Assembly (NCBI RefSeq): GCF_002091985.1 | Contig: NZ_MKKX01000035.1 | Coordinates: 1 to 64,000, forward strand | Reading direction: 5' to 3' | DNA length: 64,000 nt | From: Rhodococcus sp. 1163 | GTDB lineage: Bacteria; Actinomycetota; Actinomycetes; Mycobacteriales; Mycobacteriaceae | Shown here: one piece after another, positions 1 through 64,000 of the stretch | How the letters are laid out: the number at the start of each line of letters is the position of its first letter | Numbering within the stretch: position 1 is the stretch's first letter | Position numbers and translations under genes: made by a program | The notes under the pieces: generated by a model | The model's input: the letters and a program-made list of their open reading frames with translations, nothing else | What the model was told of the DNA's origin: nothing | The model's database searches: none

Positions 1-1
1 T

Positions 2-871
2 ATGCGTGGAATTGTTCTGGCGGGCGGTACCGGGTCGCGTCTTCATCCGATCACGATGGGCATCAGCAAGCAGTTGGTGCCGGTGTACGACAAGCCGATG
101 ATCTACTACCCGCTCTCGACGCTGATCTTGGCCAATATCCGCGACATTCTGATCATCACCACCGAACAGGATTCGCAGCAGTTCCAACGTCTGCTCGGCG
201 ACGGCTCCCAGTTCGGCATCAACCTGACCTACAAGGTCCAGCACGAGCCGAACGGGCTCGCTCAAGCGTTCGTCCTCGGAGCGGAGCACATCGGCTCCGA
301 CAGTGCCGCTTTGGTGCTCGGCGACAACATCTTCTACGGCCCCGGACTGGGATCGCAACTCGGCCGATTCGGTGACATCGACGGCGCAGCAGTCTTCGCG
401 TACGAGGTGAAAGATCCCAGCGCCTACGGCGTCATCGAATTCGACGCCGCAGGCAAAGCGATCTCGTTGGAAGAGAAGCCGAAGGTCCCGAAGTCGAACT
501 TCTCCGTCCCCGGCCTGTACTTCTACGACAACGACGTGCTCGCCATCGCCCGCGATCTTCAGCCGTCGGCGCGCGGGGAATACGAGATCACCGACGTCAA
601 CCGGCACTACCTCGATGCCGGGCGTCTCGCCGTGGAAGTCCTGCCCCGAGGGACGGCATGGCTCGATACCGGCACCTTCGATTCGCTACTCGATGCTTCC
701 AATTATGTGCGCACCATCGAGCAACGGCAGGGCCTGAAAATTGGTTCACCGGAAGAAGTATCGTGGCGTCGCGGATTCATCACCGACGATCAGCTGCGGG
801 AACGGGCAACCAAGCTCGTCAAATCCGGGTACGGGCAATACCTGCTCGACCTCGTCGATCGCGGCAAGTAG
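2..871 (+). CDS. rmlA: Glucose-1-phosphate thymidylyltransferase RmlA
   Basis: Makes dTDP-glucose from glucose-1-phosphate and dTTP, the first step to dTDP-rhamnose, which Mycobacteriales need for the rhamnose linker between peptidoglycan and galactan. The 289-residue length is normal for the family. The N-terminal nucleotide-binding loop [13 protein letters not shown] (residues 6-18), the EEKP segment near residue 157 and the late [11 protein letters not shown] motif are all present. The ATG lies at the very edge of the window, so an upstream start or ribosome site cannot be judged. rmlC follows after 11 nt, so the pair is an operon. Function is known for the family; its cell-wall role is inferred from the neighbours. 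Confidence 0.96.
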
Positions 872-882
872 AGGATCTGCAG

Positions 883-1470
883 ATGAGCTTTCGTGAATTG
901 AAAATCCCCGGTGCCTTCGAATTCACCCCACGCCAGTTCGGTGACGATCGCGGCGTGTTCTTCGAATGGTTCAAATCTTCGGACTTCGAACAGGCCGTCG
1001 GGCGGCCGTTGGAGTTGGCGCAGGCGAACTGCTCGGTCTCGGCCGCCGGGGTGCTGCGCGGTATCCACTTCACCGACACCCCTCCCGGCCAGGCGAAGTA
1101 CGTCACCTGCACCAAGGGTGCGTTTCTGGATGTGATCGTCGATCTGCGGGTCGGGTCGCCGACATTCGGGACGTGGGACAGCGTGCTGATCGACGACGTC
1201 GACCGTCGTGCGGTGTATCTCCCGGAAGGCCTCGGGCATGCGATCTTGTCGCTCGAAGACGGTTCGACGGTGATGTACCTGTGCTCGATCGAGTACACCC
1301 CGGCTTTGGATCGCGACATGAATCCGCTCGATACCGATCTGGCGATCGACTGGCCCACCCTTGCTCGCGACGGTTCACCGCTCGAGTACCAGCTCTCCGA
1401 CAAAGACAAAGCTGCACCCTCACTCGCGCAGGCCATCGACGCCGCATACCTGCCGACCTACACGAACTGA
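883..1470 (+). CDS. rmlC: dTDP-4-dehydrorhamnose 3,5-epimerase RmlC
   Basis: Epimerises dTDP-4-keto-6-deoxyglucose at C3 and C5 in the rhamnose pathway. The 195-residue protein shows the cupin-type signature RGIHFTDTPPGQAKY with His62 and Lys72 as probable active-site residues, and MYLCSIEY near residue 131 with a candidate catalytic Tyr. The open frame extends upstream to 658, but the ATG at 883 follows a GAGG at 871-874 with 8 nt spacing and gives the usual family N-terminus, so 883 was chosen. It lies directly behind rmlA and converges with the gtrA-like gene, whose stop is 10 nt away. Confidence 0.95.
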   Translation: MSFRELKIPGAFEFTPRQFGDDRGVFFEWFKSSDFEQAVGRPLELAQANCSVSAAGVLRGIHFTDTPPGQAKYVTCTKGAFLDVIVDLRVGSPTFGTWDSVLIDDVDRRAVYLPEGLGHAILSLEDGSTVMYLCSIEYTPALDRDMNPLDTDLAIDWPTLARDGSPLEYQLSDKDKAAPSLAQAIDAAYLPTYTN

Positions 1471-1480
1471 GCGCAGACGA

Positions 1481-1969
1481 TCAGCGGATCTTGAAGATCA
1501 CGGTGCGCTGAACGATGAAGTTGATGACCGTCGCGGTTCCCTGAGCGATGACGAACGCCGCGGCGCTGTACAAGATCGTCTCCGGCCAAATATGCCCGAA
1601 GACGGTGTACAGGGCGTTCTGCACCCCGAAGGTGGCGGCGTAGAGCGCGACCACCGCAATGAATCGAGCGCGAGAAGGTGCAGCGCGGAACGTCCAACGC
1701 CGATTGATCAGGTAAGCCACCGTCGTACCCACGATGAATCCGACGGCTTTGGCGATCGACAGTTGGAAGTCGAGGCCGTACTGCAAAGCGATGGTGATGG
1801 AGAAGTCGAAGATCGCCGACAGCACCCCCGTCGCCAAGAAGCGGATGACCTGGGTCTTCAGGTCCAGGGCCTCGTCGGCGATGTTCTCGGTCAGCGGCAG
1901 CTCGACGGGAAGAGGAACGTGATGCTGGAGTTCTTCGTCTTCGGCTGACCAGTCGTCGGGTGCGGGCAC
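1481..1969 (-). CDS. GtrA-like membrane protein (Rv3789-like)
   Basis: Small polytopic protein of the GtrA family, with about four hydrophobic helices starting at VIRFLATGVLSAIFDF and the conserved stretches AYLINRRWTF and TATVINFIVQRTVIF. In M. tuberculosis the homologue Rv3789 lies beside dprE1 and has been linked to decaprenyl-phosphoryl-arabinose export or to arabinan assembly; its exact role is debated. The start is uncertain: in-frame ATGs exist at 1993 and 1975, but the GTG at 1969 lies 8 nt after a TAGTGT hexamer, the same arrangement as at several neighbouring genes, and still leaves a long N-terminal tail. It is divergent from dprE1, with little intergenic DNA between them. Confidence 0.85.
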   Translation of the reverse strand: MPAPDDWSAEDEELQHHVPLPVELPLTENIADEALDLKTQVIRFLATGVLSAIFDFSITIALQYGLDFQLSIAKAVGFIVGTTVAYLINRRWTFRAAPSRARFIAVVALYAATFGVQNALYTVFGHIWPETILYSAAAFVIAQGTATVINFIVQRTVIFKIR

Positions 1970-1977
1970 GATCATTG

Positions 1978-1983
1978 ACACTA
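1978..1983 (-). promoter_or_regulatory. Putative -10 box, leaderless start of gtrA-like gene
   Basis: On the minus strand TAGTGT is followed by 8 nt and then GTG at 1969. The spacing fits transcription starting at the start codon. It is inferred from sequence only. Confidence 0.4.
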
Positions 1984-2033
1984 GCTGTCTCATTGACAAG
2001 AGCGCAGCCTGCGAAGCGACCCAGATGACCGAG

Positions 2034-2039
2034 TACCCT
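2034..2039 (+). promoter_or_regulatory. Putative -10 box, leaderless start of dprE1
   Basis: TACCCT lies 8 nt before the dprE1 ATG at 2048, and no Shine-Dalgarno sequence is visible. TTGACA at 1993-1998 is too far upstream (35 nt) to act as its -35 element. Confidence 0.5.
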
Positions 2040-2047
2040 CTAGACCG

Positions 2048-3499
2048 ATGTCCACGACAGCCGACGACGCACTCTTCCCCCTGGAGCCACAGGCCGGGAA
2101 CACTGCGCCGCTACCCACGCAGACCCGCACACTTTCCGGATGGGGCCGCACGTCGCCGTCCACCGGTGAGGTGCTCTCGACTTCCGACCTGGAGCTCATC
2201 GCGAGCGCAGTAAAACAAGTCGCAGAGCAAAACGACAGCAAGCCCTCTCACCTGCGCCGCGGCGTCATTGCGCGTGGTTTGGGCCGCTCGTACGGCGACA
2301 ATGCGCAGAACTCGGGCGGCCTCGTCATCGACATGACGGCGCTCAACGGCATCCACAGCATCGACGCTGGAACTCGCATCGTCGACGTGGACGGCGGCGT
2401 CAGTCTCGACCAGCTGATGCGCGCAGCACTGCCATTCGGCCTGTGGGTTCCGGTGTTGCCCGGGACGCGTCAGGTCACCATCGGTGGCGCCATCGGCACC
2501 GATATCCACGGTAAGAACCATCACAGTGCCGGTAGCTTCGGCAACCATGTGCGCTCGATGGAGCTCCTCACCGCTGACGGCGAGATCCGGCACCTGACCC
2601 CGTCCGGCAAGAACGCCAAGCTGTTCTGGGCCACTGTCGGCGGCAACGGCCTCACCGGAATCATCCTGCGTGCGACCATCGAGATGACGCCGACGGAGAC
2701 GGCATACTTCATCGCCGACGGTGACGTCACCCGGAACCTCGACGAAACCATCGCCCTGCACAGCGATGGCAGTGAGAACAATTACGACTACTCGAGCGCA
2801 TGGTTCGACGCCATCGCCGCCCCGCCGAAGCTCGGTCGTGCCGCCGTGTCGCGCGGGTCCTTGGCGAGGCTCGATCAGCTGCCCGAGAAATTGCAGAAGG
2901 ATCCGCTTCGATTCAACGCGAAGCCGCTACTGACGTTCCCCGACGTGTTCCCCAACGGGCTGGCCAACAAGTTCACGCTCGGCGCGGTCGGCCAGGCCTG
3001 GTACCTCAAGGCAGGCAACTACCGGAACAAGGTTCAGAACCTCACGGCGTTCTACCACCCACTCGACATGTTCGGCGAGTGGAATCGTGCTTATGGTTCG
3101 AACGGGTTCCTGCAGTACCAGTTCGTGGTGCCGCCGGAGGCTGTCGATGAATTCAAGAAGATCATCGTCGACATCCAGAAGTCGGGGCACTACTCCTTCC
3201 TGAACGTCTTCAAGCTGTTCGGCCCGGGAAACAAAGCGCCACTGAGCTTCCCGATACCAGGCTGGAACATCTGCGTCGATTTCCCGATCAAGGCAGGCTT
3301 GGGCGAGTTCGTTCGAGAACTCGACAAGCGCGTCCTCGAATTCGGCGGACGCCTCTACACAGCGAAGGACTCACGCACTAGTGCCGAGACCTTCCATGCG
3401 ATGTACCCCCGGATCGACGAGTGGATCAAGGTCCGCCGATCCGTCGACCCCACAGGCGTTTTCGCCTCCGATATGGCCAGAAGGTTGGAATTGTTGTGA
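2048..3499 (+). CDS. dprE1: Decaprenylphosphoryl-ribose oxidase DprE1
   Basis: FAD-dependent oxidase that converts decaprenyl-phosphoryl-ribose to its 2-keto form; with DprE2 it makes the sole arabinose donor for cell-wall arabinan. The 483 residues include the FAD-binding segment [16 protein letters not shown] (about residues 76-91) and a C-terminal region nearly identical to the mycobacterial enzyme. Cys409 in [11 protein letters not shown] corresponds by hand alignment to Cys387 of M. tuberculosis DprE1, the residue attacked by benzothiazinones. The C-terminal sequence [10 protein letters not shown] is conserved. Its stop TGA overlaps the GTG start of dprE2 (GTGA), so the two are translationally coupled. 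Confidence 0.97.
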
Positions 3500-4260
3500 C
3501 GATCGACGCTGTGGGTAACCCGCAGACCATTCTCGTGCTCGGCGGAACAAGCGAGATCGGCCTCGCGATCACCGAGGAGTACCTGTCGAAGTCACCGGCG
3601 CGCGTCATTCTCGCCGCATTGCCGAACGACCCCCTTCGTGACAGTGCCGTAGCGCAGCTGACCGCCAAGGGCGCAAAGTCCGTGGACGTCATCGATTTCG
3701 ATGCGCTCGACACTGCGTCACACCCGAAGGTCATCGACGAAGCCTGGTCCAAGGGCGATGTCGACGTCGCAATCGTCGCATTCGCGGTGGATTTCGACGC
3801 CGAGGAACTGTGGCAGGACCAGCGCAAGGCAGTGCTCGCCGCGAACATCAACTACACGGCATCGGTTTCGGTCGGTGTACTGCTGGGCGAGAAGATGAAA
3901 GCACAGGCGTACGGCCGCATCATCGTCATGTCCTCGGTGGCGGGTGAGCGGGTTCGCCGGTCCAACTTCGTCTACGGCTCCACCAAGGCCGGACTCGACG
4001 GCTTCTACCTCGGACTCGGAGAAGCGTTGCGCGAGTTCGGTCCTCGCGTCACGGTCGTTCGGCCGGGAATGGTGCGCACCAAGTTCAGCGCGCACGTCAA
4101 GGAAGCGCCGATGACCGTCGACAAGGAGGTCATCGCCAAGCTCGCGGTGAACGCTTCGCAGAAGGGCAAGGAAATCATCTGGACGCCGGCGCCGTGGCGT
4201 CTGGTGATGATGGTTCTGCGGCACGTCCCGCGGCCGATCTTCCGCAAGCTCCCCATCTAG
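3496..4260 (+). CDS. dprE2: Decaprenylphosphoryl-2-keto-ribose reductase DprE2
   Basis: Short-chain dehydrogenase that reduces the 2-keto intermediate from DprE1 to decaprenyl-phosphoryl-arabinose. The start is GTG at 3496, overlapping the dprE1 stop, because it gives the family N-terminus ([19 protein letters not shown]) and 254 residues, the same length as Rv3791; a longer reading from 3421 is rejected. The nucleotide-binding GGTSEIG motif is at residues 16-22, and [10 protein letters not shown] with a YGSTK catalytic Tyr/Lys pair lies near residues 145-165. The stop codon is followed directly by the aftA ATG with no gap. Confidence 0.96.
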
Positions 4261-6324
4261 ATGAGACGAGCGCTCGGCACGGCCTTCGAAGGCGTACTGG
4301 CCGCTCTCGTTGCAGCAATTGTTGCAACGGTCGGGTTGTATGCCTTCTCACTCGTCGAGTGGCCGGCATTCAACTCGTCCAACGTCACTCGCGCCGTGAC
4401 GACCCTCGGCCAGGTCGCCTGCGCCATCGCGTTCGCAGTGGCCATCGTGCTCTACCGTCGAGGAAAACTCGAATGGTTGGCGAAGTCGCTGACATGGGTC
4501 GGGCTGTCCGGATTCGTGACGATCACTCTCGGAATGCCGCTGGCCGCAACCAAGCTGTACTTGTTCGGCGTCTCCGTCGACCAGGAGTTCCGGACCGAAT
4601 ACCTGACGCGGCTCACCGACTCGGCCGCACTCCGCGACATGACGTACGCGGACATCCCGCCCTTCTACCCCGCGGGATGGTTCTGGCTGGGCGGACGCGT
4701 CGGAAACCTGCTCGGCATGGATGGCTGGGAAGTGTTCAAGCCGTTCGCAATCGGATTCCTCGCCGTCACTGCGGTGCTGGCATTCACGTTATGGAAAGCA
4801 CTCGTGCGGGTCGACTGGGCCGTGGCCGTCAGCGCAGTGACAACTGCACTGGTCGTCGCCTATGCATCTCCCGAGGCATACAGCGCGGTCATCGCCCTGC
4901 TGATCGCGCCGGCACTCCTGTTGGCCTGGGGTGCGCTGAACAGACCGGTGGCTTCCGGTGTCAGCGGGCGCTTGAATGGCGCGCTCAAGCCATCTGATCG
5001 TATGAATGGACCATTGAAGCGGTCGGAGGGTGCGACCGAACCCCAGCGGTCGGAGGGTGCGACCGAGCCCCAGCGGTCGGAGGGTGCGACCGAGCCCCAG
5101 CGGTCGGAGGGTGCGACCGAACCCCAGCGGTCGGGGGGTACGGGCTCCTGGGGATGGGGAGCGGTCGTGGGCACGGGCCTGTTCCTCGGCCTGGCCGCCA
5201 CTTTCTACACCCTCTATCTGGGTCTGGCTGCGTTCGCGGTCACGCTGATGGCCGTCGTATCGACGATCTTGGGTATCCGGGCCCAGAAGAGCTGGCGCGC
5301 GGCGATTCCTGTTGCCGTCCGGCTCTTCGCCATCGCGGCTATCTCCGGTCTCGTTGCGCTGACCGTGTGGCTCCCGTATTTGGTGGACGCTCTGACCGGG
5401 ACTCCGTCGACGTCGGGAACCGCTTTGCACTACCTCCCGGAGGCCGGCGCGACCCTGCCGTTTCCGATGTTGCAGTTCTCGTTGGTCGGCGCACTGTGTC
5501 TCACGGGGACGGTGTGGCTCGCCGTGCGGGCGGCGTCTTCGCGTCGCGCCCAGGCGTTGGGCATCGGCGTCGTCGCGGTCTATCTGTGGACGCTTCTGTC
5601 GATGGCTGCCACTGTCGCGGGCACGACGCTACTGTCGTTCCGGCTCGAAGCCGTTCTGATCGTATTACTGGGCGCAGCAGGCGTTTTTGGCTTCCTCGAA
5701 GGAACCAAAGCGATCTACCAGGCGATCAACGAACCGTCACGGTTCAAGATTGCCGCTGTCGTGATCGCGGCCGTCGGGGCAATGGCATTCGCACAGAGCA
5801 TTCCGCAGATCCTGCAGACCGAGATCACCGTCGCCTACTCCGATACCGACGGTGACGGCGTGCGCGCCGACAAGCGTCCGCCGAGCGCGGTGTCGTACTA
5901 CAGCGACATCGACGCCGCCATCCGCGAGCAGATCGGCAGGCCCCGGGACGAGACCATCGTGTTGACCGCCGACACGTCGTTCCTGAGCTACTACTCGTAC
6001 TTCGGGTTCCAAGGCCTGACCTCGCACTATGCGAATCCGCTCGCCCAGTTCGACGAGCGCGCTGCAGCTATCGCCGACTGGGCGACGCTCGAGACTCCGG
6101 ACGAACTGCTCGCGGCCATGGACGGAAGTGCATGGGCCGCGCCGGATGCGTTCCTGTTCCGACGCGGGGCAGAGGGTTACACCCTGCGATTGGCCGAGGA
6201 CGTGTACCCGAACGATCCGAACGTGCGCCGCTACACCGTCACTTTCGACGAATCGTTGTTCGAGGATCAACGATTCACCGTCACCGACATCGGTCCGTTT
6301 GCCCTGGTCACCCGCAACACCTAG
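4261..6324 (+). CDS. aftA: Arabinofuranosyltransferase AftA with repeat-derived insertion
   Basis: Transfers the first arabinofuranose from decaprenyl-phosphoryl-arabinose to galactan, at the outer face of the membrane. It is a GT-C type polytopic protein with many hydrophobic helices and a soluble C-terminal domain; the conserved VDQEFRTEYL loop is near residue 110. The frame starts on the base after the dprE2 stop. At 687 residues it is longer than Rv3792 (643). The excess is explained by residues 237-289: an 18-residue segment RLNGALKPSDRMNGPLKR encoded by a copy of the palindromic repeat found elsewhere in the window, then four copies of RSEGATEPQ. The insert falls in a hydrophilic loop between helices, so the enzyme is probably still active. 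Confidence 0.94.
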   Translation: MRRALGTAFEGVLAALVAAIVATVGLYAFSLVEWPAFNSSNVTRAVTTLGQVACAIAFAVAIVLYRRGKLEWLAKSLTWVGLSGFVTITLGMPLAATKLYLFGVSVDQEFRTEYLTRLTDSAALRDMTYADIPPFYPAGWFWLGGRVGNLLGMDGWEVFKPFAIGFLAVTAVLAFTLWKALVRVDWAVAVSAVTTALVVAYASPEAYSAVIALLIAPALLLAWGALNRPVASGVSGRLNGALKPSDRMNGPLKRSEGATEPQRSEGATEPQRSEGATEPQRSEGATEPQRSGGTGSWGWGAVVGTGLFLGLAATFYTLYLGLAAFAVTLMAVVSTILGIRAQKSWRAAIPVAVRLFAIAAISGLVALTVWLPYLVDALTGTPSTSGTALHYLPEAGATLPFPMLQFSLVGALCLTGTVWLAVRAASSRRAQALGIGVVAVYLWTLLSMAATVAGTTLLSFRLEAVLIVLLGAAGVFGFLEGTKAIYQAINEPSRFKIAAVVIAAVGAMAFAQSIPQILQTEITVAYSDTDGDGVRADKRPPSAVSYYSDIDAAIREQIGRPRDETIVLTADTSFLSYYSYFGFQGLTSHYANPLAQFDERAAAIADWATLETPDELLAAMDGSAWAAPDAFLFRRGAEGYTLRLAEDVYPNDPNVRRYTVTFDESLFEDQRFTVTDIGPFALVTRNT
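4969..5021 (+). repeat. Palindromic repeat copy 1, inside aftA
   Basis: Begins CGCTTGAATGG and ends with CCATTGAAGCG, with the invariant core CTGATCGTATGAATGG between. It starts exactly on codon 237 of aftA and contains no stop in that frame, so it is translated. A 27-bp tandem array follows directly. Confidence 0.9.
5020..5145 (+). repeat. 27-bp tandem repeat encoding (RSEGATEPQ)4
   Basis: Four head-to-tail 27-bp units encode RSEGATEPQ, followed by a degraded fifth unit (RSGGTG). The unit is a multiple of three, so copy-number change would keep the aftA frame. It lies on the CCATTNAAGCG side of the palindromic repeat, as GC-rich arrays do at other copies. Confidence 0.92.
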
Positions 6325-6345
6325 AAGAATCACATAACGTTCACG

Positions 6346-6351
6346 TAACGT
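6346..6351 (+). promoter_or_regulatory. Putative -10 box, leaderless start at 6360
   Basis: TAACGT is followed by 8 nt and the ATG at 6360. A second, similar block (ATAACGT) lies just upstream. Confidence 0.45.
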
Positions 6352-6359
6352 GCAGCGCG

Positions 6360-8165
6360 ATGACAAACACCGATCGGACCGTGCTCGAGCAGCCGCAGAC
6401 TGCCCCCGCGTCGAAACGCGGGTCGATCTCGACGCGTGTGCGCACTGTGCTGATCTCGCGCGTGGACCGCGCCGACGTGGCTTCTGCCTCGTTGTTCGCG
6501 GTCCTCGCACTGTTCGTCATGCAGGGGCAATGGCGCAACCTCAGCAATGGATACCTCTACAACAGTGGCCAGGATCAGGCCATGTGGGAGTGGTTCCTCT
6601 CCGTCGCCGCGCACTCGGTCGCCCATCTCGACAACCCGCTGTGGAGTGATCTGCAGAATTACCCCGCGGGCGTCAACATGATGGCGAACACCGCGATGTT
6701 CGGTTTGTCGATCCCATTGGCGCCGATCACTTTGTTGTTCGGCCCGACGGTGACCTGGACGATCGGGCTCACCGTCGGTCTCGCCGGTACGGCCTATGCC
6801 TGGTATTGGTTGTTTGCGCGCAGATTGGGCGCATCGCGCGGCGCATCCGCCTTGGGCGGTGCACTCTGCGGCTTCGCCCCTGCCATGGTCTCGCACGCCA
6901 ACGGTCATCCGAACTTCGTCGTCCTGTTCCTGCTGCCGGTGATTGCCTCGATGGTCATCCGCATCGCGCACGACGGCCCGACGGCAAAGCGGACGATCGC
7001 CCTCGGACTCGTCGTTGCGCTGCAGATCTTGCTCGGCGAAGAACCATTGCTGATCTTCGCGATCTCGTTCGGAATCTTCGTCGCCGTTTTCTACCTCGGC
7101 AACCCTCGAAGCATCGTGTCGGCGGTCGCCAACGCGGCCAAGAGCCTGCCGGTCGCAGCCGTCATCGCCGTCGCACTCGTTGCTGTTCCGCTGTGGTGGC
7201 AGTTCTTCGGTCCGCAAAGTTACTCGTTCATCGAGCACGGCAACATGGGCAACGACGCCAAAGCCCTCTTCCAGTTCCCGACGCAGTCCATCGGCGGAAA
7301 GGTGACGCCAGGCCAGGACGTGCGCATCAATGCCACCGAGGAGAACGCCTATCTCGGTTGGCCGTTGCTCGTACTGTGTCTCGGCGCGACGGTGTGGATG
7401 TGGCGCGACGCCCGAGTGCGAGCAGCTGCCGCGACCACGATCGTCATGGGCGTCCTTTCACTCGGAACCTCGCTGTACATCGGCAAGAACGACACCGGAA
7501 TCGAACTTCCGTGGAAGTGGTTCGCGGAGGCCCCGCTCGTCGAATCCGTGTTGGAAACTCGATTCGTCCTCGGCGCGGTGCCCGCACTCGCGCTGATCCT
7601 GGTATTGGCCACCGACAAGGCATTCGGACGCGGACTTCGCCCCCTACCGGGCCTGTGGTCGATCGCGTTGGCGCTCGCTCTCGTCCCGTTGTTCCCGATG
7701 CCGTTGCAGGCGGTGGAGAGAACCCCGACGCCGGCATTCTTCGCCGACGGCGAATGGCGGGACTACCTCGACGGCGGTTCGATCGTCACCGTCCCGCTAC
7801 CTCGACCCGAGGACGCCCGTCCGCTGCTGTGGCAGATCGACGCCGGGATGGGCTTCCCGCTGGCCGCGGGCTACTTCGTCGGACCGAGCGAGCACGTGGA
7901 CAAGAAGGCGAAATACGGTGCCGTCGACCGAAGGACCGCACTTCTGCTGGGTTCGGTACAGAACTCCGGCACGGTCCCTGACATCACCGCCGAGCAGAAG
8001 AAACAGGCCATCGAAGATCTGGACTACTGGAACGCCGACGTAGTCGTGCTTCCGCCGGGAAAGAACAACAGGGCATTGCGTGCGACCGTCGATACTCTCC
8101 TGAGCACCCAAGCCCAGTTCCACGGTGGGGTGTGGGTCTGGGACGTGCGTGCGCTCACACCCTGA
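6360..8165 (+). CDS. GT-C-like polytopic membrane protein, function unknown
   Basis: A 601-residue membrane protein with a short cytoplasmic N-terminus, about ten hydrophobic helices and a soluble C-terminal part. The first large loop holds NSGQDQAMWEWF (near residue 69) and further on YPAGVNMM, a layout like that of GT-C glycosyltransferases, where an acidic pair in the first outer loop binds the polyprenyl-phosphate sugar. It lies between aftA and the emb genes, a place with no equivalent gene in M. tuberculosis, so a role in decorating arabinan or another envelope glycan is a reasonable inference. The ATG at 6360 was chosen because of its spacing to TAACGT. Substrate and linkage cannot be read from the sequence. 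Confidence 0.7.
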   Translation: MTNTDRTVLEQPQTAPASKRGSISTRVRTVLISRVDRADVASASLFAVLALFVMQGQWRNLSNGYLYNSGQDQAMWEWFLSVAAHSVAHLDNPLWSDLQNYPAGVNMMANTAMFGLSIPLAPITLLFGPTVTWTIGLTVGLAGTAYAWYWLFARRLGASRGASALGGALCGFAPAMVSHANGHPNFVVLFLLPVIASMVIRIAHDGPTAKRTIALGLVVALQILLGEEPLLIFAISFGIFVAVFYLGNPRSIVSAVANAAKSLPVAAVIAVALVAVPLWWQFFGPQSYSFIEHGNMGNDAKALFQFPTQSIGGKVTPGQDVRINATEENAYLGWPLLVLCLGATVWMWRDARVRAAAATTIVMGVLSLGTSLYIGKNDTGIELPWKWFAEAPLVESVLETRFVLGAVPALALILVLATDKAFGRGLRPLPGLWSIALALALVPLFPMPLQAVERTPTPAFFADGEWRDYLDGGSIVTVPLPRPEDARPLLWQIDAGMGFPLAAGYFVGPSEHVDKKAKYGAVDRRTALLLGSVQNSGTVPDITAEQKKQAIEDLDYWNADVVVLPPGKNNRALRATVDTLLSTQAQFHGGVWVWDVRALTP

Positions 8166-8199
8166 CCTGCACGAAACCAGTGGCGGTGTGATGGTGCAA

Positions 8200-8205
8200 T
8201 AGCAT
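8200..8205 (+). promoter_or_regulatory. Putative -10 box, leaderless start of first emb gene
   Basis: TAGCAT lies 8 nt before the GTG at 8214, and there is no Shine-Dalgarno sequence between them. Confidence 0.5.
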
Positions 8206-8213
8206 GGGCAATC

Positions 8214-11200
8214 GTGTCCACCGCCGCAGCCACCGCACCGAACCCGACTTCTCGGAAATCGTCGCCACGCATCTCCGCCGGAGTCGTTGCCGTCGTCGCC
8301 GGCGTGATCGCCGTGCTCGCGGCGGTCCTGACACCGCTGTTGCCGGTCACCCAGGATTCGGCGTCGATCAGCTGGCCGCAGAACGGGACGCTGACCTCCG
8401 TCGAAGCACCGTTGATTTCCTACACACCGCTGTCTTTGGATGCGTCGATTCCATGCGCCGTGATCGAGAACGCACCGCCCGGCACACTCGTTCTCTCCAC
8501 CACCGCGCCCAGCGCCCCAGACGCGCAAGGCGTCGGACTCGTCGTCACCCGCACCGAAGGCGGCATGCAGGCCGTGCTGCGCGAGCGCGTCCTGCTCACT
8601 CTCACCAACGCCCAGCTGGCGTCCTGCTCGTCGGTCGACATCAGCTCGACGAACACTGGGTCCACCGCGTCGGCACCGGGCACCGATGCAACAGGCGAGA
8701 TCGACGGCGACGTGCGCCCGCAGACCGTCGGCGTCTTCACCGAATTGCAGGGGACTGCGCCTGCCGATTTGAGTGTCGATATCCAGATCGACTTGCGATT
8801 CTCCTCCACCCCAACGCTTCTCAAAAAACTCGCGATGGCCGCCGCAGTCGTCTTCACGATCATCTCGCTGATCGCGCTGCACCGACTGGACCTGCGGGAC
8901 GGGCGCCGCGGACGCCGTTTCTTCCCCTCGCATTGGTTGCGCATCACGGTCGTCGACGGGGTGGTCGCCGGAGTGCTGCTGGTCTGGCATTTCATCGGCG
9001 CCAATACCTCGGACGACGGCTACCTGCTCACGATGGCGCGAGTGTCCGAACACGCCGGCTACATGGCCAACTACTATCGCTGGTTCGGTGTCCCAGAGGC
9101 TCCGTTCGGCATGCCGTACTACGACATGCTCGCTGCATTCGCCAAGGTGTCCACGGCCAGTCCGTGGATGCGACTGCCTGCGCTGATCGCCGGGCTGCTG
9201 TGTTGGGCAGTCATCAGCCGCGAGGTGATTCCGCGCCTCGGTCGCGCAGTGCGCTCCGACAAGGTCGCGATCTGGACCGCTGGTCTCGTTTTTCTGGCGT
9301 TCTGGCTCCCATACGACAACGGTCTTCGCCCCGAGCCCGTCATTGCCCTCGGCGCCCTGTTGACCTGGTGCTCGATCGAACGTGCCATCGCGACGGGCAG
9401 GTTGCTTCCCGCAGCCGTCGCCGTGCTCATCGCAGCGTTCTCGCTCGCTGCCGGACCCACTGGACTCATCTGCGTCGCGGCCCTGCTGGCCGGAGGCAGA
9501 CCGCTCGTCCGCGTTCTCATCTCGCGTGCTCGTCAGGTCGGCTGGTTCCCGGTGCTGCTACCGATCCTCGCGTCGGGTGTAGTAATCGTCGCCGCGATCT
9601 TCGCCGACCAAACCCTCTCGACGGTCCTCGAAGCAACGCGGGCACGTGCCGCTGTGGGCCCGAACGTTCCGTGGTTCGAAGAGCGCACCCGCTGGGACTC
9701 GCTCATGGAGATCACACCGGACGGTTCACTCGCACGAAGATTCGCTGTCTTCGCGATGATCTTGTGCGTCATCACCACGATCGTGGTGATGCTGCGTCGA
9801 AACGGCCGCATTCCCGGTGTGGCACTAGGGCCCTCGCGTCGGATCGTCGGCATCGTGATCGGCGCGCTGGCTCTCATGATGTTCACCCCGACCAAGTGGA
9901 CCCACCACTTCGGTGTGTACGCCGGTCTGGCCGCGTCACTCGCCGCCGTTGCAGCGATCGCCGTCGCATCGGCCACACGCGACAACCCACGAAACCGGAC
10001 TCTGTTCACCGCAGCCGTGCTGTTTCTGACGGCCCTCGCGTTCACCGGTTCCAACGGCTGGTGGTACGTCTCGAGTTACGGCATCCCGTGGTTCGACAAG
10101 CCTCCGATGATCCTCGGAAAAGGCTTCTCGACCATTTTCCTCGGACTGACAGTTCTCGCACTGTTGTACGCCGGATGGCAGCATTTACGCGCGCCCTACC
10201 GTGCCACTGCCAGGTCCGCGCGCTTCGGAGTCTCCGCGCTGACGGTCATGTCCGCCTTCATCGTGCTGTTCGAACTCGCGTCGTTCGTCAAAGGTGCAGT
10301 CGCACAGTATCCGGCCTACTCGGTAGCGCGCTCGAACCTGAACGCACTGGCCGGAAATTCCTGCAGCCTGGCCAACGACGTACTGGTGGAACAGGATCCC
10401 AATGAGGCGATGCTGACGCCGATCGGATCCACCCTCGCAGATTCCCTCGCAGGTGAGGGCACCTCGGGCTTCGCACCCGACGGTGTCCCGACCGACCTCA
10501 CCGCCGATGAAGAAGACGTATCGCAAGAGAGCACACGCGGGTTCAGCGACGACACGACAACCGATCAGCCGACGTCGAACTCCTCCGGATCGTCAGGCAC
10601 CGAAGGCGGCACAACCGAGGGCACCGGCATCAACGGAAGCTCCGTCGCACTGCCTTTCGGTCTGGACCCCTCGCGCACTCCCATCCTCGGCAGCTACGGC
10701 GCGGACACATCGGAGCCCGCAACCCTCACCACCGAGTGGTTCTCACTCCCCGCGGTGCCCGACGGCGATTTCCTTGCCATCAGCGCAGCCGGCCGAATCA
10801 GATCCGTCGACTCCGACGGCATCGTCGCATCCGGCCAGCCTCTCGAAGTGGAGTATGCCGCCGGCGATCAGGTTCTCGGTCGAGTCACTCCGATCGACGT
10901 CGGACCGCAGCCGTCATGGCGCAATCTCCGCGTGCCCTTGTCCGAGATTCCCGAGAATGCCGATCGGGTCCGACTCGTCGCGACCGACTCCGACATCTCC
11001 TCCGACCAATGGCTCGCCGTGACACCCCCGCGCATACCGCGCACAGTCCCGCTCGTCGACGTCATCGGGTCCGAAACACCGGTGATGCTCGACTGGACCG
11101 TCGCACTCGGATTCCCGTGCCAACGCCCGTTCGACCACAAAGACGGCGTCGCAGAACTCCCCGAGTACCGGATACTGCCGGATCGCAGCGGTGCGGCCGC

Positions 11201-11426
11201 GCACAGTCCCGTCATGGACGCTTTCGGTGGAGGCCCGCTCGGCTGGCAACAACTCGTACTCTCCGCCGAAGTCGTCCCGACCTATCTGCGCGACGACCTC
11301 GACCGCGACTGGGGTTCACTCGAACGGTTCAACCCACTCGATCCGTCCGCCACGCCCGCAGAGCTGACTGTCGAGACCGTGACACGCAGCGGATGGGAGT
11401 CGGAGGGTCCGATCAGGGTCGAATGA
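8214..11426 (+). CDS. emb: Arabinosyltransferase Emb, first copy
   Basis: Emb-family arabinosyltransferase of 1,070 residues that extends arabinan from decaprenyl-phosphoryl-arabinose on the outer membrane face; the family is the target of ethambutol. Order: one N-terminal helix, a first extracytoplasmic domain, the loop NTSDDGYLLTMARV with the catalytic pair Asp267-Asp268, a block of helices, and a C-terminal carbohydrate-binding region (about 700-1,070). The start is GTG, 8 nt after a -10-like hexamer. It resembles the following emb gene along its whole length, pointing to tandem duplication. The loop after FRWFG-type sequence reads FGMPYYDM, with one residue more than the second copy (FGWYYDV). 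Whether it equals EmbC, EmbA or EmbB cannot be settled here. Confidence 0.93.
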   Translation: MSTAAATAPNPTSRKSSPRISAGVVAVVAGVIAVLAAVLTPLLPVTQDSASISWPQNGTLTSVEAPLISYTPLSLDASIPCAVIENAPPGTLVLSTTAPSAPDAQGVGLVVTRTEGGMQAVLRERVLLTLTNAQLASCSSVDISSTNTGSTASAPGTDATGEIDGDVRPQTVGVFTELQGTAPADLSVDIQIDLRFSSTPTLLKKLAMAAAVVFTIISLIALHRLDLRDGRRGRRFFPSHWLRITVVDGVVAGVLLVWHFIGANTSDDGYLLTMARVSEHAGYMANYYRWFGVPEAPFGMPYYDMLAAFAKVSTASPWMRLPALIAGLLCWAVISREVIPRLGRAVRSDKVAIWTAGLVFLAFWLPYDNGLRPEPVIALGALLTWCSIERAIATGRLLPAAVAVLIAAFSLAAGPTGLICVAALLAGGRPLVRVLISRARQVGWFPVLLPILASGVVIVAAIFADQTLSTVLEATRARAAVGPNVPWFEERTRWDSLMEITPDGSLARRFAVFAMILCVITTIVVMLRRNGRIPGVALGPSRRIVGIVIGALALMMFTPTKWTHHFGVYAGLAASLAAVAAIAVASATRDNPRNRTLFTAAVLFLTALAFTGSNGWWYVSSYGIPWFDKPPMILGKGFSTIFLGLTVLALLYAGWQHLRAPYRATARSARFGVSALTVMSAFIVLFELASFVKGAVAQYPAYSVARSNLNALAGNSCSLANDVLVEQDPNEAMLTPIGSTLADSLAGEGTSGFAPDGVPTDLTADEEDVSQESTRGFSDDTTTDQPTSNSSGSSGTEGGTTEGTGINGSSVALPFGLDPSRTPILGSYGADTSEPATLTTEWFSLPAVPDGDFLAISAAGRIRSVDSDGIVASGQPLEVEYAAGDQVLGRVTPIDVGPQPSWRNLRVPLSEIPENADRVRLVATDSDISSDQWLAVTPPRIPRTVPLVDVIGSETPVMLDWTVALGFPCQRPFDHKDGVAELPEYRILPDRSGAAAHSPVMDAFGGGPLGWQQLVLSAEVVPTYLRDDLDRDWGSLERFNPLDPSATPAELTVETVTRSGWESEGPIRVE

Positions 11427-11484
11427 AACGGGTATCTTCCCGGTTCTTTCACCATGCGAATGCGGTGAACCGATAGCGCTCGCA

Positions 11485-11490
11485 TACCAT
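11485..11490 (+). promoter_or_regulatory. Putative -10 box, leaderless start of second emb gene
   Basis: TACCAT lies 8 nt before the GTG at 11499. This suggests the second emb gene has its own promoter although only 72 nt separate it from the first. Confidence 0.5.
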
Positions 11491-11498
11491 CGTCAACC

Positions 11499-14400
11499 GT
11501 GCCCGACGCCGTGACAGATTCTTCCGCCGTGCCCTCCGCCTCACCGAGGAAGGGCTCTGCGGTCGATCTTCGATCCCAGGTGCGCACCACGCGCCTGGTT
11601 GCCATCATCACCGGGCTGCTCGGCGCATTTCTCGCGGTCCTGACCCCGTTTCTTCCGGTCGTGCAGACCACCTCGACGATCAACTGGCCCGAGGCCGGTT
11701 CTCTGCAGGACATCGACGCGCCGCTCGTGTCACAGGCTCCCATCGCCTTCACCGCGAGCATCCCGTGCAGCGCCGTCGCACAGCTACCGCCGTCGGGTGG
11801 CCTCCTGCTGGCTACCGCACCGCCGCAAGGTGAGGGGGCAGCGCTCAACAGCCTCTTCGTGCGTGTCAGCGAGACGTCCGTCGACGTCTTGGACCGCAAC
11901 GTAGTCGTCGCCACAGCACCGCGTGCGGACGTCCAGGGCGCCGCATGTGGCTCCATCGAGATCACCTCGAACATCGACTCGACGACGGCCGAGTTCACCG
12001 GCCTGTCCGACAAGCAGGGCAATCCGCGCTCCGGACGTCTCGACGGCGACTTACGTCCCCAGGTCGTCGGAATCTTCACCGACCTCTCCGGCGCCGCCCC
12101 TGCAGGACTATCGGCGACAATCGACGTCGACTCGCGGTTCTCCTCCAGCCCGACGATTCTCAAACTGCTCGCGATGATCCTGGCGGTCGTCTGCACCATC
12201 CTCGCCGTGGGCGCGCTCGGGCGACTCGACGGCATCGACGGCCGCGGTCACCGCCGCTTCTTCCCGTCGAACTGGTGGAAGTTCACCGGCATCGACGTCA
12301 CGGTCATCGGAGTCTTGATCGGCTGGCACTTCGTCGGAGCAAATACCTCCGACGACGGCTACCTGCTGACCATGGCCCGTGCGGCCGAGAAGTCCGGCTA
12401 CATGGCCAACTACTTCCGGTGGTTCGGCGTCCCCGAGGCGCCGTTCGGCTGGTACTACGACGTCCTCGCACTGTTCGCCAAGGTGTCCACGGCCAGCCCC
12501 TGGATCCGCCTACCCGCATTGATCGCCGGAATCCTGTGCTGGATGGTCATCAGCCGCGAGGTCGTTCCGCGCCTGGGTCGCGCGGTACGCAAATCGAACG
12601 TCGCACTGTGGACCGGTGGTCTGGTGTTCCTCGCGTTCTGGTTGCCGTACAACAACGGACTGCGCCCGGAGCCGATCGTCGCCGTCGGTGCGCTGCTCAC
12701 CTGGTGCTCGATCGAACGCTCCATCGCAACCGGACGACTGCTACCCGCGGCCGCCGCCTTCTTGATCGGCGCATTCACACTCGCTGCCGCACCTACCGGA
12801 TTGATGTGTGTCGCTGCACTGTTGGCAGGCGCACGGCCCATGGCTCGCATCGTCGTTCGACGTCATCGCCAAGTCGGTACGTTGGCACTCGTCGCGCCAC
12901 TTGCGGCAGCAGGATTCCTCGTTCTCGTCGTCGTCTTCGCCGACCAGACCTTCGCCACCGTCATCGAATCCACCCGAGTCCGCACAGCCATCGGCCCGAG
13001 CGAGGCGTGGTACCAGGACTTCCTGCGCTACTACTACCTGTTCGTTCAGACCGTGGACGGTTCCGTCGCACGCCGATTCGCGTTCCTGGTGATGCTGCTG
13101 TGCCTGTTCTCGACACTGTTCATCCTGCTGCGACGTCGACGCGTCCCCGGCATCGCCAATGGACCCGCATGGCGCCTCATCGGAGTCGTATTCGGAACCA
13201 TCTTCTTCATGATGTTCAACCCGACCAAGTGGACACACCACTTCGGTTCCTACGCGGGCATCGCCGGTAGCCTCGCGGCGCTGACAGCCGTCGCAATCTC
13301 GGCAAGCGCACTCCGATCGCGAAGAAATCGCACGATCTTCCTCGCCGGGCTGATGTTCGTTCTCGCACTGGCATTCTCGGGCATCAACGGTTACTGGTAC
13401 GTCTCGAGCTACGGCGTCCCATGGTTCGACAAGACCGTGTCCCTCGCCGGCAACGAATCCGGAACACTGTTCCTCGTCCTGTTCGCGCTCGCCTTGGCTC
13501 TCGCCGCCTGGCAGTACCTCAGGGAGGGATACGCGCCACCGCAACCACGAGCCACCAGCGAACGCGGCAGACGCATCAAGAAATTCGCCGCAGCGCCGCT
13601 CACCGTCGTCGCCGGACTCATGGTTCTCTTCGAAGTACTCTCCCTCGTCAAGGGAGCCGTATCGCAGTACCCCGCATACTCACTGGCGCGATCCAATATC
13701 GAATCACTGACCGGAAAAAGTTGCGGTTTGGCCACCGACGTTCTCGTCGAATCGGATCCCAACGCCGGAGTCCTCGACCCGATCCCCGCCGGCTTCGACC
13801 CCGAAACCGGCCCCCTCGGTGGCGAAGACCCCTCCAACTTCACTGCCAACGGCATTCCCACCGACCTCAGCGCCGACGCCGTGGAAGTCAAACCAGGACA
13901 AGGCAATACCGACCAGCAGAGCGTCGGACCGGCCTTCGAAGAGGGCCAGAGCTCCGGAACCGGAGGCGGCATCGGCGCCCGCGGCATCAACGGATCCACC
14001 GCCGCACTCCCCTTCGGACTCGACCCCGCCACCACCCCGGTCCTCGGCTCCTACCAACCCGGAATCCAGGAACCCGCGTCGGCGACGTCGAGCTGGTACG
14101 CACTCCCCGAAAGGTCCGACACCGCACCACTGATCGTCATCTCCGCCGCCGGACGCATCCTGTCGTTCGACGACACCGGCGCACTGACCTACGGGCAGTC
14201 CCTCCTCGTGGAGTACGGCGCGCGCCAACCCGACGGAACGATCGACGTCCAAGGCACCTACCTGCCCCGCGACATCGGACCCGCACCGTCGTGGCGCAAC
14301 CTCCGCATCCCCATCGCGGACCTACCCGAAGGCGCCGACGCCGTACGCATCGTGGCCAACGACCCCAACCTCACCGGCGACCAATGGTTCGCGTTCACCC

Positions 14401-14810
14401 CGCCGCGAGTACCGCAGCTCGAAACGCTCAACAGCCTCATCGGCAGCGAACAACCCGTCCTCCTCGACTGGGCCGTCGGACTCCAATTCCCATGCCAGCG
14501 CCCCTTCGACCACCAATACGGCGTCGCCGAAGTACCGAACTACCGCATCCTCCCCGACCGCGCACTGGCCGTCAGCTCCACCGACACCTGGCAGTCCGGG
14601 GACAACGGCGGCCCCCTCGGCTGGGCCGAACTCCTCGCCAAGCCCGTCACCGTTCCCACCTACCTGGACCGCGACTGGGCCCGCGACTGGGGCTCCCTCG
14701 AACGCTACGACCAGTACTACCCACAGGCAGTCCCACCGACCATCGACACCTCCGAGGTCACCAGGTCGGGCCTCTGGACTCCCGGGAATCTGCGGGTGTT
14801 CGACAAGTAG
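11499..14810 (+). CDS. emb: Arabinosyltransferase Emb, second copy
   Basis: A 1,103-residue Emb arabinosyltransferase, paralogous to the gene before it. The catalytic acidic pair in NTSDDGYLLTMARA is Asp285-Asp286, followed by GYMANYFRWFGVPEAPFG and the helix block, then a long extracytoplasmic C-terminal part with the two carbohydrate-binding-like lobes. By hand alignment the position of Met306 in M. tuberculosis EmbB, the main ethambutol resistance site, is Phe326 here (in ALFAKVS) and Phe309 in the first copy. GTG start. Together the two copies replace the embCAB trio of mycobacteria. A repeat-rich region starts 35 nt beyond the stop. Confidence 0.93.
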   Translation: MPDAVTDSSAVPSASPRKGSAVDLRSQVRTTRLVAIITGLLGAFLAVLTPFLPVVQTTSTINWPEAGSLQDIDAPLVSQAPIAFTASIPCSAVAQLPPSGGLLLATAPPQGEGAALNSLFVRVSETSVDVLDRNVVVATAPRADVQGAACGSIEITSNIDSTTAEFTGLSDKQGNPRSGRLDGDLRPQVVGIFTDLSGAAPAGLSATIDVDSRFSSSPTILKLLAMILAVVCTILAVGALGRLDGIDGRGHRRFFPSNWWKFTGIDVTVIGVLIGWHFVGANTSDDGYLLTMARAAEKSGYMANYFRWFGVPEAPFGWYYDVLALFAKVSTASPWIRLPALIAGILCWMVISREVVPRLGRAVRKSNVALWTGGLVFLAFWLPYNNGLRPEPIVAVGALLTWCSIERSIATGRLLPAAAAFLIGAFTLAAAPTGLMCVAALLAGARPMARIVVRRHRQVGTLALVAPLAAAGFLVLVVVFADQTFATVIESTRVRTAIGPSEAWYQDFLRYYYLFVQTVDGSVARRFAFLVMLLCLFSTLFILLRRRRVPGIANGPAWRLIGVVFGTIFFMMFNPTKWTHHFGSYAGIAGSLAALTAVAISASALRSRRNRTIFLAGLMFVLALAFSGINGYWYVSSYGVPWFDKTVSLAGNESGTLFLVLFALALALAAWQYLREGYAPPQPRATSERGRRIKKFAAAPLTVVAGLMVLFEVLSLVKGAVSQYPAYSLARSNIESLTGKSCGLATDVLVESDPNAGVLDPIPAGFDPETGPLGGEDPSNFTANGIPTDLSADAVEVKPGQGNTDQQSVGPAFEEGQSSGTGGGIGARGINGSTAALPFGLDPATTPVLGSYQPGIQEPASATSSWYALPERSDTAPLIVISAAGRILSFDDTGALTYGQSLLVEYGARQPDGTIDVQGTYLPRDIGPAPSWRNLRIPIADLPEGADAVRIVANDPNLTGDQWFAFTPPRVPQLETLNSLIGSEQPVLLDWAVGLQFPCQRPFDHQYGVAEVPNYRILPDRALAVSSTDTWQSGDNGGPLGWAELLAKPVTVPTYLDRDWARDWGSLERYDQYYPQAVPPTIDTSEVTRSGLWTPGNLRVFDK

Positions 14811-14845
14811 GTTTCACCGTTGGGGTGGGTGGGGCTTCTCCCGCC

Positions 14846-14898
14846 CGCTTCAATGGTCCACTCATACGATCAGATAACTTCGGGGCACCATTCAAGCA
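14846..14898 (-). repeat. Palindromic repeat copy 2
   Basis: In reverse orientation: CGCTTCAATGG on the left, the core as ATACGATCAG, and CCATTCAAGCA on the right. It lies 35 nt after the second emb gene and forms a direct tandem pair with copy 3. Confidence 0.9.
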
Positions 14899-14942
14899 AT
14901 GCGCGACGGCTATTGGGCCGGTTCGAGTCGGGCCCCACCACC

Positions 14943-14995
14943 CGCTTCAATGGTCCACTCATACGATCAGATAGCTTCGGGGCGCCATTCAAGCA
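14943..14995 (-). repeat. Palindromic repeat copy 3
   Basis: Same orientation as copy 2 and differing from it at only a few bases, all in the less conserved half. Confidence 0.9.
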
Positions 14996-15186
14996 GTGCG
15001 CGACGGCTATTGCCCGAACATCAGGGCGGTGTCGCGCCGGCCCATATAGCGCATGGCACTGACATTCCGACGCCTAGCCTCGGCAATTTCGCAGAGTTGT
15101 CCACAGTCGAGCCCCGCGTCAACACGCTTCCGGCCTGCCCTGGTCGTAGGGCGTTCGACTGTCGCGAAGCCTGCAAGCTTCCCTCC

Positions 15187-16137
15187 ATGAAACGCGGTAG
15201 CTGGGCAACGAACCGGTACATCCTGGACGGCGCATCACTCAATGGCGTCATCACCCGTCGGGCACTTCGACAATGCGGAGTGTCGGACGGGTCCATTACT
15301 CTGAGAACTTCCGACGGCGGCAAATGGCGTCGAATACTGCCGGGAATCATCCTGTTGCACAACGGCAGTCCCACGCTTCTACAACAACAATCTGCCGCCT
15401 TGCTGTACGGCGGCGAACAGAGCATGCTCACCGGCGGAACCGCCGTCATGCAGCACGGCTTCGACCGTGTCGGCGGCGACGTCCACATCCTCGTTCCGGC
15501 GACCATGCGTCGAGCATCGTCGTCGTTCGTACGTGTCGAGCGGACTCACCGACTACCGAAACCACTGCATCGTGGTCGCTTGGCCGTGGCGCCGCTACCG
15601 CGTGCGCTCGTCGACAGCGCGCGTGCACTGCGAAATACCGGCGCCTGCACTCGCCTGTTCGCGGAAGCTGTACAACGCGGTGCGGCCGATCTCGACGAGA
15701 TAGTCCGCGAACTCAGGGAGGGCCCCCGACGTCACGGCGCTGTCGGTTGGGCAGCGGCGAGCGAGCTCGCCGACGATGCACATTCCGTTGCCGAGGTTCA
15801 GGCTCAGAGGCTCTACGTCACCTCTGGCCTTCCGAAAATGGTCCACAACCGCGACATCCTCGACGCCGACGGCAGATTCCTCGGACGACCCGACGGCTGG
15901 ATAGATTCTGTCGGGTTCGGTTGGCAGATAGACTCGTTCGCCCATCATCTGAGCCCAGCCGACCATGCCAAGACTCTGAGACGTCGAGCGGACATGGAAA
16001 GAATCGGAATCATCGTGGTGGCGCACCTGCCGAAGCAGATCAGAGACGATCCGTCAGGGGTACTGGACGACCTTCGAGCCGGCTACGCCCGTGCACTTGC
16101 CCGCCCGCGCCCACCCGTGCACACCGCCCAAGCATGA
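15187..16137 (+). CDS. AbiEi-like winged-helix / DUF559-type nuclease-like protein
   Basis: A 316-residue protein with an N-terminal part like the AbiEi antitoxin family (GVITRRALRQCGVSDGSIT as a likely winged helix, then the LTGGTAVMQHGFD segment) and a C-terminal part resembling DUF559/Vsr-type endonuclease folds (RPDGWIDSVGFGWQIDSFAHH). In many relatives the strand carries EVDS; here it reads QIDS, so one acidic residue may be lost. The frame is open to 14899, but the ATG at 15187 gives the compact domain and avoids translating repeat DNA. Its stop codon TGA (16135-16137) is supplied by repeat copy 4. It lies between inverted repeat pairs and has no partner toxin gene beside it. Role unknown; defence or regulation is a guess. 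Confidence 0.65.
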   Translation: MKRGSWATNRYILDGASLNGVITRRALRQCGVSDGSITLRTSDGGKWRRILPGIILLHNGSPTLLQQQSAALLYGGEQSMLTGGTAVMQHGFDRVGGDVHILVPATMRRASSSFVRVERTHRLPKPLHRGRLAVAPLPRALVDSARALRNTGACTRLFAEAVQRGAADLDEIVRELREGPRRHGAVGWAAASELADDAHSVAEVQAQRLYVTSGLPKMVHNRDILDADGRFLGRPDGWIDSVGFGWQIDSFAHHLSPADHAKTLRRRADMERIGIIVVAHLPKQIRDDPSGVLDDLRAGYARALARPRPPVHTAQA

Positions 16138-16183
16138 ATGGCGCACCCAAGCTAACTGATCGTATGAATGGACCATTCAAGCG
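16132..16183 (+). repeat. Palindromic repeat copy 4
   Basis: Forward orientation, inverted relative to copies 2 and 3. Its left end is GCATGAATGG rather than CGCTTGAATGG, and the TGA inside it is the stop codon of the preceding gene. Confidence 0.88.
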
Positions 16184-16238
16184 AAAGTGCGGACACCACA
16201 ACCGCACCCGCCCGCGCCCACCTGTGCACATCGCCCAA

Positions 16239-16290
16239 GTATGAATGGCGCACCCAAGCTAACTGATCGTATGAATGGACCATTCAAGCG
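16239..16290 (+). repeat. Palindromic repeat copy 5
   Basis: Nearly identical to copy 4, 107 bp downstream. It ends 27 nt before the accD4 stop codon on the other strand. Confidence 0.88.
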
Positions 16291-16317
16291 AAAGTGCGGA
16301 GCGACCCAGCGAAAAAA

Positions 16318-17862
16318 TTAGATAGGAAGCAGATGATGCTTCCGCGGATTCTTGAACACCTCTTTGTTCTCGAGCAACTTGAGTGCTTTGCGTAGTTCGA
16401 GGCGCGTCTGGGACGGTTCGATGACGGCATCGATGTAACCGCGTTCGGCTGCGACCCATGGCGTTGCGACGTGCTCGTTGTAGAAGTTGATGAGCTGCGC
16501 TCGCACTGCCGGGGCGTTGTCTCCTGCCGCGGCGAGTTGTTTGCGGCCGATGATGTTGACGGCACCCTCTGCGCCCATGACGGCGATACGGCCGGTGGGC
16601 CAGGCGAAGTTGATGTCCGCACCCAATTGCTTGCAGCCCATGACTGCGTAGCCACCACCGTAGGCTTTGCGAACCACGACGGTGACCTTGGGAACCGATG
16701 CTTCGATGTAGGAGAACAGGAATCGTCCGCCGCGCTTGATGACGCCGACTTTCTCCTGGTCGACGCCGGGCAGGAAGCCTGGGGTGTCGACGATGAAGAC
16801 GAGCGGGATGTTGTATGCGTCGCAAATCCGGATGAAGCGTGCTGCTTTGTCCGAGCCGTCGGCGTCGAGTGCTCCGGACAGGAACATCGGCTGATTGGCG
16901 ACGACGCCGACCGATTTGCCGTCGACGCGGGTGAGTCCGGTGATGACGTTCGGTGCGATGCCCGTGGACATCTCGTGGAATTCGCCGTCGTCGAACATGC
17001 GAAGGATGATGTCGTGCATGTCGTAGCCGGCGTTGTCGGCGTCGGGCATGACCTTGTCCAGTAACAGGTCCGACTCGGTGATCTCGGGCTCGATACCCGG
17101 ATTGACTACGGGCGGGTCTTCCTGGCAGCTCGACGGCATGTAGCTCAGGTAGTTCCGTACCCAGGCGAAAGCTGCTTCTTCGTCCACGGCAACGTGGTGG
17201 ACGTTGCCGTATTCGGCCTGCTTGCGTGCACTTCCGAGTTCGTCGAGGCTGACATCCTCTCCGGTGACGGACTTGATGACGTCCGGCCCGGTGACGAACA
17301 TGTACGCCTCTTCGGTGGCGACGACGACATCGGTGTTGATGGGTGCGTAGACGGCGCCGCCTGCACACTTGCCGAGGATGATCGATACCTGCGGGCACAT
17401 GCCGGACAACGGCTCGTGCCGACGGCCGAGCTCGGCGTACCACGCGAGAGAGGTGACGGCATCCTGCACGCGCGCGCCGCCGGAGTCGTTGATTCCGATG
17501 ACCGGGCAACCGACCTTGATCGCGAAGTCCATGATGCCCGCAACCTTGCGGCCGAACATCTCGCCGACGGTGCCGCCGAAGACGGTCTGATCGTGGGAGA
17601 ACACGGCAACCGGTCGCCCGTCGATGGTGCCGTGCCCGGTGACCACGCCGTCGCTGTACAGCGCGGTGGGATCGTTCGGAGCCTTGACCAGTGCACCGAT
17701 CTCGATGAAGCTGCCCGGGTCCAGTAGCGAGTCCACGCGTTGTCGAGCGCTCGGGATGCCCTTCTTTGCCCGCTTGGCGATACCTATCTCACCTGCCGGC
17801 TCCTTGGCGAGTTCGAGGTTGGCACGCAGATCGGCCAACTTTTCGGCGGTGGTACCACTCAA
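16318..17862 (-). CDS. accD4: Acyl-CoA carboxylase beta subunit AccD4
   Basis: Carboxyltransferase subunit that, with AccA3 and AccD5 in mycobacteria, makes the carboxylated long-chain acyl-CoA that Pks13 condenses with the meromycolate. The 514 residues show the crotonase-fold signatures [12 protein letters not shown] (acyl-CoA oxyanion region) and, in the C-terminal half, VDTPGFLPG and [11 protein letters not shown]. The start is an unusual TTG: it overlaps the pks13 stop as TTGA and has a strong AGGAG about 8 nt upstream, and no ATG or GTG fits. It is the last gene of fadD32-pks13-accD4, the mycolate condensation operon. Confidence 0.95.
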
Positions 17863-20800
17863 GGCTTAGCTCCTGACTCGATTTCTTCGAGCTTCTTCGT
17901 CATGTGTGCCGCAATTCTGCCAATGTACGGCTCGTCGACGATCGCAAGGTGATCGCCTCCGATCTCGACGATCTCGAGGTTCTTCACAACCGTCGGCCCC
18001 CACCCACCGTGGGCTTCACGGGTGGCGTAGGCGGGCTCCAACGCAATGGCATCGTCGTGGTACTTGTCGGCCATGTACAGCGTCACGGGTCCGCTGTACG
18101 GCTTCAGTTCTGCTGTCTGGATGGCACGGTTGTCCAGCCAGGAAGTGCGTTGATGCTCGATGATGCCACCGGGGATCTTCGCACCGCTGAGCTTGACGAG
18201 ATCGGTGATGATGCGGATCTGGCCTTCGTCGTCGGCCTCTACCAGCTTGTCGTACGGGATCGGGTAGTCGACGTCGTAGGTCTTCTTGGCGAATGCCGCG
18301 TACCGCTCCCAGCGCTTGCGCACCTCGGCGCGAGTGTCCGGAATTTCCGATCCTGGCATCACCGTGTCGAGCAGACCGACGTAGGCCACCTCGATGCCCT
18401 GTTCTTCCATTTGCCTGGCAACTTCGTACGCAAGGATGCCGCCGAGCGACCATCCGACGAATACGTAGGGACCTTCCGGCTGGATTGCACGGATGAGCGG
18501 CACATATTCTGCGGCACGCACGGAGATCGGGCCTTCGACGCGTTCGAGTCCGTACATCGGGGTACCCGCGGGAAGCTTCCGGAGCAGCGGCTCGTAGGCG
18601 ACCGTGGAGCTGCCCGCCGAGTGGAATGCGAACACCGGTGTGGCCGTGGAACCTTCGGGGCGGGCGCGCAAATTGCGTACCACTCCGTCGATTTCGCCGC
18701 CCTCGAGGTGTGGGCGCACCTTCTCGGCCAGCTGCTCGATGGTCTCCGAGTCGAGGACGTCGTCGAAGGTGACTTCGCCGCCGGCCCGCTCGGTCAATCG
18801 GGCCGCCAGCTTTTCGGCCACCTCGTCGTCGAGGATCGGCAACGTGTTGAAGATGCCCTTGGCGGACTCCTTCGTCACCACTGCCCACGTCGCGAACGTC
18901 ATCCGCTCGGCGTTGTCGCGGGGCGGAACGTCGGAGCCTGCAGCCTCGGCGAACCCTTCTTTGCCGCCCAGGTCCGACATCGAATCGGTCTGCGCTACAG
19001 CAGGGATCGTGTCGGGAGCAGATTCGACGGGCGCGGCCGGGGAGACCGAGTCACGAGCCTCGGCCTCCTTCTCCGCGGCCTGTTGCTCGGCGAGCGCCGC
19101 GACCTCTTCACGATTCTCCAGCGCGTAACGCAGGTACTTCTCGACCTCGAGCAGGTTGGCATCGCGCACAGCCTGCAATTGCACCGTGGGTATGTCGAAT
19201 TCGTATTCGACGCGGTTCTTGATACGCACCGCACTCAGCGAGTCGAGCCCGAGTTCGATCAGCGGCACCTCCGGTGGAAGGTCCTCGGGGGCATAACCCA
19301 TCGACTCGGCGACGATGATCGCCAACCGGTCTTCGAGCTTCTGGCTACCGTTCGCGTCCCAGCGATCACCGAACGTCTCGACGACCTCCGGCAACTCTTC
19401 CATCGGCGAGGTAGACGACTGCGCCACAGTCACAACGGGTTCCGGCAACGGATCCCCGGAAGTGACGACGGCCTCGTGCAGCAGAGTGAACGCAGATCCC
19501 TGATGGGCGTGCACCTGAACGGACGCGCCACCGAGGTGTGAGGTCACTGTCGTGACGACGGTTCCGGCTTTGGGGACTGCCGCGTGTGACACCGAGTATC
19601 CGAGTTCGACGCTCGAAAGAACTTGCGAGGCTGCTGCCTTCACCAGTTCGTCGAAACTTCCGAGAGCCGAGGCCTGCACCTCCCATACGTGCCGACCGTC
19701 CGGCAGCGCAACCCGGGAACCGGGAACATGGGAGTTGCCGCTCGAGTTGACACGCGAGTCGAGCCAGAACTCTTTACGCAGGTAGGACGTACGCGGGATG
19801 GCCGCGTAGTCGCCATCGTCGAACAGCGTTGTCAAGTCGAGGGCGTGACCGTGGACGTACAGTTGTGCGAGCGCTGCGAGCAACGTCTCCGACTCGTCTT
19901 CCTTGCGCTTGAGCGTCGGGATCAACGTCGAATCGGCAACTCCGGCAGCCCATGCCGTCGCCGCGATCGACATCAGCGCGACAGGATTGGGAGCCAACTC
20001 GACGAACGTGGTGTGACCGTCGCCGACAGCGACGTTGACTGCCTGCGTGAAGTAGACCGGGTTTCGCATGCCCTTGGTCCAGTACTCCACACCGTGAATC
20101 GGCTCGTGGCCGGCGCGATAGTGCGCCTGCTTGTCGACCGAGGAGTAGACACCGGCACGAAGTTTTCCGGGCTCGATGCCTGCCAACTCTGCGGCCAGTT
20201 CACCGAGGAGAGGGTCGACCGCAGCGGTGTGGCCTGCACCCTTCACATCGAGTATGCGGGCCATCTTGCCAGCGGCCTCGGCCATCTCGACGAGTGCCTC
20301 GACCTGTCCGCGTGGTCCGCCGACCGTCGTATGTGTCGGAGCCGCATAGACGCATGGCTCGACGTCGGGGAACTGGTCGGTGAGCGCAGTGACCTCTTCC
20401 GGCGTGTATTCCACGAGTGCCATTGCGCCCTGCGAGGCCGCACCGAGACCTTCCTGGCCTTCCGCGAGCAGTCGTGAGCGCGCGTAGATGATGCGAACCG
20501 CATCTTCGAGGTTCAGCCCGCCCACGACGTATGCCGCAGCGACCTCACCCATCGAATGTCCGATGACGGCAGAAGGTTCGGCGCCATGGGCACGCAGCGT
20601 TGCCGCCAAAGCAACCTGAATGACGAAGATGGCGACCTGCGAGTTCTCGAACTCGTAGTTCTGCGAATCGTCGAGAATGATCTCCTTGATGGAGTAACCG
20701 GCCTCGTCGAGCAGCAGTTCGTCGACCTCGTCGACCGCAGCGGCGAACGTGGTGTTGTTGCGGTACAGCGCATTTGCCATCTTGCGATGCTGTGAGCCGA

Positions 20801-22847
20801 ACCCGGAGAACACCCAGACTGCCCCATTGGACGCAGGCGAATCCGCGGAGAACACGCCCTGCCCTGGCTTCCCGGACGCGATGGCACGCAATCCGGTGAT
20901 GGCTTCTGCGTGCGTCGACGCGAGAACGACTGCACGAGAACGACCGTGGTTCCGCTTGGCGAGTGCCCGTCCGACATCGACGAGCGGGGTGGTGCTGCCG
21001 GCTTCGGTCTCGAGCCAGTCGGCCAGTTCCGAGGCTGCGCGCTTACGCCTGGAGGGCAGTGCGGCCGAGACTGCCAGCACGACAGTCTGCGGAACGGACT
21101 CCTCGAGAATCTGCTCGGCTTCGGCAACGGGATCCGTCGTCTCGACGTCCGATACCAGGAGGCGCGTATCAGCTTCTACCGGTACATCTTCCGTGCCGAG
21201 AGCTTCGGGAACGGCCTTGACGTATTCCGTCACCACGACGTGCGCGTTGGTGCCGCCGAAGCCGAAACCGGAGATACCGGCGACGGCCTTGCCGGTGTAT
21301 CGCGGCCATTCGGCTCCCTCGGACACGACCTTCAGATGCGCCTTGTCGAAGTCGATGTAGGGGTTGGGGCCCGCGTAGTTCAGCGAGGCAGGCAACCGGT
21401 TGTGCTGTAGCGCGAGCACGACCTTGATCAAACCTGCTGCACCCGCAGCGGATTCGAGGTGTCCGAAGTTCGTCTTCGCCGAACCGAGCAGCGCAGGCTT
21501 GTCCTCGCTACGGCCCCGGCCGACGACGCGTCCGAGCGCATCCGCCTCGATGGGATCGCCGAGAATGGTGCCGGTGCCGTGCGCCTCGATGTAGTCGACA
21601 CCGGACGGGTTGATGCCGGCATCACGATAGGCGAAGCGAAGAGCGTCCGCCTGAGCGTCGGGACTCGGAGCGAGAAGCCCGTTGGAGCGACCGTCCGAAT
21701 TGATCGCCGAACCGGCGATGACCGCAAGAATGTCGTCTCCGTCGCGCTCGGCGTCCTCGACCCGCTTGAGCACGACGAGGCCGCCGCCCTCGGATCGAAT
21801 CATGCCGTTGGCGTCGGAGGAGAAGGCCTTGATCTTGCCGTCCGGCGCCAGAACGCCCGTCTGGCCGAAGCCGACGGTGATCGGCGGTGCCAGCAACATG
21901 TTGACGCCACCGGCGACAGCAAGATCGGATTCGCCGTCGCGCAAACTGCGAACGGCCTGGTGTACAGCCACGAGCGCGGACGAGCACGCGGTGTCCACCG
22001 CGATGGACGGTCCGCGGAAGTCGTAGAAGTACGACAACCGGTTCGCGACGATGGCCGTCGAGGTACCGGTCAGTGCGTACGGGTGAACTGCCGGATCGCT
22101 GACGGCGAGCAACTGGTAGTCGTTGGACGAGCTACCGATGAAGACGCCGACCTGCGAGCCCTTGACGGAACTGGCCGGGATACGGGCATGCTCGAGGGCT
22201 TCCCAGGTGAGCTCCAGCGCCAGCCGCTGCTGTGGATCGACATTGACGACCTCGTTGGGCGACATCGCGAAGAACTCCGCGTCGAACGTCTTGACGTCAT
22301 CGAGGTAGCCGCCTTTGGTGACGGTCGCGTCGACAGCTGCCTTGATGACCGGATCGGAGGTGAACTCCTGCCACCGCCCCTCGGGGAGGTCGGTGATGCC
22401 GTCGCGGCCCTCACTGAGCATCGTCCACATCTCTTCGGGCGTGTGCCCTGCACCCGGGAAACGCGTCGAGACGCCGACGATGGCGATGTCGTGCGAGGAA
22501 CCGGGCCCGTTGCCCTGCAGGTAATACGCGTCGTCGGCGGCCTCGTCGGGAACATCGGGTTCACCCTCGATGATGCGGGTGGCCAGCGACGCGATCGTCG
22601 GATGCTGGTACGCGACCGTAGCGGTCAACGTGACACCCATGAGTTCCTCGATATCACCGCTGAGTGCGACGGCATCGCGAGAGGCGAGACCGAACTCTTC
22701 CATCGGCCGATCGTCGGAAATCTGAGCCACCGGCTGCCCCGTTGCGTCGGCGACCCAGTTGCGCAGCCACTCACGCAGCTGCGACACGGTCATATCCGCC
22801 CCAGAGCTGTCTGTCACTCGTTCGGCATCGATCTCATGGTTTGCCAT
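17859..22847 (-). CDS. pks13: Polyketide synthase Pks13, mycolate condensase
   Basis: Type I polyketide synthase that joins the meromycolyl-AMP-derived chain to the carboxylated chain and forms the beta-keto mycolate precursor. Domains in order: N-terminal ACP (Ser in EFGLASRDA, about residue 56), ketosynthase ([12 protein letters not shown], Cys near 288), acyltransferase ([12 protein letters not shown], Ser near 765), second ACP ([14 protein letters not shown], near 1,200) and C-terminal thioesterase ([12 protein letters not shown], near 1,467). Length is 1,662 residues against 1,733 in M. tuberculosis. The ATG at 22847 was preferred over the TTG codon just before it. It lies behind fadD32, which loads it, and overlaps accD4 by 4 nt. 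Confidence 0.97.
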
Positions 22848-22908
22848 CAACTCACCAAGCTACCTGTCCATTGGAAAAGGTGGTCTCTGTAGAACGTCCG
22901 GAAGACAC

Positions 22909-24807
22909 TCAGTCCGGTTGTTCCACGTCGGGGAAAGCGTTCTGCTGGTAGCCGCCGCGCAAGGTGCCCTCGATGTAAGCGGCTTTGCATGCGCGTCGAG
23001 CAATCTTGCCGCTCGAGGTGCGCGGAATGGAACCGGCAGGCACCAGAAGTACGTCACGAACCGTCACGCCGTGGCGGGTGGAAATCGCGGTACGAACCTC
23101 GTCTGCGATCGGCGCCGGGTCTGCCTTACCGGAACCGGGTGCACGCTCGGCAACGATAACGAGCTGCTCCGAACTGTCGCCGGGGTCCTTGGTCAGGGCC
23201 GAGCCGCTGAACTCGAACACGACGTCGGGCAGCTGGTTCAGTGGGACCGAGAATGCCGCCACGAATCCTGGACGCAAGGCCTTACTGGCCTCCTGCGCGG
23301 AGAATTCGATGTCCTGTGGGTAATGATTTCTTCCGTCGACGATCACGAGGTCCTTGACGCGACCGGTGATGTAGAGCTCGCCGCCGTGGTAGACGCCGTA
23401 GTCGCCGGTACGCATCCACTTGGCGCCGTCGGCTGCGCCCTCGGCATGCGATCCCTCTGGGATGCGATTGACGAGCTTGTTGTGGAAAGTCTCGATGGTC
23501 TCCTGCTCACGGCCCCAATAGCCCACACCGATGTTCTCTCCGTGCAGCCAGATCTCACCGACGTGATCGTCGGCGACCTCGGTCGCGGTATCGGAGTTCA
23601 CGATGGCTGCCCACTGGCTTCGGGCAACCTCACCGGTGGAAACCTGTGGAATGGCACCGACCGCATCCTGATCGACGACGACGAAGTTGCCCGCGTTGAG
23701 CTCGACCCGGTCGACGTACACGACCTTGGCCGCGTCGAGATTATTGGTGGTGGAGACGAACAGCGTCGCCTCCGCCATGCCGTACGACGGCTTGATTGCC
23801 GTCTTCGGGAGGCCGTACGGACCGAATGCTTCGTTGAACTTCTTCATCGACGAGGTGGTGACCGGCTCGCTGCCGTTGATGAGTCCGATGACATTGGAGA
23901 GATCGAGTGGCTCGCCGTTCTTCGGCAACCCACGCTGCGCGGCATGCTCGAAAGCGAAGTTGGGAGCGGCCGCAAACGTGCCTGCACCGTCGGAGACCGC
24001 GGCAAGTTCCTTGATCCAGCGCCATGGGCGCTGCACGAACGCACGCGGGCTCATGATGGTGATGTACCGGCCGCCGAGTGCGGGCAGGATGACCGTCAGC
24101 AAACCCATGTCGTGGAACATCGGCAGCCAGGTGACACCGCGTGAATCCACGGTGATCCCCATGCTGTCCACCATTTGCAGGGCGTTGACACCGACCGCGC
24201 GGTGGGTGATCTCGACGCCTGCCGGGGTACGGGTCGAACCCGAGGTGTACTGCAGATACGCGATGTCGTCGAGCTTGGCGTTCGGTTCCACCCAGGTCTC
24301 GCCGACGCTGTCGGGAATGGCGTCGACGGCGATGATGCGCGGACGCTGCGCAGCGGGCAGGCCTCGGAAGAACGCTCGAACCCCTGCTGCGGACTGGGTT
24401 GCCGTGAGGATGGCCGTCGGCTCACAGTCCCCGAGCACGGCATGCAGCCGGTCGGAGTGACCCGGTTCGTCCGGGTCGAAGAGCGGAACCGCGATGGTCC
24501 CCGCGTAGATGGCTGCGAAGAATGCGATGACGTAGTCGAGCCCCTGCGGCGCCAGAATTGCGACACGGTCACCGGGAGAGGTGACCTGCTGCAGACGAGC
24601 GGCCACGGCGCGTAGACGACGTCCGAACTGCGCCCAGGTGAGCTCGTGAGCTTCACCGTCGCGTTCGGTCGAATAGTCCATGAATCGATATGCCAGCGTG
24701 TCGGCATTCTTTGCGACGTTCACCTCGACATGTCGAACGAGAGTCTTACCCTCGCCGATGACGATGTGGCCGTTCTCATCGATGTATTCATCGAATGTAT
24801 GGCTCAT
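22909..24807 (-). CDS. fadD32: Long-chain fatty acyl-AMP ligase FadD32
   Basis: Activates the meromycolic chain as acyl-adenylate and passes it to the N-terminal ACP of Pks13. The 632 residues carry the adenylation motifs [54 protein letters not shown] and the C-terminal catalytic-Lys region [11 protein letters not shown]. The ATG at 24807 was chosen because GGAGGAG lies about 8 nt upstream; the frame is open further but without such a site. The upstream gap holds an AT-rich patch (24910-24920) that could contain the operon promoter. Confidence 0.96.
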
Positions 24808-24937
24808 GTGTTCGCTTCTCCTCCGCGGAATCCGCTGCTTCTGCACGATCGGGCAACGGCCCGCGCCCCGACATTTCTTCTCGACTCACGCAAACGCAGT
24901 ACAGCGTGAAATATTACTAGCTGGTAGTTCTCGGGAA

Positions 24938-24954
24938 GGCCGGGCCTGCCGGCC
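24938..24954 (-). terminator. Possible hairpin terminator behind the oxidoreductase gene
   Basis: GGCCGG and CCGGCC pair around a 5-nt loop, 27-43 nt beyond the stop at 24981. The stem is short and no T-run follows, so this is weak. Confidence 0.4.
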
Positions 24955-24980
24955 CCGCCATTCGAGTACCGAACGTCCGG

Positions 24981-26000
24981 TCATTCACCCTTCAGCAACT
25001 CGATGACCGGCGCGAACGCTTCCATCTGTGTGGGGAAAACCCCGACATAGGACATCGTTGTTTTCGCACGAACGTTACGGATCTGATCGGCAATTTCCTC
25101 GTACGTTCCGAACGCGAGGTACGGCGAGGTCAAAATATCCTCGATACTCAGTTTCACATCCACGTCGACGTTCGGCGGATAGCCGTTGTCGAGAGCAGCC
25201 AACGCCATCTCGGCCATCTGCTCACGATCGTCCGTGACCACGATGGTCGTGATCGCCCAGTTCAGTTCGATCTCCTCGAAGCGCTCTCCGGCTGCCTCAC
25301 GGATGAGCTCGACTCGTTCGATCGTCTTCTCCAACGTCATACCGGACAGACGAAGCTTGCCGTCCTTCGTCGAACTCGGCACGACCGAGATGATGTCGGC
25401 ATACTTTGCGGCCAGTGCCAACATACGAGGGCCACCGCCGCCGACACAGATCGGCGGTCTCGGTCCCTGACGTGGCCGTGGACTGCCCTTCAGGCCGGTG
25501 ATCTTGAAGTGTTTGCCCTCGAAATTGCATTCTTTTCCGCGAAGCAAAGTATCGAGAATCTGAAGGCTCTCCTCGAGCTTCTCGATACGGACGCCCGGCC
25601 GGTCGTAGGTGATGCCGGCCTTGTCGTACTCGTCCCGCATCCAGCCCGCGCCCAACCCGAGCTCGAGGCGACCACCCGAGAGAACGTCGATGGTCGCGGC
25701 GTCCTTGGCCAGAATCGCCGGATGCCGGAACCCGTTCGCGAGAACTGCGGTGCCCAGACGGATCTTCTCCGTAGCCACCGCGAGCGCGCCGAGTGCCGCA
25801 ATCGGGCCGACCTGATTGCCGAGGTGATCCGGGATCATGAAGCTGTCGTAGCCGAGCTCCTCGGCCAGCTGCGCCAGCTTGATGAACTTGCGCGCTCCAC
25901 CCTCCTCGGCGTTGCCCTCACCGCCTGCTGCGAAGCGGAACGGACGAAGCGCCCTGATCTGCCCGTCAGCGGGTAGATCCGGGGCCTGGGCGGAACACAT
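24981..26000 (-). CDS. LLM-class F420-dependent oxidoreductase
   Basis: Luciferase-like monooxygenase family protein of 339 residues. FMIPDHLGNQVGP, GTAVLANGFRHP, the segment LSGGRLELGLGAGWMRDEY and ICVGGGGPRMLALAAKYADI are typical of the F420-using subgroup. Such enzymes reduce or oxidise small molecules with F420H2; the substrate cannot be told. ATG start with GGAG about 9 nt upstream. It sits between fadD32 and the cutinase gene, a slot with no such gene in M. tuberculosis, and has its own flanking gaps of 173 and 186 nt, so it is probably a separate transcription unit inserted into the mycolate region. Confidence 0.88.
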   Translation of the reverse strand: MCSAQAPDLPADGQIRALRPFRFAAGGEGNAEEGGARKFIKLAQLAEELGYDSFMIPDHLGNQVGPIAALGALAVATEKIRLGTAVLANGFRHPAILAKDAATIDVLSGGRLELGLGAGWMRDEYDKAGITYDRPGVRIEKLEESLQILDTLLRGKECNFEGKHFKITGLKGSPRPRQGPRPPICVGGGGPRMLALAAKYADIISVVPSSTKDGKLRLSGMTLEKTIERVELIREAAGERFEEIELNWAITTIVVTDDREQMAEMALAALDNGYPPNVDVDVKLSIEDILTSPYLAFGTYEEIADQIRNVRAKTTMSYVGVFPTQMEAFAPVIELLKGE

Positions 26001-26186
26001 GTATAGGTCTCCTCGATGCGGGTACGCGTAGATTCCAGCGCCGATTGCGCCTACTCCAAGCGGCCACTCTATCTGCTCACTACCCGGGAATACACCTGCC
26101 GGGGTACACGAGGACCAGCTTTGTGCCTATTCCCCAGAGGGCGGAGTGGACCTTGTGACACCTCCGCTGGGCCCCGTCCCCTCCGC

Positions 26187-27155
26187 TCAGGAGTGCGGAA
26201 TCGCCGGCGCCTGCTCGATCAGACCGGCCGCCCACCGCGCAGTCCACTGCGTCGACGTCGTGCCGCTGTCATCGACCACGAAGGTGTTGTATGACGCATG
26301 CACCGGGTTACCTGCAGCCCCCACGAGAATTCCGATGCTCTGCGGAATGTTGCGCAGCGACAAGCCTTCCGACGGAGCAGTACAGATGAGATCGCCCGGC
26401 GCACATATCTGATTGACCACCGAATCGAGTGAACCGAATCCGCCGGCGCGGGCCCCTGTCATCGTGACGCCGGGAAAGTCGAGACCACCGAGCGCAACCT
26501 CGGCGCCGACCCCGTCGACCGGCGGTCCGATGTCCTGCCCGGAGGTGCCGTCACGGCGCCCGTCCGCTATCAAAGTCACGCCCAGAACCTTGTCCGCTGC
26601 GACCGGGCCGTTGCCTGCACCGATCTCGGCTGCAATGTCGCCTGCGATGACAGCACCCTGCGAGAAACCGGCCAGGATGTAACTCGTCAGCGGGCAGTGC
26701 TCGCTGACGCGGGTCAGTTCGGCCTTCGCTGCCGCAGCACCCTCGGTACGAGAGTTGTTGTACGACTGCTGGCCGTCGGGCGGGAACGCGATCGGGTTGG
26801 AGAACTGCGCAACGTACGGGACCGTGTACACGCTGGCCCGCCCCGGCTCGAACTGCTCCTGCAGCGGCCGAGTCACGTTCAGCATCAAAGACAACGGATT
26901 GGCCGACGGGTTGTACGGATCGTCGGTCGCCGAAGATTCCCAGGTACCGGGAATGGCGATGACCGAGACATCGGCACAATCCGCCGGTTGCGACGTCTGT
27001 TCACCCGGGCCGGGCTCTGGCACCGGGGAAGGCACAGTGTCCGGCAGCCTTCCGGCAAGCAGATACCACGCGGCCACGATGATCAGGCCGAGAACGACTG
27101 CTACCGCAAGGAGCTTCGGTAGCAGACGCCTCTTTTTCTTCGTCGGGTTCGCCAT
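26187..27155 (-). CDS. culp6: Cutinase-like lipase Culp6 (Rv3802c-like)
   Basis: Envelope-anchored serine hydrolase; the mycobacterial homologue has phospholipase and thioesterase activity and is linked to mycolate metabolism. The 322 residues start with a basic cluster (KKKRR) and a single signal-anchor helix (about 13-33), a Pro-rich linker, then the alpha/beta-hydrolase domain. Probable triad: Ser165 in AGFSQGA, Asp255 in CAPGDLIC and His286 in GNPVHASY. Cys60, Cys154, Cys251 and Cys258 could form the usual two disulfides. It keeps the M. tuberculosis order next to fadD32, apart from the oxidoreductase. The DUF732 gene ends 8 nt upstream, so these two are co-transcribed. Confidence 0.92.
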   Translation of the reverse strand: MANPTKKKRRLLPKLLAVAVVLGLIIVAAWYLLAGRLPDTVPSPVPEPGPGEQTSQPADCADVSVIAIPGTWESSATDDPYNPSANPLSLMLNVTRPLQEQFEPGRASVYTVPYVAQFSNPIAFPPDGQQSYNNSRTEGAAAAKAELTRVSEHCPLTSYILAGFSQGAVIAGDIAAEIGAGNGPVAADKVLGVTLIADGRRDGTSGQDIGPPVDGVGAEVALGGLDFPGVTMTGARAGGFGSLDSVVNQICAPGDLICTAPSEGLSLRNIPQSIGILVGAAGNPVHASYNTFVVDDSGTTSTQWTARWAAGLIEQAPAIPHS

Positions 27156-27163
27156 CGAGACCG

Positions 27164-27709
27164 TCAGGCCTTACAAATCGTGTTCTGCGCGGCGGTGATG
27201 TAGAGCTGTGCGGTCTCGCCTGCCTGTTCGGCCGTGATCTGCGTGCCCGACGCGCTGGCCTCGACCCCCACGTTGGCTGTCACGAACGTCGAGATCTCGT
27301 CCGGTGCGACACCCTGCGACTGCGCCGAACAAATGTAGGTGGCCGTCGAGATGGCGATCTCACCGTTGCCCGCCGGGGTGACCCCACTCTTTTTCAACTC
27401 TTCGAGAAACGCTTGGCCTCGATCGTCCATCGGTGCCTGGGTTGCACCCGGGAAATCCTCGGGTACAGGCTGCGGCTGCTCCGGCGGTGCCGTCGCTGCC
27501 TCACCGGGACTCGTCACGGCGGCCGAGGTCGTCGACTCGCTCGCCGAGGTCGTCGCCGAGGTCGTCGAGGATTCGGCCGTAGTGGTGGCGGTGGTAGTGG
27601 TCGGTACCCCGGTGGCGGTGGAGTCGTCGCTTCCGCAGGCGACCAACATTCCACCTGCAGCTACGGCGAGAACGCCCATCGACAGGGTTCGGGCCAGAGA
27701 CGTTCGCAT
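27164..27709 (-). CDS. DUF732-type lipoprotein
   Basis: Predicted secreted lipoprotein of 181 residues. The signal peptide ends in the lipobox LVAC, giving a lipidated Cys at about residue 25. A low-complexity Thr/Ser/Ala linker follows, then a DUF732-like domain with two cysteines (YICSAQSQGV and the final TICKA) expected to form a disulfide. The start at 27709 was chosen because the longer reading lacks a signal sequence at its N-terminus. It precedes the culp6-like gene by 8 nt. Function unknown; surface exposure and a link to the mycolate module are inferences from signal and position. Confidence 0.85.
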   Translation of the reverse strand: MRTSLARTLSMGVLAVAAGGMLVACGSDDSTATGVPTTTTATTTAESSTTSATTSASESTTSAAVTSPGEAATAPPEQPQPVPEDFPGATQAPMDDRGQAFLEELKKSGVTPAGNGEIAISTATYICSAQSQGVAPDEISTFVTANVGVEASASGTQITAEQAGETAQLYITAAQNTICKA

Positions 27710-27824
27710 GTTCAATCCAGTCCTCACAAGCGCATGATTCACGAGCGGCATCGTTCAACGCGTGAGGGTACAGAGTTCCACTGAGAGAAACCTGAAGCGG
27801 TACCCCGAACCTCTCGAGCTGCGA

Positions 27825-29672
27825 TCACGGCGCGATTGTCACCTTGCCATCCTTCACAGTGATGATGCCGAACTGGAAGTTCTGTTGCACGCCGCCACCG
27901 TCGATATCGAACTGATCGCTGGTGATATATCCCAAGCGGCCACCTTCGTAGCCGACGCTCTTCCAAGCGTCGAAGATCTCACCGTTGCGAATTGCCCACG
28001 CACCGGTCAGCGGACTCCAGTAGACGTTGCCACCCTCGAACTCGTTGAACCGGCCGCCATCCTTGATCGGACCGAGCTCGCTGGTCTTCGGGAAGCCCAG
28101 TGGGCCGTTCTCCCATCCGAGTTGGCCGTACTTGCCGAGGATCATGCCCTGCACCGAGTGGGTACCGAGTTCGGGACTGAAGTACATCGCGCCGATCTCG
28201 AAGCCCTGGACCGCGCCCGGCTTCGATGGCGTCGCCACCTCGTCGAGTACCGGGTATCCCAACGGGCCACCCTCGTAGCCCTGGCGTGCCCACTCGTCGA
28301 GGATCGCGCCACGCACGGCGTGCGCGCCGGTCTGCGGCGTGAAGTAGACCATTCCGTTCTGGAATGCGTTTCCGCGTCCGCGTCCGTCGGGAGTTCCGAA
28401 CTCACCGGTCTTCGGGAAGCCCAGTGGGCCCGAAGGACCGCCGGAGCCCTGGTAGTTGCCGCCGATGGCACCTGCGACTACCTGAGCGCCGGTGTCGGGC
28501 GAGAAGAAGACGCGTCCGAACCTGAAGTCCTGTGCGCGACCGCCCGCGACGTTGTACTCCGGGGTCAGGCAGTCGCCTAGCCAGGAATTCGCACCCGACG
28601 CGTTGCCGATCGCTCCGGCTGCGTTGCATGCGGGCTTGTCGACATCGACGTCGAGGGCGCCGGCGAGCTGCGGCCAGAGCTGATGCAGCTCGAACTGCCA
28701 GTACTCCCACGTATGTGTTCCCGACGGCCGGTAATTGACCTGGGCGGGGATTCCGAGCTTGTTCAGTTTGGTCGCAAATGTCTGTGAGGTCAGGCGCGAG
28801 AGGATTTCCAGACCCATACCGGCGTAGTTCGAGCTGACGCCGGGGATGCCCGACGGCGGATCGTACGGGCCGGCTGCGCCGTTTCCGCTCGATACGTAGA
28901 GACTCACGCCTTCGAGCTGATCGGCCAACAGGTATGGGTCGTGCTGAGCCCACAGATCATTGGTGGGCGCGCCCCACATCGCCTTGGAGCTGTACCCGCC
29001 CGCGTCGGTCATCGCGTACTGAATCGCCTGTGGCATGCCGAGAGACGTCGTCGTCAGAATGCCCGAGAGCGACGCTGCGAACGTGAAGAAGCCCTTGTTG
29101 CGTGCGGCGAGGAACATCGCGGCCGTGCCACCCATGGACAGGCCGACGACACCACGAGTTTGGTTGGTGCGCCACTCGTTCTCGAGGATCGGCGGGAGTT
29201 CCTTGGTCAGGAACGTCTCCCACTGATAGTTCTTCCCCTGGTCCTGGTCGATCCAGTCGGAATAGAAGCTGGACTGTCCACCGACCGGCAGTACGACGTT
29301 GACGTTCTTGTCGGCGAAGTAGGACTCGATGTCCGTCTCGAGCGTCCATCCGTTCTCGGTGTCCGTTGCTCGGAGACCATCGAGCATGTACACCGACGGG
29401 AACACGGCCTGCGGGTTGATGTTCCAGTCGCGCGCGAGCAGGAGCTGGACCTGAATCGGAGTGCCCATCGACGGAGATGTGATCCAGAGCGCCACGCGAC
29501 GGTCCGAAAGCCAATCGACATCGGTGACGGTAGCTCCGGAGGTTGCCTGCGTCTGCGCAGGCAGAGACGCGGGTACCGGAGTCGCTTGCGCAATGCCGGC
29601 AGCGCCGAACGGCGATGCCAGGGCGACGGCCAGTGCCGCTGCTACTCCGAACCGAGCAAGCCCACTGCGCAT
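27825..29672 (-). CDS. Mycolyltransferase with C-terminal LGFP repeats
   Basis: Antigen-85-type esterase that transfers mycolates to trehalose or arabinogalactan, in the slot of fbpD (Rv3803c). The 615 residues comprise a signal peptide (cleavage likely after AQA, residue 30), the alpha/beta-hydrolase domain with nucleophile Ser179 in GLSMGGTAA and a His in SGTHTWEYWQ (near 350), and about five C-terminal LGFP units (GPLGFPKTGE, GPLGYPVLDE, GPLGFPKTSE, GRLGYITSDQ). LGFP modules are thought to bind the cell-wall polysaccharide, so the enzyme is probably wall-anchored. ATG start with AAGGAGAG about 9 nt upstream. The same catalytic-plus-LGFP layout occurs in corynebacterial mycolyltransferases but not in mycobacterial Ag85. 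Confidence 0.93.
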   Translation of the reverse strand: MRSGLARFGVAAALAVALASPFGAAGIAQATPVPASLPAQTQATSGATVTDVDWLSDRRVALWITSPSMGTPIQVQLLLARDWNINPQAVFPSVYMLDGLRATDTENGWTLETDIESYFADKNVNVVLPVGGQSSFYSDWIDQDQGKNYQWETFLTKELPPILENEWRTNQTRGVVGLSMGGTAAMFLAARNKGFFTFAASLSGILTTTSLGMPQAIQYAMTDAGGYSSKAMWGAPTNDLWAQHDPYLLADQLEGVSLYVSSGNGAAGPYDPPSGIPGVSSNYAGMGLEILSRLTSQTFATKLNKLGIPAQVNYRPSGTHTWEYWQFELHQLWPQLAGALDVDVDKPACNAAGAIGNASGANSWLGDCLTPEYNVAGGRAQDFRFGRVFFSPDTGAQVVAGAIGGNYQGSGGPSGPLGFPKTGEFGTPDGRGRGNAFQNGMVYFTPQTGAHAVRGAILDEWARQGYEGGPLGYPVLDEVATPSKPGAVQGFEIGAMYFSPELGTHSVQGMILGKYGQLGWENGPLGFPKTSELGPIKDGGRFNEFEGGNVYWSPLTGAWAIRNGEIFDAWKSVGYEGGRLGYITSDQFDIDGGGVQQNFQFGIITVKDGKVTIAP

Positions 29673-29805
29673 GATGATGACTCTCCTTCGTTCTTGCTGA
29701 CGATGTCTTTCTACACGCGAACTACGCCGAAGCACACGAGGCTCGCTGTGACTGGTGGTGCAATTGTTGATCGGTTCCCCCGGCAGCTCGCCCCCGCACA
29801 CGCAG

Positions 29806-29839
29806 AAATGCCGCCCTGCAACTGGTGCAGGACGGCATT
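29806..29839 (-). terminator. Rho-independent-type terminator behind the 29875-30876 gene
   Basis: AAATGCCG and CGGCATTT flank a second paired block (CCTGCA/TGCAGG) around a 5-nt loop, with one mismatch in the stem. It lies 36-69 nt beyond the stop at 29875. Confidence 0.75.
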
Positions 29840-29874
29840 TGTGCGAATCTACGAACTCGATCTCGTCTTCGAGA

Positions 29875-30876
29875 TCAGGCGTTCAGAGCCTCGAGGATCT
29901 GGCCACGGGCCTTGAACAGCTCGGAGGACCAGTACGGCCACGCGTGGATACCGCTAGCCGGGAAGTCGAACGTCGCCGGGATACCGAGCGTCGCCAGGCG
30001 GACCTGGAATGCGCGGCTGTTGGCGAGCGCCAGGGCTTCGAGAGCCATGCCGTTTGCCGTGTTGTAGAAGTCGATCGGAGCACGCGGCTTGTCGAACTCG
30101 CCGGGCAGACCACTGGCAGCCGAAACGTACAGCGACAAGCCCTTCAGCTTCGGAGCGAAGACGAACGGGTCGTTGCGAAGCCACGCCGGGCTCCAGGGCG
30201 GTCCCCACATGGAGTCGACGTTGAACCACGACTGCGAGAGCATCGCCACGCGGATTGCTTCACGCATTCCGGGCGCCGAGATGTTCAGGTATCCGGAGAA
30301 CGAACCGGCGAACTTGAACTGGTCGCGGTGGTAAGCGGCGAGCGTCAGTGCAGCCGAGCCACCCATCGAGATTCCGACGACAGCGTTGTTGTTACGCGAA
30401 ACGCCGTAGTTCTCCAGGTAGGCCGGAAGATCCTCGGTCAGGAAGGTCTCCCACTTGTAAGTGACTTCCTGGCCGTTGAGGTTGGACGCGGCGTACCAGT
30501 CACTGTAGAAGCTGGCCTGCCCACCGACGGGCATGACGAGCGTGACGTTGTCGCCGGCGAACTGATCCTGCGCATTGGTCTCGAAGGACCATGCATTGCG
30601 GTCGTCGCGGGCGCGGAGTCCGTCGAGCAGGTAGAGAGCGGCATCGCCGCCACGCGCTGCCCACTGGACCTGAACCTTGATCGGACCCATCTCGGATGGG
30701 ACGAACAGGTCTTCGCGTCCACCGGACGGGGCCTTGTGAACCACTGCGCTCGGTGCTGCGAGAGCGGTTGCGCCACCCACGACACCGACGGTGAGTGGGA
30801 GGACCAGGGCTGCCGCGCCGACGCCGATGAGGCGCTTACCCCACCTAGCTTTACTGCTGAGGCCAGCAAATCGCAT
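29875..30876 (-). CDS. Mycolyltransferase, antigen 85-like
   Basis: Secreted acyltransferase that forms trehalose dimycolate and mycolyl-arabinogalactan. The 333 residues have a signal peptide ending near ALA-APSA (residue 40), LYLLDGLRARDD, the strongly conserved PVGGQASFYSDWY, and nucleophile Ser170 in GISMGGSAAL, with a C-terminal His in GIHAWPYWSSEL. No LGFP repeats. The start at ATG 30876 gives a normal signal peptide; the longer frame to 30945 does not. It is about half identical, by eye, to the following gene and occupies the fbpA (Rv3804c) position. A terminator-like hairpin follows, so it may be its own unit. Confidence 0.94.
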   Translation of the reverse strand: MRFAGLSSKARWGKRLIGVGAAALVLPLTVGVVGGATALAAPSAVVHKAPSGGREDLFVPSEMGPIKVQVQWAARGGDAALYLLDGLRARDDRNAWSFETNAQDQFAGDNVTLVMPVGGQASFYSDWYAASNLNGQEVTYKWETFLTEDLPAYLENYGVSRNNNAVVGISMGGSAALTLAAYHRDQFKFAGSFSGYLNISAPGMREAIRVAMLSQSWFNVDSMWGPPWSPAWLRNDPFVFAPKLKGLSLYVSAASGLPGEFDKPRAPIDFYNTANGMALEALALANSRAFQVRLATLGIPATFDFPASGIHAWPYWSSELFKARGQILEALNA

Positions 30877-31014
30877 GAATCGTGCTCTCTCTCGTCTACT
30901 GCAGGTCTCCGCGATGTTGCGGCGCCCGGCGTGCCAACAGGGCATCTTCGGCCCTGCCGGGCCGTAAGCAAAGGGGTATTCGGTGGTGAAGCAAAACTGG
31001 AGGGTATTCCACCC

Positions 31015-31069
31015 ATCAGCCCCAGAGCAAAACTGTGGCGTTTAGGCCGCAGATCCGCCTGGGGCTGAT
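31015..31069. other. Long nested inverted repeat between two mycolyltransferase genes
   Basis: ATCAGCCCCAG and CTGGGGCTGAT are perfect 11-bp arms, enclosing an inner pairable block (CTGTGGC/GCCGCAG). It lies about 100 nt beyond the stop at 31169 and about 140 nt before the ATG at 30876, so it may be a terminator or a leader structure. Nothing else is seen in this 292-nt gap. Confidence 0.6.
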
Positions 31070-31168
31070 ATCAGAAACTGAGACTAGCCTGTGAAAGCCC
31101 CGCTGACCAGCCCGTAAACGTCGTGAACTTTCACAACGGGCCGGAAAACGGGGACTTCGCCGGGGACC

Positions 31169-32161
31169 TTACCCGATATTTGCACTCAGATCAGGCGCCA
31201 TGATGTGAGCCTGTTCCTGCCAGTAGCCCCACTGATGGGTTCCCACTGCCGGGAATGCGTACGTCACGTTGTTCGCACCGAGGCTCGCCATACGGATCTG
31301 GAACGCACGACTGTTGGCCAGCGCGATAGCTTCGAGTCCCATGGCGTTACCTGTGTTGAAGTAGTCGATCGGAGAACGCGGCTGATCGAGTCCGCCCGGC
31401 AGACCGCTTCCTGCGAAGACCCACACGCGGGTGCCGTTGTCGCGAAGTCGCGGTGCGAACACGAACGGATCGTTACGCAACCACGCCGGATCCCACGGCG
31501 GTCCCCACATTGCGTCGATGTTGAAGCGACCCGAATCGAGGAGTGCAAGACGCATTGCCTCGCGCATTCCGGGCGCCGAGATGTTCAGGTAGCCGGACAA
31601 CGAGCCCGCGTAGCTGAACTGGTCGGGGTGGTAGGCGGCGAGCGTCAGCGCAGCGCTGCCGCCCATCGAGATGCCAACGACGCCGTTGCGATTCGGATTG
31701 AAGCCGAGGCGGCTGGAGAGGTTGTTGCGCAGATTCTGCGTCAGGAACGTCTCCCACTTGTACGTGGTCTGCTGTCCGTTGAAGTTGGACGGTGCGTACC
31801 AGTCGCTGTAGAAGCTCGACTGTCCGCCGACAGGCTGGACGACGTTGATGTTCCACGAAGCCAAGTACGCTCCGACGTCGGTCTCGTGCTCCCAGCCGGA
31901 AATGTCGTTGGTGGCGCGCAGGCCGTCGAGTAGGTAGACCACACGATTGGTGTTGCCGTCAGCAGCGCGCCAGATGCGGCTCTTGATCGGGCCCATGCTG
32001 GAGTCGGTGACGAAGTCGAACGCTCGCGAATCGAACGCTGCGTTGGCGGTCGCCCCTGTCCCGGCCACGGCCAGACCGGCGGGCAGGATCACGGCGAGCA
32101 TCAGCGCTGTGAGCACCCGACGCACCCGTCCCGCGCCGCTCTTCTTGGTTCTTCCCAGCAT
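31169..32161 (-). CDS. Mycolyltransferase, antigen 85-like, second copy
   Basis: A 330-residue secreted mycolyltransferase, paralogous to the gene downstream of it. Signal peptide with a cleavage site around ANAAFD (residue 41); VVYLLDGLRATND; PVGGQSSFYSDWY; nucleophile Ser165 in GISMGGSAAL; C-terminal His in VGTHQWGYWQEQ. The shared block NISAPGMREA and SMWGPPW/AMWGPPW regions show recent common origin with its neighbour. It lies next to aftB as fbpA does in M. tuberculosis. Substrate preference among trehalose, glucose and arabinan cannot be predicted. Confidence 0.94.
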   Translation of the reverse strand: MLGRTKKSGAGRVRRVLTALMLAVILPAGLAVAGTGATANAAFDSRAFDFVTDSSMGPIKSRIWRAADGNTNRVVYLLDGLRATNDISGWEHETDVGAYLASWNINVVQPVGGQSSFYSDWYAPSNFNGQQTTYKWETFLTQNLRNNLSSRLGFNPNRNGVVGISMGGSAALTLAAYHPDQFSYAGSLSGYLNISAPGMREAMRLALLDSGRFNIDAMWGPPWDPAWLRNDPFVFAPRLRDNGTRVWVFAGSGLPGGLDQPRSPIDYFNTGNAMGLEAIALANSRAFQIRMASLGANNVTYAFPAVGTHQWGYWQEQAHIMAPDLSANIG

Positions 32162-32356
32162 GCAGTCTTACCTCTCAGCGGTGTGGTGATCCGTACCAGT
32201 GGGCTATTCGCCCGTTTCAGCGGTATGAAATTTGGTCCTTGCGGGACCAGCATTCACACACATCTTTCGCATACATCGGCCGAAGCGCGATACCCGTTAC
32301 TAAAATGAGATATCCCATCTTGGCCTCGAATGGATATCGAAGCAACCGACGGCCGC

Positions 32357-34213
32357 TTAATTGTCCCCCTGCAGGATAGGGGGCTCTAAACCACATCTCT
32401 GTATTTCGTACTCCGGAACTCGATCGAATCGGTAGCCGGCATAGAACAGCGAACGTTTGATGTTCCTGACGAACAACTCTTTCGTCAGCGGGGCGCGATA
32501 CGAATCGATGAGTTCACGGGTGTCCTCACAAGAGAGAGCTACACGCGCCTGGGCGACCCAGTCCTCGTCCATGTACCAGGGCAGGAAGGGATGTTTGTCG
32601 ACGAGACCCAGATCGGCTACGACCCAGTCCGGGTACAGGTTCTTGTCGTGCCCGATGCGGCCGTTCTCCAGCCGCTCGGTGTGCGAAGCCAGCGGGTAGG
32701 CAAGGCCCATTTGATCGATTACCCGCACATCGAGGCCGACGTTCATGCTCGTCATGCCCAGGTTCAAGAAGTAGACCGTGTGACCAGCGCCACCTGGGGG
32801 TATCGGCAGCGGCGGTGGCACGACATCCCAGTAGGTGAACTGGGCCGAGGGCAACAAGAGTCCGCCGTCCGGGGTGTTCGCGATGGTTTCGACCATCGGT
32901 CGCATCCGCGGGTAGTCGAGGTAGTCCGACGCGAGAATCGGGTGCGCATGCCCGGTATTGAGGGAGTAGAAGGCACGCTCGTCGACGATTCCACTGCGAC
33001 CGACGATGGAGCCCTCCGGCATTCCCGTCGTGTTGGCGGCAAAGAATGCCCACACGATCGTCACCAGCCACAGAACGCCGCCGCCTGCCGCTGTCAAGAC
33101 CTGCCGTGTATCGGAACTTTTGTTCGGAATTGTCACGGGCAACACCGAAATAGGGAGAAGCAGAGTGAACAATGCCGGCAGGAGTGTGCGACCGTGCATG
33201 AAATCGCCGCCGACTCGAACTGCATAAACCGCCGAGAGAAGTCCACCGATCAGGACGAATGCGACGACCGCGGTCCGGCTGCGTAAAAGGCCTTGCGCAT
33301 CTCGGCGCGATCTCGGAATTCGTAGGCCGGCGCGCCCTGACATAGCAGCTGTCACCACCCCTGCGACGAGCATCAGTAGCAGCGGCAACCAGAGCATGTA
33401 CGGTCCGAGCAAATTCCACAGATAATCGAATCCCTGTGCCCACTTTGCGCCGCCCGCATCCTTGGACACCGCAGTGTTCGGGTAGGGCAACCCGTAGTAA
33501 CCCATCCGCCAAATCTGATATCCGACCGGCACGATGCCTGCGACGACGAAGACTGCGAGACGACTCTTCCAGGATTGACGCGCAAGAAACAGCATGATGA
33601 GCGCGAGCCCCGACAGGATGAGGAGTTCCGGGCGCACCAGCGGACCGAGGCCGGCCCAGAAGGCAAGGAACAGCCACGCGGGGCCACTGATGGTTCTGGT
33701 GCTCCAGCGGACCATCAGCAACCACAGCGCTGCAATCCAGAAAATGACCAGACATGTCTCGAGACCCGAAGTGGCGAAGTCTCGGGCAGGAGGAACCGCG
33801 ATGTAGACGAGCACCCCAGCGGGAAGGTAGGCCACCACGCCGGCCGACCGCGTCCGAAGCGCGTAGGTACCGAACATCGCCAGCACGATCGCAGCGGTCG
33901 ACAAGACCAACGCTATGGTCAGGACCACGTACTCGAGACGTATCTCGCTGAGCCAGCTGACCGCATAGACCAGGTAGGTCCAGATGGTGCTGGTGTTGGT
34001 CTCCACACGCTCGCCGGCGTTGAAGACCGGGCCGTTGCCGGCCAGAAGATTGCGGACCGTACGGAGAACGATCAGACCGTCGTCGGCGATCCACCGCCGT
34101 TCCCAGGCACCGACAAGGAACAACAGTGCGGACACGGCAACACCGATGCCGAAGATCGTCCTCGACGTGCGTGTAGGGGCGGGCAGCACCTCACGCGAGG
34201 TAGACGGCGACAA
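32357..34213 (-). CDS. aftB: Terminal beta-(1->2)-arabinofuranosyltransferase AftB
   Basis: Adds the terminal beta-(1->2)-linked arabinofuranose residues that carry the mycolates. GT-C protein of about 618 residues with many hydrophobic helices; the catalytic acidic pair is Asp44-Asp45 in RRWIADDGLIVLR, and AGNGPVFNAGERVETNTST matches the mycobacterial protein closely. The start is uncertain: TTG at 34213 has GGAG 6 nt upstream and overlaps ubiA by 23 nt, while a GTG at 34189, just past the ubiA stop, would also give a good N-terminus. It is the last gene of the glf-glfT2-PAP2-ubiA-aftB series. Confidence 0.94.
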   Translation of the reverse strand: MSPSTSREVLPAPTRTSRTIFGIGVAVSALLFLVGAWERRWIADDGLIVLRTVRNLLAGNGPVFNAGERVETNTSTIWTYLVYAVSWLSEIRLEYVVLTIALVLSTAAIVLAMFGTYALRTRSAGVVAYLPAGVLVYIAVPPARDFATSGLETCLVIFWIAALWLLMVRWSTRTISGPAWLFLAFWAGLGPLVRPELLILSGLALIMLFLARQSWKSRLAVFVVAGIVPVGYQIWRMGYYGLPYPNTAVSKDAGGAKWAQGFDYLWNLLGPYMLWLPLLLMLVAGVVTAAMSGRAGLRIPRSRRDAQGLLRSRTAVVAFVLIGGLLSAVYAVRVGGDFMHGRTLLPALFTLLLPISVLPVTIPNKSSDTRQVLTAAGGGVLWLVTIVWAFFAANTTGMPEGSIVGRSGIVDERAFYSLNTGHAHPILASDYLDYPRMRPMVETIANTPDGGLLLPSAQFTYWDVVPPPLPIPPGGAGHTVYFLNLGMTSMNVGLDVRVIDQMGLAYPLASHTERLENGRIGHDKNLYPDWVVADLGLVDKHPFLPWYMDEDWVAQARVALSCEDTRELIDSYRAPLTKELFVRNIKRSLFYAGYRFDRVPEYEIQRCGLEPPILQGDN

Positions 34214-35096
34214 CCACTACTCCGATCCACGCAAGCGCGAGTACCTGCAACACCCGATCGCCCAACGCGATCTCCTCGGGTTCGCCTGCCTCGCCTCCAT
34301 CGACATCCACTGCGTAACGCAGGATAGCGATAGTGAACGGAATCATCGAGATTGCGAACCAGTTGGTGGTGGTTGCGGCGTCCTGTTCGAAAGCCCACAG
34401 GCCGTAGCAGAGCACGACAGCGGTAGCCGAAAGCGTCCACACGAATCGCAGATAGGTGGTCGTGTAGTTCTCCAGCGACTTACGGATCTTCGCGCCCGTA
34501 CGCTCGGCGAACTGCAACTCCGCGTACCGCTTACCGGCGGCCATGAACAGCGACCCGAACGCCATGATCAGCAGGAACCACTGCGAGAGCTGAATGGACG
34601 CGGCCACACCACCCGCGATGGCCCGGAGCAGGAATCCCGAGGACACGATGCAGATGTCCAGCACGGCCTGATGCTTGAGTCCGAAGCAGTACGCCAGCTG
34701 GACGACGATGTACACCCCGATGACCAGGGCAAGCTTCCAGTTCGCGAAGAAAGACAGTCCGACGGCAAGGCTCAGGGACACCACGGCCATCGCGAACGCG
34801 AGGTTGACCGGCAGCACACCTGCAGCGATGGGACGGAAACGCTTGGTCGGGTGCGCGCGGTCGGCCTCGACATCGAGGGCGTCGTTGACCAGGTAGATGC
34901 CCGATGCCGCGAAACAGAACACGACGAAGGCCAGTGCGACGGGAAGAAGCACATCACCTTCGGTGACAGATCCCGCAGCCAGCGGCGCGGCGAGTACCAA
35001 GACGTTCTTGACCCACTGCCGGGGTCGAAGCGCCTTGATCACGCCTTCGGCAAGATTCTTCGGTGGTGCTCCGACGACGGAGGCTTCCTCGCTCAT
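34191..35096 (-). CDS. ubiA: Decaprenyl-phosphate phosphoribosyltransferase (UbiA)
   Basis: UbiA-family prenyltransferase that joins decaprenyl phosphate and phosphoribosyl pyrophosphate, making the precursor later used by DprE1/DprE2. The 301 residues form about nine helices; the Mg-binding aspartate motif reads YLVNDALDVEADR (about residues 68-80), and RPRQWVKN near the N-terminus is typical. Its ATG overlaps the stop of the PAP2 phosphatase gene as ATGA. Its job links this operon biochemically to dprE1-dprE2 at the other end of the cluster. Confidence 0.96.
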   Translation of the reverse strand: MSEEASVVGAPPKNLAEGVIKALRPRQWVKNVLVLAAPLAAGSVTEGDVLLPVALAFVVFCFAASGIYLVNDALDVEADRAHPTKRFRPIAAGVLPVNLAFAMAVVSLSLAVGLSFFANWKLALVIGVYIVVQLAYCFGLKHQAVLDICIVSSGFLLRAIAGGVAASIQLSQWFLLIMAFGSLFMAAGKRYAELQFAERTGAKIRKSLENYTTTYLRFVWTLSATAVVLCYGLWAFEQDAATTTNWFAISMIPFTIAILRYAVDVDGGEAGEPEEIALGDRVLQVLALAWIGVVVVAVYLA

Positions 35097-35617
35097 TTGT
35101 CTCCTTCGAACTTCAGGATGGCGGCTGCCGATATCGCGCCGAGCGCAGATCCTGCAAGTACATCAGTCGGGTAATGGACACCGAGAACGAGCCGCGAGAG
35201 CAGCATCGGTGGTACTAAGACAGCGGGCACCAGGACCGCTGTCAACGGTAGTCCGGTCAACCGGCCGAGCAACACCGCGGCTGCAGTAGTCGAGGTCGCG
35301 TGCGAAGACGGAAAGCTCAATTTGCTGGGAGTGGAGACATTGATGAGCACCGACGGATCGTTGGGGCGCGGACGCCGCACAACTCTCTTGATCACGATCG
35401 ACGCGGCATGCGAACCCACTGCGCCGACGGCGACGCCCGCCCACTGCCGCCTTCGCGGAGCATCGAGCAGAGCGCCGACGCCCGCGATGGCGACCCAACC
35501 CAGAGCATGCTCGCCGAAGTGCGACATGCCCCGGGCAACTGCAACGGCGCCTGGTTGCGCGCCGACCGTCGACTGAATCTTCGACAGAATGCGAACCTCG
35601 GCAGGCGAGCCGTTCAC
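35093..35617 (-). CDS. PAP2-family phosphatase (Rv3807c-like)
   Basis: Probably removes the 5-phosphate from decaprenyl-phosphoryl-5-phosphoribose, between UbiA and DprE1; this role is proposed for the family in this locus and is not proven. All three PAP2 motifs are visible: KRVVRRPRP, SFPSSHAT and SRLVLGVHYPTD. The start is GTG at 35617, 4 nt after the glfT2 stop and with GAGGG upstream; it gives 174 residues, close to Rv3807c. The longer frame up to 35860 runs inside glfT2 and is rejected. Confidence 0.92.
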   Translation of the reverse strand: MNGSPAEVRILSKIQSTVGAQPGAVAVARGMSHFGEHALGWVAIAGVGALLDAPRRRQWAGVAVGAVGSHAASIVIKRVVRRPRPNDPSVLINVSTPSKLSFPSSHATSTTAAAVLLGRLTGLPLTAVLVPAVLVPPMLLSRLVLGVHYPTDVLAGSALGAISAAAILKFEGDK

Positions 35618-35621
35618 GCCC

Positions 35622-38761
<3,140 letters not shown>

Positions 38762-38763
38762 TC

Positions 38764-38769
38764 AGGGTA
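38764..38769 (-). promoter_or_regulatory. Putative -10 box, leaderless start of glf
   Basis: On the minus strand TACCCT is followed by 8 nt and GTG. No Shine-Dalgarno sequence precedes any candidate glf start. Confidence 0.45.
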
Positions 38770-38787
38770 TCCGACAACCCGCACACC

Positions 38788-38900
38788 CTCCGCTCCTGAC
38801 CGCCAAAGTCACTCCGCAGGCTCCGCTCCTGACCCCTCCGAGTCACTCCGCAGGCTCCGCTCCTGACCGCCGAAGTCACTCCGCAGGCTCCGCTCCTGCC
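38788..38900 (-). repeat. 33-34-bp tandem repeat array at the end of cobF
   Basis: Three full units starting CTCCGCTCCTGAC (38788, 38821, 38855) and one partial unit (38888). Read on the minus strand each unit is GGCAGGAGCGGAGCCTGCGG-like; the first one met supplies the last codons and the TGA of cobF. There are no unique spacers, so this is not a CRISPR. A single diverged unit lies at 39657-39680. Confidence 0.88.
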
Positions 38901-39640
38901 CGCAAGAGGTAGGTATCCATAACCCATCCGTGCTGGCTCTTGAGCTCTGCGCGCACCTGGTCGATCTCGTCGATGCAGTCGTCCAACCTGCCGGACACCA
39001 ACTTTTCATCCACTGTTCCCAGATTGGCGCCCCAGTGAATGCCCCAGCGGTCCTCCCCGACCAGCGCTCGGCAGGCCAGGTGTCCGTCGAGCATGACCAC
39101 GATATTGTCCGCTCCGGCCGTTACGTCGGCCTCGAGGGCCCGGCCGGTGGTGATGGTGATCGGACCACCGATTCGGTTGAGCACCAAACGGTGGGCGGCG
39201 GCGAGCATCGACACACTGCTGATGCCTGGCGTGACGTCATAGTCGATATCGAGGGTCCCGAAGTCACGGACCCGCTCGATCACTCTGATGGTGCTGTCGT
39301 AGAGCGCAGGGTCACCCCAGACGAGGAATCCCACGGTCGCCGAAGGGTCCAGCCCGAGCAGCACGTCCTCGTAGGCGCGGGCGCGGGCGTCGTGCCAGTC
39401 CAGTACTGCGGTCCCGTAGTCGCTGGGCTTCCGATCACGCTTCGGGTCGGGGACCGCGACGACGCGGTACTTCCCCGGCACATGACGTCGCAGAATCTCA
39501 GCGCGCGCCTCACCTAGATCACCCACCGATGCTCCCTTGTCCGCGACGAGGAACACATCGACCTCGCGAAGCTTCCCGACAGCCTGGACGGTGATCTGGT
39601 CCGGATGCCCGCCCCCGATTCCGACGAGATGGATTTTCAT
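38876..39640 (-). CDS. cobF: Precorrin-6A synthase (deacetylating) CobF
   Basis: SAM-dependent methyltransferase of the aerobic cobalamin pathway; methylates precorrin-5 at C1 with loss of acetate. The 254 residues start MKIHLVGIGGGHPDQIT, the SAM-binding tetrapyrrole-methylase N-terminus, and continue with FLVWGDPALYDSTIRV, VTPGISSVSML and DRWGIHWGANLG. The ATG overlaps the cobM stop (ATGA). The last residues RAGAEPAE and the stop codon come from the 33-bp repeat array, so the native C-terminus has been replaced or extended by repeat DNA. Confidence 0.94.
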   Translation of the reverse strand: MKIHLVGIGGGHPDQITVQAVGKLREVDVFLVADKGASVGDLGEARAEILRRHVPGKYRVVAVPDPKRDRKPSDYGTAVLDWHDARARAYEDVLLGLDPSATVGFLVWGDPALYDSTIRVIERVRDFGTLDIDYDVTPGISSVSMLAAAHRLVLNRIGGPITITTGRALEADVTAGADNIVVMLDGHLACRALVGEDRWGIHWGANLGTVDEKLVSGRLDDCIDEIDQVRAELKSQHGWVMDTYLLRAGAEPAE

Positions 39641-40416
39641 CGTGACCCGCCTGGTCGTTCCGCAGGCTCCACTCCTGCCCGATCTCGGCAAGCGTCGTAG
39701 AGATGCGATTCCGCGCCGGGCGTGCGGCCCACCGCAGGTCCGACGAGAATGACCGCGGCCTGGCGGAGCCCTGCGGCCTCGACCTGGTCGGCGATGTCGG
39801 CGAGAGTTCCGTTCAGGACGAGCTGATCGGGCTTGCTCGCATGAAAGACGACAGCGGCCGGGCAACCGGCGCCGTACTCACCGACGATCTCCTCGACCAA
39901 CGCCCGAATCCGAGTGATGGCCAGATGCAGCACCAGCGTCGACCGCGTTTCGGCGAACCGCGACAGCGCCTCGGTGTCCGGCATAACCGTCGAGCGCGCT
40001 TGCGTCCGTGTCAGCACCACGGACTGTGTGACCTCGGGGACTGTCAGCTCGATGCGCAGTGTGGCAGCGGCCGCGGCGTACGCGGGAACCCCGGGAGTGA
40101 CATCCCAGGGCACTCCCGCGGCGTCCAGGCGGGCCGACTGCTCCGCGAGTGCGGAGTACAGCGACGGATCTCCCGAGCACAGCCGTGCGACGTCGTCACC
40201 ACGTCGATGAGCGTCGACGAGTTCTTGCGTGATCGTGTCCAGGTCGAGCCGAGCTGTGTCGACGAGTCGAGCGCCCGGTGGACAGTGCGCGAGAATCGCG
40301 TCGTCGATATACGTACCAGCGTAAACACACACTGGACTGGCGTTGAGCAGCTCGACTGCGCGCAGCGTCAGCAGGTCGGGTGCACCGGGACCGGCGCCGA
40401 TGAAGTGGACTGTCAC
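39637..40416 (-). CDS. cobM: Precorrin-4 C(11)-methyltransferase CobM
   Basis: Methylates precorrin-4 at C11 in cobalamin synthesis. The 259 residues show VHFIGAGPGAPDLLTLRAVE, VCVYAGTYID, ARLCSGDPSLYSAL and DVTPGVPAYAAAAA, all typical. GTG start at 40416; the frame extends upstream to 40611 but only this start gives the family N-terminus. It is coupled to cobF by a 4-nt overlap. Its C-terminal RAGVEPAERPGGSR is encoded by a diverged single unit of the 33-bp repeat that also ends cobF. The two form a small cob operon, divergent from the amidase gene. Confidence 0.94.
   Translation of the reverse strand: MTVHFIGAGPGAPDLLTLRAVELLNASPVCVYAGTYIDDAILAHCPPGARLVDTARLDLDTITQELVDAHRRGDDVARLCSGDPSLYSALAEQSARLDAAGVPWDVTPGVPAYAAAAATLRIELTVPEVTQSVVLTRTQARSTVMPDTEALSRFAETRSTLVLHLAITRIRALVEEIVGEYGAGCPAAVVFHASKPDQLVLNGTLADIADQVEAAGLRQAAVILVGPAVGRTPGAESHLYDACRDRAGVEPAERPGGSR
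39657..39680 (-). repeat. Single diverged unit of the 33-bp repeat at the cobM end
   Basis: On the minus strand GGGCAGGAGTGGAGCCTGCG matches the 38788-38900 units with one difference. It encodes RAGVEPAE near the CobM C-terminus. Confidence 0.75.
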
Positions 40417-40605
40417 AAGGCAAAAGCGTAGGCGGTGAGATTCGACGCGCCGCACGTACTGGCAATCCGCGCGGTGGCTAACTCTCAAGCTAAGGTTTAG
40501 CCTTGTGTCGGATGGGGTGGATGTGATCCGTGTTGCTGTAGCGATTACCGCAGCGTGGGAACGCACCACCTCATAATCAGTTCGCCTACAACCAGGAGTA
40601 CCGCC

Positions 40606-42672
40606 TTGCACCGTCGAACGAAGCCGTCGATCGTTCTCGGCGCTGTCGCCCTACTGGCCGTCGCGAGCCCTTTCGCGGCGTACAGCATCTCCGGCGACTC
40701 TGCGTCCACCGATGTTCGATCGGCCAACGAGACCACCCCTGTGACAGTGCCCACGAAGATCGTCGAAACGGCTCTGGCGGCAGCACCGGACATCGTCATC
40801 CCACTCAGGGAACTGACGGGTCTTCCGCTGCCCGACCTGCGCCTGTCCGATCTGAAGTACCTGCCACTTCCCGACGACATCGCGCTTCCGCCGTTCCAGA
40901 TACCGGAGATCCCCGGTCTGACGGTCCCCGGTTCGTCGGCACCGTCGGCCCAGGCACCGACTCCGCTGGCACCGAACGACGTGTCGGCTCCGGTAACCCC
41001 TCCTGCCGGTGACGATCCCGGCGCGCCACTCGGCGCTGTCGTCAAGGAACTGAAGCAGGACACCCCGTTCAGCATGGTGGCTCTGACGTCGACAGGTCTC
41101 GACAACGCGTCGGCGCAGATTCGTCGCCAGCTCGACGACGGATCCTGGGGCCCTTGGCTCGCAACCGAACCCGTCGACACCGGCGTCGACGACGCGGCCG
41201 CCGCACCCGAGAAGCAGGGCACCGAGCCGATTTTCGTGGGAGCAACCAAGGCGGTTCAGCTGCTGATGACTCCGCGACCGCAGGCGCCCGCCCCGGCACC
41301 AGCACCCGCTCCAGCGCTGGCGCCCGCCCCCGAGCAGCCGCTCGGTTACACGCCCGCGTCCATCTCGAAGCCGTTGCGTCAGCAGGACACTCCGCTTGCA
41401 TCGGCGATCGACGGCATCAGTGCCGTCCTGATTCAGCCAGGTACGTCCCCCGCGGACGCCACACTCAGTGATCTCGCGACACCCGTTGCGGGAAGTACGG
41501 GCCCGAAGGTGATCTCGCGATCACAGTGGGGCGCAGACGAATCCATCCGTTGCGCCACCCCGGATTACGACGACTTCCTCGGCGGCGCGACAGTGCATCA
41601 CACCGCGGGCAGCAACGAGTACTCGAAGTCGGAGTCGGTCGAGATCGTCCGGGCCATCTACGCCTACCACGCCCAGACACTCGGCTGGTGCGACGTCGGC
41701 TACAACGTGTTGGTCGACAAGTACGGCCAGATATTCGAAGGCCGCGCAGGCGGTTTGGACAAGCCGGTGCAGGGTGCGCATGCCGGTGGGTTCAACGAAA
41801 ACACCATGGGCATCGCAATGATGGGCGACTACTCCACCGAGGCGCCACCACAGGCAACCATCGATTCGGTCGGCTCGTTCCTCGGCTGGCGTCTGGGACT
41901 CGCCGGACTCGACCCCAAGGGCAACACGACGATGACGTCCGAGGGCACCGAGTTCACGTTCGTCGGCCAAGGCCAGAGCGTCGACCTGCCGGTCATCTTC
42001 GCACACCGTGACGTCGGGAACACCGCATGCCCCGGTGACGGTGCCTACGCAAAGCTGGACGCGATTCGCGATATCGCCGAAGCATCGCTCGGCGGTGCCG
42101 AGGTGAGTTCTGCTCCTGCAGAGACAGATCCAGCGGAACAGGTCGCAGCAACACCAGAGGAACAGACCCCGAACTCGGCGGGAACGGACGTCAGCAGCAC
42201 GCTCGGCGCTGGAGTTCCGGCGCTCGTCGACGAACTGCTCCGTCTTGCCGATCAGAATCCGATCGCACAGAAGTGGTTGGCCTCGGGCGGCGAAACCGGA
42301 ATTCTCGGAACCCCGGTCAGCGGCCTCGTCCAGGTCAAGGGTGGACAATCCGCCGGATTCGCCAACGGCTCGATTTTCACGACAATCGCCGGCCAAGCAG
42401 TCGCGGTGATCGGCAAGATTTTCGAGCAATTCCTCGCGCTGGGTGGGGAGAACGGTGACCTCGGACTTCCGAGTACGGATGAATACCGCGTCCCCGAGGG
42501 TCTGCGCACCGATTTCGAGAACGGTTCGCTGATCTTCAACGAAGCAACCGGAATCGTCACCACTGTCATCAAGACCTACAACGACACCTACCAGCAGAAG
42601 ATGGACGAAGGTGCCGTGTCGGCTCCGATCGAACCGGCACCTGCCGCACCCGAGGTAGCACCGGCGCCGTAG
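40606..42672 (+). CDS. Secreted PGRP-type amidase with LGFP-like repeats (Rv3811-like)
   Basis: Predicted N-acetylmuramoyl-L-alanine amidase of 688 residues, exported and probably wall-bound. After a signal peptide (hydrophobic stretch about residues 10-28) comes a Pro/Ala-rich region with an (AP)n run near 226-240, then the amidase_2/PGRP domain (ISRSQWGADESIR; TVHHTAGSNEYS; zinc-ligand HRDVGNTACPGDG) and two C-terminal LGFP-like units (GILGTPVSG, GDLGLPSTDEY). The start is TTG at 40606: AGGAG lies at 40594-40598, 7 nt away, and the longer GTG reading from 40555 has none. Keeps the position of Rv3811 after glf. It could trim peptidoglycan while anchored through its LGFP units. Confidence 0.9.
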   Translation: MHRRTKPSIVLGAVALLAVASPFAAYSISGDSASTDVRSANETTPVTVPTKIVETALAAAPDIVIPLRELTGLPLPDLRLSDLKYLPLPDDIALPPFQIPEIPGLTVPGSSAPSAQAPTPLAPNDVSAPVTPPAGDDPGAPLGAVVKELKQDTPFSMVALTSTGLDNASAQIRRQLDDGSWGPWLATEPVDTGVDDAAAAPEKQGTEPIFVGATKAVQLLMTPRPQAPAPAPAPAPALAPAPEQPLGYTPASISKPLRQQDTPLASAIDGISAVLIQPGTSPADATLSDLATPVAGSTGPKVISRSQWGADESIRCATPDYDDFLGGATVHHTAGSNEYSKSESVEIVRAIYAYHAQTLGWCDVGYNVLVDKYGQIFEGRAGGLDKPVQGAHAGGFNENTMGIAMMGDYSTEAPPQATIDSVGSFLGWRLGLAGLDPKGNTTMTSEGTEFTFVGQGQSVDLPVIFAHRDVGNTACPGDGAYAKLDAIRDIAEASLGGAEVSSAPAETDPAEQVAATPEEQTPNSAGTDVSSTLGAGVPALVDELLRLADQNPIAQKWLASGGETGILGTPVSGLVQVKGGQSAGFANGSIFTTIAGQAVAVIGKIFEQFLALGGENGDLGLPSTDEYRVPEGLRTDFENGSLIFNEATGIVTTVIKTYNDTYQQKMDEGAVSAPIEPAPAAPEVAPAP

Positions 42673-42679
42673 GTTTCGG

Positions 42680-42707
42680 CCCCGCTGCGGCCGACGCCGC
42701 AGCGGGG
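42680..42707 (+). terminator. Terminator hairpin behind the amidase gene
   Basis: CCCCGCTGCGGC and GCCGCAGCGGGG are perfect 12-bp arms around a 4-nt loop, starting 8 nt beyond the stop codon. There is no T-run, as is common in actinomycetes. Confidence 0.85.
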
Positions 42708-42806
42708 TGTGATCTGTTTACCGGGCTACGGGGCGACACGCGCAGCTTCCTCACCTCGGATGAACCTCCGGATCGGTAAGACATCACCTCGAACAGAAGA
42801 GGTGAT

Positions 42807-43250
42807 GTGCAGGTGTTCAACGATGTGGAGCGGGATATCAGATCGATCAGGTTGCCACGATGTGGCCGCTTCGATCGGGCGGAGGGCCTGATGCCCTGGC
42901 TTGTGCTCGATGAGAGCGGGATCCCGGTGGAGCCGATTCGGCGATAGCCTCACCGACTTTGTCGCACAGGACAACAGCGACGAATGCGTACGAAGTTACG
43001 CGCACGGCCTGTTGCGTTGGTGGCGCTTGCTGCACGCAATCGGTGTGGAATGGGACAAAGCCACCCCGGCCGAGGGACGCGACCTGGTGCTGTGGCTTAC
43101 CCATGCCACCAAAACCAGGCTCTCGCCGCGCACGAAATCGACTACGACGGCCGGCACAGTCAATCCCATCACTCGCAAGCGGTACCCCGGTGATCGCTAC
43201 GCGGCGTGCACCATCCGACACTCGAATGCGGGCGAGCCGTGCTGCGTTCG
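42807..43250 (+). pseudogene. Decayed tyrosine-recombinase/integrase, N-terminal remnant
   Basis: From GTG 42807 one frame reads VFNDVERDIRS and then PWLVLDESGIPVEPIRR, ending at TAG 42945-42947. The next frame continues LTDFVAQDNSDECVRSYAHG, LLRWWRLLHAIGVEW and SPRTKSTTTAGTVNPITR. This is the N-terminal SAM-like part of a phage-type integrase. A single extra G at about 42947 explains both stop and shift, and the similarity breaks off near 43215 after another small insertion. The catalytic C-terminal domain is missing, so the gene is dead. The rest of the gap to 43431 shows nothing recognisable. Confidence 0.75.
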
Positions 43251-43430
43251 AACCGCGACCGCTCTGCTGTCCCTGGCCATCGGCAACGGGGCCCGAGCAT
43301 CAGCGGAAGATTCCACTCCTCCACGTACTCGTAGATTGGCCAGTACATAGTCATGAGGCAAAACTGTCCCGCGAAAACGTCTTTGTGCACTTGGGCCGAG
43401 GTACGTGCGTCTCAGCCGCACCACCAGCAG

Positions 43431-44765
43431 TCACGTCCACACATACCCGAACCGCCCGGACTCCTTTTCGCGTAGACGCTCGAGACCGCCCGCCTCCATG
43501 ATGTCGAGGTTGATCCACTCCATCAGCGTCGGCGCGCCCTGCCACAACCGCGGCCGACCGTCACGATCGAAGACGGACACCGACCGCGCACAGACGCCGT
43601 TCATCCCTCGAATGCGGAACGTCAGAATCAACGTCGTGGTGGGGAACCAGCCGTCGACCTCGATGTCGAGCAGGCCCGCGGCTTTGTTCTCCGCCAGCAA
43701 TCGGATGCGTTGACGCTCGGTCCACTCGTCCGGATCGCCCAGTTCGAGCGGCGCGGTGACGGGAAGGTCAGGGAGTGAATCGAATTCGACTTCTGCCATC
43801 GACACCGGGCCCGACCCGGTCGCACCGACGAACGTGCCGGTCATCGTCGAGATCCACAATTCGCCGAGCTCCGGCACTACCGCCAGGCCGATCGGAAACC
43901 CAGGAGCACCAGCCCACCGCTCGGGACGCGTCAGGCCGCGGTCGAGGCAGAAGTAGGTGAAATGAGGCTGCGCCATGTCGGACTGCGTCGCAAACGCCGA
44001 ATCACCCAGTCTATGAATCAGTCTGGACGATCGCATCACCATCCAGACACCAGAGGCCGTCGCCCAGGGCGGAAACTCCGACGTCAGCGGCAGCGAAAAC
44101 GCCGGCGTCAGTTCCGTGTCGAGCACCTGCCCGAACGAGGCACCCTTGCCGACGGCGATCTGTGTTCCCACGTCGACCACGGTGTCCAACCCTCGCCAGG
44201 GACGAATCTCCCATGCCGTGCCGAGCGCAAGGGTTCCGTCGAGTCCGACGTGTGCGCACCAGGATCCGCGTTGCACTCCCGGCTCGTAGCGTCCGGTGCG
44301 CATCAGTATCACGAACCCGTGGCCTGACGGGTAGATCGTCCGCACCTCGGCCGGAAGTCCGACAGTCGCAAACACACCGCCCACCGTGCGCAGGGTGAGC
44401 TCGTCGACACCGGTTACCGACGTCGCCAATACGCCGTTCACCAGAGCTGATCCGGATATCCGGGTGGACTGGACCGTGGTGACGATGCCCGCGTGGTCGC
44501 AGTGGACGATGCCGTCGGCGCCGACGATCCAGCAGCCCAAACCGTCGGCATGCAACCACCGCGGGGTGTGGCCGACGATGTCGGAACCATAGGAGCCACC
44601 GGGGATGACATGCGTCGCGGTGGATCCGTCTCGGTTGCGGTGCAGTAGGACGGGCTTTCCGACGTCGAGAAGCCAGAGATCAGGGCCGTGGCCGGCTAAA
44701 GGACCGGGCCGGAATACGCGCGAGCCGGTCATGCGCCTTTCGGCGAGTCGGATGCCATGGCTCAT
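43431..44765 (-). CDS. Unknown protein, possibly beta-propeller-like
   Basis: A protein of about 444 residues that I do not recognise. It lacks a signal peptide and membrane helices. It is rich in short strands with repeated aromatic and Gly turns (DLWLLDVGKPVLLHR, GLGCWIVGADGIVHCDH, ELWISTMTGTFVGATG), which suggests a beta-propeller or similar fold; this is only an impression. The start may be ATG 44765 or ATG 44732; neither has well-spaced ribosome-binding sequence. It lies between remnants of an integrase and a transposase, so it may be cargo of a dead element. Its codon use looks like that of its neighbours. Confidence 0.6.
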   Translation of the reverse strand: MSHGIRLAERRMTGSRVFRPGPLAGHGPDLWLLDVGKPVLLHRNRDGSTATHVIPGGSYGSDIVGHTPRWLHADGLGCWIVGADGIVHCDHAGIVTTVQSTRISGSALVNGVLATSVTGVDELTLRTVGGVFATVGLPAEVRTIYPSGHGFVILMRTGRYEPGVQRGSWCAHVGLDGTLALGTAWEIRPWRGLDTVVDVGTQIAVGKGASFGQVLDTELTPAFSLPLTSEFPPWATASGVWMVMRSSRLIHRLGDSAFATQSDMAQPHFTYFCLDRGLTRPERWAGAPGFPIGLAVVPELGELWISTMTGTFVGATGSGPVSMAEVEFDSLPDLPVTAPLELGDPDEWTERQRIRLLAENKAAGLLDIEVDGWFPTTTLILTFRIRGMNGVCARSVSVFDRDGRPRLWQGAPTLMEWINLDIMEAGGLERLREKESGRFGYVWT

Positions 44766-44820
44766 TCCTACCAGACCTGAACCTGCGAAGCCCCCGTAGC
44801 ACTTCGAAGTCCGGTGGGTA

Positions 44821-45383
44821 TTCGATTGCGAGCAGCACGGCATCGACCTCGGCTACCGACCACTCGCTCGACCGCATTGGTGCGGGATCGTCGAACGCAT
44901 CCTCGGCACCGTCATGACCTAGGTTCACGAACTCCACGGCACCACGTTCTCGAACCCAACGGAACGGGGCAGCTACGACTCGAAGGGCACGGCTGGACTG
45001 ACGTTACGAGAATTGGAACGCTGGCTGACCCTGGCGATCGCGGCCTATCACCCGGACGTGCACACCGGAATCCGCCGGAGCATAGCTGCGCAGTGGACCA
45101 GCAGCGACGACGCCGACAATGCTCTGTCGACGTCGACAGTGGTGGACGAGACCGCATTCCTGGTGGATTTCCTTCCCGTCATACGGCGCCGCCTGACTCG
45201 GGCGGGGTTCGTCATCGACCACATCCAGTACTTCTCGAACGCTCTGAGATCGCGTATCACTCGACGAGAGAAGCTGGGCCAGTTCGTGATCCGACGCGAT
45301 CCACGAGATCCGAGCAAGGTGTGGGTCCTGGACCCCGACAGCGGCAGCGGATATGTCGAGGCGCCGTACCGTTCTGTGTTAGA
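44821..45383 (+). pseudogene. Decayed Mu/TniA-type transposase remnant
   Basis: One frame reads CEQHGIDLGYRPLARPHW, CGIVERILGTVMT, a TAG at 44920-44922 in place of an expected Gln codon, then VHELHGTTFSNPTERG, LTLRELERWLTLAIAAYH, and later VDFLPVIRRRLTRAG and KLGQFVIRRDPRDPSKVW. This matches the C-terminal half of Mu/TnsB/TniA-type DDE transposases. The 5' half is missing and similarity ends near APYRS (45375), so it is a truncated, nonsense-bearing relic. Translation restarting at TTG 45013 would give a 156-residue fragment without a complete catalytic domain. No gene is seen from 45384 to 45626. Confidence 0.75.
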
Positions 45384-45626
45384 TCTCTCCGGTAGCTGGC
45401 GTGTTCGACCCGTGCGAGCGTGGCGTTGTCGTACAGAGCCGATCGCTTCAATCCCGTTTTCTTGCATAGGGTTTCAATCTTGAACTGCCACGTCTCATAT
45501 ATGGAACGAGACTCTCTGGCGATCGCGAGAAGTGAGTGAAGTCATCAACTTCCGACGGGATGTGGGTGTCTTCTAAACTGACATGACTGGTCCAGGAGAT
45601 AGACATGATGTGGCATCGTTGATTGC

Positions 45627-46157
45627 ATGGAGCTGAAGACCGACCGGTTGACTCTCAGGTCATACCGTTCGACCGATGCGGGTGCTTTACTGCGGTACTA
45701 CAGCGACCCGGAGGTCTGCGAGTACTTGTTTCATGGTCCGTGGGATGAGACGCAGGCTCGAAACATGGTCGAACAACGTTGCAGAAGAACGAGTCTCGAT
45801 GATGGCGGTGTGAATCTCGTCGTCGAGGCGAATAGGGTTGTAATCGGCAACGTCGCAGCCTGGTTTGCTGCCGGCAAAGAGCAGACGTTGGAATTGGGGT
45901 GGGTGTTTGCTGCTGATGCGCGCGGCCGCGGGTACGCCACCGAGGCGGTGCAGACACTGCTCGACGACGTCGTGTTTGCCGTGCCGGAGGTGCATCGGGT
46001 GATCGCCGAAATGGATGGCCGAAATACCGCCTCCGCTGCGCTTGCCGAACGGCTCGGCATGCGCCGGGAGGCTCACTTCGTTGCAGACAGGCGCTGCGAG
46101 GATCAGTGGACGAACACAGTGGGGTACGCCATGTTGAGGCAGGACCGTTCGATGTGA
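45627..46157 (+). CDS. GNAT-family N-acetyltransferase (RimJ/RimL type)
   Basis: Acetyl-CoA-dependent acetyltransferase of 176 residues, similar in layout to RimJ/RimL-type enzymes acting on N-terminal or small-molecule amines. It begins MELKTDRLTLRSYRSTDAGA, has LGWVFAADARGRGYATEA (the acetyl-CoA-binding Q/RxxGxG/A region) near residue 90, and ALAERLGMRREAHF near the end. Substrate unknown. It follows the transposase remnant and is convergent with the next gene. The ATG start lacks a clear ribosome-binding site. Confidence 0.85.
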   Translation: MELKTDRLTLRSYRSTDAGALLRYYSDPEVCEYLFHGPWDETQARNMVEQRCRRTSLDDGGVNLVVEANRVVIGNVAAWFAAGKEQTLELGWVFAADARGRGYATEAVQTLLDDVVFAVPEVHRVIAEMDGRNTASAALAERLGMRREAHFVADRRCEDQWTNTVGYAMLRQDRSM

Positions 46158-46236
46158 CTTGCTTCAGAATGCGAACGCGACGCGCAGTGACAGCCCCGCC
46201 CTCGGATGGGTTTCGGCGTCGGCGGCTGTGTGTTCT

Positions 46237-46821
46237 CTAGTCGATGTACCAGGGTTGCGGACGGCTGGGATCGTCTTCGGTGACATCAATGATGGTGTTG
46301 TCGAGAAGTTCTCCGATTGCATTTGAGCTCGCGCCAATGGTGGCGAAGTGGGAGTCGACGTCGTTGGCGATACACCAAGCCTGGTCGGCGGGCCAGAGGA
46401 ATGCTGGAATCGGCAAGTTGTCGGGGCTGGTGTGATCGCGCGAGTCGACCCATGTCGAGAGATCGTCGGCGGCACCGTTGAACAAGACTGCTTCACGATT
46501 GATGAACGGGACTTGCACCGGTCCGACGAGTTCGAGTCCGCCCCATCCTTCCCAGATGGCGAAGTAGCAGTTGTCGGGTGTGGTGGTGTGGTTGGCGAGG
46601 TGCGAAACTGCGATGGAGAGTTGTGTGATCTCTGCCAGGCAGCGCCGGCTCGTGTCAGATTCCTGTGCGCGCTGGCTTGAGTGGGTCGGGTCGGGGATGA
46701 AGCGCAGGCGTGCGTACGCCTCAAATCCGAGGGGCCCGCGGACAGCTAGGTCCGACCAGTCGCGGTCCGCGGTGAGTAGCCACTGAGCCGGCGAAGCATC
46801 GGTGCACGGTCGAACTGTCAT
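46237..46821 (-). CDS. Unknown cytoplasmic protein
   Basis: A 194-residue acidic protein without signal or membrane segments. It contains YFAIWEGWGGLELVGP near residue 85 and a Pro/Trp-rich C-terminus (IPAFLWPADQAWCI and PSRPQPWYID). I recognise no family. Similar short proteins annotated as hypothetical occur in actinomycetes, some near toxin-antitoxin or immunity-like loci, but nothing here supports such a role. ATG start; it converges with the GNAT gene 79 nt away. Confidence 0.6.
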   Translation of the reverse strand: MTVRPCTDASPAQWLLTADRDWSDLAVRGPLGFEAYARLRFIPDPTHSSQRAQESDTSRRCLAEITQLSIAVSHLANHTTTPDNCYFAIWEGWGGLELVGPVQVPFINREAVLFNGAADDLSTWVDSRDHTSPDNLPIPAFLWPADQAWCIANDVDSHFATIGASSNAIGELLDNTIIDVTEDDPSRPQPWYID

Positions 46822-46965
46822 TCGGCCATGGTTTCACAACGCGGGAGCAGTGTTGAAAAGTGAACCTGCGTGCCCATCTGCACTCATTTGCGGCTATCGC
46901 AGAGGAGCCGAAGATTTCGTCGAGCCTGCGACCGAATATGGCTGTGCCTAATTAGTCCGGAGAAG

Positions 46966-47802
46966 TCACCACCAGCGTTCGAGGACCACCGCAACCCCGT
47001 CGTCCACGTTGCTCACCGTCACTTCGTCGGCTGCAGCGAGGACGGCGGGGTGCGCGTTTGCCATGGCTACGCCTCGGCCTGCCATCTTCAGCATCGGGAT
47101 GTCGTTGGGCATGTCGCCGAACGCAGCAATGTCTTTCGCCGCCACCGACAGTCGCTCGGCGACCAGGGCGACCCCGGATGCCTTGGTGACACCGGGCGCC
47201 GACAATTCGATCAGCCCGTTGTCGGTGGAGAACGTGATATCTGCCCGGCCGTCGATCAGCGGTTCGAGAGCGGCAACCATGTCCCCGCTCGACGCACTGG
47301 ACAATCTGATGAGCAGTTTCACGGCCGGCACTTCCAACACCTCGGTGTCGGAGGTTTCCGTGTTGTCGGGATTGAGCCACGCGTGCTCGTAACCGGGTGA
47401 ACTGACGAACTGCGGTGTCGCGGCGTCGTGTGCCGATTTACCGGTACGCTCGGCCGCCAGCCCGCAACCGGGCAACACCGAGTATGCGACGTCGGCAAGC
47501 CACTGCAACGTCTCGGCCGACAGCGTCTGTGTGTCGAGAATCCGGTCGGTGCCACTGTCGTAGATCACCGCGCCGTTGGCACAGACACACATCGGTGCAT
47601 AGCCGAGTTGCTCGACGACGGGTGAGATCCAACGCGGCGGTCGCCCGGTCGAGAGGATGAAGGGGGTCCCCTCCCCGACCATGGTCAGAACCGCTCGTCG
47701 AGTGCGCTCGCTGACCCGCTCGTGGGCGTCGAGAAGGGTGCCGTCGACGTCGCTGGCGACGAGGCGGGGCTGGGTCCGAGAGGTATCAGGCATCGCCGCC
47801 AT
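46966..47802 (-). CDS. HAD-superfamily Cof-type phosphatase (Rv3813c-like)
   Basis: Cof-type hydrolase of 278 residues that probably dephosphorylates sugar phosphates or a nucleotide cofactor. Motif I VASDVDGTLLD (residues 15-25) has the two catalytic aspartates, motif II is STGRPPRW, the motif III Lys lies in TKASGVALV, and motif IV reads AFGDMPNDIPML. Two in-frame ATGs (47802 and 47793) are possible starts. It keeps the position of Rv3813c relative to the acyltransferase further on. Substrate unknown. Confidence 0.9.
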   Translation of the reverse strand: MAAMPDTSRTQPRLVASDVDGTLLDAHERVSERTRRAVLTMVGEGTPFILSTGRPPRWISPVVEQLGYAPMCVCANGAVIYDSGTDRILDTQTLSAETLQWLADVAYSVLPGCGLAAERTGKSAHDAATPQFVSSPGYEHAWLNPDNTETSDTEVLEVPAVKLLIRLSSASSGDMVAALEPLIDGRADITFSTDNGLIELSAPGVTKASGVALVAERLSVAAKDIAAFGDMPNDIPMLKMAGRGVAMANAHPAVLAAADEVTVSNVDDGVAVVLERWW

Positions 47803-47933
47803 TGTGCCCTAGTAGCCGTCGAGGGCGCCCGGCACGCTCACCAGGGTGTCCGCAGCAGCACGCCCGGTCGGCCGAGGTGAGGACTCGGTCACACTACTGT
47901 TCGGAGTCACCTCGGCACCGAGCAGGTTTTCCG

Positions 47934-47939
47934 TACACT
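47934..47939 (+). promoter_or_regulatory. Putative -10 box, leaderless start of CPBP protease gene
   Basis: TACACT lies 7 nt before the ATG at 47947. Confidence 0.45.
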
Positions 47940-47946
47940 CGGTGGG

Positions 47947-48690
47947 ATGCTCATGACCCAGGCCGACGCGAAGGCATCTCGCCGACGCGGATTCCACGCG
48001 TACCTCGATGTTGCGGTCGTCGTTCTGGTGCTCGTCGGTACCAACCTGATCGCCCACTTCACCACGGTGTGGGCCAGCATCGCGACGGTACCCATCGCGG
48101 CCGTCATCCTCGTTGCACTGACCCGACGCCGCGGCCTCGGCTGGGCCGAACTGGGCCTGTCACCGAAGCAATGGAAAACCGGTTCGATCTACGCGCTCGG
48201 CGCTGTCGGACTCGTCGTCACCGTCGTTGCAATCGGAGCTCTACTGCCGATGACCAGGCCTTTCTTCATGGCCGATCGGTATGCCACCATCTCGGCCGCG
48301 CTCGTCGCGTCGATGATCGTCATCCCGTTGCAAACGGTCATCCCCGAGGAACTGGCCTTCCGCGGTGTACTGCACGGCACACTGGGACGCATCTACGGTG
48401 CCCGTGGCGTCTTCGCCGCCGGATCACTGCTCTTCGGCCTATGGCATATCGCGTCGTCACTCGGATTGACCGCGGGCAATGCGGGGCTGAGCAATTTCCT
48501 CGGCGGCGGGGTATTCGGTCAGATCGCAGGCATCGTGGCCGCGGTCATCGCGACAGCCGCAGCCGGCCTCGTCTTCACCTGGCTGCGACGCCGCAGCGGC
48601 AGCCTGATCGCCCCGATCGCGTTGCACTGGTCACTCAACGGCATCGGTGCACTCGCCGCCGCATTGGTGTGGCACGCCTCGATGTCCTGA
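47947..48690 (+). CDS. CPBP-family intramembrane glutamic protease
   Basis: Polytopic membrane protein of 247 residues in the CPBP (CAAX protease / bacteriocin-processing) family. The conserved acidic motif PEELAFRGVLHG lies near residue 138 and the His-bearing FGLWHIASS near 173; these form the probable active site. About seven hydrophobic helices. Some members process peptides or regulators; a substrate cannot be named. ATG 47947 was preferred to ATG 47953 because of its spacing to TACACT. Divergent from the HAD gene. Confidence 0.87.
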   Translation: MLMTQADAKASRRRGFHAYLDVAVVVLVLVGTNLIAHFTTVWASIATVPIAAVILVALTRRRGLGWAELGLSPKQWKTGSIYALGAVGLVVTVVAIGALLPMTRPFFMADRYATISAALVASMIVIPLQTVIPEELAFRGVLHGTLGRIYGARGVFAAGSLLFGLWHIASSLGLTAGNAGLSNFLGGGVFGQIAGIVAAVIATAAAGLVFTWLRRRSGSLIAPIALHWSLNGIGALAAALVWHASMS

Positions 48691-48799
48691 AATCGTCGAT
48701 GTCCTGAGATCAGCGAACTGCAGCCCCTCCGGTCGCATGTATCCCATCCAGCGGAAAATCCACTCGACCACACCCCAGAGCCTGGCAACGTGGACAGAT

Positions 48800-49306
48800 A
48801 TGACGATCAACGCGAGCGAAGCACTCGACAAACTACTGGCGATCGAGGAAATCAAGCAGCTCTTCGCCGCCCGCCTGCGGTGCATGGACAACAAGGAATG
48901 GGACCGCTACGCGAGCTTCCACACCGATGACGTGGTCAGCGATTCTTGGGCCAGTCCCGACGCTGCCCCGCAGACCGACGCCTCCGAAACCGGCAAACAG
49001 GTGACCGGTTCGCAGGCGTTGGCCGCGGCTATTCGGAGCACACTCGACGGCGCGGTGACGGTCACCAGCGTGCACCACGGCCACACCCCGGAGATCACGA
49101 TGACGTCGCCGACCACCGCCACGGGAATCTGGGCGATGGAAGACAAGTTGTGGTGGACCAACACGGCCACCGGCACGACCGAGCACCTTCATGGATACGG
49201 CCACTACCACGAGGAATACCGACTGGAGGACGGTCGGTGGCTGATCAGCTACCGGAATCTGACCCGCCTGCGCGTCGACTCGACCCCAGGATTCCACGAC
49301 CGCTAG
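48800..49306 (+). CDS. SnoaL-like (NTF2-fold) protein
   Basis: A 168-residue protein with an NTF2/SnoaL-like fold: an N-terminal helix (LLAIEEIKQLFAARLRCMD), WDRYASFHTDDVV, and later TSVHHGHTPEI and GYGHYHEEYRLEDGRWLIS. Family members include ring hydroxylating dioxygenase small subunits, polyketide cyclases and many uncharacterised enzymes, so the activity is unknown. The ATG at 48800 starts the domain; the longer frame to 48647 is not needed. It stands alone between the CPBP gene and a shared terminator. Confidence 0.8.
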   Translation: MTINASEALDKLLAIEEIKQLFAARLRCMDNKEWDRYASFHTDDVVSDSWASPDAAPQTDASETGKQVTGSQALAAAIRSTLDGAVTVTSVHHGHTPEITMTSPTTATGIWAMEDKLWWTNTATGTTEHLHGYGHYHEEYRLEDGRWLISYRNLTRLRVDSTPGFHDR

Positions 49307-49327
49307 CAACCAGAGACAGCATCTGAC

Positions 49328-49355
49328 GGCGTGTGCGCGGGTCAGCGCACACGCC
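49328..49355. terminator. Bidirectional terminator hairpin between convergent genes
   Basis: GGCGTGTGCGC and GCGCACACGCC are perfect 11-bp arms around a 6-nt loop, placed between the stop codons at 49306 (plus) and 49376 (minus). Confidence 0.85.
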
Positions 49356-49375
49356 GCAGGTCGCGTGCTTAGGCT

Positions 49376-50128
49376 CTACTTGGACTTCTTCGCTTCCCGC
49401 GCAGCATTTCTCGCTGCAAGATCCTCGGCATCGAGCTTGTCTGCCTGCTCCAACGTGGGCGCACCACCGCCGAGACGGGCGGGAACCCAATAAGCGCCCG
49501 GCTCGTGGTCGTAATCCTCCTGCAGAGCCAACAGCATCTCCTGCATCACCGAATGCAGCTTCTCGGTGAGCTCACTCGGTGGACCGACCGGCTCGATCGG
49601 CTTGCCGACCGCAATGGAGATGGGAGTGTTGGTGCGTCCCAATCGCTTCGGAAAGCCCTTGGTCCAGACGCGCTGCGCACCCCAGATGACCGTCGGAATG
49701 ATCGGCACGCCGGCCTCGATAGCCATTCTCGCCGCCCCGGACTTGAATTCCTTGATCTCGAAGCTGCGACTGATGGTGGCCTCCGGGTAGACCCCGACCA
49801 GCTCGCCCTTGCGCAGATCCGCGACGGCAGCCTGGTAGGAATCCGCACCGGCCCCACGATCCACCGGAATGTGCTTCAGCGATCGCATGATCGGACCCGA
49901 AATCTTGTTGTCGAACACTTCCTTCTTGGCCATGAAGCGGATGTACCGCTTCACCCTGCGCGGCGGTATCCCGGCGTAGGTGAAGTCCAGATATCCGGTG
50001 TGGTTGACCGCGATGACCGCGCCACCGGTGGCAGGGATGTTCTCCTCACCCACAACCTTGAATTTCAGGCCCTCCAGCGCGAAGACCACACGAGCAATGC
50101 CGATGACAGATCGATAGACGGGTTCCAC
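49376..50128 (-). CDS. 1-acylglycerol-3-phosphate acyltransferase-like (PlsC family)
   Basis: PlsC-type acyltransferase of 250 residues, likely acting in phospholipid or triacylglycerol synthesis at the inner membrane face. Motif HX4D is in NHTGYLDF (about residue 42), the second region KKEVFDN and PVDRG follow, and YPEATIS corresponds to the EGT/PEG block near 115. The C-terminal end is Lys/Ala-rich. It resembles the Rv3814c-Rv3816c group, of which only one copy lies here. GTG start, 8 nt after TACGCT. Divergent from the lipoprotein gene. Confidence 0.9.
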   Translation of the reverse strand: MEPVYRSVIGIARVVFALEGLKFKVVGEENIPATGGAVIAVNHTGYLDFTYAGIPPRRVKRYIRFMAKKEVFDNKISGPIMRSLKHIPVDRGAGADSYQAAVADLRKGELVGVYPEATISRSFEIKEFKSGAARMAIEAGVPIIPTVIWGAQRVWTKGFPKRLGRTNTPISIAVGKPIEPVGPPSELTEKLHSVMQEMLLALQEDYDHEPGAYWVPARLGGGAPTLEQADKLDAEDLAARNAAREAKKSK

Positions 50129-50136
50129 AATCGGCT

Positions 50137-50142
50137 AGCGTA
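50137..50142 (-). promoter_or_regulatory. Putative -10 box, leaderless start of plsC-like gene
   Basis: On the minus strand TACGCT is followed by 8 nt and the GTG at 50128. Confidence 0.45.
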
Positions 50143-50191
50143 GTCGCTGCAAGACCCAGGGGAGAAGACGCAGTCGGAAGGTCAGCTGTAG

Positions 50192-51037
50192 ATGAGTTCG
50201 CGTAGAGGCATCGTTTTCGCAAGTGTGGGACTGTTCGGGGCAGTTCTCACGCTCACCGCATGTGGGGGTGACGGCCAACAGGGCATTCCCACCGAGACAC
50301 GCTCGGCAACGGCTACGACAACGCCGCCCGCCACCACACCACCCTCGACCACACCACCGCCCTCCACCACACCTTCACCGGTGGGCCCGGCCGTCGGCGA
50401 AGTTCCCACGAACCCCGAGGCCACCAGAGCCTTACGGGCATTCCTCACCGACCTCGATGCAGGCGGCGTCCCTGCGGTAACGGCGAAGTGCTGGACTGTC
50501 CCGCCGTCAGAGGTCCCAGCCCGCTACAGCGACGTCGCATCGATCCTCGACGCCGCCGCAGTCCCCGGCGGCGACGGGCAATACGCGGTCACCTGGAGTA
50601 GCCCAGCCATCACACTCAGCGTCAAACGCAGCGAGATCGCCTCCGGGTATGCGTGTCCGGCGGTACTTCCGGGGGGCTCGTCCGGCGCTTACACGGACAC
50701 CGAAGCCGAATACACCGTCGAGCGGTATCTCGGCCGCTTCACGGGCACCCCGGTGAACCCCGCCGACCTAGAAGGCGACTACCCGCTCGTATGCGACACC
50801 CGGGCCATCTGGGACCCGCAGCGCACGGGCGCGGCGACCACGGCGCCATTGGCAAACAATCCCGGCCGGCTGACCGGATCGGCGTCGTACAAACCGGACA
50901 GCGTCTATGTTGCCGCCAACGACGGCGAGTACACCACGGTCTACGCCGACGTCACCGACGTGTCCGGTGTCGAACAGAACCGGATCTTCACCCTGACGAT
51001 CGGGTCCAACGGTTACTGCATCGGTGACGTCGTGTGA
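50192..51037 (+). CDS. Predicted lipoprotein of unknown function
   Basis: Exported lipoprotein of 281 residues: a short signal peptide with lipobox LTAC (Cys near residue 24), a Thr/Pro-rich linker (to about 65), then a globular domain of about 210 residues with several cysteines (AKCWTVPP, SGYACPAV, YPLVCDTR, NGYCIGDV) that could form disulfides. I do not recognise the domain. ATG start with GGAAGG upstream. It is followed by a GC-rich array and a palindromic repeat. Confidence 0.78.
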   Translation: MSSRRGIVFASVGLFGAVLTLTACGGDGQQGIPTETRSATATTTPPATTPPSTTPPPSTTPSPVGPAVGEVPTNPEATRALRAFLTDLDAGGVPAVTAKCWTVPPSEVPARYSDVASILDAAAVPGGDGQYAVTWSSPAITLSVKRSEIASGYACPAVLPGGSSGAYTDTEAEYTVERYLGRFTGTPVNPADLEGDYPLVCDTRAIWDPQRTGAATTAPLANNPGRLTGSASYKPDSVYVAANDGEYTTVYADVTDVSGVEQNRIFTLTIGSNGYCIGDVV

Positions 51038-51049
51038 GGGTGCCGGCGC

Positions 51050-51114
51050 CCGCTCGCCCGTGTCCCCGCCCGCCCGTGTCCCCGCTCGCCCGCTCGCCCG
51101 TGTCCCCGCCCGCC
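51050..51114. repeat. GC-rich tandem array next to repeat copy 6
   Basis: Three copies of GCCCGTGTCCCCGC with shorter CGCCCG units between them. The array touches the conserved end of palindromic repeat copy 6. Confidence 0.75.
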
Positions 51115-51168
51115 CGCTTGAATGGTCCATTCATACGATCAGTTAGCTTCAGGGCGCCGTTCATGCGG
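51115..51168 (-). repeat. Palindromic repeat copy 6
   Basis: Reverse orientation, CGCTTGAATGG on the left and a diverged right end (CCGTTCATGCG). It lies 77 nt beyond the lipoprotein stop and 38 nt before the next GTG start. Confidence 0.88.
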
Positions 51169-51206
51169 TCGGGTGCACACATATCTGCGCGACGGGGAGG
51201 AAATCT

Positions 51207-51635
51207 GTGACAACTCTGGGCATCGACACCAAGGTTCTATTGCTGCTTTCGGGACTGATTCTGCTCTGGGCGTTGGCGCTGGGGGTATGGAAATTCCGAC
51301 AGATGGCAACATCGCCGACGGCTCTGGCGCACCCGTACGTCGACATCGCGCACCGTGCGGCGCTGATGTACTCGTTCGCGACACTCGTCCTCGCCGCACT
51401 CACCGAATTCAGCTCGTTCCCGACGGCGGTGAACCTCACGGCCGGTCTGGTCGCCGTCTTCTTCTTCGTCGCCGCCATCGGAAGCTACATGGTGCACGGA
51501 TTTTTGAAGGACACCGACAATCAATTCGAGCATCCGGTCCGCGGGACCCACGCTTTCATGTGGGCGCTGATCGTTGGCGAAATCGGCGGGACGGCCGTTC
51601 TGGTCGCCGGTTTCGTTGTGGGACAGTTCTTCTGA
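51207..51635 (+). CDS. Small integral membrane protein, unknown function
   Basis: A 142-residue protein with four hydrophobic helices (about residues 8-28, 50-66, 74-95 and 118-140) and a His in each of two short loops (AHPYVDIAHR, EHPVRGTHAF). I do not recognise a named family. GTG start supported by GGGGAGG with 6 nt spacing. Its stop codon is followed after 1 nt by palindromic repeat copy 7. Confidence 0.75.
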   Translation: MTTLGIDTKVLLLLSGLILLWALALGVWKFRQMATSPTALAHPYVDIAHRAALMYSFATLVLAALTEFSSFPTAVNLTAGLVAVFFFVAAIGSYMVHGFLKDTDNQFEHPVRGTHAFMWALIVGEIGGTAVLVAGFVVGQFF

Positions 51636-51636
51636 C

Positions 51637-51689
51637 CGCTTCAATGGTCCATTCATACGATCAGATATCTTGAAGCGGCCATTCAAGCG
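51637..51689 (-). repeat. Palindromic repeat copy 7
   Basis: Starts 1 nt after a TGA stop codon, with CGCTTCAATGG on the left and CCATTCAAGCG on the right. It lies just upstream of the -10-like box for the next gene. Confidence 0.9.
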
Positions 51690-51700
51690 CCCGACCCAAC

Positions 51701-51706
51701 TACTCT
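51701..51706 (+). promoter_or_regulatory. Putative -10 box, leaderless start of the oxidoreductase gene
   Basis: TACTCT lies 7 nt before the ATG at 51714, and there is no Shine-Dalgarno sequence. Confidence 0.5.
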
Positions 51707-51713
51707 CTAACCC

Positions 51714-52964
51714 ATGACACACGTGGTGGTCGCTGGTGCGGGCCTGGGCGGAATTGCCTGCGCACACGAATTGGCGCGCAAAGGTGTTTCCGTCACCATC
51801 GTCGACCGCAACGATTACCACCAGTTCCAACCGTTGCTCTATCAGGTTGCGACGGCGCAGTTGCCTGCCGCCGACGTCGCACGACCGCTCGCAACGATCT
51901 TCGAGAGCTTCGAGAATGTCCGAGTGGTTCAGGCAGAGATCAGCACCCTGGATTTCGCCTCGCTGTCACTCACCGCCGCGGGCGAGAAGATCTCGGGCGA
52001 CTATCTCGTCGTCGCGGCTGGAGCGCGCGCCAACTTCTTCGGAACGCCCGGCGCAGAGGAATTTTCGTTCCCGCTGTACTCCGTCGCCGACGCCGAGAAG
52101 CTTCGTCACCACGTCAGCGAGGTGCTGCGCGGTGAACACGATCCACTCGACGTCGTCATCGTCGGAGGCGGACCGACCGGCGTCGAGACCGCGGGCGCCT
52201 TCGCCGAGCTGTTCACCGCTCTGCGCAAGATGAATCACCCAGGCGGTCGCGGGGAGGCCTGGCTCATCAACCACGGGCCGTCATTGCTGGCGCCGTTCAG
52301 CGAACGCTCGCATGTCTACGCACACGACAAGCTGGTCGAACACGGCGCGAAAGTTCGCCTCGGGGTCGGCGTAACCGCAGTCGATGCCGGTGGCGTCGTG
52401 CTCAGTGACTCCACCCGAATCGACTCGCGGACCGTCATCTGGGCCGGCGGCGAATCGGCGGCACCGTTGGCCGCGACCGGCGACGCGAAGCCCGGGCCCG
52501 GCGGACGACTCGACGTACTGGCCGATCTCACGGTCCCCAGGTTCGACAATGTCTACGCCGTCGGCGACGTGGCGAACATTACCGACGTGGACGGAAAGAC
52601 GTTGCCCCAGTTGGGTTCGGTCGCTCAGCAAGCAGGGACCTGGGCCGCCCACAACATTATGCTGACCATCGCGGGAAAACATCGGAAGGTCTTCCAGTAC
52701 AAGGACAAGGGCATCATGGCGATGATCGGCCGCGGGGCCGCCGTCGCAGAGGTCGGCGCGCACCGACATCAGGTGGAGGGACCGCTCGCGTTCGCGGCGT
52801 GGCTCGGCGTCCATGCCGCACTACTGAGCGGCGCGCACAGCAAAGTCGACGCGTTCCTGTCCTGGGCATGGGACTACTTCGACAGCGATCACGCCGCGAT
52901 CGTCGAGTGCCACGGCAATCCGAAGCGAATCGCCTGGGCCGACGACGTGAAGCCGACCATCTGA
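51714..52964 (+). CDS. NAD(P)/FAD-dependent oxidoreductase, NDH-2-like
   Basis: Flavoprotein of 416 residues related to type II NADH dehydrogenases. FAD-binding loop VVAGAGLGGIACAHEL near the start, the DYHQFQPLLYQVAT segment, NAD-binding VVIVGGGPTGVETAGAFAEL near residue 145, VYAVGDVANI near 280 and LPQLGSVAQQAGTWAAHNI. The C-terminal half has amphipathic rather than clear transmembrane helices, as in NDH-2, which binds the membrane and passes electrons to quinones. Quinone reduction is an inference. Convergent with serS, 7 nt away. Confidence 0.88.
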   Translation: MTHVVVAGAGLGGIACAHELARKGVSVTIVDRNDYHQFQPLLYQVATAQLPAADVARPLATIFESFENVRVVQAEISTLDFASLSLTAAGEKISGDYLVVAAGARANFFGTPGAEEFSFPLYSVADAEKLRHHVSEVLRGEHDPLDVVIVGGGPTGVETAGAFAELFTALRKMNHPGGRGEAWLINHGPSLLAPFSERSHVYAHDKLVEHGAKVRLGVGVTAVDAGGVVLSDSTRIDSRTVIWAGGESAAPLAATGDAKPGPGGRLDVLADLTVPRFDNVYAVGDVANITDVDGKTLPQLGSVAQQAGTWAAHNIMLTIAGKHRKVFQYKDKGIMAMIGRGAAVAEVGAHRHQVEGPLAFAAWLGVHAALLSGAHSKVDAFLSWAWDYFDSDHAAIVECHGNPKRIAWADDVKPTI

Positions 52965-52971
52965 CACGGTT

Positions 52972-54225
52972 CTAGCGCAGAACATCCGTTCCGACGAACG
53001 GCACCAAAGCTTCCGGCACCCGAACGGTCCCGTCGGCCTGCTGGTGATTCTCCAGGATCGCCACGATCCACCGCGTCGTGGCCAACGTTCCGTTCAGAGT
53101 CGCAGCAATCTGCGGCTTGCCGTTGTCATCGCGGTACCGAACATTGAGGCGCCGGGCCTGGAAGGTCGTGCAGTTCGACGTCGAGGTCAGCTCGCGGTAG
53201 GCATTCTGCGTCGGCACCCAAGCCTCGCAGTCGAACTTGCGCGCCGCCGAGGACCCGAGATCGCCACCGGCGACATCGATGATTCGGTACGGAAGTTCCA
53301 CTGCCGCAAGCATTTCGCGTTCGAACTCAAGGAACTTGCGATGCTCGGCCGCTGCGTCCTCGGGCTTGATGTAGGAAAACATCTCGATCTTGTCGAACTG
53401 GTGGACGCGGATGATCCCGCGAGTGTCCTTGCCGTACGAACCCGCTTCGCGACGAAAGCACGTCGACCAGCCCGCGTAGCGCTTCGGGCCGTCGGACAGG
53501 TCGAGGATCTCGCCTGCGTGGTACCCGGCCAGCGCAACTTCCGACGTGCCGACGAGATATAGATCGTCGGCTTCGAGTCGGTAGATCTCATCGGCGTGCG
53601 CGCCCAGGAATCCGGTTCCCGCCATGATCTCCGGCCGCACCACCACCGGCGGGATCATCATAGTGAACCCGTTCTTGACGGCCTTCTGCGCTGCCAACTG
53701 CAACATGCCCTGCTGCAGCAACGCGCCGTAACCGGTCATGAAGTAGAACCGCGAACCCGACACCTTCGCGCCGCGTTCCATGTCGATCAGCTTCAGCGAC
53801 TCACCGAGCTCGAGGTGGTCCTTCGGCTCGAAGTCGAACGTCGGGATCTCACCGACGGTTTCCATCAACACGAAGTCGTCTTCGCCGCCGGCGGGAGCTC
53901 CCTCTTCGACGACGTTCGACAAGGCGCGTTGCGCGCTGTCCACCGCGGCATCTGCCTCGTTCTGGCGCGCCTCCGCAGCCTTGACCTTCGCCGCCAGTTC
54001 GGACGACCCTGCCAGCAACGCAGGACGCTCCTCCGCCGACGCCTTCCCGACGCGTTTGCCGAGGGCCTTCTGCTCGGCGCGGAGCTGATCGCCGGCAAGC
54101 ACTGCGGCTCGTCGGGACGCATCGGCGTCGAGCAGCACGTCGACGAGCGCGGGATCTTCTCCACGGGTGCGCTGTGAGGCACGGACGACATCGGGATTCT
54201 CACGAAGAAACTTCAGGTCGATCAC
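52972..54225 (-). CDS. serS: Seryl-tRNA synthetase SerS
   Basis: Class II aminoacyl-tRNA synthetase of 417 residues. N-terminal coiled-coil arm (about residues 30-105) that binds tRNA-Ser; catalytic domain with motif 2 ([26 protein letters not shown]) split across residues near 265-290 and motif 3 [17 protein letters not shown] near the end; GTSEVAL is also present. GTG start at 54225 gives the family N-terminus (IDLKFLREN) and follows TAAGGT by 7 nt; AAGG in the same element could also serve as a weak ribosome site. Same neighbours as Rv3834c in M. tuberculosis. Confidence 0.97.
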
Positions 54226-54232
54226 GAGGAAA

Positions 54233-54238
54233 ACCTTA
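54233..54238 (-). promoter_or_regulatory. Putative -10 box of serS
   Basis: On the minus strand TAAGGT is followed by 7 nt and GTG. It overlaps the end of the ankyrin gene, so serS may also be read from further upstream. Confidence 0.35.
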
Positions 54239-54631
54239 CTTGCCGAGCAAGCCCAGGTAGTCCTCGCGTCCGAACATGCGCGCCGCGTCGATCGCCGACG
54301 GATGGCCGCCGTGCGGATCCGCTCCACCCTCGACCAGCTCTCGCACCACCTCGTCCTCTCCCTTGAAGACCGCGCCTGCGAGCGGCGTCTGGCCCTTTTC
54401 GTTCGGCCGATTCACATCCGCACCCTTGCCGACCAGCATGCGCACAGTGTGCGGGTGACCGTGATAGGCCGCCAGCATGACCAGGGTGTCCCCCGCCTCG
54501 TTGTTGAGGTCGACCGGCACTCCGGCGTCCAGATATGTCTTCAACGACTCGGCATCACCGTCGCGGGCCATCGTGAACAGTCGGCCCGCAAGCTCGGCGA
54601 TGTCAGCACTGGTCTCATCGGGGTCTGTCAT
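54236..54631 (-). CDS. Small ankyrin-repeat protein
   Basis: A 131-residue cytoplasmic protein made of about three ankyrin repeats: [40 protein letters not shown] and the adjoining half-units, preceded by an acidic N-terminal helix. Ankyrin repeats bind other proteins; no partner can be named, though it lies tight against serS (10 nt). ATG at 54631 gives the whole domain and sits 8 nt after TATCTT. Divergent from the septum-formation-like gene, with overlapping -10-like hexamers. Confidence 0.88.
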
Positions 54632-54639
54632 AGGAACCG

Positions 54640-54645
54640 AAGATA
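54640..54645 (-). promoter_or_regulatory. Putative -10 box, leaderless start of ankyrin gene
   Basis: On the minus strand TATCTT is 8 nt before the ATG at 54631. On the plus strand the overlapping GATACT (54642-54647) is 5 nt before ATG 54653 and 8 nt before ATG 54656. Confidence 0.4.
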
Positions 54646-54652
54646 CTCGGGC

Positions 54653-55756
54653 ATGATGGAGTTGATGTCCACCAGCGATCCGGCCCGGCCGGGGAAACCC
54701 ACAACGACACGCAACCCGCGCACAGTGTCGGCGCACGTTGCGCGCCGGGGACTCGCCTTTATCGCGGTGGGGGCCGTCGCGGCTGCTGCGATCACGCTCT
54801 CGGTGTCCGGTGGCTTCTCGCAACCGGAGAAGATCGCCACCCACTCGGCCAGCGGGCCTGCGACGTCAGGTCCCGTCACGGCCAAGACGTTCGGCTCGGC
54901 CGATCCAGGCACGTGCCTGCAGTGGACGCCGACCGAAGACCCCGAGACCGACCGACAGGACCTCGCCGAAGTCTCCTGCGCCGATCCACATCGATTCGAA
55001 GTAGCAGCCGACGTCGATCTGAGTGCCTATCCCGGGCTCGAATTCGCTCCGAACTCGGTGTATCCGGGCGCGCAACGGTTCGGGCAGCTTCGTGACGAGC
55101 ATTGCGTCGGTGCCGTCGACGACTATTTGGGTGCCAAGTTCGATCCGAGTGGCAAGTTCAGTGTCGGCCTGATGTTCCCCAGCCAAGCAGGATGGGCCTC
55201 GGGCGAACGGACGTTGCGGTGTGGAATCCAGAAGTCCACGAACACGGGAATTCCGCAGGAGATGACCGGCTCGGTGCTCGACCTGGATCAGTCGAACGTA
55301 TGGGAGCCCGGCACCTGCATCGGCATCCTGCAGAACGTGCCCGCCGATCCGGTCGACTGCAGCGCGCCCCACGCCTTCGAGGTCGTCTCCGTCGCAGACC
55401 TGAGCCAACAGTTTCCGAACGGAATTCCCAACGAGGCCGACCAGGACGCCTACCTCACGACGGTCTGCACCGACGCCGTGAACGCATACCTCGGCTCCCC
55501 TACCGCGCTGCGAGACAAGACGCTGACGCTGTTCTGGGACAACATCGACGTCACCAGTTGGCTGGCTGGTAGCCGTCAGGTCAGCTGTTCGATAGGCAGT
55601 GAGCTCGACACGGGCGGATTCGCGACGATCGTCGGATCCGCACAGGGCGACATCCTCATCAACGGTCAACCGCCGGTACCGCCGCCTTCGGCCCCGGACG
55701 GTCGGGCGCTTCCGAAGCCGCTGCCCGGTGCGGCCCCGATCACATCGGGGGGATGA
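54653..55756 (+). CDS. Septum-formation-like membrane-anchored protein (Rv3835-like)
   Basis: A 367-residue protein with a short cytoplasmic N-terminus, one membrane helix (about residues 32-52, LAFIAVGAVAAAAITLSV) and an extracytoplasmic domain with paired cysteines in two similar halves (GTCLQWTP/VSCADPHRFEV and GTCIGILQ/VDCSAPHAFEVV). This is the pattern of the septum-formation domain family; the precise role is not established. Three ATGs (54653, 54656, 54665) lie close together; the first is used. The next gene starts 13 nt past its stop, as Rv3836 follows Rv3835. Confidence 0.86.
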   Translation: MMELMSTSDPARPGKPTTTRNPRTVSAHVARRGLAFIAVGAVAAAAITLSVSGGFSQPEKIATHSASGPATSGPVTAKTFGSADPGTCLQWTPTEDPETDRQDLAEVSCADPHRFEVAADVDLSAYPGLEFAPNSVYPGAQRFGQLRDEHCVGAVDDYLGAKFDPSGKFSVGLMFPSQAGWASGERTLRCGIQKSTNTGIPQEMTGSVLDLDQSNVWEPGTCIGILQNVPADPVDCSAPHAFEVVSVADLSQQFPNGIPNEADQDAYLTTVCTDAVNAYLGSPTALRDKTLTLFWDNIDVTSWLAGSRQVSCSIGSELDTGGFATIVGSAQGDILINGQPPVPPPSAPDGRALPKPLPGAAPITSGG

Positions 55757-55769
55757 CATTCCCACCGAC

Positions 55770-56102
55770 ATGAGCCGCGCCGACTTCGAAAACGCCGTCG
55801 GCGACGCCCTCGACACGCTTCCACCGGACATCACCGACCGCATGGACAACGTCGTCATTCTCGTCGAGGAAGAGCACCCCACCGAGAACATCCTCGGCCT
55901 GTACGAGGGGGTCGCGCTCACCGACCGCTACGAGTACAGCGGGCACCTACCGGACGTCATCACCATCTACCGTCGTCCGATTCTGGATATGGTCGACGAC
56001 GCCGAGACCGCCCGACGAGAGATCGCGATCACCGTCGCCCACGAGGTGGGGCACCATTTCGGCATCGACGACGAGCGCTTGCACGAGCTGGGTTTCGGGT
56101 AG
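55770..56102 (+). CDS. Zincin-like metallopeptidase-family protein (Rv3836-like)
   Basis: A 110-residue protein with the zinc-binding HEVGHHFGIDDERLHELG motif near its C-terminus and the ITIYRRPILDM segment before it, typical of the small minimal-zincin family. Such proteins are widespread in actinomycetes but no substrate is known. ATG 55770 gives an N-terminus like Rv3836 (MSRADFENAV). It follows the septum-formation-like gene by 13 nt and is followed by palindromic repeat copy 8 after 9 nt. Confidence 0.88.
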   Translation: MSRADFENAVGDALDTLPPDITDRMDNVVILVEEEHPTENILGLYEGVALTDRYEYSGHLPDVITIYRRPILDMVDDAETARREIAITVAHEVGHHFGIDDERLHELGFG

Positions 56103-56111
56103 TTTGCCCAC

Positions 56112-56165
56112 CGCTTGAATGGTCGATTTCAAGACATCTGATCGTATGAATGGACCATTCAAGCG
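56112..56165 (+). repeat. Palindromic repeat copy 8
   Basis: Forward orientation with perfect 11-bp ends, CGCTTGAATGG and CCATTCAAGCG. It begins 9 nt beyond a stop codon and is followed by a 20-bp tandem array. Confidence 0.92.
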
Positions 56166-56170
56166 GGGGC

Positions 56171-56245
56171 GGGGTGGGCCCGAACCAACTGGGGTGGGCC
56201 CGAACCAACTGGGGTGGGCCCCAACCAACTGAGGTGGGCCCGACA
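56171..56245. repeat. 20-bp tandem array next to repeat copy 8
   Basis: Three full copies of GGGGTGGGCCCGAACCAACT (the third with one change) and a partial fourth. It adjoins the conserved end of palindromic repeat copy 8 and stops just before the cbtA stop codon. Confidence 0.92.
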
Positions 56246-56253
56246 CCCGACAG

Positions 56254-57048
56254 CTACGTCGCGGCCGACTCCCGAGCCTTCCCGACGGCCCGATCGGTGA
56301 GGAACGCGAATGCCAAGCCGAGCGCGATCCACAGCGTCGCCTGCGTCGCCAGTGAGGACAGTCGGAACTCCCACAGCAGTGTTGCCGGGAAGTCCGCGCC
56401 GACCTCGTTGATCGTGGGCAGCAGTGCGTATCCCAGGCCTACGACGACGAGGAACGCCGCCAGCGGAGCAGCGATCCGAACGGCCAACGAACTGTGCGAC
56501 GCCACTGTTTTGGCGACATAGAGTCCGATTGCTACCGCCAACAATCCGAGAACGACCGAGGCAAGCCACAGCCAGGTGCGCTGGTTGATGGTGTCGGGGT
56601 CGCCCACGGCAGGTGGATTGGCCGGATATTTGAAGAACGGCACAGCTTCGATTGCCAGCCAACCGAGCGCGCCTGCAGCGATGGCGAGCGTCGACCCGGA
56701 CAGCGAGGTGAACCGTCGCGCGTAATGGAGCACCGTCGCGAAGATCGCACCGAGCGCGAGTCCGGCCAGACCGGTTGCGAGGAACAGCCCTGCACGCTGA
56801 CCGTCACGGCTGACGAGCGCATCTTCTTCGTCGTGCGAATGTGCGCCCGGGGTGGCTTCGACATGCTCGGCTGCGCCTGCAGCCTCTTCGATGGCGATGG
56901 CCGAATCCACGTGCGGCTCACCGATGACGAACGCGATGGTGCCCGCGAGCAGACCAGCGATGAGGCCCGCGAGGAGTCCGCGGACGAGCAACTGGAGATA
57001 GGTCCCCTGCAAGGTGGTCACACGCGGGGACGACGTGGTCAGTGACAC
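56254..57048 (-). CDS. cbtA: Cobalt transporter subunit CbtA
   Basis: CbtA-family membrane protein of 264 residues, proposed to carry cobalt for cobalamin synthesis. About six hydrophobic helices; a His/Asp/Glu-rich extracytoplasmic loop (VEATPGAHSHDEED, near residue 65) that could bind metal; WLAIEAVPFFKYPANPPAVGDPDTI as a conserved core. GTG start overlapping the cbtB stop by 10 nt. The operon lies behind a cobalamin riboswitch, so it should be shut off when B12 is plentiful. Confidence 0.9.
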   Translation of the reverse strand: MSLTTSSPRVTTLQGTYLQLLVRGLLAGLIAGLLAGTIAFVIGEPHVDSAIAIEEAAGAAEHVEATPGAHSHDEEDALVSRDGQRAGLFLATGLAGLALGAIFATVLHYARRFTSLSGSTLAIAAGALGWLAIEAVPFFKYPANPPAVGDPDTINQRTWLWLASVVLGLLAVAIGLYVAKTVASHSSLAVRIAAPLAAFLVVVGLGYALLPTINEVGADFPATLLWEFRLSSLATQATLWIALGLAFAFLTDRAVGKARESAAT

Positions 57049-57233
57049 GGGAGACCCAGCAGGTGGCGTCCGTCGTGCATCAGTTCGTGCATGTACATTC
57101 CACTACGTGAAATGGCGCCCTGGTCGAAACCGACCAGGTAGAGCACGACGAATGCGAGGAGCACCACCGCCGCGACGACGACTGCGAGGGCAGCCGACTC
57201 CGTGGCGTTGCTGGGATTGTGAACGATGGCCAT
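57039..57233 (-). CDS. cbtB: Cobalt transporter subunit CbtB
   Basis: Small one-helix protein of 64 residues (hydrophobic stretch about 14-34) with a His-rich tail, HELMHDGRHLLGLPCH, that fits metal binding. This is the usual partner of CbtA and is encoded first in the operon. ATG 57233 has AGGAGG about 9 nt upstream. The long upstream leader contains the cobalamin riboswitch. Confidence 0.92.
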   Translation of the reverse strand: MAIVHNPSNATESAALAVVVAAVVLLAFVVLYLVGFDQGAISRSGMYMHELMHDGRHLLGLPCH

Positions 57234-57261
57234 GATGGAATGCCTCCTGGGATTATGCGTC

Positions 57262-57400
57262 CCTTTCGAACCGAAGCGATGTGTCAGTTTTCTGGCTCTC
57301 GGAACCGCTGAGGTCCGATCACAGTGGCGCAACCGCTCCGGATTCACACCGGAATTGCCTGTACACATCGCGCTTACCCGCGAACTCTGGCACCGATCTC
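57262..57400 (-). promoter_or_regulatory. Cobalamin riboswitch upstream of cbtBA
   Basis: Read on the minus strand: GGTGCC at 57394-57389, then CCGGTGTGAATCCGGAGCGG and TTGCGCCACTGTGATCGG (the conserved four-way core), and the B12-box-like AGCCAGAAAACTGACAC near 57298-57282. The order and spacing match the adenosylcobalamin riboswitch class. It ends about 30 nt before the cbtB ribosome-binding site, fitting control of translation start or termination. Confidence 0.9.
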
Positions 57401-57458
57401 GGCCCGGTGTCAATCGGAACCAGGGTGCGATGAGCCCCTGGGTGGAGAGGAGTGCTCG

Positions 57459-58025
57459 ATGCCGTCGACAGTGACGCGGCTCTCGCTGGTCAGCCATGGC
57501 ACGACCGAGGCGATGCGTCGCGCCAGGTTTCATTCGGACGAACCGGTCGATTCGGGCGGGCTGAAGCGGCTGGAGGAACTCACGTTCGACTCGGACGCCG
57601 AGATGACGATGATCGCCCCGGAGCGGCGAACTCGACAGACTGCGGCGGTCCTCGGCGTGCAGGGAGCCATCGTCGCCGACCTCGCCGACCTCGATTTCGG
57701 CGAGTGGACCGGCCGAACGATGGATGACCTCGACGCGTCCGAGCTGCTGGGGTGGCTCACCGATACCTCCACCGTCCCACCGGGTGGTGAATCGATCGAC
57801 GCACTGTTCGACCGCGTCGGGCAGTGGATGAGCAGGGTGGCGACCGAGCGGCGTCGGCTGCTGGCGGTCACGCATCCTGCTGTCGTTCGCGCCGTCGTCG
57901 TCAGAGCACTCGACGCGCCGTCGTCCTCGTTCTGGCGGGTGGACATCCCTCCTGCGACGGTGACGAATCTGAACTTCCGAGGTGGGCGATGGACCCTTCG
58001 CTCCGCGGCAGAAAAAATCACCTGA
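57459..58025 (+). CDS. Histidine phosphatase-family protein with altered RHG motif
   Basis: Member of the histidine phosphatase (phosphoglycerate mutase-like) superfamily, 188 residues. The first catalytic motif, normally RHG, reads VSHGTTEAM: the His is kept but the Arg is Ser. Other motifs are present: APERRTRQTA, ADLDFGEWTG, PPGGESIDAL and LLAVTHPAVVR with the second His. ATG with GGAGAGGAG just upstream. It is divergent from cbtBA, and such proteins often lie near cobalt/cobalamin genes, so a CobC-like role (alpha-ribazole phosphatase) is possible but unproven. Confidence 0.85.
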   Translation: MPSTVTRLSLVSHGTTEAMRRARFHSDEPVDSGGLKRLEELTFDSDAEMTMIAPERRTRQTAAVLGVQGAIVADLADLDFGEWTGRTMDDLDASELLGWLTDTSTVPPGGESIDALFDRVGQWMSRVATERRRLLAVTHPAVVRAVVVRALDAPSSSFWRVDIPPATVTNLNFRGGRWTLRSAAEKIT

Positions 58026-58081
58026 GCTTTTTTGCGCGGAGTGGAACCGATTACGCAGTGCCGTCGTCAAAGTTCTACGAG

Positions 58082-58096
58082 AGCGAAATTTTCGCT
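58082..58096. promoter_or_regulatory. 15-bp palindrome upstream of the PE gene
   Basis: AGCGAAA and TTTCGCT flank one central T, ending 21 nt before the PE start. It could be an operator or a weak terminator. Confidence 0.35.
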
Positions 58097-58117
58097 GCGT
58101 GACGAAGGAGTGGGGTT

Positions 58118-58420
58118 ATGCCAGTAAATGTGCGCGTCGACCCGGTTGCCCTCGAGGCGGCCGCTGCCGAGTTGGACGGCTTGGCAGCTCGGCTCCAGAC
58201 GAGTCTGACGGCCGTGGCGATGCCCATCGAGATCACACCCGCCGGCAGCGAGGAAGTCTCACTGCTCGCCAATCGCTACTTTCTTCGCGCTGCGGGTTCG
58301 TTCACTCCCGCAGCCACCGACGCGATCAGCGAACTGATCGAGGCCGCTGCTGCACTCCGAGTACAGGCGTCCGCGTACCGAGATGTCGACTTCGAACACG
58401 GTCGGGCACTGACCATCTGA
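58118..58420 (+). CDS. PE-family ESX substrate
   Basis: A 100-residue helical-hairpin protein of the PE family: RVDPVALEAAAAELDGLAAR forms the first helix, then PAGSEEVSLLANRYF as the turn region, which aligns with the PE signature (PAAADEVSALTA in mycobacteria), and the second helix. The C-terminal YRDVD matches the YxxxD/E secretion signal of type VII systems. AAGGAG lies about 8 nt before the ATG. It pairs with the PPE gene 72 nt downstream; such pairs are secreted as heterodimers. Confidence 0.88.
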   Translation: MPVNVRVDPVALEAAAAELDGLAARLQTSLTAVAMPIEITPAGSEEVSLLANRYFLRAAGSFTPAATDAISELIEAAAALRVQASAYRDVDFEHGRALTI

Positions 58421-58492
58421 AGACCTGACCATCTTTACGCACTGACTATCCACAAGCACTGACGGGGCTGGGTAAATGACGGGGGAGATGTT

Positions 58493-59758
58493 GTGACACT
58501 GGGAGTAACGGGGGTCGTGTGGCTACCACGCACCGCGACAGTCAATTCAGGGGCGTTGCTACTCGGAACCGGTCCGGCCCCGCTGGTCGGTGCCGCGGGC
58601 GCGTGGGGGTCGGTTGCGGCCGCCTATACCGACGCATCGATCACAGTGGGTCGGGTCATGTCTGTTCTCGCGGCCGGCTGGGAAGGTGAGGCGGCCAATG
58701 CGGCTCAGGCTCGCTTCGGCGGATTTTTGGCGTGGACGCAGGGTGTGGCAATGCGTGCCACCGAGATCAGCGGACACGCTCTCGCCGAGGCTGCGGCCTA
58801 TACGACTGCGGTCGCTGCGATGCCGAATCCGGTCGCGATAGCTGCTGTGAAATCCGCCAAAGTTGCCGCGTACAGCTCTGGTGGCGCACTGAACGGCAGC
58901 GCCGAAGCGCTCGAAGTTGCAGACCACACACTCGACGTTCAGGCTGCGATCGTCATGGACGCCTACGAAGCTGCGACGACGCCGCTGGCCATGACGGTCT
59001 CGTTCGATCGGCCGCCCGAGATCGTCAACGACACGTCCGGTGGCACCTCCGGGCCCGACGGCAGTATCGCCAGGGGCACCTCCTACGAGGAAACGAAAGC
59101 CTTCGGGCTCAGCGCTCACACCTCACCCGCGCAAGCGGTCATCGCCGCAGCAACGGCAGCGGTTCAGAATCCTGCGTTGGTGGCTGCCGCGGGGCAGGTG
59201 GCCGGCTCTGCGGGTTCGATCGCCGGCTCCAGCGTCACCACGGTTGCTTCTGCGGCCACCAATGTCGGAGGATCCGCGGTATCGACGCTGATGAACTCAC
59301 AGAACTCTTCACAGGGCTCGGCGGGATCACCGCTCGCGGGTGCAGGCAGAGCCGATGCTGGACCACCGGGTTCGGCGGCAACGCGAGCAATGGCCTTCGG
59401 GTCCACCGGTTCCACCGGGTCAGCGGGCACCGGCGGGGTCGGCTTCGGCCGGGTGTCGGGCGGTCTCGGAAGCGCCGCGTTCGGGGCTCCCAACGGACCG
59501 GGGGGTGCATCCTCGACGGCAGGCAGTGAGCGCGTTCTGGCAGGCGCCAACGGCTCGGGTGTGTTCGGGGCGGGTGCGAACGATGCTGCAGCCACGGCCC
59601 GTGGTGCCGGTGGGCCGGCGTCGGCAGCCGGGGCTCAGGGTGACGAAGACGAAGAGCATCGGACGCCTGGTTATCTGAAGCAATTCGAGCACTTCGGTGA
59701 CGGCCGCACGGTTGCACCGTCGGTCATCGGCGCGGAACCGACATGGAACGATCGTTGA
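58493..59758 (+). CDS. PPE-family ESX substrate
   Basis: A 421-residue PPE-type protein. The N-terminal 180 residues form the helical PPE domain: VVWLPRTATVNSGALLLG (a variant start without the literal Pro-Pro-Glu), LVGAAGAWGSVAAAY, AGWEGEAANAAQARFGGFLAW (WxG-like turn) and MPNPVAIAAVKSAK. The C-terminal 240 residues are Gly/Ala/Ser-rich and of low complexity, ending in an acidic segment. GTG start with GGGGGAG 6-7 nt upstream. It follows PE and overlaps the EspG gene by 16 nt, so the three genes form one unit. Confidence 0.86.
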   Translation: MTLGVTGVVWLPRTATVNSGALLLGTGPAPLVGAAGAWGSVAAAYTDASITVGRVMSVLAAGWEGEAANAAQARFGGFLAWTQGVAMRATEISGHALAEAAAYTTAVAAMPNPVAIAAVKSAKVAAYSSGGALNGSAEALEVADHTLDVQAAIVMDAYEAATTPLAMTVSFDRPPEIVNDTSGGTSGPDGSIARGTSYEETKAFGLSAHTSPAQAVIAAATAAVQNPALVAAAGQVAGSAGSIAGSSVTTVASAATNVGGSAVSTLMNSQNSSQGSAGSPLAGAGRADAGPPGSAATRAMAFGSTGSTGSAGTGGVGFGRVSGGLGSAAFGAPNGPGGASSTAGSERVLAGANGSGVFGAGANDAAATARGAGGPASAAGAQGDEDEEHRTPGYLKQFEHFGDGRTVAPSVIGAEPTWNDR

Positions 59759-60570
59759 TCGACTTGGGGACTCGACCTCTCGGCCACACCGTTCCTTCCG
59801 CCGAGCTCGACGCCGATCGGATGGACTACCTCGTCGAGGCCCTAGGAATCGTCGAGCTACCGGTAGTGCTGGACGTGTTCCCGCGGTTCGATGGGGCTGC
59901 CGAGCGAGCGGCAGCACTTCGGCGTGGGTACGACGGTCTCGATCACGACGGATTGTTGCCCGACGGGCGCGTCCATCCCGACCTCGAGATGTGGTTGCGT
60001 GTTCTGGATCGACCGCGGTGGTTCATCGCTGCGCGATTGATCAGCAGACCGTTCACCAGCGATTCTTCGATGACCCGGATCGCTTTGGCGTCCAACGAGA
60101 GCGGTTCGGTTCTCGCTGTGGCTTCGGGTGGGTGGCTCCGCCTACGCGCTTCGGTGGGGGATCCGGCGCAGGAACTGCTCGATGCACTCGGTGTGAGAAG
60201 GCCGTTCGAGTTTCACGGAATCGCCGCGGAGACGGATCTTCTGGCGGAGGCGCTCGACGGCGCACCGACCGATCGCGTCGCCACCTCGGCGAGACTCTCC
60301 CACATCGGAATCGAGGACTCGGCAGCTGCCGACGTCGCCGCAGCCATGAGCACGTGCTCGGCCCACGCCGAGATCACCTCGGTCACAGTCGGTTCCGGAG
60401 TCCGGACCGTCGGGAAAAATCCGGTCGCGTTCTTCGACACTCGGCGTGGCCGGATCGTGGCAACATCGTCGATGGCGGCAGATGGTCGACAGTGGACATC
60501 GTTGTCGCCTGGTTCGGATGGACGCGTGCGATCTGCGATCGAGGAGCTCATCGCGGGCGCGGGCGGCTGA
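59743..60570 (+). CDS. EspG-family ESX secretion chaperone
   Basis: A 275-residue protein resembling EspG, the cytosolic chaperone that binds the tip of cognate PPE proteins and delivers PE-PPE pairs to the ESX secretion machine. Visible family traits are ELDADRMDYLVEALGIVELP near the start, HPDLEMWLRVLDRPRWFIAARL near residue 80 and FFDTRRGRIVATSS near 225. The ATG at 59743 lies inside the end of the PPE gene. No ESX core genes (EccB, EccC, EccD, MycP) are present nearby, so secretion must use a system encoded elsewhere. Confidence 0.8.
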   Translation: MERSLIDLGTRPLGHTVPSAELDADRMDYLVEALGIVELPVVLDVFPRFDGAAERAAALRRGYDGLDHDGLLPDGRVHPDLEMWLRVLDRPRWFIAARLISRPFTSDSSMTRIALASNESGSVLAVASGGWLRLRASVGDPAQELLDALGVRRPFEFHGIAAETDLLAEALDGAPTDRVATSARLSHIGIEDSAAADVAAAMSTCSAHAEITSVTVGSGVRTVGKNPVAFFDTRRGRIVATSSMAADGRQWTSLSPGSDGRVRSAIEELIAGAGG

Positions 60571-60592
60571 CGCGGGCGGCTGATCAGAGCGG

Positions 60593-61258
60593 TCAGCTGA
60601 TCGGATCGTCGAGCGTGTGGCTGCCTTTACCTTGAAACGGCAGAACGAAGGTCCCCCAGCGGACACATGCCCAGCCGCCGCCGGCAAGTGGTGCGAGCTC
60701 GACGGTCCCGGTGTTGTCGAGGTGGTTGTCCGCGGCGAATGCTCCGTCCACGCCGCCCAAGACGCCACCGACCAGTCTGATGGCGGCACCGTGCCCGACC
60801 ACCACCACATCGCGTGGATCATCCTCGAACAGGTATTGCTCGCGTAGTTGCTCGAGGACCGGCACGTAGCGGTCGAGAACGCTGCGACCAGTCTCGCCTC
60901 CCGGCACCTGTGCGTCGAGATCACCACGGTGCCATGCGCCGTAAACGGCGGTGAATCCGTCGTGCGCTTCCTTGTCGGTGCGATCTTCCCAATCGCCTGC
61001 GGAGGCTTCCTGCAGGCCATCACGCTCGAGCATCATCGAGGACGTCGCCAGCGCTATGTGTTCGGCGGTTTGCCGTGCGCGCAGAGCAATAGAGGACACG
61101 AGCACCGACGGCGGTTTCCCTGCTATGGACTGCCCGTATTTCCGCGCCTGCTCATGGCCGAAATCAGTGAGGGCGGCCCCGGGCGGCCGCGTGTCCAACC
61201 TTTTGGATACGTTGCCGAACGTCTGGCCATGTCGGACGAGGATCAGCCTGCCAGTCAT
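60593..61258 (-). CDS. Histidine phosphatase / phosphoglycerate mutase-like (Rv3837c-like)
   Basis: A 221-residue histidine phosphatase with intact RHG motif (LILVRHGQTFGN, residues 5-16), RARQTAEHIAL, EASAGDWEDR, PGGETGRSVLDR and the second catalytic His in VVVVGHGAAIR. Substrate unknown; homologues act on phosphosugars or other small phosphates. Its ATG overlaps the pheA stop as ATGA, the same arrangement as Rv3838c-Rv3837c. This one keeps the Arg that the 57459 homologue lacks. Confidence 0.9.
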   Translation of the reverse strand: MTGRLILVRHGQTFGNVSKRLDTRPPGAALTDFGHEQARKYGQSIAGKPPSVLVSSIALRARQTAEHIALATSSMMLERDGLQEASAGDWEDRTDKEAHDGFTAVYGAWHRGDLDAQVPGGETGRSVLDRYVPVLEQLREQYLFEDDPRDVVVVGHGAAIRLVGGVLGGVDGAFAADNHLDNTGTVELAPLAGGGWACVRWGTFVLPFQGKGSHTLDDPIS

Positions 61259-62184
61259 CTATCCCCTTTTCCGGCGCGCAATCCCGCCAACCACTCGATC
61301 TCCTTGTCCAACGACGGGGGCGTCCGTCCTGTTCCCGTGGCGACAGGCCAAGATCCGAGGTATCGAAGTTCCATCTTGCGATGCAGCGCTCCGAGAGCTT
61401 CGGACACGGCTGGATCGTCGATGTGTCCGACGCAATCTACGTAGAACCGGTAGGTCCCGAATTCGGTTCGGGTGGGCCGTGATTCGATTCTGGTGAGATC
61501 GATGTCGCGGATCCCGAACTCGGACAGTGCACCGAGCAGAGCACCGGGCTGATTGTCCGGCATCAACACCACGGCGGTGCGATCCGCTCCGGTGGGGGCG
61601 AGCGCGGGCCGCGGAGCTCCGACGAGGACGAACCGAGTGCGCGCATTGGCGACGTCGGCGACACCGTTGGCCAATGCCGGAAGTCCGAGGCGTTCACCCG
61701 CAAGCGTCGTCGATACTGCGGCATCTGCAAGCCCTGCAGCGACGTCCTCGGCGGCGCCGGCGTTGGACGAGGCGAACTGCACCTCCACGCGGGGAAGGTT
61801 CACGTCGAGCCATTGCCGAATCTGGTTTGCAGCAATGGGATACGCGCGGATCGTTCGAACCTCGGCCAGCGTCATGCCGGGGGCACCGAGGATCGAGAAG
61901 GCTACCTCGATCTCGGTCTCGGCGAGAATCTGCAATCTCGTTCCGATGGCGAGGGCGTCCAGAGTCGGCGGAACCGAACCCTCGACCGAGCTCTCGATCG
62001 GCACGACGGCTGCCACCACATCGCCGTCGCGAACTGCCTGCAACGTCGCCGGAGGGCTCGACAGCGGGACTCGCTGGACGTCTCCGGTGAGCCCGAGTTC
62101 GTCGAGAACGCCGAGTGAAGTGAACTGACCGAGGGCCATCTCGGTGAATGTTCCCGATGGACCGAAATACGCGATTGCAGGCAC
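61255..62184 (-). CDS. pheA: Prephenate dehydratase PheA
   Basis: Converts prephenate to phenylpyruvate in phenylalanine synthesis. The 309 residues begin AIAYFGPSGTFTEMA, include VVPIESSVEGSVPPTLDAL and the catalytic TRF in ANARTRFVLVG (near residue 175), and end with an ACT regulatory domain whose phenylalanine-binding ESRPTRTEFGTYRFYVD is near 240-256. GTG start at 62184 with TAACCT 6 nt before it, so leaderless transcription is possible. Co-transcribed with the phosphatase gene downstream. Confidence 0.96.
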   Translation of the reverse strand: MPAIAYFGPSGTFTEMALGQFTSLGVLDELGLTGDVQRVPLSSPPATLQAVRDGDVVAAVVPIESSVEGSVPPTLDALAIGTRLQILAETEIEVAFSILGAPGMTLAEVRTIRAYPIAANQIRQWLDVNLPRVEVQFASSNAGAAEDVAAGLADAAVSTTLAGERLGLPALANGVADVANARTRFVLVGAPRPALAPTGADRTAVVLMPDNQPGALLGALSEFGIRDIDLTRIESRPTRTEFGTYRFYVDCVGHIDDPAVSEALGALHRKMELRYLGSWPVATGTGRTPPSLDKEIEWLAGLRAGKGDR

Positions 62185-62215
62185 GATCCGAGGTTACTGG
62201 GTCCGCTGAAACGCG

Positions 62216-62932
62216 TCAGACCGATCCGACACCAAGAAGGCCGGCGGCGAGAAGGACTGCGTGCGCGCCGACCGCGTCGTCCACTTCGATGCCGAGTAAC
62301 ACCGTTCGCACTGCTTCGGCCGCCTCCGGCCGTAGCGCGATCAGCGCACCGACGTCGGGTGCGGCCAGAGCTCGCAGGATGTCGTCGCCCCGAAGTGCAG
62401 CGACGGTGGCCGCGAGGATCGCGAGTACCTCTTCGCCCGATCGCGCGCGAGCGGAAAATCCGACTTCGGCGTGCGCGACCACCGCGAGGACGTCGGCGAT
62501 CCGACGCGGAGATTCCCATGCTCCGAAACCAGGCGTGCGATGCGCGTCGACGATCGCTGTCACCGTCTCCATGACGTCGCCTTCGGTCAGATCAGGAAAA
62601 ATCACCAGTGGCGAAGGCAGCCGCAGTGACGTGGCTTCCGCGAGCGTGTCCTCGCGCACGTTCACGTGGTACCTGACCACCTCGTATGACGCATGTCGAT
62701 CCTTCCGAAGATCGTCCGGATCGATGTCGAGTTCGACGACGATCCGACCGAAGTTCTGCTCGGTTCGCACCGAAGCCAGGACCGAGGCGTCGATGACCGG
62801 GGGGCCGGTGGTGACGGCGTCGGGACAGCTGGAGGCTTCAGCGGCGGTGTGGCAACGCTGCTGCAGCAGCCCGGCGACGAGGGCCTGCGGATCGGGTCGG
62901 TGGGGCGCACCCAGGGTGAGTGGAATGGACAC
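62216..62932 (-). CDS. Unknown protein between pheA and the IdeR-controlled gene
   Basis: A 238-residue protein without signal peptide or membrane helices. It contains FGRIVVELDIDPDDLRKDRH (near 60-80), a region of regular helices toward the C-terminus and many acidic residues. I recognise no family. GTG start with TACCGT 6 nt upstream. It ends 31 nt before the pheA start and could be co-transcribed with it. The shared upstream region with the DUF2470 gene holds an IdeR-like box 65 nt away, so iron control of this gene too is conceivable. Confidence 0.7.
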   Translation of the reverse strand: MSIPLTLGAPHRPDPQALVAGLLQQRCHTAAEASSCPDAVTTGPPVIDASVLASVRTEQNFGRIVVELDIDPDDLRKDRHASYEVVRYHVNVREDTLAEATSLRLPSPLVIFPDLTEGDVMETVTAIVDAHRTPGFGAWESPRRIADVLAVVAHAEVGFSARARSGEEVLAILAATVAALRGDDILRALAAPDVGALIALRPEAAEAVRTVLLGIEVDDAVGAHAVLLAAGLLGVGSV

Positions 62933-62996
62933 CGTTACACGGTAGACCGGGGAAATTCGCGCCTGACACTTGCGATCAAGGCAAGCGTCAACTAAC

Positions 62997-63015
62997 TTAG
63001 GTTTGCCTCACCTAC
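62997..63015 (+). promoter_or_regulatory. IdeR/DtxR-type iron box
   Basis: TTAGGTTTGCCTCACCTAC matches the 19-bp consensus TTAGGTTAGGCTAACCTAA at 15 positions, including both outer TTAGGT and CCTA half-sites. It ends 23 nt before the ATG of the DUF2470 gene. In M. tuberculosis the homologous gene Rv3839 is a known IdeR-repressed gene. Confidence 0.85.
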
Positions 63016-63038
63016 TAGGCACCGCATCGGAGGAACTC

Positions 63039-63806
63039 ATGATCGGCGCAACCACCACCGGACCGTCTACCGCTGAACGAGTCCGCAGCGCCTGCGCGCG
63101 TGCGGAAGGTGCAAGGCTGGCGATCGAGGGAAGCGAACCTGTCGTCACCCTGCTTCATCACCTGCGACCGAACGGCGAAGTGATAGTTGCGGTGCCGGAG
63201 GATTCGGAAGTAGCTATCCTCGCGCGCCAACTTTCCGGCACCGGGGTACCCGCGGTCCTCGAGCTGACCGACCATGCACCGCTGGAGCTGCGCGAATCGG
63301 TCCGATCGCTGGTGTGGCTGCGCGGAGAGCTTCGACCCGTGCCCGCCTCACTCATGCGGCCGATGGCCGGCGCCGTAGCTGCCGAACATCCGCACCCGGC
63401 CTTGCTCGACATCGGCCACGGAACGATCCTTCTCCGACTGATCCTGTCGTCTTCGGTGGTTGCCGACGGCACCGGCGCCGAACCCGTCGCCGTCGAGGAC
63501 CTCCTCGCCGCCGAGCCCGACCCCTTCTGGGAGATGGAGACGAGCTGGCTGCAGCACCTCGACGTCGACCATCCCGAGCTCATCGATCAGCTGGCCAGAA
63601 GACTGCCGCCATCGCTCCGTAGGGGTCGAATCCGGCCGCTGGGAATCGATCGATACGGGATCAGCCTGCGCATCGAAGGCGACCACGGCGACAACGACGT
63701 ACGGTTGCCTTTCCCTCGGCCCGTCGACGACAGCATGGGGTTGAGCCGTGCTCTCCGCGTACTCGCCGGGTGCCCGTTTCTGAACGGACTGCGAGCTCGC
63801 GGCTGA
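63039..63806 (+). CDS. DUF2470-containing protein, iron-regulated (Rv3839-like)
   Basis: A 255-residue protein with a C-terminal DUF2470 domain and an N-terminal FMN-binding-split-barrel-like region; DUF2470 also occurs at the end of heme-degrading HugZ-type proteins, so a role in heme or iron use is plausible but unproven. Segments seen: VTLLHHLRPNGEVIVAVPED near residue 30, LRPVPASLMRPMAGAVAAEHP near 110, and FWEMETSWLQHLDVDHPELI near 165. ATG at 63039 with GGAGGA about 5 nt upstream; the longer frame from 62970 would cross the iron box. Repression by IdeR in high iron is expected. Confidence 0.85.
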   Translation: MIGATTTGPSTAERVRSACARAEGARLAIEGSEPVVTLLHHLRPNGEVIVAVPEDSEVAILARQLSGTGVPAVLELTDHAPLELRESVRSLVWLRGELRPVPASLMRPMAGAVAAEHPHPALLDIGHGTILLRLILSSSVVADGTGAEPVAVEDLLAAEPDPFWEMETSWLQHLDVDHPELIDQLARRLPPSLRRGRIRPLGIDRYGISLRIEGDHGDNDVRLPFPRPVDDSMGLSRALRVLAGCPFLNGLRARG

Positions 63807-63837
63807 CAGCACCGGCCGACAGGGCACACTCGCTTAT

Positions 63838-64000
63838 GTGATCGCCCTCAAAGGCTGGCTGTCGCCACCCACGCCTGACACCGGCCCACCACCGGACCCG
63901 ACCGAGCGACGAGCAATCAAGATCGAGATTGCGATCGTTCTGCTGGTCACGTTCGGGCTCAGCGGACTGAGCAGCATCCTCTCGCTCGTCGAGGACGCAC
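63838..64000 (+). CDS. Start of a membrane protein, probably CPBP-family (partial)
   Basis: Only the first 54 codons lie in the window. GTG start, then IALKGWLSPPTPD, a Pro-rich stretch, ERRAIKIEIAIVLLVTFGLS as the first membrane helix and GLSSILSLVEDA. This resembles the N-terminus of CPBP-type intramembrane proteases from related actinomycetes, but the active-site motifs are outside the window. Confidence 0.5.
   Translation, partial: MIALKGWLSPPTPDTGPPPDPTERRAIKIEIAIVLLVTFGLSGLSSILSLVEDA

Follow-up and report, generated by a model that had tools for sequence, protein, structure and literature searches.

Several kinds of dispersed repeat in bacterial genomes offer a comparison for the element described here. 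The MIRU of mycobacteria are units of 77-101 bp that are dispersed near gene ends and change in tandem copy number, and the Rickettsia palindromic elements (RPEs) are palindromic inserts that are read in frame in protein genes. REPINs are described as inverted pairs of palindromes that are mostly extragenic, occur in tandem clusters with flanks and form long-lived populations (PMC3116915, PMC8049555, PMC6006769), and their tandem clusters are said to take in the flanks (PMC3116915). A 2021 model paper presented REPINs as, to its authors' knowledge, the sole intragenomic sequence population that prokaryotes stably maintain, and tied them to RAYTs (PMC8049555). REPs have also been reported between convergent genes and as targets of insertion sequences (PMC1525189). 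The CGTC-tagged REPs, which include Neisseria dRS3 and Rickettsia RPE-4 and RPE-6, were reported to have no dedicated transposase, to form dimers commonly and to be intragenic in some cases (PMC3733652); the main text of that paper holds no word starting with Actinobacteria or Rhodococcus.

The DNA analysed here, referred to as the window, is a stretch of 64,000 nucleotides from Rhodococcus sp. 1163. A first-pass annotation had reported eight palindromic repeats of about 52 bp in it, which it likened to REP or MITE elements. With a probability of roughly 0.55, we read these repeats as members of a REPIN-like population of non-autonomous palindromic elements, to which no enzyme could be linked. 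The features of the window that bear on this reading are the following.

4261..6324, plus strand: aftA ORF that carries copy 1 (Pfam AftA_N and AftA_C)
4969..5021, plus strand: copy 1, a 53-bp element in frame within the aftA reading frame
5018..5152, plus strand: 27-bp tandem repeat of about five units, from the end of copy 1 and within the aftA frame too
14846..14898, minus strand: copy 2, first of a direct tandem pair with a 97-bp period, 3' of ORF 11499-14810, which we take to be emb
14943..14995, minus strand: copy 3, second of the pair with the 97-bp period
16131..16183, plus strand: copy 4, first of a tandem pair with a 107-bp period, at a convergent junction
16238..16290, plus strand: copy 5, second of the pair with the 107-bp period, 27 bases off the end of the carboxyltransferase ORF 16318-17862
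51115..51167, minus strand: copy 6, found in all five genomes aligned there (G000, G031, G029, G020 and G001)
51637..51689, minus strand: copy 7, beginning directly past the stop codon of ORF 51207-51635
56112..56165, plus strand: copy 8, 54 bp, at a convergent junction, with the most stable fold among the five window copies tested
56171..56243, plus strand: 20-bp tandem repeat adjoining copy 8

The core CTGATCGTATGARTGG had eight exact matches in the window and one site with two mismatches at 5656; nine matches were reached by none of 100 dinucleotide shuffles, for which the mean was 0.77. R1, a covariance model made from 39 selected copies that represent several dialects, returned 16 hits within the window at E <=1, and these were the same eight places, each on both strands. 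The eight reported copies were thus recovered by both searches, and the covariance model found no further ones. The unit measures 53 bp rather than about 52 bp, and 54 bp at 56112. It begins with CGCTTGAATGG, runs through a variable stretch into the core CTGATCGTATGAATGG and, after an A, ends in CCATTCAAGCG; the right half is nearly a palindrome by itself, and its outer 11 bases pair with the left half. The description of copies in both orientations, with one almost invariant and one variable half, was borne out. Twelve invariant columns were present in alignment A1, which comprised 65 host-dialect copies from several genomes, picked in register. Fixing the distance to the left end had yielded 124 copies, from which 70 diverse ones were taken; five off-register, 54-bp or odd rows were then set aside, and A1 is free of gaps partly because its rows were so chosen. 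A looser pattern that allowed lengths of 49-56 bp was applied to the fetched loci and returned 53 bp in 132 of 140 unique hits, 54 bp in seven and 51 bp in one; it had 240 hits in the real loci versus 0.4 in loci shuffled to preserve base content only. Rfam at gathering scores placed no family in the window, and the annotation's statement that no published description was known agrees with our search of titles and abstract openings in the open-access literature, which found none.

Pfam supported AftA, carboxyltransferase and polyketide synthase domains among the window genes, some of which are presumably accD4 and Pks13. The ORF at 15187-16137, between the emb-like and carboxyltransferase genes, had no Pfam match and is flanked by two inverted element pairs. 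Copies often stood in direct tandem, and by BLAST the place of copy 3 held three element copies in G001 and four in G020. Other short tandem repeats were seen beside elements: one of 16-24 bp spans 51047-51116, at or near an element end, and 19-bp units adjoin an element copy in locus L023. The elements may act as seeds of local tandem duplication.

The annotation had named confinement to the window as a finding that would refute its claim. In the host assembly, G000 (43 contigs, 4.46 Mb in total), the core had 32 matches with at most two mismatches, and the reversed control gave none. Among 61 genomes the host-dialect core was matched in 19, all within the genus; ten of these, the host included, held 27-46 copies and the other nine held 1-5. 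An exact-pattern scan of GTDB genomes, in which records near the host may be missing, returned 48 stretches, every one titled Rhodococcus or Rhodococcoides. The palindrome TGAATGGNCCATTCA was present in 29 of 37 genus genomes versus 1 of 114 others, and one 56-base query and one exact pattern had no match in plasmids, phages or viral contigs. Among the places listed, simulation detected a depleted arc of the chromosome in G006 (p = 0.0008) and no significant one in G022 (p = 0.20).

Genus genomes poor in host-dialect copies were found to carry other dialects with the layout unchanged, and the proposed search of other Rhodococcus genomes revealed a superfamily. With strict filters and the best 52 candidates at most scored, R1 matched 30 of the 37 genus genomes, with 16 to 52 matches each; under the same filters G002, G005, G015, G016, G023, G034 and G036 had none. 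Outside the genus, strict filters left matches in 7 of 74 genomes, six with one or two and G059 with 43. When 150 candidates were scored the totals were 77 in G000, 85 in G006, 76 in G022 and 44 in G059, and since such totals often count both strands of one place, the places are fewer. G059 belongs to a different family of the host's order. At seven of its loci, ten units were made up of two 21-base palindromes of type GCNTSAACGTNACGTTSANGC with a 30-base spacing. A further model, R2, contains G059 copies by construction and matched 27 of 397 genomes of the order (14 candidates scored in each), 18 of them in family f14. The f14 matches were long hairpins or palindrome arrays, several with the motif TGAACGGNCCGTTCA, and may be either homologous to the genus element or convergent with it. 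Loci L359-L378, mostly from f14, showed long hairpin repeats of their own, for example one with a 25-bp stem starting CGCGTGAAGGCCCCC, and by eye some of these hairpins lie directly past a TGA.

Covariation was assessed in two alignments of 53-bp rows. For A2, 40 rows were picked after a pattern search or inspection by eye, and all but L082 were used, which left 39; A3 comprised 41 rows chosen from R1 matches, G059 and A2. A2 is the cleaner test, because R1, the source of most genus rows in A3, already incorporated the hairpin structure. A 20-bp hairpin was maintained across dialects through paired changes: A2 had 81 double-change cells versus 49.9 in shuffles and a score of 0.231 versus 0.130, and A3 had 118 versus 47.6 and 0.382 versus 0.162. 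None of 500 shuffles, which leave the relatedness of the rows in place, was as high on either measure in either alignment. In both, all five measures fell when the partner was slid by 1-3 columns. Pair 4-50, for instance, occurs as UA, AU or GC, and pair 19-35 as CG or AU. Neither the count of pairs carrying double changes (442 of 500 shuffles as high for A2, 345 for A3) nor that of pair types (257 and 82 of 500) exceeded the shuffles. Covariation within the host dialect alone was weak and close to shuffles, and RNAalifold on A1 gave eight pairs, one of them with a double change. Five window copies folded as DNA had z values of -0.3 to -1.2 (three copies), -3.4 and -5.3, two copies from other genus genomes had -5.9 and -10.7, one G059 copy had -7.4 and one f14 copy had -11.7. 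The hairpin is weak in the host dialect, which thus seems to have one decayed arm; such decay would account for the invariant and variable halves that had been noticed first.

Gene context was classified with a simple codon-score ORF caller, by which 20 of 22 host sites were assigned: 11 convergent, seven tandem, one divergent and one inside a gene, so that 19 of the 20 are extragenic by this caller. Convergent junctions made up 11 of 20 host sites versus 7 of 48 window junctions (binomial 3e-5, Fisher 0.0011); the deficit of divergent sites was not significant (0.19). Among 35 loci of other genus genomes, which were top model hits and in part represent one orthologous place, 14 were convergent, 18 tandem, none divergent, one inside a gene and two unclear. 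The ten G059 units comprised four convergent, five tandem and one divergent. At the 51637 site the element starts directly after a TGA, and in G001, judged by eye, its far end seems to adjoin the stop codon of the gene that faces it; 4 of 15 loci compared for this site lacked an anchor. Right beside copy 7, G001 (L166) has about 2 kb that are absent from the host at window position 51690, and a deletion may therefore have ended at the element.

Placement past stop codons and at convergent junctions, together with the paired changes along the arms and the stable folds of the two copies from other genus genomes, would suit functional 3'-end hairpins, that is terminators or stabilisers of RNA ends that were duplicated and then selected for RNA structure. 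We consider this explanation improbable. The host dialect has no U-tract: of 65 copies, none had TTTT on the 3' side and one had it on the other side, and the flanks are G-rich. At the L245 site the element comes, by eye, after a terminator-like hairpin with a T run, and the lack of R1 matches in seven genus genomes also speaks against such a function. In addition, terminators lying in frame within aftA, as the elements do in 14 of 19 genomes, would be expected to truncate their own gene.

The aftA locus was fetched from 30 genomes and translated in 19, printing the frame with the fewest stops; the flanking AftA protein confirmed that this is the gene's frame. The 14 genomes just counted read through the insert without a stop, and the inserted peptides reflect each genome's own dialect (LNGALKPSDRMNGPLKRS in G000, MNGPSQRSDGSNGPLMP in G021). 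In G026 the insert was present and the sequence beyond it was damaged; this locus (L143) contains a run of N followed by letters that, by their look, we take to be a sequencing-library adapter, so that this stretch of the G026 draft is unreliable. Among the 19 translated genomes, G028, G004, G022 and G024 had no insert. R1 confirmed the inserts of G021, G026, G030, G010 and G011 (E 1e-18 to 7e-8) and yielded nothing convincing in the aftA of the four genomes without one, where the one match had an E of 0.81. Relative to the gene, the elements of those five R1-confirmed genomes lie in the orientation opposite to that of the host-dialect element. The site was therefore probably hit, or flipped, more than once, and the opposite orientations fit separate insertions rather than replacement in place.

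Comparison of orthologous sites revealed both persistence and turnover. When 23 G031 loci were compared with G000, no fewer than 20 had a filled counterpart there, and 15 orthologous copies that passed a 53-bp filter differed by 0.053 versus 0.19 for unrelated copies. Movement must accordingly be slow or stopped, and no transposition event was seen in the compared loci. For G006, again 23 loci were compared: at least 10 were common to G000 and the remainder were unmatched. The 11 orthologous copies of G000 and G006 had a distance of 0.170 versus 0.173 among unrelated copies within G006. Near species share sites, and farther apart orthologs are no closer than unrelated copies of the same genome. 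The string TATGGAT was present in 17 of 29 G006 copies versus 0 of 28 G000 copies, shared places included. Three sites were occupied by elements in several clades, each clade with its own dialect. The carboxyltransferase junction, inspected by eye in 30 genus genomes, had two elements in 18, one in five, a longer or different palindrome in five and none in two (G004 and G024); the elements at this junction were in clade-specific dialects. Four genomes (L120, L124, L128 and L130) had a longer, different palindromic arrangement at this junction, GCAACAAAG or similar. A tree built on a 961-base segment of one gene, with many weak forks, intermixed element-rich and element-poor genomes.

The invariant columns, and the dialects that lineages show at orthologous places, could also reflect dyad-symmetric binding sites for a host protein, such as a nucleoid protein, a gyrase-type enzyme or a regulator, with the dialects arising by coevolution with that protein. 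The convergent bias would fit the supercoiling argument made for REPs (PMC1525189). We regard binding sites as an unlikely explanation as well: positions turn over, as the unmatched G006 loci show, and such sites would need neither tandem growth nor an insert in aftA.

A site that is empty in G004 and filled in its sister G028 (L245) provided one clean pair, and the joint carries no duplication over 2 bp. The site seems empty in G021 too; because outgroups are filled, the difference between the sisters is more likely a loss. G006 site L269, sought as a recent insertion, gave no clean empty and filled pair. These comparisons bear on a classical MITE of a DDE transposon that is now lost, a reading that would account for inverted ends, the lack of a coding region and dispersal. 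It is highly improbable in our estimation, given the clean pair without a target duplication over 2 bp, the polarity of which suggests loss, and given that the loci read held no transposon with such ends. Four places between paired copies were read and had no autonomous partner with matching ends. Three of them (L222, L223 and L224) contained ordinary ORFs, among them two short-chain dehydrogenases in L222, the one place where Pfam confirmed the genes. The REP half of the first comparison is supported, by paired inverted palindromes, dispersal, mostly extragenic position near gene ends, tandem clusters and a hairpin kept across dialects, and the MITE half is not supported. The fourth place, in G011, has a transposase gene (L225:1641-2930) in the middle of an element, with CTG on both sides; Pfam names rve and helix-turn-helix domains in it, and from the domains and the 3-base duplication we read it as a putative IS30 family member.

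A RAYT had been suggested as the shared transposase. Among 61 genomes searched, PF01797 was absent from the host, from the nine other host-dialect-rich genomes and from G059. It was present in one of the 37 genus genomes, G019, which is rich in another dialect (51 R1 matches). The 3.4-kb locus of the G019 Y1_Tnp gene had no core palindrome at up to four mismatches and no long palindrome, and at loci L100 and L101, from other families, no element-like palindrome pair lay beside the PF01797 gene. The GT[AG]G tag was found in 1 of 65 host-dialect copies and at the outer ends of 0 of 39 A2 and 0 of 41 A3 rows. CGTC was present in the centre of none of the 65 host-dialect rows, and a single central CGTC, not one per palindrome, occurred in 13 of 39 A2 and 22 of 41 A3 rows, in non-host dialects. 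Within the six outermost bases, CGTC or GACG occurred in 2 of 65 host-dialect, 6 of 39 A2 and 16 of 41 A3 rows.

On the REPIN-like reading, the two inverted halves of the 53-bp unit can fold, in RNA or in single-stranded DNA, into either a single long hairpin or a pair of short ones, and a trans-acting enzyme recognising the hairpin would copy the units. Inserts would be tolerated mostly past stop codons, or within a protein loop if they keep the frame, and old copies would be lost, replaced or newly inserted in the lineage's current dialect. More tentatively, and at well under even odds, the elements may belong to an order-wide class of intragenomic hairpin populations that are copied and homogenised by a hairpin-recognising enzyme other than a Y1 RAYT, with dialects succeeding one another at conserved landing places that include the in-frame site in aftA, a cell-wall gene. 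A population comparable to that of the REPINs is found here in a genus of actinobacteria, and of its 30 genomes matched by R1, 29 have no Y1_Tnp match. With complete genomes, landing places and clear dialects, it lets one ask what copies such repeats without a RAYT.

Compared with described systems, the element is like the MIRU in its dispersed units near gene ends and its tandem copy-number change, a likeness at the level of description; the MIRU units, at 77-101 bp, are longer. It resembles the RPEs in having a palindromic insert in frame in a protein gene, aftA, which is a likeness of placement; most host copies, unlike RPEs, are extragenic. With the CGTC-tagged REPs it shares the lack of a dedicated transposase, dimers and some intragenic copies; a central CGTC stands in part of the rows from non-host dialects and is absent from the centre of the host dialect. 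The transposase gene inside one G011 element recalls REPs as targets of insertion sequences. REPINs and BIMEs, mobilised by RAYT (TnpA-REP), are alike in the inverted palindrome pair that forms a hairpin, in mostly extragenic position, in tandem clusters that take in flanks and in long-lived populations, and differ in that the element has no GT[AG]G tag and the ten host-dialect-rich genomes have no Y1_Tnp gene. Because two defining features were tested and found absent, we describe the element as REPIN-like in its working and do not file it as a REPIN; MITE, terminator and binding site all fit the evidence less well than a REPIN-like population.
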